Source: Allacma fusca (Eukaryota > Arthropoda > Collembola > Symphypleona > Sminthuridae). From it: a DNA stretch of 64,000 nucleotides. The stretch is taken from NCBI GenBank assembly GCA_947179485.1, contig OX359250.1, positions 2,625,661 through 2,689,660 of the forward strand. The letters run 5' to 3'. The notes under the pieces are model-generated. The model had not been told where the DNA came from. It saw nothing but the letters and a program-made list of their open reading frames with translations, and did not search any database. Made by a program: the position numbers and the translations under genes. Within the stretch, counting starts at the first letter, position 1. Each line of letters opens with the position of its first letter. Positions 1 to 64,000 of the stretch are shown one piece after another.

Positions 1-189
1 TTTTTGAGCGAATGGAAGAATCTTTTTTGCTAGGGCGCCAAATATTCCACCAATTCCAGCACATCTTTGCCTCCTTGCCCCAGCAAAATAGTATTGTCCA
101 TTAGGCATCATTGCACCTCCGATTTGATGAGGGAGACGACGATAGTATAGGTCCAAGTCGGCATTACAATTAAACGGTCTAGTATTCAT
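1..189 (-). CDS. Polinton small Gly-rich basic protein, 3' part beyond the window
   Basis: The frame opens with an ATG at 187-189 that overlaps the stop of the penton-like gene (ATGA) and is open to the left edge (63 codons visible). The visible part has two aromatic Tyr pairs, a GG-M-M turn, then a Gly/Ala/Arg-rich stretch (FAGARRQR, then GIGGIFGAL) and a hydrophobic end. Polintons carry a short protein of this kind next to the penton gene. It resembles adenovirus-type minor core or membrane-active polypeptides, but that comparison is inference. The window edge removes its C-terminus, so its length is unknown. Confidence 0.6.
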   Translation of the reverse strand, partial: MNTRPFNCNADLDLYYRRLPHQIGGAMMPNGQYYFAGARRQRCAGIGGIFGALAKKILPFAQK

Positions 190-1193
190 TTTAAAGTGCG
201 CTTTTCTCGAAATTTCAATGTAACTGAAACGGAAGCGAAGTCAAAGTTCACAGGTTCACCTGTCTCCGTGAGTATCCAAATGTGAATAATATCAAAATCG
301 GATACGCACAGGTTTAAAAAGTGTGGGGGTGCGAAAGAATTGTGAGTAATTTCACCATATTTTCCCTTATACGGTATAATTCGTAGGCATGGGGCTTGAA
401 CGTCCGCCAGGTATTGAGGTTGAATAATATTACAATACAAAAAGATCTTTGTGTTTCCCGCGTTTACAAATACAGGCTGCGTTCCTTTAATTATCATTGG
501 TGAAGTATCCTGCCTGTAGTGAGTGATTGATACATCAACTTTCTCTCGCAATTCTTCCGGAACTATTGCTTTTTTATGTGTCGCCACAGAAGTGTACTCC
601 ATAGGTATATCAACACTAAAATCTTGAGCTTTATGACCCGTTCCAAATGATAGTGTATAGTAAATGTCACGTTGATCTAAACCTATAGGCAGCGCATTTT
701 TATCCACTGCAGGGTTGTATACTGATCTTGGGAAAACATCACTAATCATTCCTGTGTTATAATCATCGATTCCTAATATTGCACTTAACTTGGAACTAAA
801 TCTTATTTTGTTCACTGTTCTGGCCGTTTGCAAAACTTCGCAACAAAATACATGACCGACAATAGTTATTTTATTGATTGGACATATTTTTGGCAACATT
901 TCCAATATATCAACCAAATTTCGAACATCCTTCGTTGATAAAAAATCAAACTCTATAAAATGGGCCTCCCCACTAATTTTGTCGAACCATAAATATTCAA
1001 TACTCCCAAGCCTTTCATTCTCCTTAATTATTACGTGTCCATAAATGTACGAACAGTCTACAAGCGCAGCTTCCCAACCATCAGAAGGTAATCTTATAAC
1101 TCCACTTAGTTTGTTTTTGAAATTCCCAACCGTATTTTCTGGGAAAATATTTAAACACGCATTAGACTGCAGAGACACAAAAAATTCCGACAT
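186..1193 (-). CDS. Polinton minor capsid (penton-like) protein, intact 335-codon frame
   Basis: A 335-residue uninterrupted frame from an ATG at 1191-1193. The N-terminus has the family pattern: a short Leu/Ser/Asn strand, then FPENT, then a stretch ending WEAALVDCSY, corresponding to the usual 'W-E-V-A-L' signature. Around residue 135 a KLSAILGID motif matches the 'L-A-x-I-L-G' element of the family. The C-terminal third has YCNIIQPQ, a DVQAP-LR-IP segment and a closing VTLKFR, also typical. Such proteins form the vertex (penton) capsomer of Polinton/adintovirus particles; this is family knowledge and no activity is shown here. The intact frame suggests a recent insertion or preserved function. 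The TGA stop overlaps the ATG of the next gene. Assignment is by motif recognition; a structure or profile search would settle it. Confidence 0.75.
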   Translation of the reverse strand: MSEFFVSLQSNACLNIFPENTVGNFKNKLSGVIRLPSDGWEAALVDCSYIYGHVIIKENERLGSIEYLWFDKISGEAHFIEFDFLSTKDVRNLVDILEMLPKICPINKITIVGHVFCCEVLQTARTVNKIRFSSKLSAILGIDDYNTGMISDVFPRSVYNPAVDKNALPIGLDQRDIYYTLSFGTGHKAQDFSVDIPMEYTSVATHKKAIVPEELREKVDVSITHYRQDTSPMIIKGTQPVFVNAGNTKIFLYCNIIQPQYLADVQAPCLRIIPYKGKYGEITHNSFAPPHFLNLCVSDFDIIHIWILTETGEPVNFDFASVSVTLKFREKRTLK

Positions 1194-1692
1194 TTTGACC
1201 GCTATATTTCCAATTATGTACTAAAATTACAAAATATTAGCAGCCTCCTTTTTATTTTTTCATATCATTATAAATCATCCATTTTTTTCCAACACACACA
1301 CATATCCCTCCTACGTATTTGAATACTTACTTTCGTAACTTCATCCGACACTCTAACCTACCTCACCAACGAGTCAGCCTTATTTAATTTTGCATACGTA
1401 TGTGTAATTACTAACTTTGGTTGCTCTTATATGTTTGTCATGTGTTTGCGATTATTAAATTAATTTATTATTTACCGAATTTCCCCAGTATTTTTAGTGA
1501 ATACATGTCTAATTATGTATTCATTTATGCAGCAGTTTCATCCTGAGCATCGGTGTGCACAATTCTGGCCGTTCAACCGTATGTTACTATGGCCGTAACA
1601 ATTGTACGGCCTTTCCTCTATATGATTATAACATGTGTTTGACTTAGGCGGTAAGAGGGAAATGCATGGAATGCACATGCGCTGGATGTAGC

Positions 1693-1779
1693 CCTATGCT
1701 TGTGCCTGAGCAACTCAGGTCCTATGCTTGTACCTGAGCAACTCAGGTCCTATGCTTGTACCTGAGCAGCTCAGGCCCT
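1693..1779. repeat. 28-bp tandem repeat, three copies, with an imperfect palindrome
   Basis: Units begin at 1693, 1721 and 1749, an exact 28-bp period. Each contains the near-palindrome CCTGAGCAACTCAGG. The first copy differs by one base (TGTG for TGTA) and the third carries AGCAGCTC. Too short to be a satellite; no function assigned. Confidence 0.85.
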
Positions 1780-3470
1780 ATCTTGTACCAGTGCACTTGC
1801 CCCATACACACTACTAGGGTCAAATAACACATTTTGACTAATGTATTCACTCCATAAACTGCTTTGCTGGTTTAGTGAATCGTGCTTCTGGACAACTCCC
1901 AAGACCAATGAATCGATCCCCAAAGTGCAGAATTCGCAAGTTTTGCATCCGCTGGACACGTCCTTAGAGCAATAAAATAAAGTTAAATTATTCATATAAC
2001 TTATATTACTCTCATTCTCATTACTAACATTATTCACACATTCATTATCATGCATACGGCAACTAAACGAAATACTAAAATAGTTTAAAAAAATAATCTT
2101 ACGTTGGAGTTTTGAGTTACCAAACCACAGCCAAAGAAGGATATTGGTAAGAAGCTACCTCACGTTCACGTTTTATTATGTAATAAACGAACCGGTACAG
2201 GTAGACCATCAAGTAGTAGACAGGAATCGGATGACCCATAGCAGTGTAGCTGTTGTCTTCTAATTCTGTGGAATGCATGTTTCCACCAGGTCCGGACACA
2301 AAAGAATGAAAGTGGAACTGGATTACCCCAAAGTTGGGATAGGTTTGATGCATACTCTTGATCAGGTTGCAGCAACTTGCATAATCTCTAATGTCTTGGT
2401 GCGAGAAGATGTCATGATAACTGTAGAGACTGGTACAATTCCGATCGTAGTTTGTCTGAGATAGTTCTTATAGTGTAAGAATGCACGTTCGTAGGATCCA
2501 GAGGGATGGAAGGTCAACTGAAAGTTCGTTGATCTTCTCCATCTAAAGGGTACAGTTGGTGCTACTCCTCGATCAGGCAATTGCAGACAATATGGACACT
2601 CGACAAAGTATGCAGAATTGACGTGTGTATCTCCCCAGGGAAACCAAAATGACTGAAACATATAATATATTAACATAATTATTTATCAATGTACATTTTA
2701 TTATCATTTACATAAACAACCTATTTTTCCAATCGAACGACTAAATGTGTCACAGAATATGATTTATGTAAATAACGAAAATCCATACAAATCTTGTGGG
2801 GAACACAAGAAATAAGTTAATGTTAGCATCGGGTTCCTTAGTTTAAGTCCTTCGCCTTGGCAATCATTTGCAGCCATGATCCTGACGTCTTCCATCCTCT
2901 TTTCAAAATAATGGGATTGGATTTCAAAGTCAGTAAGAAGACGGAAAATTATGGTGAACTGTTTGACACTGCTCTTCTAGTATTGATGCTATAAACACCG
3001 GTAAGAAAAACAGGTAGAATCCAGAATGATCTCGCTTCATCCAATGCCTCTTGGTAGTTGAGTTGCTTGTCACAGAGGATTATGTCCTCATACTGCCTGG
3101 CGTAAAGGCTAAGATCTGGACCGGTATTCACTTCAACAATAGAACTTGGCATAATTTCCACAACTCGGACGATAAAGTTCTTACCAAACTGTTGCATTAC
3201 TCGAAATTGTGCCATTCTTAGATTTTGGGATAATTTCAAATATAAGAGGAAAATGAGTAAAAGTGGTCACAGTTAAGACAAGAGGAATAATGAACTAGGG
3301 ATATAATAGGGATAAGAACTTGCATTAGGAAATATGACACCCTGATTATTCAATGAGACAGGTGACTCGCAGGTATTATTGTCTAGAACCTTAGGTCTCA
3401 GTCGTTCAATCATAGCCAAAGTAAGATAATCCAAGCGGGTATTTCTTTATCATAATTGGTTGCACCATTC
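1771..3470 (-). other. Unrecognised coding-like pieces, possibly a decayed spliced gene
   Basis: Several minus-strand stretches look protein-coding but do not join in one frame. Pieces lie at about 3470-3310, 3239-2949, 2958-2760 (a +1 shift from the previous piece), 2662-2362 and 2430-2117 (again shifted), and 2055-1771 (94 codons, with a Cys cluster C-x8-C-x2-C-x2-C). An acceptor-like TTTCAG lies just before 2652 and a donor-like GTAAGA near 2102. Composition is balanced and not repeat-like. I do not recognise a family. It may be a real multi-exon gene whose exon ends I cannot fix, or a pseudogene. Confidence 0.3.
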
Positions 3471-4857
3471 ATTTTCTTATTCCTGTGTTATTCTGCATTA
3501 TAATGATGTATATTTTGTAAGCATTGAAAGAGAGTTGTGCATACCTCTTTTTTGATTTTGTCAGATGTTGAGAAGAAAAATAACAGGCAAAGTAATATGG
3601 AGATGGAGAGAAAATGTCAAAGTAGTTCAGGGCGTGGAAAGAAAAATGGAATGAATAAAACAAACGAGGATAGCCAAGCTGTGCCTGTGAATGGAGATGA
3701 GACGCAGACAATTCCTGCTAGTATTGCAAATGTGGCAGGTAAACTTATTTTTAATTTTTGAGATGAACGAAATGCAAGAATGAAAGAAATACGGATGTAT
3801 GTGAAAGATATTTCATAATTTTGAATTATTTTGAAATTTTGTAAAATTGTAGATGAATAATTTTGAGTGTGAAGGGGTGAGGGTTCAAATGACAGATTGA
3901 AACATTAGCTCTCACGAATTGCGTAAGTTGCTAATTTCAATATCTATGGTCTATGATGCTACTTTTGATGTATGTATGTGTAAGTGTAATATAAGTGTAT
4001 ATTGACTGTAGATGGTCAGAGTAGCGAGGATTGTGAACCCCGGCATGTAGTCTGCAACAAGAGGAATTTAACCAATATGCTCCATCAAATACTCCTGGGT
4101 GGCCCAGAAAGAAGGTGAACATTGCGAAATCCCATATTATGTATTATGTACAATGCAAAACTCGCACTCACCTCGCCCTCAGAACTCAAAATTTGAGTGC
4201 CGAGTGCGAGACAGCGTCATTCTCATCGGAACTCAGTTTTAAGAGGCCGAGTGCCATACAAATAGATTACAGCGAGTGTGAGAGCAGTATTTGGAACTCA
4301 TATATTCCGTAACACTGCATACATCCCCTGTTGCCTCCATCTAAACTTACAAAAATAATACATTTCCCCTGTATTAAGCGTGTTGATGATTTCGTTTCCG
4401 TTAACAATGTGAGTTTTTTCGAAGTTTATCCAGATATTGATTCATTAAGCGTGTTTTTCAACTTAAATGTGCAAAACATCTGCAAACTAGTTTAAATAAA
4501 TTGATCTCATCTAAGAGCATCACTTATTTTAATTTCTATAAAGTAGAAGTGTGAAGAGACAATCAAATTGACAATTGAGAACAATTATCTCCAATACCAC
4601 GAATCTAATTCAATGAACTGTTTTGTGAATATTGCTTGTGTAAACAGTAATGGCTAATGCTTATTGCTTCATTCTTGTCCAATAATTTTTTCAAAACAAA
4701 GTCGGAAATTTCGAGAAAAAAAGTCAAAATTCATCCTACTTTGACAGCCAAAACTTCCAATTTTGTCTATATTTAAATACTGCTCTTGAACAGTACGTTC
4801 TTCCATTCCAGATTACTTTAATTGACGAAACTGATAACATCAACAGGAGACATCAAA
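3471..4857. other. No gene seen; GAGTGCGAG-motif patch
   Basis: No supportable gene. Between 4155 and 4290 the sequence is enriched in CTCGCACTC and GAGTGCGAG in both orientations. This resembles the motif-filled ends of the hAT MITEs elsewhere in the window, but no terminal inverted repeat or target duplication was found. The rest is AT-rich and featureless. Confidence 0.4.
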
Positions 4858-5195
4858 ATGATTTCGAAAATAAGAAGGTATAGACATTTCTGGGGGTACA
4901 TTGCACACTGCGACAAGCATCAACGTATTAAGTGTATTAGAATTCGATAAATCAGAAATAAAGGCATTGTCTGAATGCGCGTTGAACGTTTATAAAGGAA
5001 ACGCCAGTATTCCAAAACCAACCGTACAAAAGCTAGTTCCCTACAAGAATGTTTTAAACAAAATTGCATCTGAAAATATAAAAAAATATTCCAAAAAGGA
5101 AAGACATTATTGTTCAAAAAGGAGGAGGTGCATTCATACCTTTAACTCTTGCCTCTGTTTTGCCAACACTCTACTCAGAGTTAGTGAACAATTGA
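4858..5195 (+). pseudogene. Frameshifted Polinton small conserved protein
   Basis: Three consecutive plus-strand frames together show one known Polinton-associated protein type. The start (ATG 4858) gives a basic aromatic segment. A shift near 4915-4925 leads into a segment with KALSEC, then N-x3-GN, then the LVPYKNVL-K-A basic helix. A second shift near 5090-5105, in an A-run, leads to VQKGGGAFIPL and a hydrophobic tail ending at the TGA at 5193-5195. Both shifts are +1. Animal Polintons encode a short basic protein with just this 'ALSEC...NVxxGN...KGG-FxP-L' layout near the capsid genes. Its role is not established. The frameshifts mark it as dead. It is on the opposite strand to the 1-1193 genes, so it is a separate or rearranged copy. 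Confidence 0.75.
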
Positions 5196-8100
5196 AATAT
5201 ATAATGGCCAGAAAAATGAAGTTAATCTCAGAATCAGACTATGACTTACTAATGAATTTGAAACGTGATTGTTTTAAATTATTGTAAATAATTTTAAAAC
5301 GTAATATTCTTTAATTTTAAATGAAAAAAGTTTTTAACTTTTATTTAAAAAGTTGAAATTATGTCACCGCAAGCCATATGATTATTACTATCAATGCTAT
5401 ATAATGTAATGCTTATGATTTTTGGAATGAAAAACAGTGTGGAAATGTTACAACTGTATAAGTAACAGTGCGAGACAAGCTATGATCGATTACACATATT
5501 CGATACTGATAAGTCTTTTCACCGTGCTATTGTACCTATTAAGAAACAAGTGATAATTGCAAAGTAAAGAAGTAAATAATTGTTTGTAATACATGCTGAA
5601 TTACTGTATAATTGTTGCTGAATATTAATTCAGCTGGTCCTTCATATTAAAGTGAGAATTAGAGGAGCTGATCAAGGCCTAACACCCTGGAAAATCTCAA
5701 TTTATCCCAATCTAAAAGTGCTAACTATCTAGCATAAAATTTTGTAATACAATCAATTTATAGAAATGATTTTACAACCGACTTTTCTCTCTCCTGTTTA
5801 CATCAAACTTAATTAAGATAATAGTGGGATTGTAAACGAATTTTCATAGTCTTGGATATACATAGTTTATATCTCACAGTTTAAATATCGACTTGCCATT
5901 TTCCGTTTAGATGTATTATTTCCGAGATCATGCGTGACCATGTCAACCGCTGATTATGAATGACACCGTGATACAACATAACTAACGGTCGGCTGGGTTC
6001 ACATTATTTTTTCGAAATAAGCGTGTACCTAAATTTAAAAATCTGATTTGTGTATTGAAATACTGTGTTTACTGAAACACAAATGCATCCTTGCAAATAA
6101 TTTCCAAGATTATTATATGTAAAAGATAAACGCAGTTCAAGGATAATTCCAGCAGAGTTTTGCTTCGCATATACATCCGCTGCGACTGCATAAGTATGGA
6201 ACGATCAGCATGACAGATATTATAACCGATCCGGCAGCATGGAAGGCAAACAAATTTAACCGGAAGAACTCGCCCTGTTGAAAAGACGGGTTTTAAATTA
6301 GACCAAGAATTCAACAAAAACATCTAAACTTTAATCATTATTATTGCAAATTTTAATATTTATTCATATGTTGGTTTCAGGCAAGTGTAGCCTCGATGAG
6401 GCTTTCCATTAATAGCTTAAATAAGGAAATCATTGTCCGCTCAAGTTATTTTGTCAATTTGGTGTTATACTATACAATCATTTCACAGTTATGTAACATG
6501 CAGCATCAAATTTTCACTATACTCAAAATTGATATGAAAATGTTATCAAAACCAAGTGTTTCGTTAAACACGTTACACTCAAAAACCACATTTTCAATGG
6601 AAACTAAAATTACGGTTTTTGATATCTACGTACCTGTAAATACAAAGCACATGGCAAAACACATTCTTATGATTGCAACTACCAATATAACAAGTAAAAA
6701 GAATTCAAATAGGTCAGGTATACTGTTAGTAGCAAAGCGAAGCTTTTAATGAAAGCATGTAGCAAACCTAGTCGTGTGAAGTATTTGAAATGATAGTAGC
6801 GTTTCTCACGGTAGTTTTAGCAATATTACAGAATTTTATTTCCTTTTAATCCAATTATTATTTTACTCCTTATAATAAATTATTTCCCAATGTAACACCA
6901 TTGCGGTTTCCAAAGAAATTTGCTCTGGTATTTATAATTTGTGGACAGAAATGAATTAAAAAAATAACGAAATTAAATATATTTAAATAAGATTCACTGA
7001 TAAATCATTGATACTCATTCGAAACGAATCAGAGTACAACAAGGATCAGTAAATAACTTGGTTGGATTTTCAAGGCGAATCTATTGGTTAGTTCCCCTCA
7101 TTTGTACACAATTACTGTACCTGTTACGGGACCCATATAACGTGTCATTAAAATTGTGCTCCTTTACAAGTACATGTACCCATATTATCAGGTCCAAACC
7201 GAAACGCTTGTAGATAACCTGGATGACATTTTAACGACTGAAAGATCTATGTGAAGAAACAGCTTCAAGATTACGCATGTCATAAAATTTACTAGATGCT
7301 AAAGTGCTCAAACCTGACTATACTTTAGAGCTGACATTCCATTGAGGGCGAAAAACTGATCTGGCAATTGCGAGCTTGTGAAAATAAGTTACTACTAATC
7401 TACATTATTAGAAATGTAAAATTACATTTGAAGTTGAAAATTGTAAGTTCTGTGAACAAAATTTAAGAAAATAATTGCTACTATTTACGTTAAAATTATG
7501 CACATGTGGCCTTCCTCAGGGAATGGTTCCTGTCAAACAATAGTTTATATATTTATATTTTTAAGGAGTATTTTTATACTCTGCTCAAAGGGCAGGGTTT
7601 TGAACATATTACAGCATATTTTTCGTACGTTTTTAACTTATTTATTAAATTGTGATATTTAAATCATTATTGAATTATAGTTAAAATTTAACACTAGTTG
7701 GTGTATGCTGTACAGCTTGACTTAATTATTATGGACGTATGAAACTGCAGTATGGTCATTCAATGAATGCATGTATGGTACACCATATAGTCAGTTGCTA
7801 ATCCTAAATATAGCTCTCGGTTACACGACCACCGCTGACGACCACCTACCCGAAGTCTCAAATTATCACGAAGAAACGATTTTTGTTTTTGTGGAATATA
7901 ATCTTGAAATTAACTGTCCATTCCAAGAAAGGTTTGAGGGTAGTCCCTGATATTGCTTCTTAAAATCCTTATTGTCTTGAAAATACATTTACGCGTGTTG
8001 TTCGATTCCGCGTGGAAAAGTCTGGTATTACGTTCCACTCTGCGCATTCTTATATCATTAATTGCTGAAACTGTCATTTGAATTTGGGCTACGGAGTCTT

Positions 8101-8583
8101 CTAAACGAGGTTAAGCACTGGGTATGCTCAAATAGTTTTAGAAAGTGTCGGTAGTGAATCACCAGGGTTAAGCGCGCTCTTGTAACAGTGTCCCTGATAT
8201 TAGCTACTTAATCATAAGTTTGAAGTGAACGTCAAATGATAGTAATATGAAACATCGAAAATTAAATTATGCATATTTGAAGCGAGCATCACAAGAATGC
8301 AATGATTACATTCATAAAGTGAACAATAATTCACCATTATAAGTACTGAAGCGATAAGATTTGTTTAACGGGTTTTTAATTTTTTGAATGTTTGGGCAGT
8401 GATGCTGGTATCAGTACTTGTTTGTAATTTCATTGAACAACAAAGTTATTGTTAAACTAGCCTTCCGAAAGGGTAGCACAAGAAATAGTAACAAAAATTT
8501 ATCTAGAGCAAATAATGAGAATACAATTGAGCAGGACTTGGTTAACGCCCGCCCCTGTCGTGTGTCTGAAATCTGTGATGTGG
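5196..8583. other. No gene seen, AT-rich
   Basis: Short open frames occur (for example 6396-6749 plus and 6069-6323 minus), but their composition is what AT-rich random sequence gives and no motif is recognisable. No repeat with clear ends was found. It could be intergenic sequence or 3' intron of the FRRS1-like gene, whose last exons were not found. Confidence 0.5.
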
Positions 8584-8591
8584 CTCAGAAA

Positions 8592-9081
8592 CAGGGTTGG
8601 GTTTTTTTGGTTTTTTTCAAAAAAAAACCAAACAACCAGGTTTTTTTTGTTTAAACCGGGTCTTTTTGGTTTAAACCAGGTTTTTTTGGTTTAAACAAAT
8701 TTTCAATCCAAAACATTCATTAATATGCAAAAACATGTGAATTTGAACAAATTTATTTATTTCCCAAACTCAGTAAGTATCACAAAGTATTAAATATTTA
8801 ATAATTTAGATATAATTTTAACGATAACTTTGCAGCATAAACACAAGTTTGACTTTTTTCATTTTACAAACGATTCCGAATTTCTAAATGTACAAGACTA
8901 AAAGCTAATAGTATTATTTACTTCACTAAAGTTTAACTACACAATATCACAGTAACTGCACAAGTTTTGTGCACGACGAAATATAAGCATTTTGGATTGA
9001 AAATATTAAAATTTTATGTTTGGTTTAAACCAATGGTTTTTATTAAAAAACCGTTGGTTGGTTTAAACCAAACCAACCCTG
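8592..9081. mobile_element. hAT-type MITE, GGTTTAAACC motif
   Basis: Terminal inverted repeats CAGGGTTGG and CCAACCCTG bound 490 bp. The exact 8-bp target duplication CTCAGAAA lies at 8584-8591 and 9082-9089, diagnostic of the hAT superfamily. The first 110 and last 60 bp are packed with GGTTTAAACC/GGTTTTTTT variants; the core is plain AT-rich sequence without an open frame. Non-autonomous. The TIR resembles that of the 53223-53621 element but the filling motif differs. Confidence 0.9.
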
Positions 9082-9089
9082 CTCAGAAA

Positions 9090-10059
9090 TATGGGTTCAG
9101 TGGCCAAGAGTAAATATAAAATAAAAAATAAGGTCAGCTCAAGCGAAAGTATAAAATCTGAGTGACAGTAATAATTTGTTAGTCACCAGCTGCAATATAC
9201 TTACGCGTAATTAATTGTGGTAAAAATAGATAACCTAACCTTGTTCTAAACTTTAACATGTTATTATAATGTCAGGAAAACATTCGGTACATAATTCACT
9301 TTGTCCTGCACTGTCAAGTTACTTGTTGCATCATGGATTTCAACCCGGACATGAAAATTTGTATTGCATTTTCTAGACATTCCACCTTTCCAAAACTAAG
9401 AACACAACATTGTACGTACTGATGAAAATAACCCCATTTCTATATTCTCTTATCTTTCTGTATTTTTCCAGATAAATATCTAAACTTTCATCTGGTTCCC
9501 TGATTTTACTATTCAACATGGTTTAGTAACATGGCGCTTTATACGTACACTCTAAAACCTCCGGACAGAACTTAATCATGGCCGGTAGGATTTTTAAATG
9601 CCAGCAAGAATATGCACAAGTATCATGGCCAGGAAGGATTTGATCTGGCTATGCATATTAGTAAAAATTAAATACCACAGGAATAATATATTCTTGGATA
9701 GTTCAAGCATGCATGGCGTAACTTGCAATTAATGCTGTAAGCATAGTTAAATTATGGATACTTGCAGGATTAAAATAGGAATGGAAGTACCCTTATATCA
9801 AACCAAGCCGTGCAACAAAACATCTTCGATTCCAGCCATATGAAAGCCATCCAACATTATTTTAAACGGTTTCCCGTTATCGAAGTAAAGATAGGTATCT
9901 GATGCAGACACATCTGTTTGAGCAGAAATTTAGAGGTGAGAAATATCTAGTACATAAGTAATTATATTCACAGCATGTTTGGTAAATGTGTGTATCTACA
10001 CAACGGTACGATGTTGAATTTTATGAAAAATACATTTCTAAATCTTATATACACTTAAT
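9090..10059. other. No gene seen
   Basis: AT-rich sequence without supportable ORFs. Near 9560-9650 there are scattered GGCCGG/GGCCAGGAAGGAT runs, reminiscent of the GGGAAT-motif elements at 15.0, 21.3 and 26.5 kb, but without detectable ends. Confidence 0.4.
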
Positions 10060-11335
10060 TTAATATTAGTTTTTATTAAATTAAATTATTTAATTTTTAT
10101 TTTGTAACTAATTTCTTAGATTAATATTAATTTTAATTAAATTAATCAATTTTTATTTTGTGGCTAATTTTTTAAAATTCATTAATTTTAATTAAATTAC
10201 ATTAATTAATTTTTATTTTGTGACTAATTTTTTAAATTCATATTAATTTTAACTAAATTACATTAATTAATTTTTATTTTATGACTAATTTTTTAAATTC
10301 ATATTACTTTTAATTAAATTAAATTGATTTTTATTTTGGAACTAATTTTTTAAATTCATATTAATTTTAATTAAATTAATTAATTTTTATTTGGACTAAT
10401 TTTTTAAATTCATTAATTTTAATGTAATTAATTAATTTTTATTTTGACTAATTTTTTAAATTCATATTAATTTAAATTTAATAAATTAATTTTAATTTTG
10501 ACTAATTTTTTAAATTCATATTAATTTTAATTTAATAAATTAATTTTTATTTTGACTAATTTTTTAAATTCATATTAATTTTAATTTAATACATTAATTT
10601 TTATTTTGACTAATTTTTTAAATTCATATTAATTTTAATTTAATAAATTAATTTTTATTTTGACTAATTTTTTAAATTCATATTACTTTTAATTTAATAA
10701 ATTAATTTTTATTTTGACTAATTTTTTAAATTCATATTAATTTTAATTTAATAAATTAATTTTTATTTTGACTAATTTTTTAAATTCATATTAATTTTAA
10801 TTTAATAAATTAATTTTTATTTTGACTAATTTTTTAAATTCATATTAATTTAATTAAATTAAATTATTTAATTTTTATTTTGACTAATTTTTAAAAATCA
10901 TATTTATTTAATTAAATTGAAGTAATTAATTTTTATTTTGACTGATTTTTTAAATTCATATTTATTTAATTAAATTGAAGTAATTAATTTTTATTTTGAC
11001 TGATTTTTTAAATTCATATTTATTTAATTAAATTGAAGTAATTAATTTTTATTTTGACTAATTTTTTAAATTCCTATTTATTTAATTAAATTGAAGTAAT
11101 TAATTTTTATTTTGACTAATTTTTTAAATTCCTATTTATTTAATTAAATTGAAGTAATTAATTTTTATTTTGTTACTCATTTTTTAATTAATATTAATTT
11201 TAATTAAAACAAATTCATTAATTTTTATTTTGTAACTCATATTTTAATTAATATTAATTTTAATTAAAATAAATAAATTAATTTTTATTTTTGTAATAAT
11301 TTTTTAGTTAATATTAATTTAATTTATATAATAAT
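10060..11335. repeat. AT-rich tandem array, 54-bp core period
   Basis: About 1.28 kb of very AT-rich tandem repeats. In the centre (about 10440-10850) the period is 54 bp, set by the spacing of GACTAATTTTTTAAATTCAT, for example at 10500, 10554 and 10608. The flanks hold older variants in which GACTAA becomes GTGACTAA, GTAACTCAT or GACTGATT, with period 55-60. Copies are most alike in the middle and decay outward, as expected from unequal exchange. It contains no genes. Confidence 0.9.
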
Positions 11336-12485
11336 TGTAATATATATACGATTATTGTATATATTATTAGTATTTCGGAAACAAATGTGAAGCTGCTCTG
11401 AAACCCGAATTACCACGGGGACAATATTTGTGCCAACGAGTTATCCTGCCCCGTTCCTGGCCTAAACAGATACCCATAACCCACAAACTTTGACCATAAA
11501 GATGTACTCTTATAGGGAGAGTTAGCTACATTGGTTTAAACGGAATTTTCGTACTGCAAATAATGTTTTCTGTCCCGTTCCAAACTACACGGAACAAAAA
11601 TATATGTCCCGATTTCCCTTATAGTGCTTCTGATCAGGACGGGCAGTACATAGTCAATAAAGCTTCCTCCATAAAATTCAATTCGACACGATGGACTAAT
11701 TTTTTTCGCTTTTGACCGTCACTTACATCTTTTCCGACCAGGTGTGGATTCTGTTGGTGGTTGTTGAGGACAGTGAGGGTTAGGTTAGTGTAAGCTGGAA
11801 ATGGGTGCGGTGACTATGATGGCCCCGAAGGGAGGTGAATTATGATTCCGGTCAGGAAACTGCCTCACATATCGTAGTTCGGAAAGTTACCTTTTCCTCA
11901 CCGAATCCTCACCCTTCCACCTACGGGCCATCCTTTCACCCGGCCCTTAGGTTTTTTGATCATTAGTTGGGCGAGTTATCGTAGTTTGGAAAATTCCCCC
12001 TTTGGGGATTTGGCACACGGTGAATTATGTGTGGCATTTTCTAGAGCTACTTTCTAGAGCGGGGAGAAAAGTAAAAGAGAAAATTGCTGATACCGACCAG
12101 CAAACTATATTAATTGAGGGGAGTAACTCAATATTTACTACCAACGTTATTTTTAAGGTTATTAATGGTTAAGTTAAATGGATTAGCTTCATGCGGGACT
12201 AACTCCTAGCCGCTATCAACGGATCAAACGTTGGGCATATGCAGGGCCCTGGTGGGAAGTTTGCCAAGAGCGCTCAACCATGATTTTTTTATATGATTTT
12301 TTGATGTAATGTAAACTATTTGAAATGACTTTCTTTGCTCGAATATAATCCTCTTATACTAAACTACATTGCCCTGCAAAGCGGGCTACCTTTTTAGTAT
12401 TCCATAAGCAATGAAAGCGTCAAATCTCTCATTAGTAAAAATACCGCGCAAAGACTATGTTTAGTCACAATACTTCCAATTGGAC
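11336..12485. other. No gene seen; G+C-richer block of unknown repeat
   Basis: From about 11730 to 12060 composition rises and includes GGGTTAGGTTAGTG and two similar phrases (ATCGTAGTTCGGAAAGT near 11870 and ATCGTAGTTTGGAAAAT near 11975). This suggests a degraded repeat. No open frame, RNA gene or element boundary can be supported. Confidence 0.4.
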
Positions 12486-12493
12486 TCACGTAG

Positions 12494-13335
12494 CAGTGCC
12501 TGTCATGGGAACAGAAAAGTTGTTCCCATTCCCGTTCCCATTCCCGTTCCCACAGTTTGGGTTTGGGTACAAGGCAGAACCCAATTCCCAAATTGCACCC
12601 AAAATCTTGTGAACAAAAGTCCCGCACCCAGACTCGATATTTTTAAAATTATAGCACCCAAACCCGTTCCTGTTCCCAAAAATTAATTTTGTGTGCACCC
12701 AAACCCGTACCCGAATCCCTGGAACCCGTTCCCGTACCCGAAACGGAAGTTCACATATTCAAGGATAAAAGTTATACATTATATATACTTATTGTTTCAG
12801 TTTTTGCTATCAAGGGCTACACACAATTGCACTCATTGTATTTGTTATATTTCATTCTACTTAGGTAATTAATTTTGTAATCTTTAAGCCACCTTACAAC
12901 TGCTAAGTACAACATACGCATATAATTAATTTTTATTGTCACAATTCATCATTCGACGTGAGATGATCTAATCAAACAAAGAGCGTTTGCCTCTAAACTA
13001 CACCAACGACACAAAAATAGTCGGTCACCCCACGTCAACACAAATTAATCATGTAATTATCGTTATGCTCGCAAGATTCCTCAGTACACGGGTATGCATG
13101 AACAGAAACGGGGTTTTCAGCATACCGTTCCCGATCCTGTTGGGTACAGATCCCATTCAGCCTTTATTGCACCCGTTCCCATATGCGTTCCTGTTCCCAC
13201 ATACTATAATTGGAAAGGTTGGTTCCCAAACCTGTACCCACACTTTTGGGTGAAAACATTTTGCACCCATATGATACCCGTTCCCGTTCCTGCACCCAAA
13301 CACCCGGGTGTGACCCGTTCCCATGACAGGCACTG
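12494..13335. mobile_element. hAT-type MITE, CCCGTTCC/CACCCA motif
   Basis: Terminal inverted repeats CAGTGCCTGTCATGGGAAC and GTTCCCATGACAGGCACTG (19 bp, perfect) bound 842 bp. The flanking 8-mers are TCACGTAG (12486-12493) and TCACACAG (13336-13343), six of eight matching, so the target duplication is aged. The terminal 230 bp on each side are saturated with CCCGTTCC, CACCCA and GGGTTTGGGT. Open frames inside are shadows of these repeats. Confidence 0.88.
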
Positions 13336-13387
13336 TCACACAGTGTTGCATGTAAAGTAGTAATTGATATGACCAGTATTAACTTAC

Positions 13388-14356
13388 CATAATTTTGGTG
13401 GTTGTGAGCACCGGGAATGGCATAGGTAGAAGGGCTCTCCAGGATATTATGCGCATATGCCGATCTTGAAAAAAATAATGGATCTGCGTATAAATAAGAC
13501 ATCTTTAAAACGTTCATAATTACAAAGATAAAAGTTAAAAAGAATGAACATTGATTGGTAAAAATTTTCATTAACTCACGCTTATAATTACATGCCATAA
13601 AATTTCCCAAATGACCCAGACAATGATTAGTAAGTCGTCATAGCAGTGATATAAAGATGTGGTTATTATGTGCGCTCGTCCTATCAAAACCACTAACAAA
13701 GTACTGGTGTAATGCAAATGATTGAATTCAACCATTGATTGATCCCGTTAATCATATACATGTGTGTACTGACTGCCACTGGCAATTGGCAATCAGTGCT
13801 TACACTCTGATTTGATAAAGCCATTTTGTTAAATCATATAACATAGTTTCATACTCACATGCCAATATATACGCAATAGTCCCAAGTAGGAAATGCAAAA
13901 TATTCATAGAAAAGTTTTGAAAATCACTGAGGCCGCGAAAAATCCCAACGATTAGCTGAATCCCGAAAAGTACACACACAGTGTAGCCCACCCCCATGTG
14001 GATATACTCCTTACCAAAATAGTGTGTAGTTACTTTTATGGCCGTCAAGTGCGACCAAATCATTACCATTCCCACGAATACAAACAATCCCGCTAGTGAG
14101 ATTAAGCCCACGTGCGCCTGCAAAGCCATTTTTTGTTAACACATAAAATGTATGTAAAATATGGTGTTGTTGCAGTTAATTTTCTTCCACTTCTTACCAC
14201 TTTCCAAATAGGCTGACCAAAAAGAAGTATTTGTCTATAGCTCTCTTTGATGTAACGTGATATAAAAACTGCGTTGGGTATCAGAGCTAACCAGGCCAGT
14301 ATCATAAATACTCCATGAAGTTTAATAAAACGATGTTCATTTGAGTCGTAATCAAC
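13388..14356 (-). CDS. FRRS1-like: FRRS1-like gene, cytochrome b561 exons
   Basis: Three exons: 14356-14198 (phase 0 both ends), 14117-13859 and 13483-13388. The first encodes a membrane helix starting KLHGVFMILAW. The second encodes AHVGLISLAGLFVFVG, then YIHMGVGYTVCVLFG, then ILHFLLGTIAYILA. The four His of KLHG, AHVG, YIHMG and LHFLLG sit where b561 proteins hold their two haems. Exon 14117 has a strong donor (GTGAGT at 13858) after one base of a Tyr codon, and exon 13483 supplies the other two, so the phases agree. Four helices are visible; the last expected helix and the stop must be downstream (below 13387) and I could not find them. Alternative: transcripts reading through the 13858 donor would end at a stop at 13800. 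Confidence 0.85.
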
Positions 14357-17300
14357 CTGCATAAATAATTTAATGTATAATACGCCGGCTACTCAGAGTA
14401 AGGAATATATAAAAATATTATTCTCTCTTATCAACACTTGTATAACGATGTATGCTGAGCAAAAAGACGCTATTTCAGTGGGTGGTGAAGAGAAATAAAT
14501 ATGCTATTTTAGACCTAATTTTTGTATATTTTTACGCATTTAACAATGGAAGTCTGGATTACTACTGGAAAGTTTACTCCGAGAAGCCCATGTTAAAGTA
14601 AAAAAGGTTTTTGCCACCATGCTCTAGAAATGTATAGTAGCGTTGATACGAGGGAATAAAAATTGAAGAATAGTTGTATGTAATCTTTGTGGGCTACCAG
14701 TTTGCTTCATACCAGAATTATGGAGTAATTGTAGTCACGTTCTTTCAAAATACCACGCAACGGATCAAGAATAATTTTAATTAATTTCTTATTTAAGTAG
14801 TACTGCCTGGGTTGGAATGGACCTGATGATATAGCGTGCTACCCGATATCATTACTCATTTTAAGTTCAACGTACTTCAGGTATCACTACTTTAACAACA
14901 TTAAAGAACCAGTTTGGGCGTAAGCAGGGTTACAATAATCCAGGATTGCTGAAATTAAGATGAAAGAATAATCTTTAATCTCTTCAGTAAAATTGTACAG
15001 ACGTAATTCTTCGTGTTCGGATATATTCCCTCCGAATATTATCACTCCGGATATTATCTCTCCAACACATTCCCTCCGAACATATTCCCTCCTTGAGAGG
15101 ATTTCTAATGTGGGAGGGGTTGTGGTCGGAGGGAATATATCCGGAGTAAATATTACCGGAGGGATTGTGTCGGAGGGAATGTATCCTAACACCTAATTCT
15201 TAACAGTAATCCTATTTTCAATAACTTGAAAATAATCTGCAATCCCTAATCCCACAACTGAATACAATTGAGTGTAATATATCATCAATTATTACCTGTT
15301 AATTTTTGAGAGTTAACATTTTAATTCTAATCGTTAATTTGTAAATAATTATAAGTTTCCTCGAATTAGTTATTATTTGCAGTCATTTCGTATTTTAAAT
15401 CCTGTAACCATTATTTATGTATTTTTCAAGATGTAAGCGTTAATTGTAATAATCAATTCAGGAATTTTAAAAATTAATAATAACCTGTAATTTATAAATT
15501 TATTTATTGTAATTTAAATTTAAAACATGCAACTCTAAGCAGTTACTACGTGTTTATGCGGATGTTTTAGTTTGTACTTATTCAATCTGTTTTAACTCAT
15601 GAGTCACAGTCACAATAGAACTATTTCCAGCAGTTTTGAAAACAACCACTCCGTAACCAGTAATCCCTATTGAAAAATTATATCCTAGATATAGTAACCA
15701 TTAATCTTTATCAGTAGTCGATTGATTTTTTAAGAAATCGTAATCAGTAATCAATTTATTTCTTCAAATTTCAAAGAAAGACGGCCTATTTCAAATTTCT
15801 TCAAAGATTAAAAGGAATGTGTGCTAATGAAGAAGATATCTTAAAAAATCGGTTTTCCCAATTATAACCGGGCTAACTTCAGGATTTGTTTCGGTGCCGG
15901 TGCACCCGAGTTTCATCAATTTTTTGAATGAATTTTGAAGAGAATGTATATGAGAATAACTAAAGTTCAAAAAAATCTGGGATATTTTGAAAAAGATAGC
16001 AGCGAGGGTAAGAAATAAACGCAGCATTTAGTATTTACTCTCAATGACTTGTAAAGTGTATTTCAATATTTCAAATACAGTAACTGGATCAAAATCAGGG
16101 TGCCCAGAAGTCCTGATTTGGTCAGGACTGTCCTGATTTGAAATAGGGTTACCTGATGACCTGATGAGCTTGAATTTAGTCCTGATTTCAAAGTATGTGG
16201 TAGCAAAAATTTGACTTTGTAGCACTTTGAGATAAAGTGAATAAACGTTGTCTTTCCTTATCATAAAGTCCATTATAATACTAACATAAACTATTTACAT
16301 ATGAACCTAAATAATGCTCTATGTGTAAAATGATTTTAATAGTTTAATTTTGTTCGGCTAAATGTGGTAATAAACGACGCTGCTGTTGTACGGAACAGTT
16401 TTGTAGTGTTTACTTACAATTTATGATATCTCACAGGTACATGTTGTGGTGAAAACGGTTCATTTCAGCTCAGTAAAAACCAATTCACTTGGTCAAATTT
16501 TGAATTGAATTGAACTGAATCGAAAACTAACCGTTTCCGCAGATATACTTAAAAAATACGCTTTCAAGAAACGACGAGTGTTTTCTAAGCTCAAAAAAGA
16601 GGAAACTTATAAAACGCTAAATTGAAGGATCTGGAGAGTTTGGAAACGGTGAAGTTTTATTGAAATGTATGGGCCAGAATTAAATGTTTGAATTTAAATT
16701 CATGGAAAGATTAGTAAAAATGTTTGCAATGTCTAATATTATTTGTATTTACAATGTGTAGTGGGAAAGGGAATAATATTTTATTAGGTGTAGCAGCAAA
16801 GGAGGTAAATATTTTTGATGCCATACCTGTAGATTTTATACAAGTTGTGCCAATGGTGGGCTCACAGATTTTTAAAATCATATTTCGACAGAAAATCATA
16901 AAACAAACTAAGTGTATGAGTCAAAAAAATAGGTGCACTTCAAGCATTTAAAAACAGCGATAACAAAACTACAGCTGACGAGTGAGCCGAGTTTTGGAAA
17001 AACCACAGTAGCAGCTATAGCTCCTTATTGAGTGATTACCTTGCGGAACCGTACTCGAACTCGTACTCGAAATCGAAGCATCGAGTATGGACTCCAATCC
17101 AAGGTACTCGTACTCGCCACATATACGAGTACTCAGGAAAATACTTGAAATAAGCGACCGAGTTCCAGTTCAGAACCCGAACTTGTTTCATACTTGCGAG
17201 TACGGAACTGTAAATACCGAAATCCCGTACTCGTACTCGTGCCGTGACTCGAGTCTTCATACTCGAGTATTTAATAATAACAAGACCACAATTGAACAGT

Positions 17301-20300
17301 GATTTTTTTTAGATTCATTTAATTTCTCACAAATAATTCCCCCAAAATTTTAAATTGAACATGCAGTTGGTAAAGTGTCTCTGTAAATTTTCAATCAATT
17401 CAACTACGCCTGTCGAAGAGTTTGTGTTAATATGTTCAGCCAGTAGAATTAACTAATTGTTTTAACTTCAATAGTAATGTACTAAATGGAGAGAGATTAT
17501 ACTTTGAAACCTGAGAGAGTCGTGACTGGTGGATACAACGATTTTTTGTGACAATTTCATATTAGCGCCTTCGTCTCTTTACTGGAAATTCAAAAGTTTG
17601 CAACACTTGTGTGCACGTGTACGCGTACTCGTATATTTAGCATGTGGTACTCGAACTCGAACTCGATAACCCTTATGAGTATTTTTATTGGACTCGTACT
17701 CGTTTGATACTCGTACTCGTAAGTATGTGAAAAATCGTTACCCGTACTCGAAACCCATTTCAAGTATCGAGTATTCACAAAAATTTGACCGTACTCGACT
17801 CGAACTCGTACTCGTACTCGATACTCGCCGGTATACTCGAACTCGATAAGGAGCTATAGTAGCAGCTATATTTCAAAATTTTATAGCTCAATTTTTGCTC
17901 GAAGGTAAATGATATATTATCTCAGGAACGTTAATTTTTTATATACTTAGATGCGAAAAAATATTTTTTTCTTATACTTTGTCAGATATTTATGAAGATC
18001 CGGAAAGTGAGGGTTACTGTTTTTTGTCACGGAGGAGTTCATTCAAAATTTTGAAACCAGAATGAAATAGTTTTTAACATATGCAAGCCAAACACAAATA
18101 GTTAAAATGTTTGTAATATCTTTGGTTTTTCATTTTTTTAAAACTTACTTAAGTCCTGATTTGAGATTCGAATAATCTGGGCACCCTGATCAAAATATGT
18201 ACTTTTCACCAGCATGATTATGACATTGCACACTGCTCCAACGTACCCCAAAAGCGGCACTTCATTTTGGCATAAAATTAAGTTACGAAATATATTATTT
18301 TGAATTCATATTCCGAAATAATATCTTGAAAAAAGCAAGGATGGGAATCGGAATCGGTATCCGAATCGGAATGCATTTTGACATAGGATGTGAGAATTTC
18401 ATTTAGCAATGGAATAATACACGTTGGAATGAATCCCGTTTACTACAGCAAACATGTCCAGGTTGTCGGTATTACATAATTACATTAATAATTAATAGAG
18501 AAAAACATCATTTTAATTTACACTACTTCATAAACAGAAAAAATAGATGATTTTCGGTAGTCAAACAACTTAAAATGAATTTATAATAGACTGACCAATT
18601 CGCCACAAGTTGAACAATTTGTTACTACACATGTCTTATGTACAGTACTTGAAGTGATTAGCTATCTAATGCTGTTTTTAAAAGGTTGCTTGTGTTCTAG
18701 AAACCAAAAAGAGCGAGCATTAGGTGGATAATTTAAGAAAAGCATGTTGCATTTAAAATACAGAATTTTTTATTTGAGTATTTTAAATTACCTACCACGT
18801 TTTGTATTTTTATTTTAGTAATGCAACCTAAAAGCACCAAGGTGTTTTACTTTGTACTTTGCATTTTCCATATTTTATTTCGGGTATTTTTTTCTATATT
18901 GTTATCGAAGACCAACTATTTTGCATAGCTCTGCCAACAACACACCCTATTTCCACGGGTTTTTCATAATTTGAATCCTCTTTGTAATAACTTCAATAAT
19001 ATTACCGTTAAAAAATGTTGGAAATGCACTGGTGCCAAAAGAAAAGGCTATATATTGCAGCGGTTATTATGGCGGTTATATTGAAGAAAACCGAAATTTT
19101 GTACATACCGCCTTCAAGATATTCTCTAACATTCCCTTTAACCCATGAAGAAATTTGACATAGACTATTGTTTGTAAATACGAACTTGTTAACCGGAAAA
19201 AATTCTATTTGAAATCACAAACTCGCGTTTTCTCAAGAGATTATTCTAAAGTTTCAAAAATTCCAGCGCAAAATTTTTCCTACACCCGCATATGGGAAAA
19301 AATTTGCATCGCTTACCCCCGGAACAATGTGGTGGTTACTACAAGAATTCACTTAAATAAATTCAATGAGAATTTCTAAAATAAGATTGTTAGCTACTTC
19401 GGTCAGGACAACTCACACTCACATGGTAACTTGAAGGAACGTGTTTTACTACGATTGTGACATGGAGCAAATTGGAGCAAGTCGATAGTTTGTCGGAACA
19501 ATTCATCTTTCCATGTATAGTAAGATATTACTAAAAGCGTTACCTCATCAACGTCACTGAGCAACATAGGCTTACTGGTTGTTAAAACAATGTCATGATG
19601 CCCAATATTGCCATCAACTCCAATAGCAACGTCTGTATCTGGGTCTGCAGATACCGTCGAGGTTATCGAACTTGTTATGTCCCGCTTCACACGACCTGAA
19701 ACAGAAAGCGGGTTTGTTATTGAACTTATTAAACGACAGCAATAAAGGAGCAAGGAGAAACTTCTTGAGATCTTGAGCCTGTAATCTCTGTTGATATAGA
19801 TTACATTTACTATCAAATCACACCCAGAAAAACCTACTTTTTCGCCTCGGTGTGCCTCGAAAATCGGTGACTTTGTGGCCACTAGCACGATGGATGTAAT
19901 ATGGAACAGTAAGCATATCAAAAATTTGGCCCCCTACTTGAATGAAATTTCGTCGATAAAAGTTGCATAACAGTTTTCCATCAACCACAGTTACATTACA
20001 ACCCATCAACGGACCACTTGAAATTTCAGTGCAAGATGCCTTTGACTACAAAATAATATAATTTTAGCTTGAATACTATGCAGTACAAAAAAGATATGTA
20101 AAATAATTATAAGCCACATACCAGTCGATAATTTTGGTATCCCGAGTTAAAAGACATATAGATTCCAGTATAACCACGGGAGTCAACGACGCATTCAATA
20201 ACGCTATCGTCTCCCTAAAGCATTTGTATGATTTTTGATTACTGATTACAAATCTTGTAGACAGGAACTAAAAACATATTTAAAAAATATTTACCATGTT

Positions 20301-23300
20301 AGAATCAGAAGACAACGCTACAGCCACATAACCATAACCACTAGGAATGTTAGCCATCAATTCAAAGCGGAAGTAATCTCGGATGTAGTCATGGTTTCGA
20401 CTATAAGTTGCCAAGAGACGACAACGGTGGGAATCAGCGCAACCGGGTACGTCCTCCAAGCAGCGCTTGCCACTGAAACACTGGTGATACAATCTTTTTT
20501 CGTCTGGCAAGCCATCAACCTGGCGCGTTTCTGGTAAATATTCTTTGGAACTAAGGTTCAGTTTTTCTAGTTGGGGTAGGCCTCGAAATTTAATACTCTC
20601 GTGTCTCGTTTTCGGAAACAATCTATCAATATCCGATACGCGATCTAATGGCTCTTCATAATTATCTGTGCTTGTGCCGCTTCCTGACGTTTTAACAAAA
20701 CTAAATACCTTGCACAAACATCATATATTTGACATTTATATCGTATTTGTTTTTTAAAAGACAGACGTCTGTACCTGCTAGTGACTTCTTTAAAAATCGA
20801 TGATTGTGAATAGTATACGGAGCGATGAGGAAATTTTTAAAAGAAAATATAGTCAATGCCATTTCATAGCAATTATATTTTTTTTCATCAGCGTAGTCAG
20901 GACGCTTCCATGCGAATTCAGTCCTAAATTCTATTACTGGAGGTAACCGTACAATCCAGAAGATATCATCACGGCCAACAACTCTATGAATTATTGTTAG
21001 CTGGAACAGTATTACTTTTGGGCGTGGTCCATCATCAGCATTCCAGGTCCAGAAAAATGTCTCGTTGTCAAGATTTGAGAAGCCTCTGCTGGTATCTGGT
21101 ACTGTATAAGCCATTCTCTGTAAGATCAATACAAAATTCGACATGGTAATTGGACTAGTAGTTATAAATGTCGCCAAAGGAAAATCCAATTAATTCATAA
21201 CAAAAAATTTATCAAATTATGACCGTCAGACATCCTGTAACGTAATGATGGCTTGAAAATTACCACCAACTCCGTGGTCTGATGTATTCCTCGGGATATA
21301 ATCCCTCGACACGCGAAGATAATCTCTCCCAATAATCTAACATAGTTTTCGTGTTTCAGCTGTTTCTATGGGAACGTTATTTAACCCTTAAATATCCGTA
21401 AAATTGTTTCACGATCCCGGAAGAAAAATTTCTGACGGAAATTATTCCGCCAATTTAATCCCCGTGGAATTAATTCCACCCATGTTGGATATAAAGCCTC
21501 CAGACACATTACCGGGGATAAAATCGCTCTAGACTCAATATCGCGGATATATTCCCGCCATGGCATTTCCCATTTAAAATTCCATACAAAATTTGTATTC
21601 TTGAAAGTCACGGAGTTACCGAAGCCTCATCATTCAAGTTGCAAATTCCAGCAAAAATAGGGTTCCCAGACGTCCCGGAATGCCCGGGACAGTCCCGGAA
21701 TGACAATCGTTGTCCCGTGTCCCGGAAGGGTGTATTCCGGGACACGTAAATGTCCCGGAAACGTCGAGCTCAAACAGTTACGAAAATTATTCGAGATTTT
21801 AAGAGAAAAATAAAATATTTCGATTTAGAGGAGCTCGATTCAAACGAGAGCATCGTGTGCCATCTACATAAAACTAATAAAATCATAAAAATGGGAATAC
21901 AAGCGTAACAAAATCGGTCAAGCATCAGGTAATAATTAAAAAGGTCTAGGTTTGACAATTTTATGTGGGAAGAGGTTATCAATTTCAAAAATTTGCAAGA
22001 TGACCAGACCCCTGCTAAGATTTTACTGTATACAGCAACTTTCTCTGTGAAGTATGAAGAATTTGGGTCTGTTAAATCTCACATGTAAAGTTCCTAAAAA
22101 CCTAGAGAAAGCAGGTGCTGAGACTTAAAAAGTTTAGATTTTTTCAAACCGAATAATCTGGAGACGATTAAAAATTCAATATATTTGCTGTTACAGCGCG
22201 AACAATGCGAACGAAAATTACGGTCGCCAACATTATGTGTTTCAGAAATTCCAGGAAGAAAATCCATCAATTTTTTCTGCTAATTTCAAATATCACATTA
22301 TACTCAACGCTGTGAAAAATCATGCAATAAATTATCAATGGATGTTGAAGGCTTAGTCTTAAAGGTTTTTAGCGAATCTAGCTCGTCTGCGCAGAGACTA
22401 GACTCTTTAAAACAGTTATGTGAATTTGTGGATGTGACTTTCCTTACTTCCAGCATTGGATAGATTCCTTTCTAATAGGTCAGCTTTGAAGTCATATTTT
22501 CTTTTGAAGAAACAAAGTGACTGCCCTGTTGTTATTCGCAAGGTTATATGTCATAACAGCAATCAAGATGCTGCGAAAGTAGAATGCCTACCCGAATGTC
22601 ACCTATTTATTGTGCACAGTATTTTACAATAAATGAATTCGCCCATTTTAATGTTGGAGTGTTATGATTGTACTTCTACGGAAGTTTACGCCATAATGAA
22701 ATTTCTTCTGCAAAGTTGTGTTAGCCGATACAACGATAAATTTTACGGAAGTAGCGCTAATGCAATTCTGAAAACTTAAAAAACACAAAAAGTGCTTTGA
22801 ACAGGAAGCTTTGGATTTTTTGAAATCACTGCAGACCTATTTTAGCTGACATTTTGATTTCAGTGGTACTAATTTTTTGAAATGGAACTACTTAATTTGA
22901 AATCAGAGGAATTCTTAGTATCCAAGGCTTATTTACTAAATATTGCCGTTGCATTCGGTAACTCGGTATTAAATTAAACGAGGACCAGCTATACAATGAA
23001 TTTTGCATACTTCGTCAAACTTGAGTTTTTGCTTGTGATCGGGGATCGTGAGATCGGTCCGTGCAAAGTGGGCTGAGTTTTTTTAAGAAAGATCAATGTC
23101 TGGAACTACTCAAGCTTGTATCGTTCGTGATATTAATTCCTGTTAGCAACGATTTTGCAGAAAGTAATTTCAGCCTAGTGAAGAAAGTTTGGACAGCCGA
23201 GAGAAACTTAATGTCAACAAAACTTGTGAAGGCAGAGCTTCAAGTCAGGCTTAATGTGCACTTTTCATGTTGTGAATTGGTTTTTTTAACAAACCGGAGA

Positions 23301-26300
23301 ACAAAATGTTATTGGATGCCAAAAAGGCTGAAAAATACAATTAGGAATCGTGTACACGTAAACAAAATTTAAAATTATTTTGTCCCGGAATGCCGTTTCA
23401 AAAAACTGGGAACCCTAATGCAAAAAGTTGCGATACCAAACAAGATATGTATATGTGTATAAAAGTCAAGTTTTTGTTCAAACTCAAGTGTCGAGGTAGA
23501 CTGGAGTCTCAAACTACAATTTTAAGTTACATTAGACTTCAAACTAGAGCTTCCAATGTGTTCAATATTTTTGTTCCGTTCCATTCCGAAACCTACAGAA
23601 AATATTGTTCCCGGTTCCGTTCCGATTTTCGGGTTATCGGAACATTTTAACTGAAATCGTTCGGAACTAAGAAGTAAAGTTTTGTTTCCGTCATAGTTTG
23701 TTTTCCGTTCCAAATTATTATGCTAGTTTTTCTGCTCCGAACCCGATCCATTCAGAAACACCCAGGAATTTTTCACTGCATGTACATGAAATGCAATTAC
23801 ACTACCTGTAATATTTCTACTACAACTATAACGATGTACAAGTTTGGTATCTGATTATAAATAATTTATATTCTGTATTTTAAAATACTGATGATTTTAT
23901 TATAATTATGGAACGACAATCAATAATTGAAATCACGAGCTGTACTATTTGCATTTTTTCAATAGAAAGGTGTTCGATTTTGCGCTAAGCCAAGCCTTAA
24001 GGCAAATAAAATTAACTAAGATTCCGTTAATTTTGATGGAAATTGATACTCACATTATATATCTGCAAATGAAATCGATAACTATCCATCCAACACCGTT
24101 ATTTTGCCAAATAAAGCATGCTTACAATCCAGAGCGATACGAAACATGTTTCCAATTTTGTTGAAGGATGGCGCGACACTTCTGAAACAGCACCGGGATC
24201 GGATCGGAACAGAGCAATTCCGCTTTCTGATGACATAAATTATATGTGACATTTTTCGTACCGCTGCTCTGAACCGTCCCGGTTCCAATATCATCGGTAC
24301 AAGTGCTCATGTTCCGGTTTTGTCCTGATTAACATAAGGAACCAAAAATAATGTCCCGAAATTGTTCCGTTCCGTTTCCGAACACGGAACTTCGGGATTT
24401 CGGAAACCCGAAGGAAGCTCTACTTCAAACTCGAGTACAAGCATAAGCTACTTTTTAGTTTGAATCTTTCAATTCAAATTTCAAGGTACACTCGAGTTTC
24501 AAATTATATTCATGTAGAGGTGATCCAGAAGACAGGGTTGGCGTACCAAAGTGCCGCAATATACTCTCAGGGAATAATTCGATTTTATAAAACTACTCGA
24601 AATTGCTTTTGAAAATATAAAAAGCTCTTTATTCTTTTAAATGGGAACCACGCCGTTTATGGGGAGCACGCCTTCCAATACTCTTCTAAATCCCAAAACA
24701 AGCTCTCCTTGTCCTCTCTCCTCATCGACTTCTCCAACCTTCCAGAAGCCTCAGCTTCTCACCTCTTGACCCATTCCCTGATCAAGTCTCTAAATTAACT
24801 TCCATAAACGTACAAGCTAATACCGAGCCACCATCTACACAGCAATTCTCCACCTTTGCAGGCTCGTGACACACACACACAACAGACAACCTTACAGATG
24901 TAACTTCTACCTTCACATCATCCCCATCCCCATATACATACATAAATAAGGTTTCTCTCAACGCCTACACACTACATTCAACTTCAAATTCAAGCTTCAG
25001 GGTGCACTCGAATGAAAATGTAATGTCAGGATCACTAGAATTCAAACTCGAGTTTCAAAAATAACAGTAAGTTAATAGAATCCATTTCTTTGGTTTACGT
25101 GGTTAATTTACAACATATATTAATATATTAATTAATAATATAAATAATAATTAAATAATATAATAATAATATGTATATTAATTAATAACAGTAAGTTATT
25201 TTTGTTTACAAATTTGAGATCCAAGCCTCCAATTTAATTTGAATTTGTGAACTCAAATCTAACTTGCATGATATATACATATACTTGTATTCCGATTTGA
25301 GAGTCGCTTGACACTCCTCTGAAGTTGAGTTTGTTCTCGGATTAAAATCTGAAACTCGTTCTTGAATTCCAAAGTAACTTGAAATCAGTTGGATTTGCGT
25401 GAAACTTAAACAGAAGTTTGAAGTAGGAATGAAACTTGAAACTCGAGTTTCAATTCTAATGCAACTTGAAATTTCAAAGTGACTCCAGTCTAATTTGAAA
25501 ATTGAGCTTGAACTTGACCATAATGTGAAACTTGAGTTTGAACTTGACCATAATGAGAAATTTTAGTTTGAACTTGACGATAATGAGAAATTTTAGTTTG
25601 AACTTGACGATAATGTGAAACTTGAGATATTTTTGAGGTATATTATATTTGTAAAATAATCATCTTTAACATTATTTGTATATTATATTTGTAAAATAAT
25701 TATCTTTAACATTATTTGTATATTATATTTGTAAAATAATTATATTTAATATTATTTGTATATTATATTTGTAAAATAATTATCTTTAATATTATTTGTA
25801 TATTATATTTGTAAAATAATTATCTTTAATATTATTTGTATATTATATTTGTAAAATAATTATCTTTAATATTATTTGTATATTATTATTTTTATTAATT
25901 CATCTCAAAGAATAAGTGCCGTTTTTAAACCCTCATCAACATTCGGATTTATTAGTGGAAGGGCAGTATAAATGTTCCATTCATTTTGGCATCTTTCCCG
26001 TTATATAATTGTTTCATGTGTTGATTTTTGGTCGACTCGGTACATAATTTTTGAAGAATTAAACAATTAGTTATTAAGCGGTTATGTTTCGCTATCGGGG
26101 GGTTACGCCGCCATGCATGTTGTCCGTTTTTCATCAGCAAAACGAAGGGTTCGATAGTTACTGAAATCCTGGTAATAAATTTTACTCCATTTAAGTACAA
26201 CACTACGTGGACCCAGGAACACAAGCTGATGGAACGGTTACGGGTCCAAAATATTTTCAATTTCTGCTTACGGGTACAGATACTTATTTTTATTAAATTC

Positions 26301-29300
26301 ATTTGAATGGGTACCTAAATCCCGGTTCCAACCATAACGGGAACGGGAACACTTAAGGGGAGTACCCATTAAGTGGGAACAGGAACTTTTGTACCCATAC
26401 GACCACTGTCCTGGAATTTGCAACTTTAATGGTAAGGTTTCGGTAACTCTGCGACTTCCAAGAATTCATTGAGATTTTTAATTTTAAAAAAATTAAGGAT
26501 GAGCTGATATTCAAGTGGGTCTCGTCACACGCGAGCAGAGAACACAGACGCTGGCGTAATTACCAGCGGCGGGACTACAGTAAGCGGAATTATCACGATC
26601 GGGATTAAAACGGCAGAATTGTTTTCACGAGATTAATTTCATCAGGAATGTCGATCGCCGGAAGCTTGACACGGCGTTTAGTGTAATGCTGTAACCAGCT
26701 CCAAGATTACGAAGAGGTAGAATAGAAATGCTTAAACTAAATAACGATTAATTCACAGTACCCCATGCTTGCGTGGAGAAGCAGATTCTTCGGGACAAAA
26801 CGCGGAAACATGACGTCGGCCTTGAGTTTTTTGCCTGTAATCAGGGCAAGGCTGATGGATAAAATGACCGGTTGGTACTTCATCCTCATTCAGTGCTAGC
26901 ACTACCAAATATTCAAATGTGAACGAGGTGTTCCGTTTAACCAACAAGCTCAAGGTGTTGACATTACTGTCCCCTTCGATTTCATAAATGTGAAGTCTGA
27001 CTGGTGGAGGTTTCGTTTGAGGTTTCCCTTTTCCAATTATGTCGAACTTAACTCCCTTACAAATTGCGTTGAGCTTAACGAGATTAGGTTTCGTGACGGA
27101 AGTCGCTGGAGTTAACCCTGTCGTAAGTTCACTGGAACTACTTTCTCCCACGCTGCTTTCACTATGGTCCGCATGTGAAGATGTCCCAGGGTCTACCGTT
27201 GAGGATTCTTCTGCAAAATTAGAATTTGCACGAATTGTTAAAAAGTCAGAAATTAAAATCAACACATACGCATTAACAATTACATGTTTGTCTTCCTCTA
27301 TCCCATATAAGCAGGTTTTTAAAAATCTCGATTAACCCTTTTGATACAGAGTTAATAGAACTTAACCAAGCACCTTTGAGGCTTGTTTTCTATTCTAAAG
27401 GCAAAATTTAGATTGCAAAAGTATTCAGAGACATCCATATTTTGAATATCTCGCCATTTAACTGCGTGCTGAAGTAATTTTTGTTATATAGCAATTAAAT
27501 TCTTTTAATATGAGCTCTTACATGAGATGGGAAAGGATAATGAGCAAAACAAAGAGCTTAACATAACCAGAAAATAGTGGTAAGGTCCGAAAGCAGGCTC
27601 TTTAAATATGAACGGCCCGAACCCAGTGTTTGAAAAGATCCAACCACGAACTTGACATGACCATGAATACTCAAGTACCTTTTTCCAGATTACCGCGAAC
27701 TTAAAATTTTCAGTGATTCTTGATGGTGACTAGTTCGGAATTTCAAGTAATTCTTGGATTACTTGGCCATGTATATACTAATATACTTGACCAAGTACTA
27801 CGGTGCAAGTAAAGTATTTATTCATGAACGCTAACTTGACTTGAGGTACGAAATCATGATCAAGACTAGTGTTTCTGAACGGTACCAAAACATGAACTCG
27901 ACCCGACTCGTTTTCCCGAACCGAAAAAAATCCCATTTCTGTTCCCAAAACCGGAAAATTAAACCGGTTCCCGAACCGGAAGAAAATGTATAGGATTCAT
28001 TTTTATGGAAGTCAAAATTGTGTCGCTTTTCAAATTATAGTTGACAAATGCTTCGCAAATGCATGTTTCGCGTTTTCATCCAAAACGCGAAACAAACACT
28101 TCCCGAAAGTTTTCGGTTTTGATTTATGTACCCGAAACCGGACCGAATTTTAACGGTTTTTTAAACCGTTGACCCGAAACCGGACCGAATTTTAACGGTT
28201 CTTTAAACCGTTGACCCGAAACCGGACCGAATTTTAACGGTTCTTTAAACCGTTGACCCGAAACCGGACCGAATTTTAACGGTTCTTTAAACCGTTGACC
28301 CGAAACCGGACCGAATTTTAACGGTTCTTCAAACCGTTGACCCGAAACCGAACCGAAACCTGGGGAATTCCCGGTACTGAACAGAAACACTAATCAAGAC
28401 CACGAAATGCCGGAACTTGACTCGAAATGTTCATGACTTTTAAATGAATTACTTTACCTGAACCCGAACGCTATCTTGACTTGAAATGCTCGTGGTCTAC
28501 TTGTACTTGTGCGCAGCTCTGTTCTACACAACCAATATAATCACATTTGTACCTGATTCTCAGGGTATTGTATACAATCTCAAACAGTTTCTGAATAAAT
28601 ATATTTTTGTGGATCAGCGCATCCAGCAAACTATCAAAATTCAATTCATCTGTAGTCAAAACACCAATACACATCCTTTTGGTGTTTGGATAACCGTGCG
28701 CAGTGTAAGTACAATACCGAGAAAAACGGTTTATTTTTGAGATCTCGGCAAGAAATTCTCTATTGAAATGACAGAATTGAAAATTAACACGCTAGCTTAA
28801 ATGAGCTAGGAAGAAGACAAAATTCGTACTAAATATCTACGTAAATTAATAAATAGAGAAAAAATGATAATACAATGTGATGTTTTTTCTTTATACCTGT
28901 ATAGCTTTCCACAGATGACAAAAATTGGCGATTCATGTTTATATTCATACGACTAGAAATGTAAAACCTCCTTCTGGAATCCTCGGTAACCTTTTCTTTA
29001 TAGCAATGGTAGGTCTCATTTCCCAAACTGTACGAAGTTTTTAATTCTGCTGCCTTCATAACATTAATTACAGGCGAATCAATTCCAGCCCAAAATTCCT
29101 TAGGTTTAGCCACATTCCCTGTTTCACGAACAATGAGGGCTTTAAATTGAACACTCGTAGGACGAGGTCCGTCTTTAGGACTCCAAAACCAAAATATTGA
29201 CTCTTCGTCTAGTTTTACGTAATTTTTGTTCTTATTCGGGATTATGTAAACGAACCGAGTGTTCTAAGAATTGCAAAATTAGCATCGACAAATGAATGGG

Positions 29301-32300
29301 TTTTCATTTAAATGTTAGACGAAATTTAAATAAAATCTAACCCCATATTTCTTGATTAATGATGGATTTTTAATGCATCTATCAAGTTTCCGTATTCCTG
29401 CCATTCGAGGGTTTGCGTCCTGACAAGCTTTGTTTCCAAAATGTCCAGTTGGAATTCCATCTTGATTCAAAGCAACTATAGAAATGTAATGGAACACATC
29501 CGTGGTTTTTCTCCTGAAAAGTACACTGAGGACATCTGCATTTTGGTCTCCAAAAATTTCGTATACTTGAACATCGACTGGAGCTTTTAAACGCAACGGC
29601 TCATTCTCAAAATTAAAAATGTCAGCCGCTCTACAAGCTACAAAGAATGTCGGTATAAAAGGATCATAGGATTCAGAAGAAGGTTCCATTGACAAAGTTG
29701 TTGTCGTAGACTGAAATTCCACCCTGCTTGTTTCTTCCGTCGGTAAGTAATATGTTGTTCTTGGTTTTTCTTTGAAAACAAAGACATTTGTTAAGATTGT
29801 ACTAACTATGAAATTATTAGGAGTGCACTTTTGAATTCACAAGCAAGGTAACTTAAAAACATTTTTACCCGAAAAACTGCAAAATCAATTGAGTTTTTTA
29901 ATATTGTGGGGTTAAAAATCTAAATCCCTCTGTCAAAGCTTCAAATGTTTTTTGTGCAAAAGCTTCTTATATTATTTCTTGACTGACCATGATAAAATGT
30001 GAACAAAAAAGTAAAACCCGACTTGACTAATACTGCCGATAGAACAGCAATAGAGAAACCAGAAACGAAGAGATACTTTAATGAATAAGTGTAGTACCTG
30101 GCGCTAAATCTTCTAAGCTAAATCTAATTAAATGATGTCAAGTGTTAACATGTGCAAATACATATGTACAGAAACTGTGTACTTGTGCTCGCGCCATCTA
30201 TAGTACGATTTGTGGTTTATATGAAATTGTGTTTCGTATTAACCGGTAGATATCGCAAGAACCCGCACATGTTTGAATTGGATTGTAAACGTTTTTTAAG
30301 TATTAAAGGTATGAAAATGGAAATAGGAAATGTATTCATCAAGATTCTACTATCAATTATACAACACATACAACAACCAATACATTTTCCTCGGTTGCAA
30401 TACTAAAACTTCATTTTTTTCAGATCACCTTCAAATATTAACAAACCTTCCTGTTATTCGCTTGAAAAAGATTCATTTTTTGCTATTATATCGTTAGGTA
30501 AGTCAGAAAAAATCCGAAAACACAACCCGAGTTTTCTCCCGACATTATGCATGCATTTAAAAAGCGAAGCCAATCCCGTCATGAGTTAAAAAAATGGGCA
30601 TCGCTAAACTCCGGCGTGTGGACTGTTCAGTTGGGCTAAATTTTACAATCCCTGCCATTTCCTCCTTAGTTAGCCTTTACTCTTTGTTATATATCGTCGG
30701 TGAAGAGGCAAAATGATCTAGGTGCATGATCGATTAGAATCAAAATGATCTACATGCAGTTTCACTAAAGGCAAAATGAACTACTTGCATTGAATTTTAA
30801 AATCAAAATGATCTAGATGTAGTTTCTCTTAAAAGCAAAATGATCTAGATGCAAATTATAATAAAAACAATACGTGTAAACACATTATAATGTCAGTATA
30901 TAAATATGCGACAAATTAAAAATCTTTTTTTTTCATAAAAAAATTGGTTATTCTGCGTTTAAATTATATTATAAAATACAAAATAAATACTAGGAGGCAG
31001 TAAACCCAAAATTGTAGTTTTTAGGAAAAGTAATGTGATAATGATTTGAGGTCAGATTATATTATTTAATTATAATGAAATTGTATTAAATATTTATTCA
31101 CTGACCCCTTATAATAATTAACAATAATAATAATTAATAATAATAATAATTACCGTCCTTATAAGCTACGTGTCCTCCTTGCAGAAGCTATTTTTCTCAC
31201 ACAGATTGCTTTTATGGAAAACTGCATGTAGGTCAGTTTGCTTTTAAAAAGACTTGTACCTAGTTCATTTTGCCTTTAGGGAAAAAGTTATGTAGATCAT
31301 TTTGATTCTAATCGAGTATGCACCTAGATCATTTTGCCTCTTCACCGACGATATATTGCTTATAAATAGTTATATATACATATGTATTTTGCTTATCCCA
31401 TAGAACCGCGTTTGGTGTATTTACAGTTTCAAAGTTTGATCTTTAATTTGTCATTACTCCAAGCACCTGTTTATGCATTATATGGTAACACCCATTTTAA
31501 GCATTTTTTGCATAGGAGGTTGCATAGGAGGAAAACTTATTAAAAAGTTTTAACTTATTCCAGCAACACTTAGTCCAAAAAATTAAGAAAAGTCACCTCC
31601 TATGCAAAAAATGCTTAAAATGGGTGTTACCATATAATGCCTAAACGGGTGCTTGGAGTAATGGCAAATTCAAGTTCAAACTTGGGGACTGCAAATAAAT
31701 ACACCACACAAAGCTCTTTGAAATTAGCAAAATATATAGGATAATACATAGAACAATATCTATAAGCAATATATATTACAAAGTGGAAAAAGGTGGACAA
31801 AGTGGATAAAGGAGGAAATCGCCAGGATTGTAAAATCTAGTCGTCCAGTTCACACCAAAAGTGTTACTCTTCAATGTAAAATTATTAGTGGCTTGGAATA
31901 CTCAATCCTTTTGAATTGGTAAGTTATAAGCTTCTCCTTAAAATCGTATATAACGGAAGGTCATTGTGATTCTACAATTCTATACTCTTTATATATGTAT
32001 ACTTACTTAATTCAGGGTACAAATCTTCCAGGAACTCGTCACTTATTTTAATTTCACTAGGAACTGTTGATAAGAAAAAGTTTCGTTCAGCCCAGGCTGT
32101 TAGCTCATTTTTATAGCACGGATACATGCTGTGCGAAATATCTTCAAGTGGCGTCCATTTTATTTTATCCAAAAACTCTATGACAGGTGATGGTGTGATC
32201 CAATACCGGTATCTCTCTATGGCAGACTTGTTTTCATAAATTGCAGTTAATATAAATTGTATTTTCCGAGGGCGATGGCCATCTACCGGATTCCATGTCC

Positions 32301-35300
32301 AGAAGAATGTCTCCGTATTCAGAGATGTATACCCAGCGGCCACATCCGGTATTAAGTAGGCAAATCGGGTTGGCTAAATTGTGGCCATAACAAATTACTA
32401 ATATCTGTACGAATCCAATAAGTATCGACAAATGCAAACTAATTATCTTATATAATGGGGCAGCACTAATAATTGGAAACAAATGTTACCCCGTATTTTT
32501 GATTTAGCGTCTTGTTAGTTGTGCATCTATGACTTATTTGAAGCCGGCCTTGTCTTTGAGGATTTGGGTCCGAGCACGCGTGGTGACCAAAATGGCCAAC
32601 AGGAGTACCTTCTTCGTTTAAAGCTATTATAATCAAATATTGAATAGAAGGTACCGGAGCTGTTGAATTTGGCTCAATAAGTATAGCTAGAGTATTTGCA
32701 TTGCCATCCCCCATAATTTCAAAAATTTTCAGGTGTACTGGTGAAAAGGATTTACTAGGCCGTCCTTCTACCTCAAAATGCTTGACCTGGTTACACATTA
32801 CACCTTGTTGAACTAGCGTTGGAACTCCTTGAACAGGTTCTATCGTCGTCCATTCAGGTGATGATGTGCTACTGTCTTTACTGACTGTACTGGCACTCTC
32901 ACTAGGTGTTGTGCTTGAACTTTCAATAGCTGTTTTTGTGCTTTCATCAATATTTGTACTTGTACTAGTAGAATGCACTGGTGACTCAGTAGTCGATTCA
33001 CCTTCATCTGCATTCAAAGGTTATAACGAAATTTAATATCCCATTTGTATTATATTATGTAAATGAAACTTTGTAACGTAACGCCCTCTCTCAAGGTTCT
33101 CAACGGATCGGATATATCCGAACGGATATGGATCGGATACGGATATGATACGGGTAGGATAAAACTAAGAATGGCGACACGGATATCCGTCCGAGGACAT
33201 TCGCGGATAAAACAGTTTTGAAAGCATAAAATAAAAACAAAACATAAATGCTATCTGCTGCACACACCGACAGTAGATTAGTTTGTCGATTTCTCAAAAC
33301 TTTTATGTATGTATGTTTATTGTGTTTTCGAGCTTGCTCATACACAAAAAATACATTTGACAAAGATTTTCCTGAATCGCGTACAACAACATTAGTGATT
33401 GTTGGGGTTTTCTCAAATATTTCACCTATCTCTCAACATAGATTAGTTTTGACCAGAAATTCAGACACATTTTGAAATTCAGCTACTTATTCTAGTTACC
33501 TGTTCTTATACGCTTGAACGCTTGAAATTGGTCAAGCTTGCCAGTAAGGAAATTTTTGAGGGTACTTGAAACGATAGAACTCTCAATTTTTAAATTGTTT
33601 ATATTAAACGTTTTGTCAAGCACACATATGTGCACGGTTTTTTTAGTCTTTATAATATGTTATAAACTAGCAATATATTGAATTTAAAACTAAAAGTCCA
33701 ACGGTAGGAACAGTTTCAATTTCTACAATTGATTCGTGTATCCACAGACAGAATAGAATATCCGCGGATAGCATGTTTTTGTATCCGACGGTTTCGGATA
33801 GAGGATAAAGAAGTCACCCCAAAATCCGCGGATAAGATTTGGATAAGATTATTTTAAATCCGATGGAAGCGGATAGGATCCGATACGCTTCAGTATTATC
33901 GGTAAAAATTCGGATCGGATAAGATACGGATAGGATGTTTGAATTATCTGTTGAGAACCTTACCGTAGTGGAACAGGTTGTACAGGTACAGGTTGTAGGG
34001 GCAATGGCTAAATCGACGAATAAATTAATTATTAAATACATATAATCATATATCTTATAATCTTTACGTTCCGGCTTACCTGTGAGCGCGAGCAATGAGG
34101 ACATAAACACTTTATTCATAGGGATCTGGGAATCCGATGGATCAATATAGAAATTTCGATCAGAAGTTTCGCTAAGCTTATTCACATAGCAACTATTGCT
34201 CCCATCATCTTCCCTATTAAATCCCTTTGTTTTGATTTTTTCCCGAAAGCGGACAACCGGAGATCGAACTTGAATCCAGTACTCTTTAGGGTTTTCTTGG
34301 ATTCCTGTTTCTCGGACCACAATCATTTTAAACTGAATTTTCTCAGGCCGGTCTCCATCTTTCGCATTCCAATACCAAAAGATAGACTCCTGATCTAAAC
34401 TTTCTCCTTCTGTCGGCTCAAAAGGAATAATTATTGAAGCGTAGCGGGTGTGCTATAATAAATGCATTTCAGAACATTAAATCTCTTCTCCGGTACCGTT
34501 ATTTAGTACGTATTACTGATGTAATTAAAACGTATTGAAATGGGTGCTTTCGAACCCCGTATTTCCTTATTAATTGGGGGTCATCAGTGCATTCCTCATC
34601 AAATACTCTGAGCCCTTTCATTTTAGTGTTCGGATCTGGACACGCTTTGTTGCCAAAATGACCAGCGGGCACTCCATTCTGATTTAATGCTGTGACCGAC
34701 ACGTAGTGAAAGCTAATACTTCTCTGTCGTTGCAGTACGACACTGAGAACATCTGCATTACTGTCTCCCATTATTTCATACAGTTTGATGTACACTGGTG
34801 GAGGTGTTTTTAAAGGGTCCACATCCACATTAAAATAATCTAATGTTGTGCATACTACTCCTTCAGTTTCGTCGTATTCTACTGGTAATTGATTTAAAAA
34901 TACAGACGGCATAGTTGTTGTTACTTCATTAATAATAATTGTACTTTCTACAGTTGGGCTGGGTAATAATCGAAAAGGTGATTTTGTGTGTTCTGTGGTC
35001 GATTTTCCTGTAAAAACAAATAATTCACTAGGATCTAATATTCATATATGATTTTCTGTATGTTGTGGTTCGATTACGACAGAAAGCTGTAGGCACCCAC
35101 GAATTTTAGGATACAAAACGTACAAACTTACAATTAATGATTTGACAGTGTTGATTTGACAGAATATAACAATTACATTACGTTACATTACATTTACAAT
35201 GACGTAATAACGAAAACGTGCACACTTACTCAACTCTGGATACAAGTCACCGACAAACTCTTCGCTCAGCCTAATTTGGTTCTGCTCACCGATTAATACG

Positions 35301-38300
35301 AAATTTCTTTCGGAATGCGTCGTGAGAATGTTTGCATAACAAAGACTCAGTTCAGAGAGTAAGTCTTTTGGTTCCACCCATTTTACCTTATCCCGGAGCT
35401 CGATCACAGGAGAAGGCACAATCCAGTACTTCCAGGCTTCTTTTGTATCCGTTCCCTCATCAATTGCAGTTACAATGAACTGTATTGTTTTTGGAGGATG
35501 ACCTTCTTTCGGATTCCAAGTCCAGAAAAACGATTCTTGGTTTAGGGTGTTGAAACCAGAGGCAATATCCGGAATCATGTAGGCGAATCGTGTGTTCTAT
35601 TTTAAATTATTAATTATAGTAACGTTGTAGTTCTTGCAATAATAAATAGGCGTTACATGTGTGGTTACTAGTTACATATGTAACTATATACGATATATCG
35701 TTCTGGTAATCCAGAAAAGCGTATATGAAACATACCCCATATTTTTTAATAAGTGACTTGTCGTTTGTGCACTGTTGATTCAATTGTCGAAGGCCATGCC
35801 TAAGTTCATTTGGATCTGGACAGCCTCTGTTTTCAAAATGACCGACGGTGATACCATTCTCGTTCAGAGCCACGATTACCAAATAAGTTATAGGAGGCAG
35901 GGTAAGATTTTGCCTTGTGATTATCGATAATGTATTTGAATTGGAATCGCCCATAATTTCATATACATTCAGATAAATTGGTGCGTATCCTTTGCTTGGC
36001 TCTCCTTGAACTTCAAAGTGTTTAATTTGATTGCATACGACACCTTGACGTACCAAGGTGGGAACTCCTTGAACAGATGCTATTGTTGGCCACACAGGAG
36101 GTAACGTACTCCTGCTTTCACTGGATGTTTTAATGCTAACCACACCAGACGTCATTTGTGCTGTGTCTGCTGTTTTATTGTCACTGCCTGGCGTTGAGCT
36201 CGTGCTTTCTGGTGTTTTTTGGAAGAACGTATTCGTGCTAGCTGGAATCCCTGAAGATATGTTCATGGGAATATAATTTTAAAACCTTTGTTCTTAATAA
36301 AGGCAGGAACCAATAAAGACAACTTTGGTACTGCATAGTACAGGACGTTCAATAACCTTTGCCCCATGTATCCCGTAGGATCTAATGATGCACATTATGA
36401 TAAAAGGTTTTGATATCGTTTTAGGAACAAGAAAAATTTCGAAAATTGGAAAATTTGAAGTGGTTTGTACATTTACGTGAACAGGAGGTTGTGCTGGTGA
36501 AATTTGTTTCCAGTTAAGTTGAATAGCATAGAAGCCTTTTATATATCTTTGTTCATTAAAAGGTGGTAGAGAACATTAGCTCTGCCAAATTATCCTGATT
36601 TCTAACAGTAAAAGGCCATTATCTTGAGTCAGATTATGATGTGGAAAAATGGTGTGTCGTCATCAGTCAGTCGGGAACACTATTTTGGGTATCATTTTGA
36701 CCACAATCGGTGCATGCTAATAATGGTAAGTTCAGAACCAATTCGAGTGTACTGAAACCATTTTCGGTTCATTCTAGACCAAAAACAGTAAAGGGGATTT
36801 TAAGCGTAATTTATACAGTGTGACTCTCATAATTTGGTTTCAGTCAATACATACATATAAATTCACTCAAACCAAGTATAAAATAGCTATTACTAAAGTT
36901 GACCGTTCACTGTCTGGGCAATTGTTTACTGTTTAAATCATGCATGCAACAGTTCATTCAATGAACTAGTTCGTTAATTGAACTTTTCTGAAATATTTCA
37001 AGATTTGAGTGAACTTGAGTGAACTCAAAATTTATCAATTTATGTGACGAATGAGTTTGAATCGACCTGTTTGGCAAATGTAACGAACGTGAATGAACGT
37101 GAACGTCTAGATACGATTACGAGATCTGAATTGAACTGAATGTGAGAATACGTATTACGGAACTCTGACTTAACGTATATGTTCCTAATGCTTAAACTGA
37201 TTCAAACCATCAAAGAACTAAATATTTTCGGCAGATATCCCTGGAAATTTCTAATTTTCAATTAAAAATAAGATTTAAGATTAAAATAGGAACTTTAAAT
37301 TAAATATTCATGATTGAACTGAATTGATTCAAAGGACGGATAATATGAACGTGAGTTGAACTTTTTATTTGAACGTTCAATATATATATCAATAGGATTG
37401 TATATAGGTGCACGTGGAACAATTTCAAAATTTTTTGTAAAATTTCTAAAACGATTTAGAATTTCAAATACTGTTATTGATGAAGTAGTAGCAACAGTGC
37501 TAAAAAGTGGTGCTTTAATATGTAATAATCATTTTTACAGAAATACATAAAACATTATACTATCATATATGATATAATACACTAGGAAATAGTATACTGA
37601 GTCAATGTATGGCTACTTCTGTTGAGAAGCAGTGTCAATAAAGTCTTTATATATAGAGTGAACGTGACTGAACGCAAAAAGACATACTTATGAATTGAAC
37701 TGAGTGCGAATGGTATAACCAATAAGAATGAACTGAGTGTGAGTGAACGCTGCGCGAAAGAAAATAAAATGAAACAAAAAAAAAATTATTGAACTTTTCC
37801 CCAAAGTTGCATGCATGGTTTAAATACAAGATTAAATTATGTTTAATGATTACTTTTATAAAAAACCAAGTGTTAATTTTGGTTGATGAACTGCTATTTT
37901 TACTAGCTGAGATTGAAGATGAGGTTAAATCCACGAATTATTAGGATTTTGATTTCGTAGATACCTGAACACTTTTACGGAGTTGCAGCCTAAAATTAAA
38001 ATTTATATTTAGACCAGTAAATCTAAAACTAGAAATTTTTCCAACTTCTCAAATGTACTTAAGTCGTAAGTATTAATAATTTACAATTATCTCTGAATCA
38101 CGTTTCATGAGTTGCTTCTAAAAATTTTTCCTACTTTAGTACTTTGTAATACGCATTACAATCAGATCAAAATTGGAAAAAAATTGTTTGAACAAAACTC
38201 CGGATACGGTAATTACCGTTAATAATAAATAATAATTAATACGGTATTGAATTGCATGTTTGTATTGTAGCGAAGTTCAGTTGATCATTAATAAGACAAC

Positions 38301-41300
38301 TTCTACTTAATGTACAAACGCAAGCTACTGGGGCCACCCTGTAGCAATACTTCTGATCGCATTATATATTAAAATCCACAGCGCTAAATTGCGACTGTAA
38401 TAAATCGTAAAAATTGCCTTTGCTGTACAAAAAATAATGAACTTTTCTATGAAACCAATTATAAAAGGCTCGTTTTCTCGGACTCGGACAGAAAAAAAAC
38501 TGAATGAGATGATGAAAATTGATGAAATTTTTATCGACAACGCCTACAGAGTCAAACTGACGAAACCTAAAAAACCGAGAGCAGTACAAGTGAGCTTTGC
38601 TAAATTGTCTGAGCAAGAAGCAGTTTGAATACAAAACTTATACTGAGGCGGAAAAATATCCTAGTCTACATTATCACCTTACCTGTGTGGAAGACGCAGA
38701 ACATGCGAGAGTAAACCGAGAAGAGAAAAGAAATCACGTCTAAGATCAAACTGCATGAGACAACGGTCTATACCCTTGTAACGACAAGCATCTATAAATA
38801 ATATCGGGTACTGGAATGTATGCACTAGGACATACTTCCAGTGCTTGAATTCTTTTATTACTGACATGAAACCAATTTTTTTATGCATCTCAGAAACCGG
38901 GACCTGTGACAAAATTCACTTGAAAAACTAATATTTTAAATAACAATGACTTCAGCTTTGTAAAGTCAACACACAGAAGCAAAAGGTCCAGCTGTAGGTT
39001 ATTCGTAGGCATGAAATATAAATTAGAAAGTATTTGCAACGTATAATTTTCGGAGGAAAATGGCTTTCTAAATTAAATCTCGTAAAATTGAATTCCTGGT
39101 CAATTCCCCGAGAGAGACACAATTCGTGTAACTCCAAACATAAGAGGGTAAATCTTTTTAAGTAACGTTATTACGTGATATGAACGCTAGTATTGTCACA
39201 AAAACGTATTCGAATCTTTGCAAGGTAGCTTTGCATAACTGGATGACTTGCGTGGACGTTGACATTGCTCACAGTTTGGAAAAACATACCGTCCCGGGGC
39301 CATCCAAACAAACGGTCAGTCATGATTACCCTCACACGACTATCTCTACGGCCATGGACTTACTCAAAAAATTCAAAGAGCAAGGGAAGACCTAACAAAA
39401 CTTGAAGCAGATCAGTTTTCATTAAGAAATTTATTTAAACAAGCGTGAAACAATGGGGACATCCCAAAACAGGTAGAAAGAATTAAAATCAGATAAATAT
39501 TCTATAAAGCCATCGTGGAGCTGTAACACAATCCAATTCCTCAACAAGACTAAACGTAATTACATACCTACTCCTCCCAGGTAGACCAAAACCACAGTAA
39601 TGAACAACTGCCAAGGCCGATATTGTCCACCTAAAAACTAGGCGACCCCATATGACAGAAAATACAACAAGTAATAATTTATTGGAATTCAGAAACTTGG
39701 TTTAATCTACAACATAAGGACTTTGCAATTGTAACATTTTTATTAACTGGACATTAATCCTAATGACATTTAAATTATGGAGGAAATCGCAATGGAGTAT
39801 CCAGGGGAAAATATGTGTAGCATATAAAACCAAGCAAGACAAAATCTCCTGGTGTAGTACCACATAAGTAACCATAAACCATACATCTCTGCTCGTTATC
39901 ATTAATGAGTCGTCTAGAGATTTTATCTGCGATTTTTAAATTTGTTCACAACTTGATGCATTAGAAAGGATTTTTGTTTCATTGTTTGCAGCCTTAATGT
40001 GGCTTCAAGCTCAAGCCAAGGACCTTCTTCTTACATACATTTGCACTCCTAAGCTTGGTCAAATTTATTTGAATTTAATTCACTGTAACATTCATTAAAC
40101 TGTACGGATGATATTGGAGCCGCCGAAAAGAGATCTTAATAAAATAATAACAGTAAATTCTGTAGAAGGGACTCGTCCGCGCAAGATCAAAAGTGGAGTT
40201 CAATCCATTTTTTTCAATCCACCCGTTTTTGATTTTTCTGGTAGGAATTACTGTGTGATTAAATTATAGGGACAAAAATGGGTTGTGTTTATTTTGGGAA
40301 TGTCACCCTGGGGTAATAAATGAATCCTTCATCCTCGAGGATCTTTGGACAACGACATCAGATAATCGACTCGTACGCGCTAATAATTATTCAGGTTTAG
40401 GAAATGGAAGATATGAACAATTACAGTGGTAGATTCGAGATGCTCCTGCGGTCATATGCGGAAAGATTAAATACCAAATTTGGAACGCTGAAGGAAGACT
40501 AACGTCTTCCTAATATGCTTTTTCCAGATCCGCAATAAAATTGCCTTTGCTCTGCTATTGTGCTAGATCGTGGAGATAGGGGCAAAGGTTATTGAACAAC
40601 ATGTAATACAGATATATATAACTTACTTAACTCAGGATACAAGTCCTCCAGAAATTCTTGGCTCATATGGATAATTTCAGACTGATCTTTCTCTAACACA
40701 AAGTTCCGCTCTGATTGTGCGTGGACTATATCCTTATAGCAATAGTATTTCTCTGGGAGAAAGTCGCTTTGTTTCGTAAATGGAATATTTTGTCTGAACT
40801 GTATTACCGGGGATGATACAACCCAGTAAATCCACTCCGTCGAAGAAGCGTGCCTTGCATTAATTGCGGTTACTTTGAATTGTATTTTTGAAGGTCGGGT
40901 GCCCTCTTTAGGATTCCACGTCCAAAAGAACGACTCTTCATTTAGTGTACTGTATCCACCAAATATGTCGGGTAGCATGTAAGCAAATCGCCCGCTCTAT
41001 TTACAGTTTAATAACAAAGTCTTATTACACAATTGTGGGAATGACAAAAGAGACAATGCTGTGACCGTGACCAGTGGTGGAATCATAAAATGTTTTATGT
41101 TTTATCCTGACACTAAGTCAGGCTTTGAAATTTTTATTTTACTGCAACTGCATTGTCACGTCACTATTATTTCCTTAAGCAGGATCCAGGTAACCCAACC
41201 GTAAATTAAGGTAACCATCTTGGTATTGCCTATTTCAGAAACGAATTTCAACCACGAGGACTAGTTTAACAAAACAAAATGTGTCTCTGCGTTACAACCG

Positions 41301-44300
41301 GGAATAAGTGCAATGTATACGGTATTACGCTTAGAATTTTATAAAAATTGGTACACAGGGACTATTTAATTTGCGACCTGATAGTAGTGACAGAATCATC
41401 AGAATTTGCGCTCGCATAATTCTTTAAAGTTTTCTAACCTTGTTGTTTTAACGGCAATTATCAACGTAATCACCAGGTATAAAGCTCCCGAACACTGGTG
41501 TCCATGAGGTTGACTAGTCTAGTCTATTCTATTCTTTCTGAGGATTGTCAATTCTAGGATTCCATTCTAGTGTATTCTTCTACGAATTTCTTCGCGCTAG
41601 TCTAGTTTAGTCTTATGCACAATCTTTCTTAAAATTCCTAGTCTATTCCTAGTCTAGTCCTATGCACACTCTTTCTTAAAATTCCTAGTCTATTCCTAGT
41701 CCTATGCACACTCTTTCTTAAAATTCCTAGTCTATTCCTAGCCTAGTCCTATGCACACTCTATCTTAAAATTCCTAGTCTATTCCTAGTCCTATGCACAC
41801 TCTTTCTTAAAATTCCTAGTCTATTCCTAGTCAATTCCTATTCAAGACTCGAGCTAAAAATTTACGGGAATTGCTCAAATGTAATGACCAGGTATTGCCC
41901 TGATCCTGGTCTTAGATTCAGAAGTTCGTGGATAAAATGAGGGAGGTCGGAATGACGAAATAAAATGTGAAATCCGCCAGTTGAGTACGAGTATCACGTC
42001 AAGCACTCATGAACTAAAAAACAAGTACTATTGTTTACACTGCACCCCTTCCACAGCAAGTTCGCACACTATTATCTTTAACATAAAAATTAACGCCGAC
42101 TAATCGTTGTAAATAAAATATTTTCATATTTTTTTGCAGCACTGCTGGCACTCCCCGGTTGAGTGTACTCACTTGTGCAGCCCAAAAATGAGCACAAGTG
42201 ACACGTCGAGCACTCACGAACTAAAAATAACCGTTGATACCTGAAAATTGAAGTTAAGTTTACTGTAATAGCTCCACGCGGTTTTTGATAAAAATTGGTT
42301 CACAAGCAATATTTCAAAAGCAGATTAAAAACTGAAATAATTTTTGTCAGCAAACCACTAGTACCCGACGTATGAGAGGTCAAAGGTCACGTTCACTACG
42401 GTAGCGTATAACTGCAAACTTTAGTCCCGTGAGCACGCCTACCCTTGTTCAACCACAACAATTACCTAGTTATGCCCTTTTTACTGATTAAATCGCTTCC
42501 AAGTTTTCCTATTTTTGGTTAGCTTAGGTTTTCCATTTTAGATTACTGTTCACATTTTTCTGTTAATGCCTATTTTACTGATAAAATTATATTGAAGTTC
42601 TTTCTATGGTTAGATTGTTAGATTAGGTTCACCACGTTGATATTCAATTTTGGACGGTCAGGTTAGTTTTTACAAGCTAAATCCCAAAATTATGATTTAG
42701 TAACGAATGTGACATTTGACCTCTCATATCTCGGGGACTAGAGATTCGTTGACAAAAATTTGTTTCGTAATCTACTACTGAAATATTGCATATGTACCAA
42801 CTTTTATTAAATTAAAAAAAGGAGCTACTAAAGTAAACTTGATCCCAATGATAAGCATACAAAATCATGTCTTCATAATGTAATATTTGCATTTTTGCTT
42901 TAAAAGCTACACAATACTTGTAAATAGTTAGAAATGGGTTGATCAAGTCTTCAGTGAATGGCTAAAATGAATTAGATGCGTTTTTAATTACAAGTAAGAT
43001 TATCTTCAACAGGTTTCACCAAAAACAATATAATCTACATGTAAATGTAACTATTTGTACAGGGTGTACATAATTTTGCTTTCAGCCATAAATGAATCTA
43101 GATTACTCACAATCAGCCTCTTCAACGACGAAATACTACTTCCAGCTGCTGCTGGACAGGGGTCGGATTTCTGTGGGAAGACGTGAAGATTCTTCCCAGG
43201 GAAAAAATTTTTCTGGCAGGGAAAATCTCAAAGGGAAGGGATTTATTTTTACGAACAGGGATTTTTAAACCAGGGACCTTTTTTTGGCAGGGATTTTCAA
43301 ATTTGTTGACGTGTTTCAGGGGAATTTGTTATTCAAACGGATTTTTAGATTGATTGGCCTAATTTGCCAGGATTTCACGTCTTGTGTGGAATTCTTTTTG
43401 CCAACAGGGATTTCAACCTTTTTTTTCAACAGGGATTTTTGAAATCCTTGAGGACCTCCCAGGAGGGAGATTATATTCAGCAGGGAAATTCAAAAATGAT
43501 CTTCCAGTGAGATTTACAAAAATCCGACCCCTGCTGCTGGAGTACAAGAAGCAAGGATACCCTTTCGTTTCCATGGTTAAAGATCGTGTACATATTTATG
43601 ACACAAGAATATGAAGTATTTTTATGAAAACGAGTTATGCTCGCACTATGCAGCCTAATTCGAGTCTATTCATTTTGCTCCCCATTAACCACTAGTCTAG
43701 TCTATTCCATATTTTCCTAGTCAAGTCGGACTAGGCTAGGGCACCAAAGCTCCAGAAAGCTATTCGTTCTGATTCTGACTTAACGGTTTTGTCAAGCGTA
43801 TGTCTGGCGCTAATACAGTAAAACCTGTATATAATGGTTTTCCTAGGGACGCCAAAATTTGACCACTATAGACAGGGACCACTATATAAGCCTATAGTGG
43901 TCAGAAGTAACAATATAAACACATACATATACATACAGGCATACCAGCACGAATCCCGAGTTTTAAATATTGCGTACGGTATTGAAAATTAGCAATTTAA
44001 TACTTTTTAAAAATAATCACTGATATTTTCATGCTTCAGACTTCAAATTTTCATTTTTGCAATGAATATTGTAAATGATAAACGCTGCAGTGACTCTCAT
44101 AGCACACCGTGTCTTGAGACAGGTGTGAGGACTGTAACTTCGGTCTAATAATTACTAGATTATTCGAAAACTTACAAAACAAGTAGTTTTTATGTTAAGA
44201 TTATTAAAAGCATAACAAAATATAAAACAGCTGCAAATAAAAACGTGGTTCAAATGCTTAATTGAACTAAACACAAGCAGCTGTCATTGTTTGGGGGTTG

Positions 44301-47300
44301 CGCGAGTTGTATCCCTTGGTTCTGACTGGTGGACCACTATATACAGGTACTTCAAGCTGTATTTTTAACTGGGGGACTGGTCATTATACCACTATGAGCA
44401 GGTTACCACTATATAGAAAACCATTATATAGAGGGAATTCCCTATGATAAAGGATAGGGGGTGGGACCGGGAATCAAAACTTGGCCACTATTGACAGGAA
44501 ACCATTATATGAATGGCCATTATATACAGGTTTTACTGTAAGTCTTTTAGAAGTATTTGTACTATATTTGATATCGATAATGAATCATACGTCTAATATG
44601 TATCTAATAAAGAGTTTGAACTAGTGGCACGCCTTATTCCTAGCAGGAGTTCAACTCTACTAGAGCTTTACGGGAATGTTGACTTCCAACTGACCGCAAA
44701 TATTGTTTTCGTGTTTGAATATTTTGAAATGTATTTCGGGAGCTACATAAAAACGGGGGCATTGTTACAATACTTTGGATAGGTAGTGGTTAGCGATCGT
44801 TACCATAGCGATATTACCTGTGGGTGTTTGTTAGTTTTTCTGAATTTTTGCGTTATCAAATACTTGAAAACCCCGCGAATAAACCAAATGTAAACCATAT
44901 TGACAAATCACAAGTCAAACACTGATCATCAAGAACAACTTTTCAATCAATTCTGAGAAATCGCAACGGGAATAGAAATTTTTAAGGGATTTACCATGCG
45001 AAGTGAGACTTATTGAATACTAAATACTTAAAATACAACTCCTTCAGCAGTACTTTCATATTGTAATGCATTTTGGGAATGGTGGTATTGATTCTCATCT
45101 CTTGAAGTTACTCTTGAAGCAATAAGACAGTGCCCATCATATGTGCTCTACACCTGTTTTCTTCACTAGAGCCAACGTTCAGATTGTGAAAATATTTGTG
45201 ATAAATTTAACTACGATTTCAATTTTTATTTTATTTTGTAATTTCATTTTTTAAATGAGCTCTTAGGTATTCATACGTAGACTGAGGGGGGATAAGTCTC
45301 AGGAAGATGGTTTATTCTCGGCTAAAGAAATGCTGAAATTTTGTTTAAAAAACAGTGAAACGATTTGGATTTCGATGAGGTCGAAATTATTTTAATTTTA
45401 GTAATTTAAATAATAATAATTAAAAAATGTTAAAGCAATTAAATATCTTTTTAATGAGATATTATTGACCGAGAGGCGACATCAAAGTCAAAATGTATTG
45501 CACTTTTTCGAATTTCACAATCGCTCCGTAATTGTGCTTTTACAAAAATGTTCACACCGACCAACATGGATTTGATAACTTCATGAAACGGCAATTTGTC
45601 CTGAGGTGGACAAATCAACTTTCCCACTTTCTTCTATCGCTGTTAATTTGTTCTTAACATCGGTGACTGCGAATGTCAAGCTTTTTATCTGCCATCTCTT
45701 GGGGCTTTGTGTGGTTAGTGAAGAGCTCCTTTTAAGTAAATTTAATTACAAAGCAATAATTTGTGGTTACATTTTGGCGGGATATTCAAACACACGGACA
45801 TTTTGACGGAAATTTTCCCACAATCTGATCGTTGACTCAAGGGTAGAAAACAAGTTCCCAAAGGGCAGGGGCTTGTTAATACGAATACTAATAGTAAATA
45901 CTGACGCATGGAAGAATGGTATTAAATTAATTTCAGTTTAAACTAACTTATAACAATTTTAATAACTTCTTTTGTGGTCGCCAAAACTATCTTAATACCG
46001 TTTCTAGCAAAACATTTTATTGTGAAAATCTATGAAATAAAACAATAGCAAAATAGCTTAGAAAGAGTTCCTATTGTATGTATAATACAAATCAACCTAG
46101 TAACAGCATTAAAGAAATGATTAGTAAAACAGCTCAAAGTCGAGTTGTTTTTGCGCTCTTAAAAGTATAAAACAAGATTCTGCTCAAATAATGGATAAGA
46201 AATTATTAAATTGAAGATATATTTTCACATGTATCAAGAAACTGCCACACAGGCCGTAAGCAACGCGATCGTTGCATCTACATATTTTTGGCCAGCTTAT
46301 GTCATGGTAATAATATTGATGATGCCGAAAAATTCGATTATTACATATAAAATTATTGCAAAAGCAACTCCTTTTTAGTTTTTCTGCTAATAATTTTATT
46401 TGTAACGTTTGAAGTCTTGCTGTGATTATTATATTAGAATACACTCCCAGCAGTCTTAACAATTCAAGTATAAAAGTGAAGTGCATACAAAAACAATTTA
46501 TAATAATTCGATTTAGATAGAAGGGCATATTTCACTGATACCATTATGCTATTTGATTTCGGCGCACTACATCATTTCAAATTTAAAAAACAATAATATT
46601 GGTGATAAAATTCATACATAGCGGTGAAAATCAGGGATGAGAAATTTACACAAACGACCTGCAGGATTGGATTAAGGGATTAAAAGAAAAATGTTCGATC
46701 ATTTGGATTGGATTAAGGGATTAAAGGAAACATATTCGATCACTTGGATTGGATTAATGGATTGACAGGAAAAATTCCAATCACTTGGATTGGATTAAGG
46801 GATTGGGGGAAAATTTTCCGATCAATTGGATTGGATTGAGGGATTGACAGGAAAATCTCTGATCAATTGAATTGAATTAAGGGATTGACGGGAAAATTCC
46901 AAACACTTGGATTAGATTGTAAAATTGATGAATACGAATTTGCAGATTTACGTTGGATTGGCGATTTCTAATAAAGATGCAGACATTACGCGATTGATGA
47001 AGAAAAAATCAAACAATTCTAAAGGATTAGCGCATAGGCCAATTTAAATCATACATAAATATGATTAACGGGTTAATATTTGTCAGATCATACATAGATT
47101 CTTGTACCATTGACTACAACAAATTCATTCAGATCAGGACACTGCGATGAAGTAAACATCTGTATATTTGGTTTAAATTACAAGGTTGGTTCCAATTAGC
47201 AAACTCGTTACTAAGCAGTAAATTATTGTGGATGGAGTGAAACTAGAAATAGTCTGCTTAAAATAGAGACAGTTCAAATCACAATTCCAGCCAACGTATT

Positions 47301-50300
47301 TATGATACACACTTCAATTATTATATTAAACTCCCGCATGAAAACGCTTCACATTTTTTGCACGGGATTTGTTTTAGCACAATTGTGCTGCTAATTTCCA
47401 TGCGGGCTAAAATACTAGTAATCAAAATATGCACATATTTGAGGCAAGCGTAAAGAGAATGTTACTCCGTAATAAGTAAAACAGCTTGACTTCTACTGCG
47501 TTCCCACGTTCTTTGCTAAGATTTATACTTATACAAACCATAACGACATGATTCCTGTTTGAAAACAGCCTTTGAATTGTGACATGTGAACGCAAGATAC
47601 AGGTACATTACAAAGCCGCTAGATGTTGAAAAATGTAGCAATGATATAGCAGTAGTTATAATCCAATCCACACTACTGACAGCAGTGGATTTTGGGATTA
47701 GGATTGTTGACCAAATTATAATTCATTAAGTATTAGATTATGATGTGTTATTAATTCGTTGCCATACAAATAATTGGATTTAACTAGTAGATTAAAATGA
47801 AAGCATTGAGCCGGGATTGAGGATTAAGGATTAGATCCAAGTTCCCCAACACTTGGATTGGGATTGGGATTAATTATTTCTTATAAATTTTGGGGACAAA
47901 ATTCCTGTCCCGTCCCCGTCCCGATATTTTTTCAAAACCTTTGTCCCCAGTCCCGTCCCGACAATCGGGACACGGTGACAAAAACCGTGTCCTCGTCCCG
48001 TCCCCAAAAATTTAAAAAAACCTTGTCCCCGGTCCCGTCCCGATAATCGGGACATGGGGACAAAAACGTTGTCCCCGTCCCCAATATTTTTAAAAAACTT
48101 TCACGAAAATCGGGGCATGTGAACAAAATTCCTGTCCCGTCTCAATAATTACTAAAAACAGTAGTCGACATTCTCATACCGAAAATTGGAACATAAGGAA
48201 AAATTCGTACAAGAAGTATTTGTACCAAAAACATAAAAAAACACATTTACAGAATCGTATTTCCAAGATTTCTCCTTAAGGCAGCTTACATCACGGTTAT
48301 ATTTCAACAGTAGGAAAGTAGGAGTAGTAGTAACTATAACTGTTCTATTTCAGTCACCAAAATTATTCTGGCACTCAAGTTTCGAATCCGTTTTCAAATA
48401 ATGTGTATGATTACTTACTTTTATTATGATTATAAATATATATAACTTGTCTTTATTCGCTCTAATGCCAAAATCTAATAATCCTAATCATAAAACCATG
48501 ATGAAGTACCAGTCAGTTTTTGAGCAATACGCTTCATTTTCTACTGAAATACAGATAGAACTCACAGAATAGTTGACTCACGAGCATTAAAAGCTGAAAC
48601 GTTATCCTTGTTCTGCTTTGCTTGATCGTCCCGTCCCGTTATACACACGGCCAAAAAGCATATCCCGTTCCGAATACAATGGGGACGATTGTTTTGTCCC
48701 CGTCCCGCCCCAAAAATAATGGGGAAAATTTTTTCAGTCCCGTCCCGTCCCGAATATTATGGGGGCAATTTTTTGTCCCCGACCTGTCCCGAATACGACA
48801 TGGGGACAATTATTTTGTCCCTGGGGACGTCCCGTCCCGGTCCGTCCAGTGTCCCGACGTCCCGTCCCCGGCAGAAGCTCTGCTGGAGAACACAACTTTG
48901 TAATGTCTAAGATCGCCAAAAAATCCCCACTTTTTATTACCGCAATTTTGACATGCGGTAATAACAAAACGAATTTTAAAAATCGTAAAAAATGTACTTG
49001 AAAATGGAAAAGTCATATAATTTGCGACATTCTATGATGGAAGACATTGAGCACGAAAAGAAAATGAAACACATTGTATACGTACATATAATAAATTACA
49101 GTAAAACCTGTATATAATGGCCGTTCATATAGTGGTTTCCTGTCAATAGTGGTCCAATTTGGCTTCCCGGTCCCATCTCCTATCCTTTATCATAGGGAAT
49201 TCCCTCTATATAATGGTTTTCTATATAGTGGTAACCTGTTCATAGTGGTCTAATGAGCATGCCCCTTCAGTTCAAAATACAGCTTAAAGCACCTGTATAT
49301 AGTGGTCAACCAGTCAGAACGAAGGGATACAACTCGCGCAAACCCGAACCAATGACACAGCTGTTTGAGTTTAGTGCAATTAAAGGCATTTTGGGGCGTT
49401 TTTATCTCCAGCCGTTTAATATTGCATGTATTTGTACTAAATCAAACGATGGTTTATTGGCTATATTATTAGTCCTTTGAAGTATTTCAATTAATTAGTG
49501 GTTACTTTTAATCATTTTAAAAAATTATTATTAGCTTTAAAAGATCTCAGATGATTTAATCATCCTGAGGTAATTCGAAACGAAACTTCGTCGAATAAAT
49601 AGGTCGACAAATATTTTTACCCAATTTCTCTATGGAAAATGCCTAAAAGGCAAGGTGCTTTGAAGATCATTGCAGTATTCTTCAAGATTCCCTTGGCAAG
49701 GTGAAAATTCGAAGTCTCAATTAGAAGTAAATTAGTGATTATTTTTAAAAAAGTGTAAAATTGCTGGTTGTCAATAACATATGCAATTCAAACTGCTGGA
49801 TTCCTGCTCGTATGCCTGTATATGTATGTTTATATAGTGACTTTTGACCACTATATACTTATATAGTGGTCCCTGTCTATAGTGGTCAAATTTCGGCGTC
49901 CCTAGGAAAACCATTATATACAGGTTTTACTGTACAATGTACTGTATAACCATTCTTTCGAGGATTATCAATACGCTGTGAAGGGAAATACACACAAAAT
50001 GAGTTTACAGAAACCTATGGCTATATTTTTGTTCATTTAATAATGTTTCACCATGTAGCATTTATTTAATTTCGTTTTGGGTTCTATTCTGCGGTCGACC
50101 TGTCAAGTTAAACCTGACGTTAGTTAACCAGCAGAGCTAATTTGGTTTAGTCGAGATTTCTGAATTTTCCCCAACCTCAGAACTTCCAACGAGATTATTA
50201 ATAATTCATAAAATGATTGAAAACTGGTTCATTTTTGTTTAAACCATATGAATCAAATCTTCTCGACGGACTCTAGCTATAGTGAATATTCCCATACAAG

Positions 50301-52835
50301 GATACAGTCATTATATCCTTAAAGTATGTTATTACAGTATCGCCGCTATTTCTTACGATATTGTTGCGTCACAACAATTCATGCCGTTGGTATGCCGACT
50401 GTATACTCAATAATTTCATAACTTAATCCGTATTATTACGGCTGTTTAGAACGTTAATAATATTTCCCAAAGGACTCCATCCCTAGTTTGTTTCCTTGGT
50501 AATCTACATAAATACATGCTGCATTCGCATTCATGTATTGCCTACTACAACGACCAACGGATTTGTCTTTCAATGATTGAATAAAACAATTTATGCGGTC
50601 ACTTTGTCACACACAGCAGAATTATCGTTGGCTTAAGGATATTGGGAATGCAGACAGCGGGAATAATGCTCGCTGGATTATTACAAGCGGGAATGCCTTG
50701 GATTGGCTATTAACTCCGTATTAATACCCCATATTTCCTGATGAGTGTTTCGTCACTAGTGCATCTCTGGTTAGTTTGACGTCGACCATGTGCTTTTATG
50801 TTCGGATCTGGACAAGGTATATGCCCAAAGTGACCTACTGGAATGCCACGTTCGTTTAAGGCAATAATAACCAAGTAAGTCACCGGACCCGACTCAGGTT
50901 TTCGATCTAGAACTATTGATAATGTATTTGCATTTGAGTCCCCCATGATTTCAAACAATTTGAGATTAACAGGCGGATCTTCCAGGTTAGGCTCGCCTTG
51001 AACCTCGAAGTGTTTAATTTGGTTGCACACGACACCGTGTCGTACCAAGGTTGGTACACCCTGTACAGGTGCTATTGTTGCCCATTCCGGGGCAGATGTA
51101 CTACTCCTTAGTTCTTCTGAAGTTGAACTAATATATGTGAATTTTTCAGAAGCCGTGGGAACTTCTACAGTGAATAACTCCGTTGAAGTTACCAACGCAG
51201 TCCCTACATTTCCAGGAACAAAACATCTATTAGTTTTAAAAGCAAAGCTTCATGCGAAACTTCAAGAAATTATTAAGATTCGTCATACTTATTTCAGGGT
51301 ATAAATCCTCAAGAAACTCGTCCTTCATTAGTAAATCCGACTGATTCTTAGCCTTAGCAAAATTTCGATTTGAATGTTCGGTAACGGTATTTGCATAGCA
51401 GGGAAAACTCCCTGAAGGGAAGTCATCTGCAACATTCAACTTAACAACTTGCTTGAATTCTGTTACTGAAGATCTCACAATCCAGTACTTATACCGTTCT
51501 CTGTCAGTTGTTTGATGAACAATGGTCACAGTAAACTGAATTTTGTGTGGACGAGAGCCATCTTTTGGGTTCCACGTCCAAAAGAAAGATTCCTTCTCTA
51601 AGGAAGAAGTTCCGAGTCTTGGGATCGTGTAAGCATACCGCGTGGACTGCACAAATGAAATAAATGGAGTATATCAATGATCAAATGTAAATTGTATACT
51701 GTACATAATTACATGGTTCGTGCAAACAGAATCTACTGAACGAACGGCCATCTTACCCCGTACTTCTCTTTGAGCATTGGATCATGTGTACAATCGTGAC
51801 GTAACTGTCTTTCGCCTTGCATTTTAGCAATGGGATCGGGACAAGCTTTGTTTCCAAAATGACCAACGGGGATGCCTTCTTCGTTTAAGGCGATTATTGT
51901 TAAAAATTGATACTGTTCAGCATCAGCCTCATGCTCCGCCACTACTGATAAAGTGTTTTCGTCCCCTTTACCATGCATTTCGTATATTTTGAGGGAAATC
52001 GGTGGCAGTGAATCTTGCGGATCGCCTTGAACTTCAAAATGCTTAGTTGCACCACACAACACTTTCTGTCTGGCAAGTGTTGGAACTCCATGAACTGAAG
52101 CAACGGTGGGCCATGGAGTAGGAGCGGATTCCTTTTTTCTGGTTTGTTCTGATGTGGTTGGTTCTGTTGTTGTAGGTTCTGTTGTGGTTGGTTCTGTTGT
52201 TGTAGGTTCTGTTGTGGTTGGTTCTGTTGTTGTAGGTTCTGTTGTGGTTGGTTCTGTTGTTGTAGGTTCTGTTGTGGTTGGTTCTGTTGTTGTAGGTTCT
52301 GTTGTTGTAGGTTCTGTTGTGGTTGGTTCTGTTGTGGTTGGTTCTGTTGTGGTTGGTTCAGTTGTTGTAGGTTCTGTTGTGGTTGGTTCTGTTGTTGTAG
52401 GTTCTGTTGTGGTTGGTTCTGTTGTTGTAGGTTCTGTTGTGGTTGGTTCTGTTGTGGTTGGTTCTGTTGTTGTAGGTTCTGTTGTGGTTGGTTCTGTTGT
52501 TGTAGGTTCTGTTGTGGTTGGTTCTGTTGTTGTAGGTTCTGTTGTGGTTGGTTCTGTTGTTGTAGGTTCTGTTGTTGTAGGTTCTGTTGTGGTTGGTTCT
52601 GTAGGAGGTTCTGTAGAAGGTTCTGTTGTTGTAGGTTCTGTAGAAGGTTCTGTTGTGGTTGGTTCTGTAGGAGGTTCTGTAGAAGGTTCTGTTGTAGTTG
52701 GTTCTGTAAAAGGTTCTTTAGACGATTCTATTGTGGAAGGTTCTATGGAAGTTTCTATTGCAGGAGGTTCCGTGGACGTTTCTATTGCAGGAGGTTCCGT
52801 GGACGTTTCTGCAGAAGATTCTATTGTGGAAGATC
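13388..52835 (-). CDS. FRRS1-like: FRRS1-like giant protein: 7 Reeler-like domains + DOMON + cytochrome b561
   Basis: I join 21 exons (transcription runs high to low): 52835-51757, 51646-51289, 51203-50728, 40996-40627, 36250-35736, 35596-35230, 35007-34556, 34452-34080, 33007-32490, 32373-32007, 29769-29342, 29263-28897, 27210-26762, 21117-20775, 20683-20295, 20214-20122, 20045-19838, 19695-19544, 14356-14198, 14117-13859, 13483-13388. All junctions are GT-AG and every length fits the phase pattern. Total 7,818 nt, 2,606 codons. Vertebrate FRRS1 has one Reeler, one DOMON and one b561 domain of about 600 residues; it is a membrane ferric reductase moving electrons across a bilayer through b561 haems (family knowledge). 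Here the extracellular side carries seven Reeler-like domains with Ser/Thr-rich linkers. The first exon opens at an acceptor (ATTCTACAG), so the signal peptide and perhaps more domains lie upstream. The last exon ends at a donor (GTAAGT), so the tail is also missing. Confidence 0.85.
15012..15193. mobile_element. 182-bp MITE, GGAGGGAAT motif, 8-bp target duplication
   Basis: Ends CGTGTTCGGATA and TATCCTAACACC are inverted repeats with two mismatches and extend into shared ATTCCCTCCGA. The exact 8-bp duplication TAATTCTT lies at 15004-15011 and 15194-15201. The interior is a chain of 12-15 bp phrases built on ATTCCCTCCG on the left half and its complement CGGAGGGAAT on the right half, meeting near 15100, so the element is almost one hairpin. 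Confidence 0.88.
16096..18188. mobile_element. hAT element, 2.1 kb, defective
   Basis: Terminal inverted repeats CAGGGTGCCCAGA and TCTGGGCACCCTG with an exact 8-bp target duplication ATCAAAAT (16088-16095 and 18189-18196). CCTGATTTG-type motifs repeat next to both ends. An open stretch at 16724-16951 (plus), with KEVNIFDAIPVDFIQVV, resembles the region of hAT transposases where a substrate-binding Asp lies, but no full frame remains. A younger MITE (17016-17858) is nested inside. Confidence 0.9.
17016..17858. mobile_element. hAT-type MITE nested in the 16096-18188 element, TACTCG motif
   Basis: Ends TATAGCTCCTTATTGAGT and ACTCGATAAGGAGCTATA are inverted repeats with one mismatch. The exact 8-bp target duplication GTAGCAGC lies at 17008-17015 and 17859-17866. 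The outer about 250 bp on both sides are filled with TACTCG and CTCGAACTCG; the middle is ordinary AT-rich DNA. It interrupts the older element, so it inserted later. Confidence 0.9.
19544..20683 (-). CDS. FRRS1-like: FRRS1-like gene, DOMON-domain exons
   Basis: Four exons: 20683-20295, 20214-20122, 20045-19838, 19695-19544. The DOMON core is split at SSDSNM / GDDSVIECV, the signature 'D-x-M-G-D-D-S-V-x-E-C' of FRRS1-type DOMON domains. It is followed by SFNSGYQNYRL, CNFYRRNF and FDMLTVPYYIHRASG. A Cys-rich entry (C-x4-C-x6-C-x5-C) precedes it and probably forms disulfides. The last exon ends TTSKPMLLSDVDE and joins in phase 0 to the first b561 helix, as in FRRS1. DOMON domains of this class lie on the non-cytosolic side and bind haem or pass electrons to b561 (family knowledge). 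Phases between all four exons agree. The donor of the third exon (GTAGGT at 19837) is slightly off consensus. Confidence 0.87.
20775..27210 (-). CDS. FRRS1-like: FRRS1-like gene, Reeler-like unit 7 (next to DOMON)
   Basis: Two exons, 27210-26762 and 21117-20775, separated by a 5.6 kb intron. The first gives a Ser/Thr-rich linker of about 50 residues, then ICKGVKFDI, YEIEGDSNVNTLSLL, YLVVLALNEDEVPTGHF and CPD. The second gives MAYTVPDTS, ETFFWTWNADDGPRPKVILF, FWIV and NCYEMAL. The pattern 'ALN-x-G-x-x-x-GHF ... C ... F-x-W-T-W-N-P ... Y-W' parallels the Reeler 'GF-x-x-A ... G-x-F ... C ... F-x-W-x-A-P ... F-x-A-x-V'. It is the most divergent of the seven units and lacks the LYPEL end of most others; its exon stops at LAG with donor GTACAG. 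It is placed where FRRS1 carries its only Reeler domain. Confidence 0.78.
21245..21657. repeat. GGGAAT/CCGC-motif repeat, copy 1
   Basis: Ends near AACTCCGTGG (21267) and CACGGAGTT (21609) are short inverted repeats. The interior chains phrases such as ATTCCGCC, TTAATCCCCG and ATATTCCCGCCATGG. The right end, read as complement, matches 26410-26465 closely (shared GGAATTTGCAACTT, TTCGGTAACTC and TTCAAGAAT), so two copies of the family lie 4.8 kb apart in opposite orientation inside one intron. Confidence 0.6.
21658..23416 (+). mobile_element. hAT element with dead transposase, TCCCGGAA motif
   Basis: Ends TAGGGTTCCCAG and CTGGGAACCCTA bound 1,759 bp. The flanks AGCAAAAA (left) and (A)TGCAAAA (right) look like an aged 8-bp duplication. 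The left 110 bp repeat TCCCGGAATG and GTCCCGGAA; a single copy sits at the right end. The interior holds a decayed transposase on the plus strand. Lies in the intron of Reeler unit 7, opposite to the host gene. Confidence 0.8.
22130..23372 (+). pseudogene. hAT transposase pseudogene
   Basis: Broken plus-strand frames with hAT-family content. Around 22330-22440 there is a segment reading VEGLVLKVFSESSSSAQRLD, then LKQLCEFVDV, typical of hAT transposases related to BED-zinc-finger proteins. 23061-23372 holds the C-terminal dimerisation region: LLKLVSFVILIPVSNDFAES, then NFSLVKKVWTAERNLMS, then LVKAELQVRLN. Stops and frame changes interrupt the middle, so no active enzyme can be made. Confidence 0.82.
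23545..24422. mobile_element. hAT-type MITE, GTTCCG motif
   Basis: Ends TAGAGCTTCC and GGAAGCTCTA bound 878 bp, with an exact 8-bp target duplication CTTCAAAC at 23537-23544 and 24423-24430. GTTCCG, TTCCGTTCC and CGGAAC fill the first 170 and last 270 bp. It has inserted in an older region whose own repeated phrase is TCAAACTCGAG. Confidence 0.9.
24431..25640. repeat. TTGAACTTGA/CTCGAGTTTCAA motif region
   Basis: Phrases such as AAACTCGAGT, GAAACTTGAG and TTTGAACTTGACCATAATG recur, densest at 25500-25625 where a 30-31 bp unit repeats four to five times. Similar phrases lie left of the GTTCCG MITE (23465-23540), so the block probably started near 23460 and was split by that MITE. No clear inverted ends. 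24640-24960 is C-rich with a (CA)n run and matches nothing I know. Confidence 0.55.
25641..25885. repeat. 40-bp tandem repeat, six copies
   Basis: TATTATATTTGTAAAATAAT recurs at 25681, 25721, 25761, 25801 and 25841, an exact 40-bp period, with another copy before. Copies differ at two or three positions (AACATT versus AATATT). Confidence 0.92.
26140..26400. repeat. GGGAACGGGAAC/GGGTACC motif patch
   Basis: GGGAACGGGAAC, GGGTACC, GTACCCAT and GGGTCC cluster here, like the filling of the 12494-13335 MITE but with a different phrase. No matching inverted ends found; probably a truncated or degraded hAT MITE in the intron of Reeler unit 7. Confidence 0.45.
26405..26700. repeat. GGGAAT/CGGGATT-motif repeat, copy 2
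   Basis: Begins with the segment shared with the copy ending near 21657 (inverse orientation). From 26540 it is a chain of 12-14 bp phrases of form GCGGGATTAnnnnC, for example GCGGGACTACAGT, GCGGAATTATCAC and TCGGGATTAAAAC. The same phrase style appears at 50600-50705 next to another exon end of the same gene. Confidence 0.55.
27867..28392. mobile_element. hAT-type MITE, CCCGAAACCGG motif with internal 42-bp array
   Basis: Ends TAGTGTTTCTGAACGGTACC and GGTACTGAACAGAAACACTA bound 526 bp; the exact 8-bp duplication ATCAAGAC lies at 27859-27866 and 28393-28400. 28129-28345 is a 42-bp tandem array (about five copies) with ACCCGAAACCGG and AACGGTTCTTTAAACCGTT, the latter a palindrome. It sits inside an older CTTGACTTGAA-motif region (about 27640-28500), in the intron between Reeler units 6 and 7. 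Confidence 0.9.
28897..29769 (-). CDS. FRRS1-like: FRRS1-like gene, Reeler-like unit 6
   Basis: Exons 29769-29342 and 29263-28897, a 78-base intron. The first gives a short Thr-rich linker, then VACRAADIF, YEIFGDQNADVLSVLF, ISIVALNQDGIPTGHFGNKA, CQDANP, RC and KKYG. The second gives NTRFVYIIP, ESIFWFWSPKDGPRP, EFW, and HCYKEK, ending ESYTG. It groups with unit 4 (both have SIFWxW, VRETG and a TG end) rather than with units 1-3 and 5. Four Cys are kept, as in all units. The linker is shorter than in units 1, 3 and 5. Confidence 0.8.
29770..30613. other. Intron sequence, nothing recognised
   Basis: Intron between Reeler units 5 and 6 (whole intron 29770-32006). The part up to 30613 is AT-rich, with no supportable open frame or element end. 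Confidence 0.5.
30614..31857. mobile_element. Foldback (long inverted repeat) element, left arm interrupted
   Basis: Two arms of roughly 300-550 bp are inverted copies around a centre near 31557. A perfect 45-bp inverted match lies at 31475-31519 and 31596-31640, containing GGTAACACCCATTTTAAG. Outward the match continues imperfectly through TTACTCCAAGCACC, GGTGTATTTA and GCTTATA, and on to TTTTACAATCC and TTTCCTCCTT near both ends. The left arm is split at 30691-31354 by a MITE; the right arm keeps the empty site. Confidence 0.82.
30691..31354. mobile_element. MITE with long TIRs, GCAAAATGATCTA motif, nested in the foldback
   Basis: Inverted ends share ATCGTCGGTGAAGAGGCAAA and continue over 60 bp with few mismatches (CTAGGTGCAT, ATTAGAATCAAAATGATCTA). 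Inside both ends the phrase GCAAAATGATCTAGATGC is repeated about three times each. The borders lie in TATATA runs, consistent with a TA target duplication (Tc1/mariner type), though the run hides the exact limit. Confidence 0.85.
32007..33007 (-). CDS. FRRS1-like: FRRS1-like gene, Reeler-like unit 5
   Basis: Exons 33007-32490 and 32373-32007 with a 116-base intron. The first opens with a 55-residue Ser/Thr/Glu linker, then GVPTLVQQGVMCNQVKHFEV, FEIMGDGNANTLAIL, YLIIIALNEEGTPVGHFGHH, CSDPN, RC and KYG. The second gives PTRFAYLIPDVAAG, ETFFWTWNPVDGHRP, YWITPSPVIEF, PCYKNEL and EFLEDLYPEL. It starts by completing a GAT codon begun in unit 4 (G|AT) and ends at donor GTAAGT in phase 1. Both exons are intact. 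Linker composition suggests heavy O-glycosylation (inference). Confidence 0.82.
33093..33961. mobile_element. MITE, GGATACGGATATCC motif
   Basis: Ends AAGGTTCTCAACGGAT and ATCTGTTGAGAACCTT are inverted repeats with one mismatch and bound 869 bp. Dense GGATACGGAT, ATATCCG and CGGATCGGAT fill the first 110 and last 250 bp. I found no 8-bp duplication in the flanks (CCTCTCTC versus ACCGTAGT), so hAT membership rests on similarity of design. It lies in the intron between Reeler units 4 and 5. Confidence 0.82.
34080..35007 (-). CDS. FRRS1-like: FRRS1-like gene, Reeler-like unit 4
   Basis: Exons 35007-34556 and 34452-34080. The first has a Thr-rich linker, then VVCTTLDYF, YEIMGDSNADVLSVVL, VSVTALNQNGVPAGHFGNKA, CPDPN, ECTDDP and RKYG. 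The second gives HTRYASIIIP, ESIFWYWNAKDGDRP, VVRETG, EYWIQVRSPVV and SCYVNKL, ending LLALTG. It pairs with unit 6 by sequence. The first exon's donor (GTTCGA at 34555) is weak after GT, although the phase and the homologous position in all other units support it. Its GVPTL entry phrase is missing, as in units 6 and 7. Confidence 0.78.
35230..36250 (-). CDS. FRRS1-like: FRRS1-like gene, Reeler-like unit 3
   Basis: Exons 36250-35736 and 35596-35230. The first opens with a 60-residue Ser/Thr linker, then GVPTLVRQGVVCNQIKHFEV, YEIMGDSNSNTLSI, YLVIVALNENGITVGHFENR, CPDPN, QCTND and KKYG. The second gives NTRFAYMIPDIASG, ESFFWTWNPKEGHPP, YWIVPSPVIEL, LCYANIL and EFVGDLYPEL. Exon ends fit the common phase plan (2-base start, phase-0 split, phase-1 end). 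It belongs to the main subgroup with units 1, 2 and 5. Confidence 0.82.
36251..38429. other. Intron, with a TGAACGTGAA-motif region
   Basis: Part of the 4.4 kb intron of the FRRS1-like gene (36251-40626). From 36940 to 37180 and 37640 to 37760 the phrases GAACGTGAATGAAC, GTTCATTC and GAACTGAGTG recur, the same design as the motif-filled MITEs, but I could not fix inverted ends. 36300-36900 and 37770-38400 show nothing else. Confidence 0.45.
38430..40150 (+). pseudogene. Decayed LINE copy in an intron
   Basis: Plus-strand pieces of a non-LTR retrotransposon. 38437-38628 and the following shifted frame resemble a LINE ORF1 end (NAYRVKLTKPKKPRAVQVSF). Around 38840-38890 IFLCISET resembles an endonuclease start. 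Near 39780 EEIAMEYPGENM matches the endonuclease segment MEFPGESM of the full LINE at 54765-59882. The tail 40100-40145 (ACGGATGATAT, CCGAAAAGAGATC, TTAATAAA) matches that LINE's 3' end. Many stops and deletions. Confidence 0.6.
40627..51203 (-). CDS. FRRS1-like: FRRS1-like gene, Reeler-like unit 2 (split by a 9.7 kb intron)
   Basis: Exons 51203-50728 and 40996-40627. The first has a Ser/Thr linker, then GVPTLVRHGVVCNQIKHFEV, FEIMGDSNANTLSIVL, YLVIIALNERGIPVGHFGH, CPDPN, RCTSD and RKYG. The second gives SGRFAYMLPDIFGG, ESFFWTWNPKEGTRP, IYWVVSSPVIQF, YCYKDIV and EFLEDLYPEL. The first is joined to unit 1 by an 85-base intron (51204-51288) with agreeing phase (A|GG). The second is 9.7 kb away, behind at least six transposons. 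In the other units except 7 this intron is under 150 bases, so it has grown by insertion. Both halves are intact and in phase, so splicing is probably maintained. Confidence 0.8.
42256..42840. mobile_element. MITE with about 150-bp inverted repeats
   Basis: The left arm from 42256 (AAGTTTACTGTAATAGCTCC) and the right arm ending at 42840 are inverted copies over about 150 bp, matching at TAAAAATTGGT, CAATATTTCA, ATTTTTGTCA and TATGAGAGGTCAAA. The left arm contains AGGTCAAAGGTCA (42377-42389), a perfect DR1 nuclear-receptor half-site pair. Target duplication not resolved. Nested in the 41493-43749 element. Confidence 0.72.
43157..43533. mobile_element. hAT-type MITE, AGGGATTTT motif, copy 1
   Basis: Ends CAGGGGTCGGATTT and AAATCCGACCCCTG are perfect inverted repeats; exact 8-bp target duplication CTGCTGGA at 43149-43156 and 43534-43541. 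The interior repeats CAGGGATTTTTAAA and GCAGGGA phrases. The same family has a shorter copy at 60014-60210. Nested in the 41493-43749 element, so younger than it. Confidence 0.92.
43816..44538. mobile_element. Tc1/pogo-type MITE, TA target duplication, copy 1
   Basis: Ends CAGTAAAACCTGTATATAAT and its complement bound 723 bp, flanked by TA (43814-43815, 44539-44540). The outer 80 bp on each side repeat CACTATA/TATAGTGG-type phrases. The TIR start CAGTAAAACCT resembles pogo/Tigger elements. The second copy at 49099-49932 is in the opposite orientation: the end that reads CCTAGGGACGCC is on the left here and on the right there. Confidence 0.9.
44541..46633. other. Intron sequence, nothing recognised
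   Basis: Within the 9.7 kb intron of Reeler unit 2. AT-rich, no supportable open frame, repeat or element end seen. Confidence 0.5.
46634..47880. repeat. GGATTGGATTAAGG-motif region with 43-bp tandem units
   Basis: 46660-46920 holds about six units of roughly 43 bp with TTGGATTGGATTAAGGGATT, separated by AT-rich spacers ending CGATCAC. A second cluster (GGATTAGGATTG, GGATTGAGGATTAAGGATT) lies at 47690-47880. Two motif-rich ends around an ordinary AT-rich core is the same layout as the verified MITEs, but inverted ends and a target duplication were not found. Confidence 0.6.
47885..48882. mobile_element. Putative hAT-type MITE, GTCCCGTCCC motif, left end unresolved
   Basis: GTCCCGTCCCCG phrases fill 47892-48135 and 48625-48882 around an AT-rich core. 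The right end GGCAGAAGCTCTG looks like a terminus (reverse complement begins CAGAGCTTCTG), but I could not find its partner or a repeat of the following CTGGAGAA on the left. The left end may be deleted or merged with the GGATTGG block. Open frames here on both strands are shadows of the motif. Confidence 0.6.
49099..49932. mobile_element. Tc1/pogo-type MITE, copy 2
   Basis: Same 22-bp TIR as copy 1, bounded by TA (49097-49098, 49933-49934), 834 bp, inverted relative to copy 1. An open stretch at 49253-49480 crosses the centre but shows no transposase motif. Lies in the unit 2 intron. Confidence 0.9.
51289..52835 (-). CDS. FRRS1-like: FRRS1-like gene, mucin-like segment and Reeler-like unit 1
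   Basis: Exons 52835-51757 and 51646-51289. The first is 1,079 nt. About 250 residues of Thr/Glu/Pro-rich sequence, mainly a five-residue repeat E-P-T-T-T, run in frame into GVPTLARQKVLCGATKHFEV, YEMHGKGDENTLSVV, LTIIALNEEGIPVGHFGNKA, CPDP, DCTHDP and KYG. The second gives STRYAYTIPRLG, ESFFWTWNPKDGSRP, YWIVRSSVTEF, PCYANTV and EFLEDLYPEI. The frame of the repeat was checked into the folded domain and is continuous. The exon begins at an acceptor, so upstream exons lie beyond 52835, but none was recognised before the window end. The long Thr-rich part is probably an O-glycosylated stalk (inference). Confidence 0.82.
52136..52720 (-). repeat. 15-bp coding minisatellite (EPTTT repeat)
   Basis: About 35-40 units of 15 bp (plus strand GGTTCTGTTGTGGTT, with GTTGTA and GGAGGTTCTGTAGAA variants) stay in multiples of three without a break, coding Glu-Pro-Thr-Thr-Thr on the minus strand. 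Units alternate GTGGTTGGT and GTTGTAGGT in a regular 30-bp higher order, a sign of recent expansion. Unit number is likely to vary between individuals. Confidence 0.9.
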
Positions 52836-52956
52836 CTGTAGAATGTTTAAACTACATGTATTACTTTCAAAAATGATTTTCCGTTACTGGCTTAATTCAG
52901 GAAATAAACTAATCATGAATGCTTTGTTAAGGTTAACGACAATATTGTCCAAATAC

Positions 52957-54291
52957 CAGTGATGCGCCCGTTACGTTACTTTTACCGACAATAACGGAAT
53001 AGCGCCGTTTTTTAACGTAACGGCCTATATTTGGAGCAGGCAATAACGTAACGGTAACGGAACTAGGGTGTGCTAACATTTATCAGAATAACTATAACGC
53101 TTAAGCGTGTGTAAACAGAAAACGATATTGTAACGTAACGTAACGCTATCAAATAAATATATGCATGTACATTATTATATACTATAATATTATTATATAT
53201 ATATTATTGGCTTTGCTTGGAGCAGGGTTGGCAAAAAACCGGCTTTTATAAATAAAGGCCAAGCCAGTGGCAAGAAATGGTAACAACCGGTTTTTATTGG
53301 ACAGTGGACTTATTTGGATAGTATTAATTATGGCCATTTTATACCAACCTATACAACAGGTCCGGGCCGGTTAGAACCGGATTTTAACCAATAATAACCA
53401 GGCCATTTCTGACCACTTGGCAACCCTGTGTTCATGTATGCGTAATATTAGCCAAGCCGGTGGTACGTTTCGGTTAAAACCGGTTTTTATTGGACAGTGG
53501 ATTTATTTGGATAATATTAATTACGACCATTTTATACCAACCCAAGCAATTGGACCAAGCCGGTAAGAACAGGATTTTAACCAATAACGGCCAGGCCATT
53601 TCTTGCCACTTGCCAACCCTGGCTTGGAGTAACTGTGCGTGCAAATAAACGGGGGAAATATTAACAACTTGAATTGGTTGTGGATACCCTGATCCCTGAG
53701 CATCATTTATGTACACGTTACTGAAAACCTGGCAAATTTCAATAGGAAGGTTTTGACCCTTTATTTTGATCAATCCACACGCTTTTGCTCACAAAAAAAC
53801 GATGTGATCGGCTTACGAATTCAGTTTTGGTTCTAACAAAGTTTTTAGTAGATAAGAACTAACCATGGAGAACACTGCTGCTAGTAAAAGGAGAAAAATG
53901 ATTTTGAAAAAAGGACAAATGTTGAGATTACCACACCGGGTAGTCGGGATGCGGATCACATTGCAGGTGAATCAAGAACTACACAGAAACTGTAAATTGC
54001 CTTTTGCTACATTTTCTGCATACCAGGTACGTCTGGCAGCACTAGTTGTTTGACATTTTAGTTTATACCGAGAGGACAATAATAGTAACGATAACGAAAA
54101 GTAACGGCTATTTATATTTTTTAATGGTAACGAAAATTAACGCTGGAGTATTACCGTTGTCTTGTAGTAACGGAACGGTAACGCTGAATTGTTCATACGA
54201 TATTTAGTAATGTAATGATAATTAACGACAATTTTAAAACCTATCATAATAGTGTAACGTAACGTAACGAAACTGTGGATGCGCATCTCTG
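52957..54291. mobile_element. hAT-type element, GTAACG motif, with nested MITE
   Basis: Ends CAGTGATGCGC and GCGCATCTCTG are inverted repeats with one mismatch; exact 8-bp target duplication CCAAATAC at 52949-52956 and 54292-54299. GTAACG, CGTTACG and GGTAACGG phrases fill the left 190 bp and the right 210 bp. 1,335 bp including the nested 399-bp MITE. No transposase. Confidence 0.9.
53223..53621. mobile_element. hAT-type MITE nested in the GTAACG element; internal tandem dimer, AACCGG motif
   Basis: Ends CAGGGTTGGCAA and TTGCCAACCCTG with an exact 8-bp duplication GCTTGGAG (53215-53222, 53622-53629). A second copy of the right end (TTGGCAACCCTG) occurs at 53417-53428, and the halves 53223-53428 and 53445-53621 are about 80% alike (shared TTTTTATTGGACAGTGGA and CCATTTTATACCAACC). 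The insert is therefore a head-to-tail dimer. AACCGG/CCGGTTTT phrases fill it. Confidence 0.9.
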
Positions 54292-55394
54292 CCAAATACA
54301 TAATTTTTCGCGGATTGTATCGTATGTCTTGATTGGAGACGTAGTTTAGTTTACGAATAGAAGAGTCAAGTGTAGATTTTTTGGTTACTCGTAGGGGAAA
54401 CATTATTGGTTTGGGATGGGAATCTAATTGACAAAATGCTTTACGGATCCCAGAGATATTCTTCCAACTGAAGGGTAGCAATGAAAGAGTTTTGATAGCA
54501 ACAACGCTAATACTAATATGCTGATACTGACATATTTGGATACGTGTTGGGGGCTGAAAAATATCGAGTAGCATTGCCTAGCTGACTTCAGGCTTTAGAG
54601 TACTCCAATTGGTTCAGGGGTTCAAAAGTTTTCCATTCCATATCTTTCTTCATTGAAGGGTCCCGAAAGTAGTGTTTTAGCGATTTTTACGCTTAAGGCA
54701 CTTTTGAAAGGATTTACAAAAACTTGCTAGTCAAAGTAAAACCATCTTCATAAAAACAAAACCAGGAGGCTCAAAAGAATTGCAAGCATTCGTATGCTTT
54801 CCACTTTTTGGTCCTTGGTTGGCGCTTCGTTTGAACAACACTTACTTTTGAAGTTCTTGGCAAAAATTTGAAATAATTTCATAAAATTCGGAGGCCTAAC
54901 TTTGCAAACTCGCTCAATTGTTACTATCCGCGATAAAGTGTACCTAAACGCATCCAGGAGACTAATAAGACGGAGGAATTGATAGAAGCTAAAGTTTTAC
55001 ACAGTCAATTTAGTAAAGCCAGCCCATTCCAACTTATTTGATGTACACATACTCATACTGGCAAATACACAGGAGTCACGTAATTATATTGTTTTTCTCC
55101 TGACGCTGGATTGACTCCTCTTACTGGCTCCCGGAAGCACCAGGCTGTTATTGGCAACTGTAAATTGGCAAAAATTAGCAAATGTTGTAGGTGCTTTCCG
55201 GGCCAATCCTCAGGCGAGTGATACCTTTATTAATATTATTTACTCTCAGTCACTCCAAATTCGTCATAGTTACTATTATTCGCATCTTTTCTGGAAATAT
55301 TCCTCCTGTTGTCAACATTTGCTACATAACTTGCTCCAGGACTTTTAACTCTTCCTAGGAAATCAAAATTACAAGCTCACCGGGACAAGAGGAT

Positions 55395-56330
55395 ATGGTG
55401 ATAACCAGATCCCCCGGCTCCACCCAAGTTGACACATCCGGCTCAGTGGCTAACCAAGGGAAACGTAAAGCCTCCCAAGAGACGGAAGAACAATATAGCA
55501 GTTTAGAAACCCCAAGAAAACTCCTGAGGAGCTACAACGAAAGTCATCAAGAAATGGACCTAGATAAACTTGCTCAGCTTATTTTATCAACGAAGACTGA
55601 ACTACAACAAAAACTGGACACGAAGTTCGAAGAATTGAACACGAAATTCACAGCCCTTCAAGGAAAAATTGAAGAACAGAATGTAGTAAATAAGGAGCTC
55701 AAATTCCAAATCAGCACACAGGAGGAGGAAATTGCATCACTTAAGGTCCAAATGTTCCACTTAGAGAATAATGAAAATTTTCAAGACCACGGGGACCGTA
55801 GGCTCAACCTTATTGTCCGGGGACTTCCTACCCCTGGGGCCACCCAAAATGATTCTGCAGAGACGGTAATCAAGAGGGACTTACTACCAAAATTATGGGA
55901 TAACTTCGCTGACGTGAGCCTGGTGTCACAATGGTTCAGTGTTGAAGCAATCACTCCGCGTCCCAGAACGGTAAATGCGAACTCAAAATCGCAACCTACA
56001 ACAACCATATACAAACTGAAGTTCAACAGCTCCAAAAATCTGAAACTGTTCAAAGCAAGATCTTTTAACCTGAAGAACACGAAAATTGTGATCAGGGATG
56101 ATTTGTCCCAAAAGCAACAACAAATTTTAGCACTTCTTCTGCAAAAGAAAAAAGAATTAAGGGATGCCAACTTGAGGAGCTATGTATATGCTAATAGATA
56201 CTTGATAGCGAAACTCTCTCCAGACTCCGAAGAATACTTCGAATCTAATGGCCTGATCATAGTTAAAATCCCGGGAATTCCTAACCTCAGACCAAGAATT
56301 ACTATGAACAACGCGGCCCAGATTGCATAG
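55395..56330 (+). CDS. LINE ORF1 protein (coiled coil + RRM-like)
   Basis: 311 residues from the ATG at 55395. The N-terminal 60 residues are polar and disordered. Residues about 60-130 are a Leu/Glu/Lys coiled coil with heptads (KTELQQKLDTKFEELNTKF). Then comes DRRLNLIVRGLP, the start of an RRM-type RNA-binding fold, followed by a basic C-terminal domain (KKELRDANLRSYVYANRYL), as in L1- and CR1-type ORF1 proteins. It is expected to trimerise and bind its own RNA (family knowledge). It ends with TAG at 56328-56330; the following codons are in the same frame as ORF2. Confidence 0.87.
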   Translation: MVITRSPGSTQVDTSGSVANQGKRKASQETEEQYSSLETPRKLLRSYNESHQEMDLDKLAQLILSTKTELQQKLDTKFEELNTKFTALQGKIEEQNVVNKELKFQISTQEEEIASLKVQMFHLENNENFQDHGDRRLNLIVRGLPTPGATQNDSAETVIKRDLLPKLWDNFADVSLVSQWFSVEAITPRPRTVNANSKSQPTTTIYKLKFNSSKNLKLFKARSFNLKNTKIVIRDDLSQKQQQILALLLQKKKELRDANLRSYVYANRYLIAKLSPDSEEYFESNGLIIVKIPGIPNLRPRITMNNAAQIA

Positions 56331-59300
56331 GACATCGGCAGCCCCATTTCTCATACCAACAATACTCTTAGTAAAATCATTTACTGGAATTGCAATGGTA
56401 TCGCAAATTTTCTAAATCTTAGCCCTGTCGACAAGTCAATTCTCCTAAATACTGATATTTTTTGTTTAGCTGAAACATGGTACACAAGTACAGAATTTAC
56501 ACAAATTAATGACTTTTTTAACTTTAATACTTTTGTAAATCCGGCTTCCAAAGCCCATTCTTTAGGGAGACCCAGTGGAGGTCTCTTAATTTTTATTAAG
56601 AAAACATTTGAAATAATTAAAACATTTAACACTTATGACTTTCTCTCCACATTTGTTTTAAGATATCTGGATACACATAAGACTATAATTTTATTCTTTT
56701 TATATGTAAAACCCGGTAATGATAATAACTGCAACATTCTTAAATTAGCAGATGTAATTGATGAGTTAGCCATGGAATTTCCTGGGGAAAGTATGTTTGT
56801 TATGGGTGACGCAAATGCTCGTGTGGGGCAGCTGGATTTTTTCCCAGACATTACACACCCGTTTCTGAAAAACAATAGGAGAAGCCAAGACAATATTGTT
56901 AACATTAGAGGGGCCTCAATGTTTAGAAATCTGTCGGATAGGGATTTCGTGCTGCTCAATGGGCGTTGCCAAGGGGACTCCCCAGCAAATTTCACATTTT
57001 CAAATCACAATGGCGCAAGTGTAATTGATCAGTGTTGGGTAAACTCTGCTAGCTTGAACTTTATATCTGATCTATATCCTGTCGGCGTTCCTTTCTCACC
57101 TCACTTTCCCATATGCTTAGATCTGGTACATATTGCTGATTCCCCTTACACTAGCTTCCTTGTACAAAAACAAATTCTTAAGTGGAGTGGGTACTCAGAT
57201 GACTATGAGAGGATCCTTAAATATAATTTGGATAATATTGCAGATAACACCAGTATTGACACCCACAATTCCACACTGATTGAAGCAATTAAAGTCACTG
57301 CAGACAGTTGTGGGATGCTGAAGAAATTCTCCGGTACCAACCTACCCAGAAACAAACCGTGGTATGACCAAGAATGTAGAGTGTCACGGAAAGATGTTAT
57401 GAGAAAGCTAAAGACCCTTAGAAAAAACTTTCAAATTCAGGAATCAAGAAGGGAATATCAAGAGGCAAGAAAGGCGCACAACAATCTGCTTAAAAACAAG
57501 CGCAAGGAGCACGCTGTGCGCATCAGGTTAGGGATGAGATACCCAAAATCCACCAGGTTATTCTGGAAATCATTTAATCTTTTAAAAGCTAGAGCTAATA
57601 ACGAATATCCAATCTCATTAGAATCTTGGCAGTTATTTTACTCTGAAACTATGCCCAAGAGACCGGTAATATCCCTCCCTGAGCAAATTTTTTCTAAAGG
57701 AAATGTTCATTTGGACCCTGAAATTACGATTTCAGAATTAGAATTTGCAATCCGAGCTCTCAAATCTAATAAAGCTCCCGGTTTCGATACTATACCTAAC
57801 GAATTTTGGAAATTTACTACCCCCGAACTCTTTCAACACCTTTTAACCCTGTTTAATTCGATTTTTTCCTGTGGCCTTACTCCAAAAGCATGGTCCGTTA
57901 TAGAAATGTTTATGCTGCACAAAAAGGGAGACAAATCCTTACCATCCAACTATCGAGGTATAGCCCTTATTAACACTATTACGAAGTTATTCACCAGGAT
58001 TTTATACAACCGTTTATACTCCTGGTGCGAGTATACGAATGTTTTACCCGAAACGCAGGCAGGCTTCAGGAAACATCGGGGTTGCATCGATCAAATTTTT
58101 ACCCTTATGTCCATAATTCAAATAAAACTCAGGGCCCCAGGTGGCAAACTATTCGCGCTTTTCGTGGATCTAGCTAGAGCGTTTGACTCCTTAAACCACA
58201 ACTTACTATGGAAAAAATTAAATGATTATGGAGTGTCTTGCAAATTTATTTTGGTACTCAAATCACTGTATGAAAACGCAACTTTGAGAGTTAGGGTAGG
58301 CAACGATCATACTGACCCGCACGAGATTACACAAGGTGTATTGCAGGGAGACATATTAAGCCCACTGCTCTTTGCACTATATATTTCCGACTTAGACAAC
58401 TTCTTTGAGATTCACGGGGCCACTCCAGTCAGTCTAGGGGGACAAAACACTGTAAATCACCTGCTCCTTGCTGACGATAATGTCACAGTTGCAGAATCCA
58501 AGCTATGCCTTCAATCAAAAATTAATATTCTAGGCGACTACTGCGATCGTAATTTCCTTACTATTAACTTATCAAAAACTAAAATAATTATTTTTAGGAA
58601 CGGGGGAAATTTATTGTCATCTTGGAGGTGGCGCCTGAAGGGGGAAATTATTGAAATAGTTCCTGAGTATACATACTTGGGGATAAAATTTACAGCATTT
58701 GGCTCATTTTGTTCCGCGGCGAAAGAGATGACACGCAAGGCGCTTGCAACAATAGGCCCCACAATAAAAATACTTTCCGTCTCAAGAACAGATTCTTGGG
58801 AAGCTCGAATGAAGCTGCTTGACACTGTAGTCATCCCAACCATGACATACGCTGCTGAAATATGGGCTCTGCACGTTACAGAAAAATTAGAAGTCATTCA
58901 GAATCAATTTCTGAAAAAACTGCTCTGGTTACCGCAGCGTACACCGTCCTACGCCCTTAGAGTAGAAACAGGTCGGACCTTGGTACTCTACAGAATTTAT
59001 AAATGGGCTCTACGATTTTGGCTAAAAATTTTGTTACTGCCGCAATCCAGGTTGATTAAGATATGCTATGAGAGATCCAGGTTCCTCGGTCGTAACGATA
59101 AGCCCCACAGGCCAAAGGCCTCATGGCCCAACTTTATCCGTGACACTCTACACAAATATGGTTTCGCCTCTGTTTGGAATTTCCAGTCCCCAGAATATCT
59201 AGCTGGGTTTTTCCCATATATCATGGCAGTAATCTATGATTCTTTTATACAAGAAGACCTACACAGAATCTCTGCTTCATCGTCTCTCCCCAACTATAAA

Positions 59301-59696
59301 TTAATTAAGAATCATTTTTCTACATCTGCCTATCTAACTTATAACATCCCGTTCAAATACATACGTATGTTTGCTAATATAAGATTGCTCTCCTATATTG
59401 ATTCTCCTACGCTTTACACGCCCGGGTCAAAGCTCAAGCTAGCATTTCCAAACATGTGCATTTCCTGTAACCTTCAGGAACAGGAGGATCTCCTCCACAT
59501 TGTTACGAAATGCCGATTATATGACCACCCAAGACACTGTGTGTTAGGAAAATACCACATCAATAAATACACTACTGAGTCATTTCTTCTCAGCATATTT
59601 AGAAATCCTTCCCGGGATTTTATATGTGATATCTTTAAATTTATCCAAAACTGTACATCCAGGAATAACTTTCTCCAAACCATTACAGATTTTTAG
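56331..59696 (+). CDS. LINE ORF2: endonuclease and reverse transcriptase, same frame as ORF1
   Basis: The frame is open from directly after the ORF1 stop to 59696 (1,121 codons). The first ATG is only at 56772, inside the endonuclease, so translation probably starts without that ATG, by readthrough of TAG or reinitiation. The endonuclease has IYWNCNGIAN, LAETWY, GDANAR, SVIDQCW and a PHFPI end (usual S-D-H-F-P). The RT has NYRGIALIN, QAGFRKHRGCIDQI, FVDLARAFDS (first catalytic Asp), GVLQGDILSPLLF and LLADD (the catalytic Asp pair; Leu-Ala replaces the usual Tyr/Phe-Ala). A CxxC...H...C knuckle (CISCNLQEQEDLLHIVTKC) lies near the C-terminus. No RNase H. All key catalytic residues except the endonuclease SDH Asp are visible. 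Confidence 0.9.
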   Translation, partial: DIGSPISHTNNTLSKIIYWNCNGIANFLNLSPVDKSILLNTDIFCLAETWYTSTEFTQINDFFNFNTFVNPASKAHSLGRPSGGLLIFIKKTFEIIKTFNTYDFLSTFVLRYLDTHKTIILFFLYVKPGNDNNCNILKLADVIDELAMEFPGESMFVMGDANARVGQLDFFPDITHPFLKNNRRSQDNIVNIRGASMFRNLSDRDFVLLNGRCQGDSPANFTFSNHNGASVIDQCWVNSASLNFISDLYPVGVPFSPHFPICLDLVHIADSPYTSFLVQKQILKWSGYSDDYERILKYNLDNIADNTSIDTHNSTLIEAIKVTADSCGMLKKFSGTNLPRNKPWYDQECRVSRKDVMRKLKTLRKNFQIQESRREYQEARKAHNNLLKNKRKEHAVRIRLGMRYPKSTRLFWKSFNLLKARANNEYPISLESWQLFYSETMPKRPVISLPEQIFSKGNVHLDPEITISELEFAIRALKSNKAPGFDTIPNEFWKFTTPELFQHLLTLFNSIFSCGLTPKAWSVIEMFMLHKKGDKSLPSNYRGIALINTITKLFTRILYNRLYSWCEYTNVLPETQAGFRKHRGCIDQIFTLMSIIQIKLRAPGGKLFALFVDLARAFDSLNHNLLWKKLNDYGVSCKFILVLKSLYENATLRVRVGNDHTDPHEITQGVLQGDILSPLLFALYISDLDNFFEIHGATPVSLGGQNTVNHLLLADDNVTVAESKLCLQSKINILGDYCDRNFLTINLSKTKIIIFRNGGNLLSSWRWRLKGEIIEIVPEYTYLGIKFTAFGSFCSAAKEMTRKALATIGPTIKILSVSRTDSWEARMKLLDTVVIPTMTYAAEIWALHVTEKLEVIQNQFLKKLLWLPQRTPSYALRVETGRTLVLYRIYKWALRFWLKILLLPQSRLIKICYERSRFLGRNDKPHRPKASWPNFIRDTLHKYGFASVWNFQSPEYLAGFFPYIMAVIYDSFIQEDLHRISASSSLPNYKLIKNHFSTSAYLTYNIPFKYIRMFANIRLLSYIDSPTLYTPGSKLKLAFPNMCISCNLQEQEDLLHIVTKCRLYDHPRHCVLGKYHINKYTTESFLLSIFRNPSRDFICDIFKFIQNCTSRNNFLQTITDF

Positions 59697-60013
59697 TATA
59701 AGATTCCTTGCAGAGTTCAAGCTCTCACTTAATAGGTTTACTCATATTTGAGTGGACTTTTTTATATTATAATCATTTTATTATCTTATCGTTTTAAGGT
59801 AAATACACGTAATCACAATGTATGGATGATATGGGCGCTGCCCGAAAAGAATCCTAAATAAATTAAATTGAAATTGAAATTGAAAAACAAAACCAAGTGC
59901 ACACAGAACCTTCATAGACCCCCGGTAAACTTTAATCGTTCATTTCTCCTAAGGTGGGCAAACTTTTATTGCATTTACCTACCTCAGTTTATAAAATGTT
60001 AGTTATCTTGAGG

Positions 60014-60210
60014 CAGGGGTCGGATTTTTGCGGGAAGTTGGGAAGATTCTTCCCAAGGAAGAAAATATTTCTGGCAGGGAAAATCACAAAGAGTAGGGAT
60101 TCTATTTTACAAACCGGGATTTTGAAAATCGTTGAGGAGCAGGGACATTTGACTCAGCAGGGAAATTCAGAAATTATCTTCCAAGGAGATTTACAAAAAT
60201 CCGTCCCCTG
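60014..60210. mobile_element. hAT-type MITE, AGGGATTTT motif, copy 2 (short)
   Basis: Ends CAGGGGTCGGATTT and AAATCCGTCCCCTG; exact 8-bp target duplication TCTTGAGG at 60006-60013 and 60211-60218. 197 bp. The same family as 43157-43533, sharing GGGAAG...GATTCTTCCCA near the left end and GAGATTTACAAAAATCCG at the right, with about 180 bp of the interior missing. Confidence 0.92.
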
Positions 60211-60218
60211 TCTTGAGG

Positions 60219-61251
60219 TATCTAATTTTCAACAATGTTGCAAAAATTCTACCCTGGACCTCAGCTCGTAAATCAATGGGTGGGCTTCACTGGTTCAATT
60301 GTTACCAGAACTTCAAATTTAAGGCTTCAAATAACTGCCAAATCTTTTCATGTTTTAACGGAGGTTTCTGAGAGCTTCTAAATGCTCTTGCTTGGAAGTC
60401 CGTTGCCCCAGTGTATTTTATTGTTACCCGGTATTTTACATATTTTAAAGTTTCAAAATTGCACACAACAAGATTCACCAAACCTAACCATCGTAACAAA
60501 AAAATAATGAAGACTATTGTGGTTATCAATGGGCTATATGTATATAACGAGATTTGGATTGTTTTCAAAAATTATTTTTGTTTATACTAAAATTTATAGA
60601 AAAGTGTATATGTAGTAAAAGTTAGCTTAGCTGTTGGGAGCATTTTGAATACTCTGTTAATTTTGGCCTACGTTCCGGATCTCTCGAAATATTTCGTTTT
60701 GACTGACGATTATTTTCTTAACAGAATTTGATACTATTGACTTTTTACCGAATTTCTATCAATTTCATTACTGCAGTTATGATCATTTCGATAAATTGCA
60801 TACGAATGGAATAAAATATTAAAATACGAAAAATCATTCACAAATCCTCTCCCTTGAAGTAGGGTTCTCAATTGGTGCGGGCCTGTCACCCTTACAAACT
60901 CCGAAAATTACTCAATCATCCTGTCAATGGTTCTTTTTACGTAAAATAATATCTAGCTGGTAATTCCTAGGTTTTTTCAGCAGTGATTTTCAAATAATTG
61001 TTGATTTCTTTCTGGAGCTGTTCTTTTTCAACAGGGATGTTTTTATTTATTAACATTTTTTGCTGCAGGGAGGGATGCACGACTATGTTACTGTCTTTCT
61101 TACCAGAATTTCAAGATGAAATCTAACACTTGTATTGATTCCTCCCAGTAATCTAATAAACAAATAAAATTTAAACAATCAATCAGATTGACTATTTATC
61201 GACTAGTGGAATAGAACATAGGACGCATTTTAATACATACTACGCGTTAAC
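60219..61251. other. No gene seen
   Basis: AT-rich, no supportable open frame. Short GCAGGGAGGGAT and CAACAGGGATG phrases near 61030-61080 recall the AGGGATTTT MITE family, without ends. Confidence 0.45.
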
Positions 61252-61980
61252 GACCATGCAGTTCAAAATAAACCATGATCATGAATTTGACCATGCAGTT
61301 CAAAATAAACCATGATCATGAATTCGACCATGCAGTTCAAAATAAACCATGATCAGGAATTCGACCATGCAGTTCAAAATAAACCATGATCAGGAATTCG
61401 ACCATGCAGTTCAAAATAAACCATGATCAGGAATTCGACCATGCAGTTCAAAATAAACCATGATCAGGAATTCGACCATGCAGTTCAAAATAAACCATGA
61501 TCAGGAATTCGACCATGCAGTTCAAAATAAACCATGATCAGGAATTCGACCATGCAGTTCAAAATAAACCATGATCATGAATTCGACCATGCAGTTCAAA
61601 ATAAACCATGATCATGAATTCGACCATGCAGTTCAAAATAAACCATGATCATGAATTCGACCATGCAGTTCAAAATAAACCATGATCATGAATTTGACCA
61701 TGCAGTTCAAAATAAACCATGATCATGAATTCGACCATGCAGTTCAAAATAAACCATGATCATGAATTCGACCATGCAGTTCAAAATAAACCATGATCAT
61801 GAATTCGACCATGCAGTTCAAAATAAACCATGATCATGAATTCGACCATGCAGTTCAAAATAAACCATGATCATGAATTCGACCATGCAGTTCAAAATAA
61901 ACCATGATCATGAATTCGACCATGCAGTTCAAAATAAACCATGATCATGAATTCGACCATGCAGTTCAAAATAAACCATC
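61252..61980. repeat. 37-bp minisatellite, about 20 copies
   Basis: The unit begins GACCATGCAGTTCAAAATAA and continues with ACCATGATCATGAATTC; exact 37-bp period. Copies are nearly identical. The third to ninth copies carry CATGATCAGG instead of CATGATCATG, and a few have AATTTG for AATTCG, which shows block-wise spread of variants. No spacers, so not CRISPR-like. The flank at 62940-63110 has related phrases (TTGACCATGA, TTGATCATGG). Confidence 0.95.
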
Positions 61981-63315
61981 ACTTTGAACATGACGGTGAG
62001 TTTCAAGTTATACTATTGTACATATACTTTAAAATAGAAAAACCCGAAATTTTATTTTGATTTATTTTTGATGGCTCGGAGAATTAGAGGACTGGATGAG
62101 TAGTAAATGACAATGAGAAAAACAATGAGTTTGTGCTTGCACTGTCGTTAGTTCAAAAGGAAATTATTTTTTTTTAAATTTATTTACTAGATACGTTCAA
62201 TTCAAGGTTCTGTGAGTGATGCTTTTTAAGGTTTCCTTCATACAAGAAGAAAATATCAGGGCACAAAGAGAACCGCGTAAAATAAAAGGTTGGCCTTATT
62301 TCTGGAACTTCTAAAAAATATAATTTACATTTGCGTCACGAATATAAGTAATATTAATGTCAACCTTAGCTGCAAAAACCACATCAAGTTACAACTGAGC
62401 TAAGGTTGAAGGCCTACTTAGAATAACCGATAACATTATCCTGTATGGTTGTCCTAAACTTATATCTTTCGAGAAACTACATGAATTGTACTGACTGCAC
62501 TATGCAAACAAGAAGTTGCTGGAAACTGCATGTACATTACAGTTACAATTGGTGCTATTATATTGACATGGGACGTCGACGATTTTCTACAATTAAATAT
62601 CAACATCTAGAATAATTTATGAATGATAAAACAGTGTTTGCAGCCGTATGTTGTTGTAGATTCACAAAATGTGAAATGCTTTGATCCTTCGACCATTTTT
62701 TCTGTCTACTTGATGGGTTTTGACTTCCAGGATCAGCATATTCTTCGTAATGTTGGGATTCTTCAGGTGTGCTCATTTTCCAGTTGTTTAAAAAATATTA
62801 ATATTTAAAGCAAAAATTAATCAAAGAAAAACACCAGCAAAGATTGTGCACGCAACACGTTGCTCGTTAAAACCCCGCAATACCCGCTTCGCCCTTTCAC
62901 AAAAACGTTAGATTTAAATTAGCGGATAAATAGGAACTTGGCACTTGACCATGAAAGGTCGAGTTCATGGCTTTGCAGTTGTATGATCCGAACTTGATCA
63001 TGGTAGTAATGTCAAGTCTGGATAAAACCAAGACTTGATTCAAGCAGTAATTTCATGTTTACATGAACGCGAGATTTCAATGGTAAGTTCAAATTAAGTT
63101 GTAACCCGAACCCGTTCATTCCACATCTGGACAAGCACCAGGCAGGTTCTAAAGAGAACCTATCCCCAAACCCCTTGTTCAGTGCAGTGTCTCTCTCCTA
63201 TATACGTTCCTTAAAAACCTCTGACTAGAAGCTTGTTTATAATTACTTATATATACTTGTGTTGCTTTCACTTGACATTTAGCGTGATGGCTTCTATTGC
63301 TACAACAGTCTAACT
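61981..63315. other. No gene seen; CTTGACCATGA phrases
   Basis: From 62940 to 63110 phrases such as CTTGACCATGA, CTTGATCATGG and AAGACTTGATTCAAG recur in both orientations, possibly the second motif-rich end of an element whose first end is the minisatellite at 61252. No inverted ends or duplication found. The rest is featureless. Confidence 0.4.
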
Positions 63316-63483
63316 ATGCGATTAAATAATTGTAAATTGTGCTCAGATAAACTAAGGCGCAAAGTGTTGTTTTTAGCTTGCAATAAGTGTAAAAGCTTTT
63401 ACCACTGCAAGTGCTTAAACATGGTTTATAGGTGTACACAGCTATTGAAATTGATCTTTGGTGCTGTACTGACTGTGAATTAA
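63316..63483 (+). pseudogene. PHD-like zinc finger relic, probably LINE ORF1
   Basis: A 55-codon frame with CKLCSDK, LACNKCKSFYHCKCLN; one base out of frame it is followed by DLWCCTDCE. Together these give C-x2-C ... C-x2-C-x4-H-x-C ... W-C-x2-C, a PHD-type zinc-finger order split by a frameshift near 63450. Some invertebrate LINEs carry a PHD finger in ORF1, the likeliest source; a host gene fragment is the alternative. Confidence 0.5.
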
Positions 63484-64000
63484 TCTCTAGATGTTAAAGT
63501 GGATCTGCATACTGTAAGTAATGTAAAAACTTCTATCGTTGACTGTACTGAATTTAGGGCACATAACTTAAACAATTAATTAACTAAGTTTCTACATCTA
63601 AATATTCAAATTTTTGGACTGTACAAGCTAGAGGAAATTAAATTTTTGCTCGGTAATGCTCGGTAAACAGTGATATTGCATTGTTTGTTGAAACATGATC
63701 TTGTAAAGTTTTACTTGAACTTGAATTCCAGGTCTGTTGTATACAATATATTTTACAAACAGTTGCAAGAGCAACTTTTCACAAACAAAATTGGTTTGAT
63801 TACTTAGCTCTCCTGATACACCCGTCAATCGTAAACTCATTTATTTTAAAACCTAATTTAGGACGATTGTAGACATTCGGGAAAACTGACGAGGAGGGTG
63901 ACCATACCGCCTTCAGTCGAATCTGATCCAGTGATAAACCACCTGCAGCTGCTACAGAAATTGAAGCGTGACGAACGCTGTTAACCCAAGTAGGTCGTAA
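63484..64000. other. No gene seen
   Basis: No supportable feature to the window end. It may continue the LINE relic just upstream, but no further motif is readable. Confidence 0.4.

Follow-up and report, generated by a model that had tools for sequence, protein, structure and literature searches.

The probable giant gene and its exons

The window, meaning the whole 64,000-nucleotide stretch of DNA that was analysed (C9:2625661-2689660), belongs to the springtail Allacma fusca and contains the 3′ part of what is probably one giant gene. The full gene model, traced through the genome sequence, consists of 39 exons and 5,380 codons spread over 118,482 bases, from C9:2750278 to C9:2631797. There is no internal stop across the 5,380 codons, and all 38 introns are of the GT-AG type. 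The predicted full-length product, with a calculated mass of about 590 kDa before modification, is composed of a signal-like start, 15 units of two exons each, a DOMON domain and a six-helix cytochrome b561 (b561) domain. Units 1–8 are located upstream of the window on the same strand, in the flanking genome sequence; they were traced after a genome search with the related A. fusca protein P0002 had shown unit exons beyond the window. Profiles of the first (A) and second (B) exon, built from the seven units of the window, gave 30 matches at E ≤ 0.1 in 154 kb, comprising 15 A and 15 B exons, all 30 on the minus strand; at the same threshold and over the same 154 kb, no unit exon was matched on the plus strand and no broken copies were detected. 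The exons of the window are the following (window coordinates):

51757..52835, minus strand: exon A9, Thr/Pro/Glu-rich linker and first half of unit 9 (unit 1 of an earlier, sequence-only reading)
51289..51646, minus strand: exon B9, second half of unit 9
50728..51203, minus strand: exon A10, first half of unit 10
40627..40996, minus strand: exon B10, second half of unit 10
35736..36250, minus strand: exon A11; the B10/A11 junction is also present in NCBI protein P0004
35230..35596, minus strand: exon B11; the A11/B11 junction is also present in P0004
34556..35007, minus strand: exon A12, first half of unit 12
34080..34452, minus strand: exon B12; the A12/B12 junction is also present in P0004
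32490..33007, minus strand: exon A13; the B12/A13 junction is also present in P0004
32007..32373, minus strand: exon B13; the A13/B13 junction is also present in P0004
29342..29769, minus strand: exon A14, with a phase-compatible alternative acceptor at 29805
28897..29263, minus strand: exon B14, second half of unit 14
26762..27210, minus strand: exon A15, first half of unit 15
20775..21117, minus strand: exon B15 (unit 7 of the earlier reading); the B15/D1 junction is also present in P0001
20295..20683, minus strand: exon D1, linker and first half of DOMON, ending in SSDSNM of the SXDXXMGXD signature
20122..20214, minus strand: exon D2, DOMON, starting with GDDSVIEC
19838..20045, minus strand: exon D3, DOMON
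19544..19695, minus strand: exon D4, insertion with RVKR and the presumed DOMON heme His (codon 5109)
14198..14356, minus strand: exon C1, b561 helix with His 1
13859..14117, minus strand: exon C2, b561 helices with His 2–4; end corrected from 13804 by tblastn with P0002
13580..13692, minus strand: exon C3, helix absent from the earlier model, placed by tblastn with P0002
13388..13483, minus strand: exon C4, with the end of the earlier model's last exon in a different frame, by tblastn with P0002
6137..6274, minus strand: exon C5, last helix and stop codon, placed by tblastn with P0002

Acceptors of A exons other than A14 also have alternatives inside the linkers. The sequence-only reading of the window had joined 21 minus-strand exons into 2,606 codons. 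All 21 could be rebuilt, with GT-AG introns, matching phases and no stop, giving 2,617 codons. The 3′ end of that reading had to be replaced: its last exon was in an incorrect frame, and the exon at 13692-13580 had been overlooked. The present 3′ end, with the stop at window position 6137, was placed by tblastn alignment of P0002. Position 52835, the 5′ limit of that reading, is an internal acceptor and not the gene start; eight units lie further upstream. The exon-by-exon rebuild reproduced the succession of seven two-exon units, DOMON and b561 inside the window, and the earlier estimate of at least seven units agrees with the modelled total of 15.

The start of the model is exon A1. It alone among the A exons opens with an ATG, immediately preceded by an in-frame stop, and also has a strong hydrophobic stretch; the latter, located by hydropathy only, covers residues 22–43 and is preceded by a long basic start. 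A weaker possible start is found at unit 4, where a Met in the open frame of A4 precedes a stretch of moderate hydrophobicity. The earlier expectation of a single gene had been set against the appearance of new signal peptides at later units; there is one good start, at unit 1, and the weaker one at unit 4.

Intron phases are regular throughout the model: the 14 boundaries between units and the step into DOMON are in phase 1, and the 15 introns inside the units are in phase 0. Letter for letter, 12 of the 38 junctions are found in three partial NCBI A. fusca proteins, in which unit 1 is joined to unit 2 (P0005), parts of units 10 to 13 are joined to each other (P0004) and unit 15 is joined to DOMON (P0001); these proteins are annotations and not transcripts, and P0004 and P0005 also splice out parts of units. 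The other 26 junctions, including 16 from B2/A3 to A10/B10, have no counterpart in the partial NCBI proteins. In protein searches, the predicted C-terminus and the units retrieved partial A. fusca proteins at 100% identity; the matches listed comprise five different proteins, four from A. fusca and one from a JGI metagenome. These searches ran outside the full-length size class of about 3,000–9,400 residues, and one of them scored the 8,000 candidates with the most shared words, so that low-complexity linkers may have crowded out relatives.

Several other elements are located in the window:

55359-59693, plus strand: LINE-type retrotransposon, antisense in the B8/A9 intron; its first frame (323 residues) has no Pfam match and its second frame (1,121 residues) contains endonuclease and reverse transcriptase domains
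61251-61979: minisatellite with a 37-base unit, copies about 98–99% identical
28127-28393, minus strand: short tandem repeat in the B14/A15 intron, reading FGPVSGQRFKEPLK
1-1220, minus strand: frame of 80 residues with an Arg/Gly-rich stretch, adjoining a frame of 344 residues that has no Pfam match

The DOMON and cytochrome b561 domains

The C-terminal part of the protein has the features of the FRRS1/CG8399 type, as the sequence-only reading had proposed. The DOMON domain (PF03351) scores 34.1 bits in the corrected tail, against a Pfam cut-off of 32.7 (34.4 bits with the first 3′-end model), and contains the signature SXDXXMGXD as SSDSNMGDD at codons 4970–4978. The b561 domain (PF03188, cut-off 23 bits) scores 26.1 bits when its 156-residue core is scanned alone and 23.7 bits in the tail of the first, uncorrected 3′-end model; it is absent from the Pfam listing when the corrected tail of 534 or 254 residues is scanned whole. 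The related proteins P0002 and P0003 pass the b561 threshold when scanned whole. The miss in the whole tail is probably an effect of scan filters on a long hydrophobic sequence, and it leaves our assessment unchanged, given that the core and both relatives score above the threshold and that no heme residue is lost. The four heme His of b561, read from the sequence, are residues 5140, 5181, 5219 and 5254; Arg at H1+20 and Gln at H3+14 are present as well, and hydropathy analysis indicates six hydrophobic segments. No solved structure was matched by the sequence of the b561 part. The presumed DOMON heme His (codon 5109), assigned by spacing only, precedes b561 His 1 by 31 residues; in the fly, the corresponding distance is 30 residues by the numbering of the paper (PMC10691727). 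That source reports the DOMON signature SXDXXMGXD for CG8399 proteins, and it also names the b561 heme His, four in number, together with the Arg and Gln at the two positions given above.

The 5,380 residues contain a single furin-like motif R-X-[KR]-R, namely RVKR at codons 5077–5080 (window about 19682-19693). It is part of an insertion that separates the DOMON Met from the presumed heme His. In P0002 and P0003 the motif is likewise present once, at the equivalent site in DOMON, that of P0002 being RGKR. In a third relative, a gene with three units, RGKR is present in an open frame at the corresponding place, in a part of the gene where exon borders are not solved. The presence of RXKR at one place in four of four members suggests a function; the ectodomain may be cut there, and then held or shed.

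The repeated unit

Each unit is about 230 residues long and is encoded by two exons, with an inner intron in phase 0 and outer introns in phase 1. Two alignments of 13 unit halves contain ten invariant columns in each half, including four Cys in all. Metal binding by the units was considered and set aside, as the His of the VGHF motif is not invariant.

The units had been described as Reeler-like, an assignment that a profile comparison sustains and the Pfam thresholds do not. The Pfam scans covered the 18 units of the two multi-unit genes, corresponding to 17 different sequences (units 7 and 8, U7 and U8, are the same). None of the 17 reaches the cut-off of the Reeler family (PF02014, 21 bits), and none is above cut-off for any other Pfam family. 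Reeler is listed below the cut-off for six of the 17, five of the six being near-copies. The best score, 19.4 bits against 21, belongs to unit 3 (E = 0.0017); this value is weak taken alone, because Herpes_glycop, a surely unrelated family, reaches E = 0.0024 in the same scans, below its own cut-off, and outscores Reeler in several of the near-copies. Scans of single exons gave no Reeler match, and Reeler is likewise absent from the Pfam listing for P0002 scanned whole.

When a profile of the units was compared with a profile of the Reeler domains of the same genome, the two were collinear over 128 columns, with a score of 30.3 and P = 0.00056, five of the seven genome Reelers having been extended with a second exon whose stretches were picked by eye for a canonical FW segment, which may favour the Reeler match. 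The maximum was 17.9 in 100 column shuffles, none of which reached 30.3, and 13.8 with a reversed profile. Before completion with the second exon, the comparison gave P = 0.064. A search of the genome-Reeler profile against 19 unit sequences placed none inside the inclusion threshold (best E = 0.073). A further ~60 residues, with the fourth invariant Cys, lie behind the Reeler-matching part of the unit, and the inner intron is positioned differently from that in the true Reelers of the genome. The structure model of the unit has a mean pLDDT of 45.8, from an input alignment with misplaced rows, and the matches of a fold search with this model span other parts. The name 'Reeler-like' is used here because the units score below the Pfam cut-off and match in the profile comparison; the unit is plausibly a divergent Reeler-like domain with about 60 extra residues.

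The 14 linkers amount to 1,344 residues in total, with a Ser+Thr content of 31–52%. The longest have 420 and 251 residues; the latter, encoded by exon A9 in the window, consists mostly of a 15-base minisatellite that keeps the reading frame. There are 22 N-glycosylation sequons in the 5,380 residues. The few N-sequons and the Ser/Thr-rich linkers indicate that any glycosylation would be mainly O-linked, and linkers and units together look like an O-glycosylated, mucin-like stalk.

Related genes and known proteins

Three further loci of A. fusca are relevant to the comparison:

C9:4948226-4954931: P0002, annotated as 'Ferric-chelate reductase 1', one unit, 807 residues
C9:42462282-42470277, plus strand: partly assembled gene with three units, DOMON and b561
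C10:3568366-3599056: four exons with a genuine Reeler, a possible signal peptide before each, in a cluster with DOMON and b561 exons of the conventional CG8399 type

P0002 shares the unit type with the giant gene (65% and 55% identity to the halves of unit 1) and, at the junctions solved, A/B, D1/D2, D2/D3 and D3/D4, the intron phases; it differs in having one unit rather than 15 and 807 residues rather than 5,380. The three-unit gene resembles the giant gene in its Thr-rich linkers (including one long repeat linker), DOMON, b561 and RGKR; two of its three units are near-copies of each other.

CYBDOM/FRRS1 proteins normally carry one Reeler domain, and we know of no agreed function for this outer domain of the electron-transfer proteins concerned. 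Insect CG8399 and mammalian SDR2 (FRRS1), of the CYBDOM class, have in common with the giant gene the order of signal or signal-like start, Reeler or Reeler-like domain, DOMON and b561, as well as SXDXXMGXD, the b561 heme His (four) and the Arg (H1+20) and Gln (H3+14) residues; the giant gene differs in its 15 units, its Ser/Thr-rich linkers, a unit scoring below the Pfam Reeler cut-off and the RXKR insertion in DOMON (PMC10691727, in part). The available part of the same source describes CYBDOM proteins as containing reeler, DOMON(s) and cytb561, with the plural for DOMON only and no mention of a repeated reeler; it reports doubled DOMON domains in 19 of 888 insect hits and states that what CG8399 and SDR2 do in vivo is not known (PMC10691727). 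Single-domain Reeler proteins of insects are small and secreted and lack DOMON and b561, having only the Reeler domain in common with the Reeler-like units of the giant gene; according to the part of the source available, their reeler mediates the nodulation response to bacteria (PMC3616906). Tandem Reeler units were not described in the titles and abstract beginnings among the matches listed for the open literature, a scope outside which most subscription papers fall, and exact phrases for tandem Reelers had no match in the same literature. None of five annotation terms sought was present in PMC9630974.

Proposed growth of the array

A tree of 19 unit sequences, rooted for drawing only, groups unit 1 with the unit of P0002 (100/100), the units of the three-unit gene with each other (95/94) and units 2–15 on one side of a branch (100/99). 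We infer from these groupings that the array grew inside this gene, independently of the gain of units in the three-unit gene. Units 4–9 are near-copies, 94–100% identical; 14 of the 15 U4–U9 pairs have dN/dS ratios of 0.09–0.60, from small counts, with synonymous sites differing more. The codons of U7 and U8 are identical. These two units are located in a direct repeat of 5.08 kb (C9:2693457-2698539 for U8 and C9:2700882-2705948 for U7; 99.57% identity, offset 7,425); this repeat could have come from a recent duplication or could be a duplicate made in the assembly. The other U4–U9 pairs have 4–23 nucleotide differences in 226 codons. An ancestral one-unit gene similar to P0002 would have gained its further units as the two-exon module was duplicated again and again. 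Since the phase of the module is equal at both ends, an added copy leaves the reading frame intact, and splicing could also skip copies.

Alternative explanations

The exon chain might be divided between at least two adjacent genes, such as one for a secreted protein with units 1–3 and one for a membrane protein with units 4–15, or it might also give short secreted forms from transcripts that end after a B exon; we regard these two variants together as improbable. The Met and moderately hydrophobic stretch of A4 would suit a second start, although this stretch is directly before a phase-1 acceptor and may for that reason be a pyrimidine tract. Several outer introns are long, those of 20.8, 15.3 and 10.6 kb separating blocks of exons, and no independent protein among the partial NCBI proteins joins units 2 to 10; every B exon, however, ends in a phase-1 donor that fits the next A exon, and the genome search with P0002, in which 56 of 92 candidates were scored, placed no DOMON or b561 exon between units. 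A separate gene for each unit was set aside, a start being found only at unit 1 and perhaps at unit 4. It is distinctly improbable that part of the array is an artefact of assembly, with the near-identical units representing haplotype copies and the true count being lower. U7 and U8, codon-identical inside their 99.57% identical 5.08-kb repeat, are the units to which this would apply above all, but the remaining U4–U9 pairs differ by their 4–23 nucleotides, the linkers before U4, U5, U7 and U9 are of unlike length (71, 420, 75 and 251 residues), and the diverged units 1–3 and 10–15 alone make nine. An artefactual origin of the entire array was set aside.

The units might also not be Reelers, but a different β-sandwich domain that replaced the Reeler in a springtail subfamily, which we consider unlikely. 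Such a replacement would account for the absence of any of the 17 unit sequences above the Pfam Reeler cut-off, for P = 0.064 without the second Reeler exon and the failure of the genome-Reeler profile to match the units inside its threshold, for the different place of the inner intron, and for the ~60 residues and one invariant Cys outside the Reeler match. It is opposed by the place of the units in the protein, which is that of the Reeler, by the collinear profile match, which covers almost all of the Reeler (P = 0.00056; score 30.3, with a maximum of 17.9 after shuffling and 13.8 on reversal) and by the Pfam Reeler E-value of unit 3 (0.0017). The preferred reading is that the locus is probably one giant CYBDOM (CG8399/SDR2/FRRS1) gene in which 15 divergent Reeler-like units, arisen by module duplication, form a mucin-like stalk.

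Proposed function and significance

As a CYBDOM protein, the product would be expected to take electrons from cytosolic ascorbate with its b561 domain and to hand them over to the DOMON heme, from which they would reach an acceptor outside the cell, ferric iron or another. The same path, from ascorbate via b561 and the DOMON heme to an outside acceptor, has been proposed for CG8399 (PMC10691727, in the part available). The array of units would act as an O-glycosylated stalk, keeping a single type of binding domain, in many copies, at a distance from the membrane; its most likely role would be multivalent, in attaching to or capturing a microbe, matrix or iron-bearing ligand. The multivalent binding stalk is proposed by analogy with the part that insect Reeler proteins play in nodulation (PMC3616906). 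The RXKR site could serve in the release or holding of the ectodomain.

A more specific version, which is doubtful at present, is a furin-nicked redox receptor with a variable array, the length and repertoire of which would change through recombination or exon skipping and the ectodomain of which would be controlled by the RXKR site. If true, the mucin-like ectodomain of about 5,000 residues would tie surface recognition to transmembrane electron transfer. The versions with one, three and fifteen units, together with conventional Reelers in one species, would form a natural dose series for the function of the domain. In A. fusca, a membrane redox protein appears to have become a mucin-like surface molecule of giant size as a two-exon module with symmetric phases was duplicated, and this may have taken place twice in one genome.
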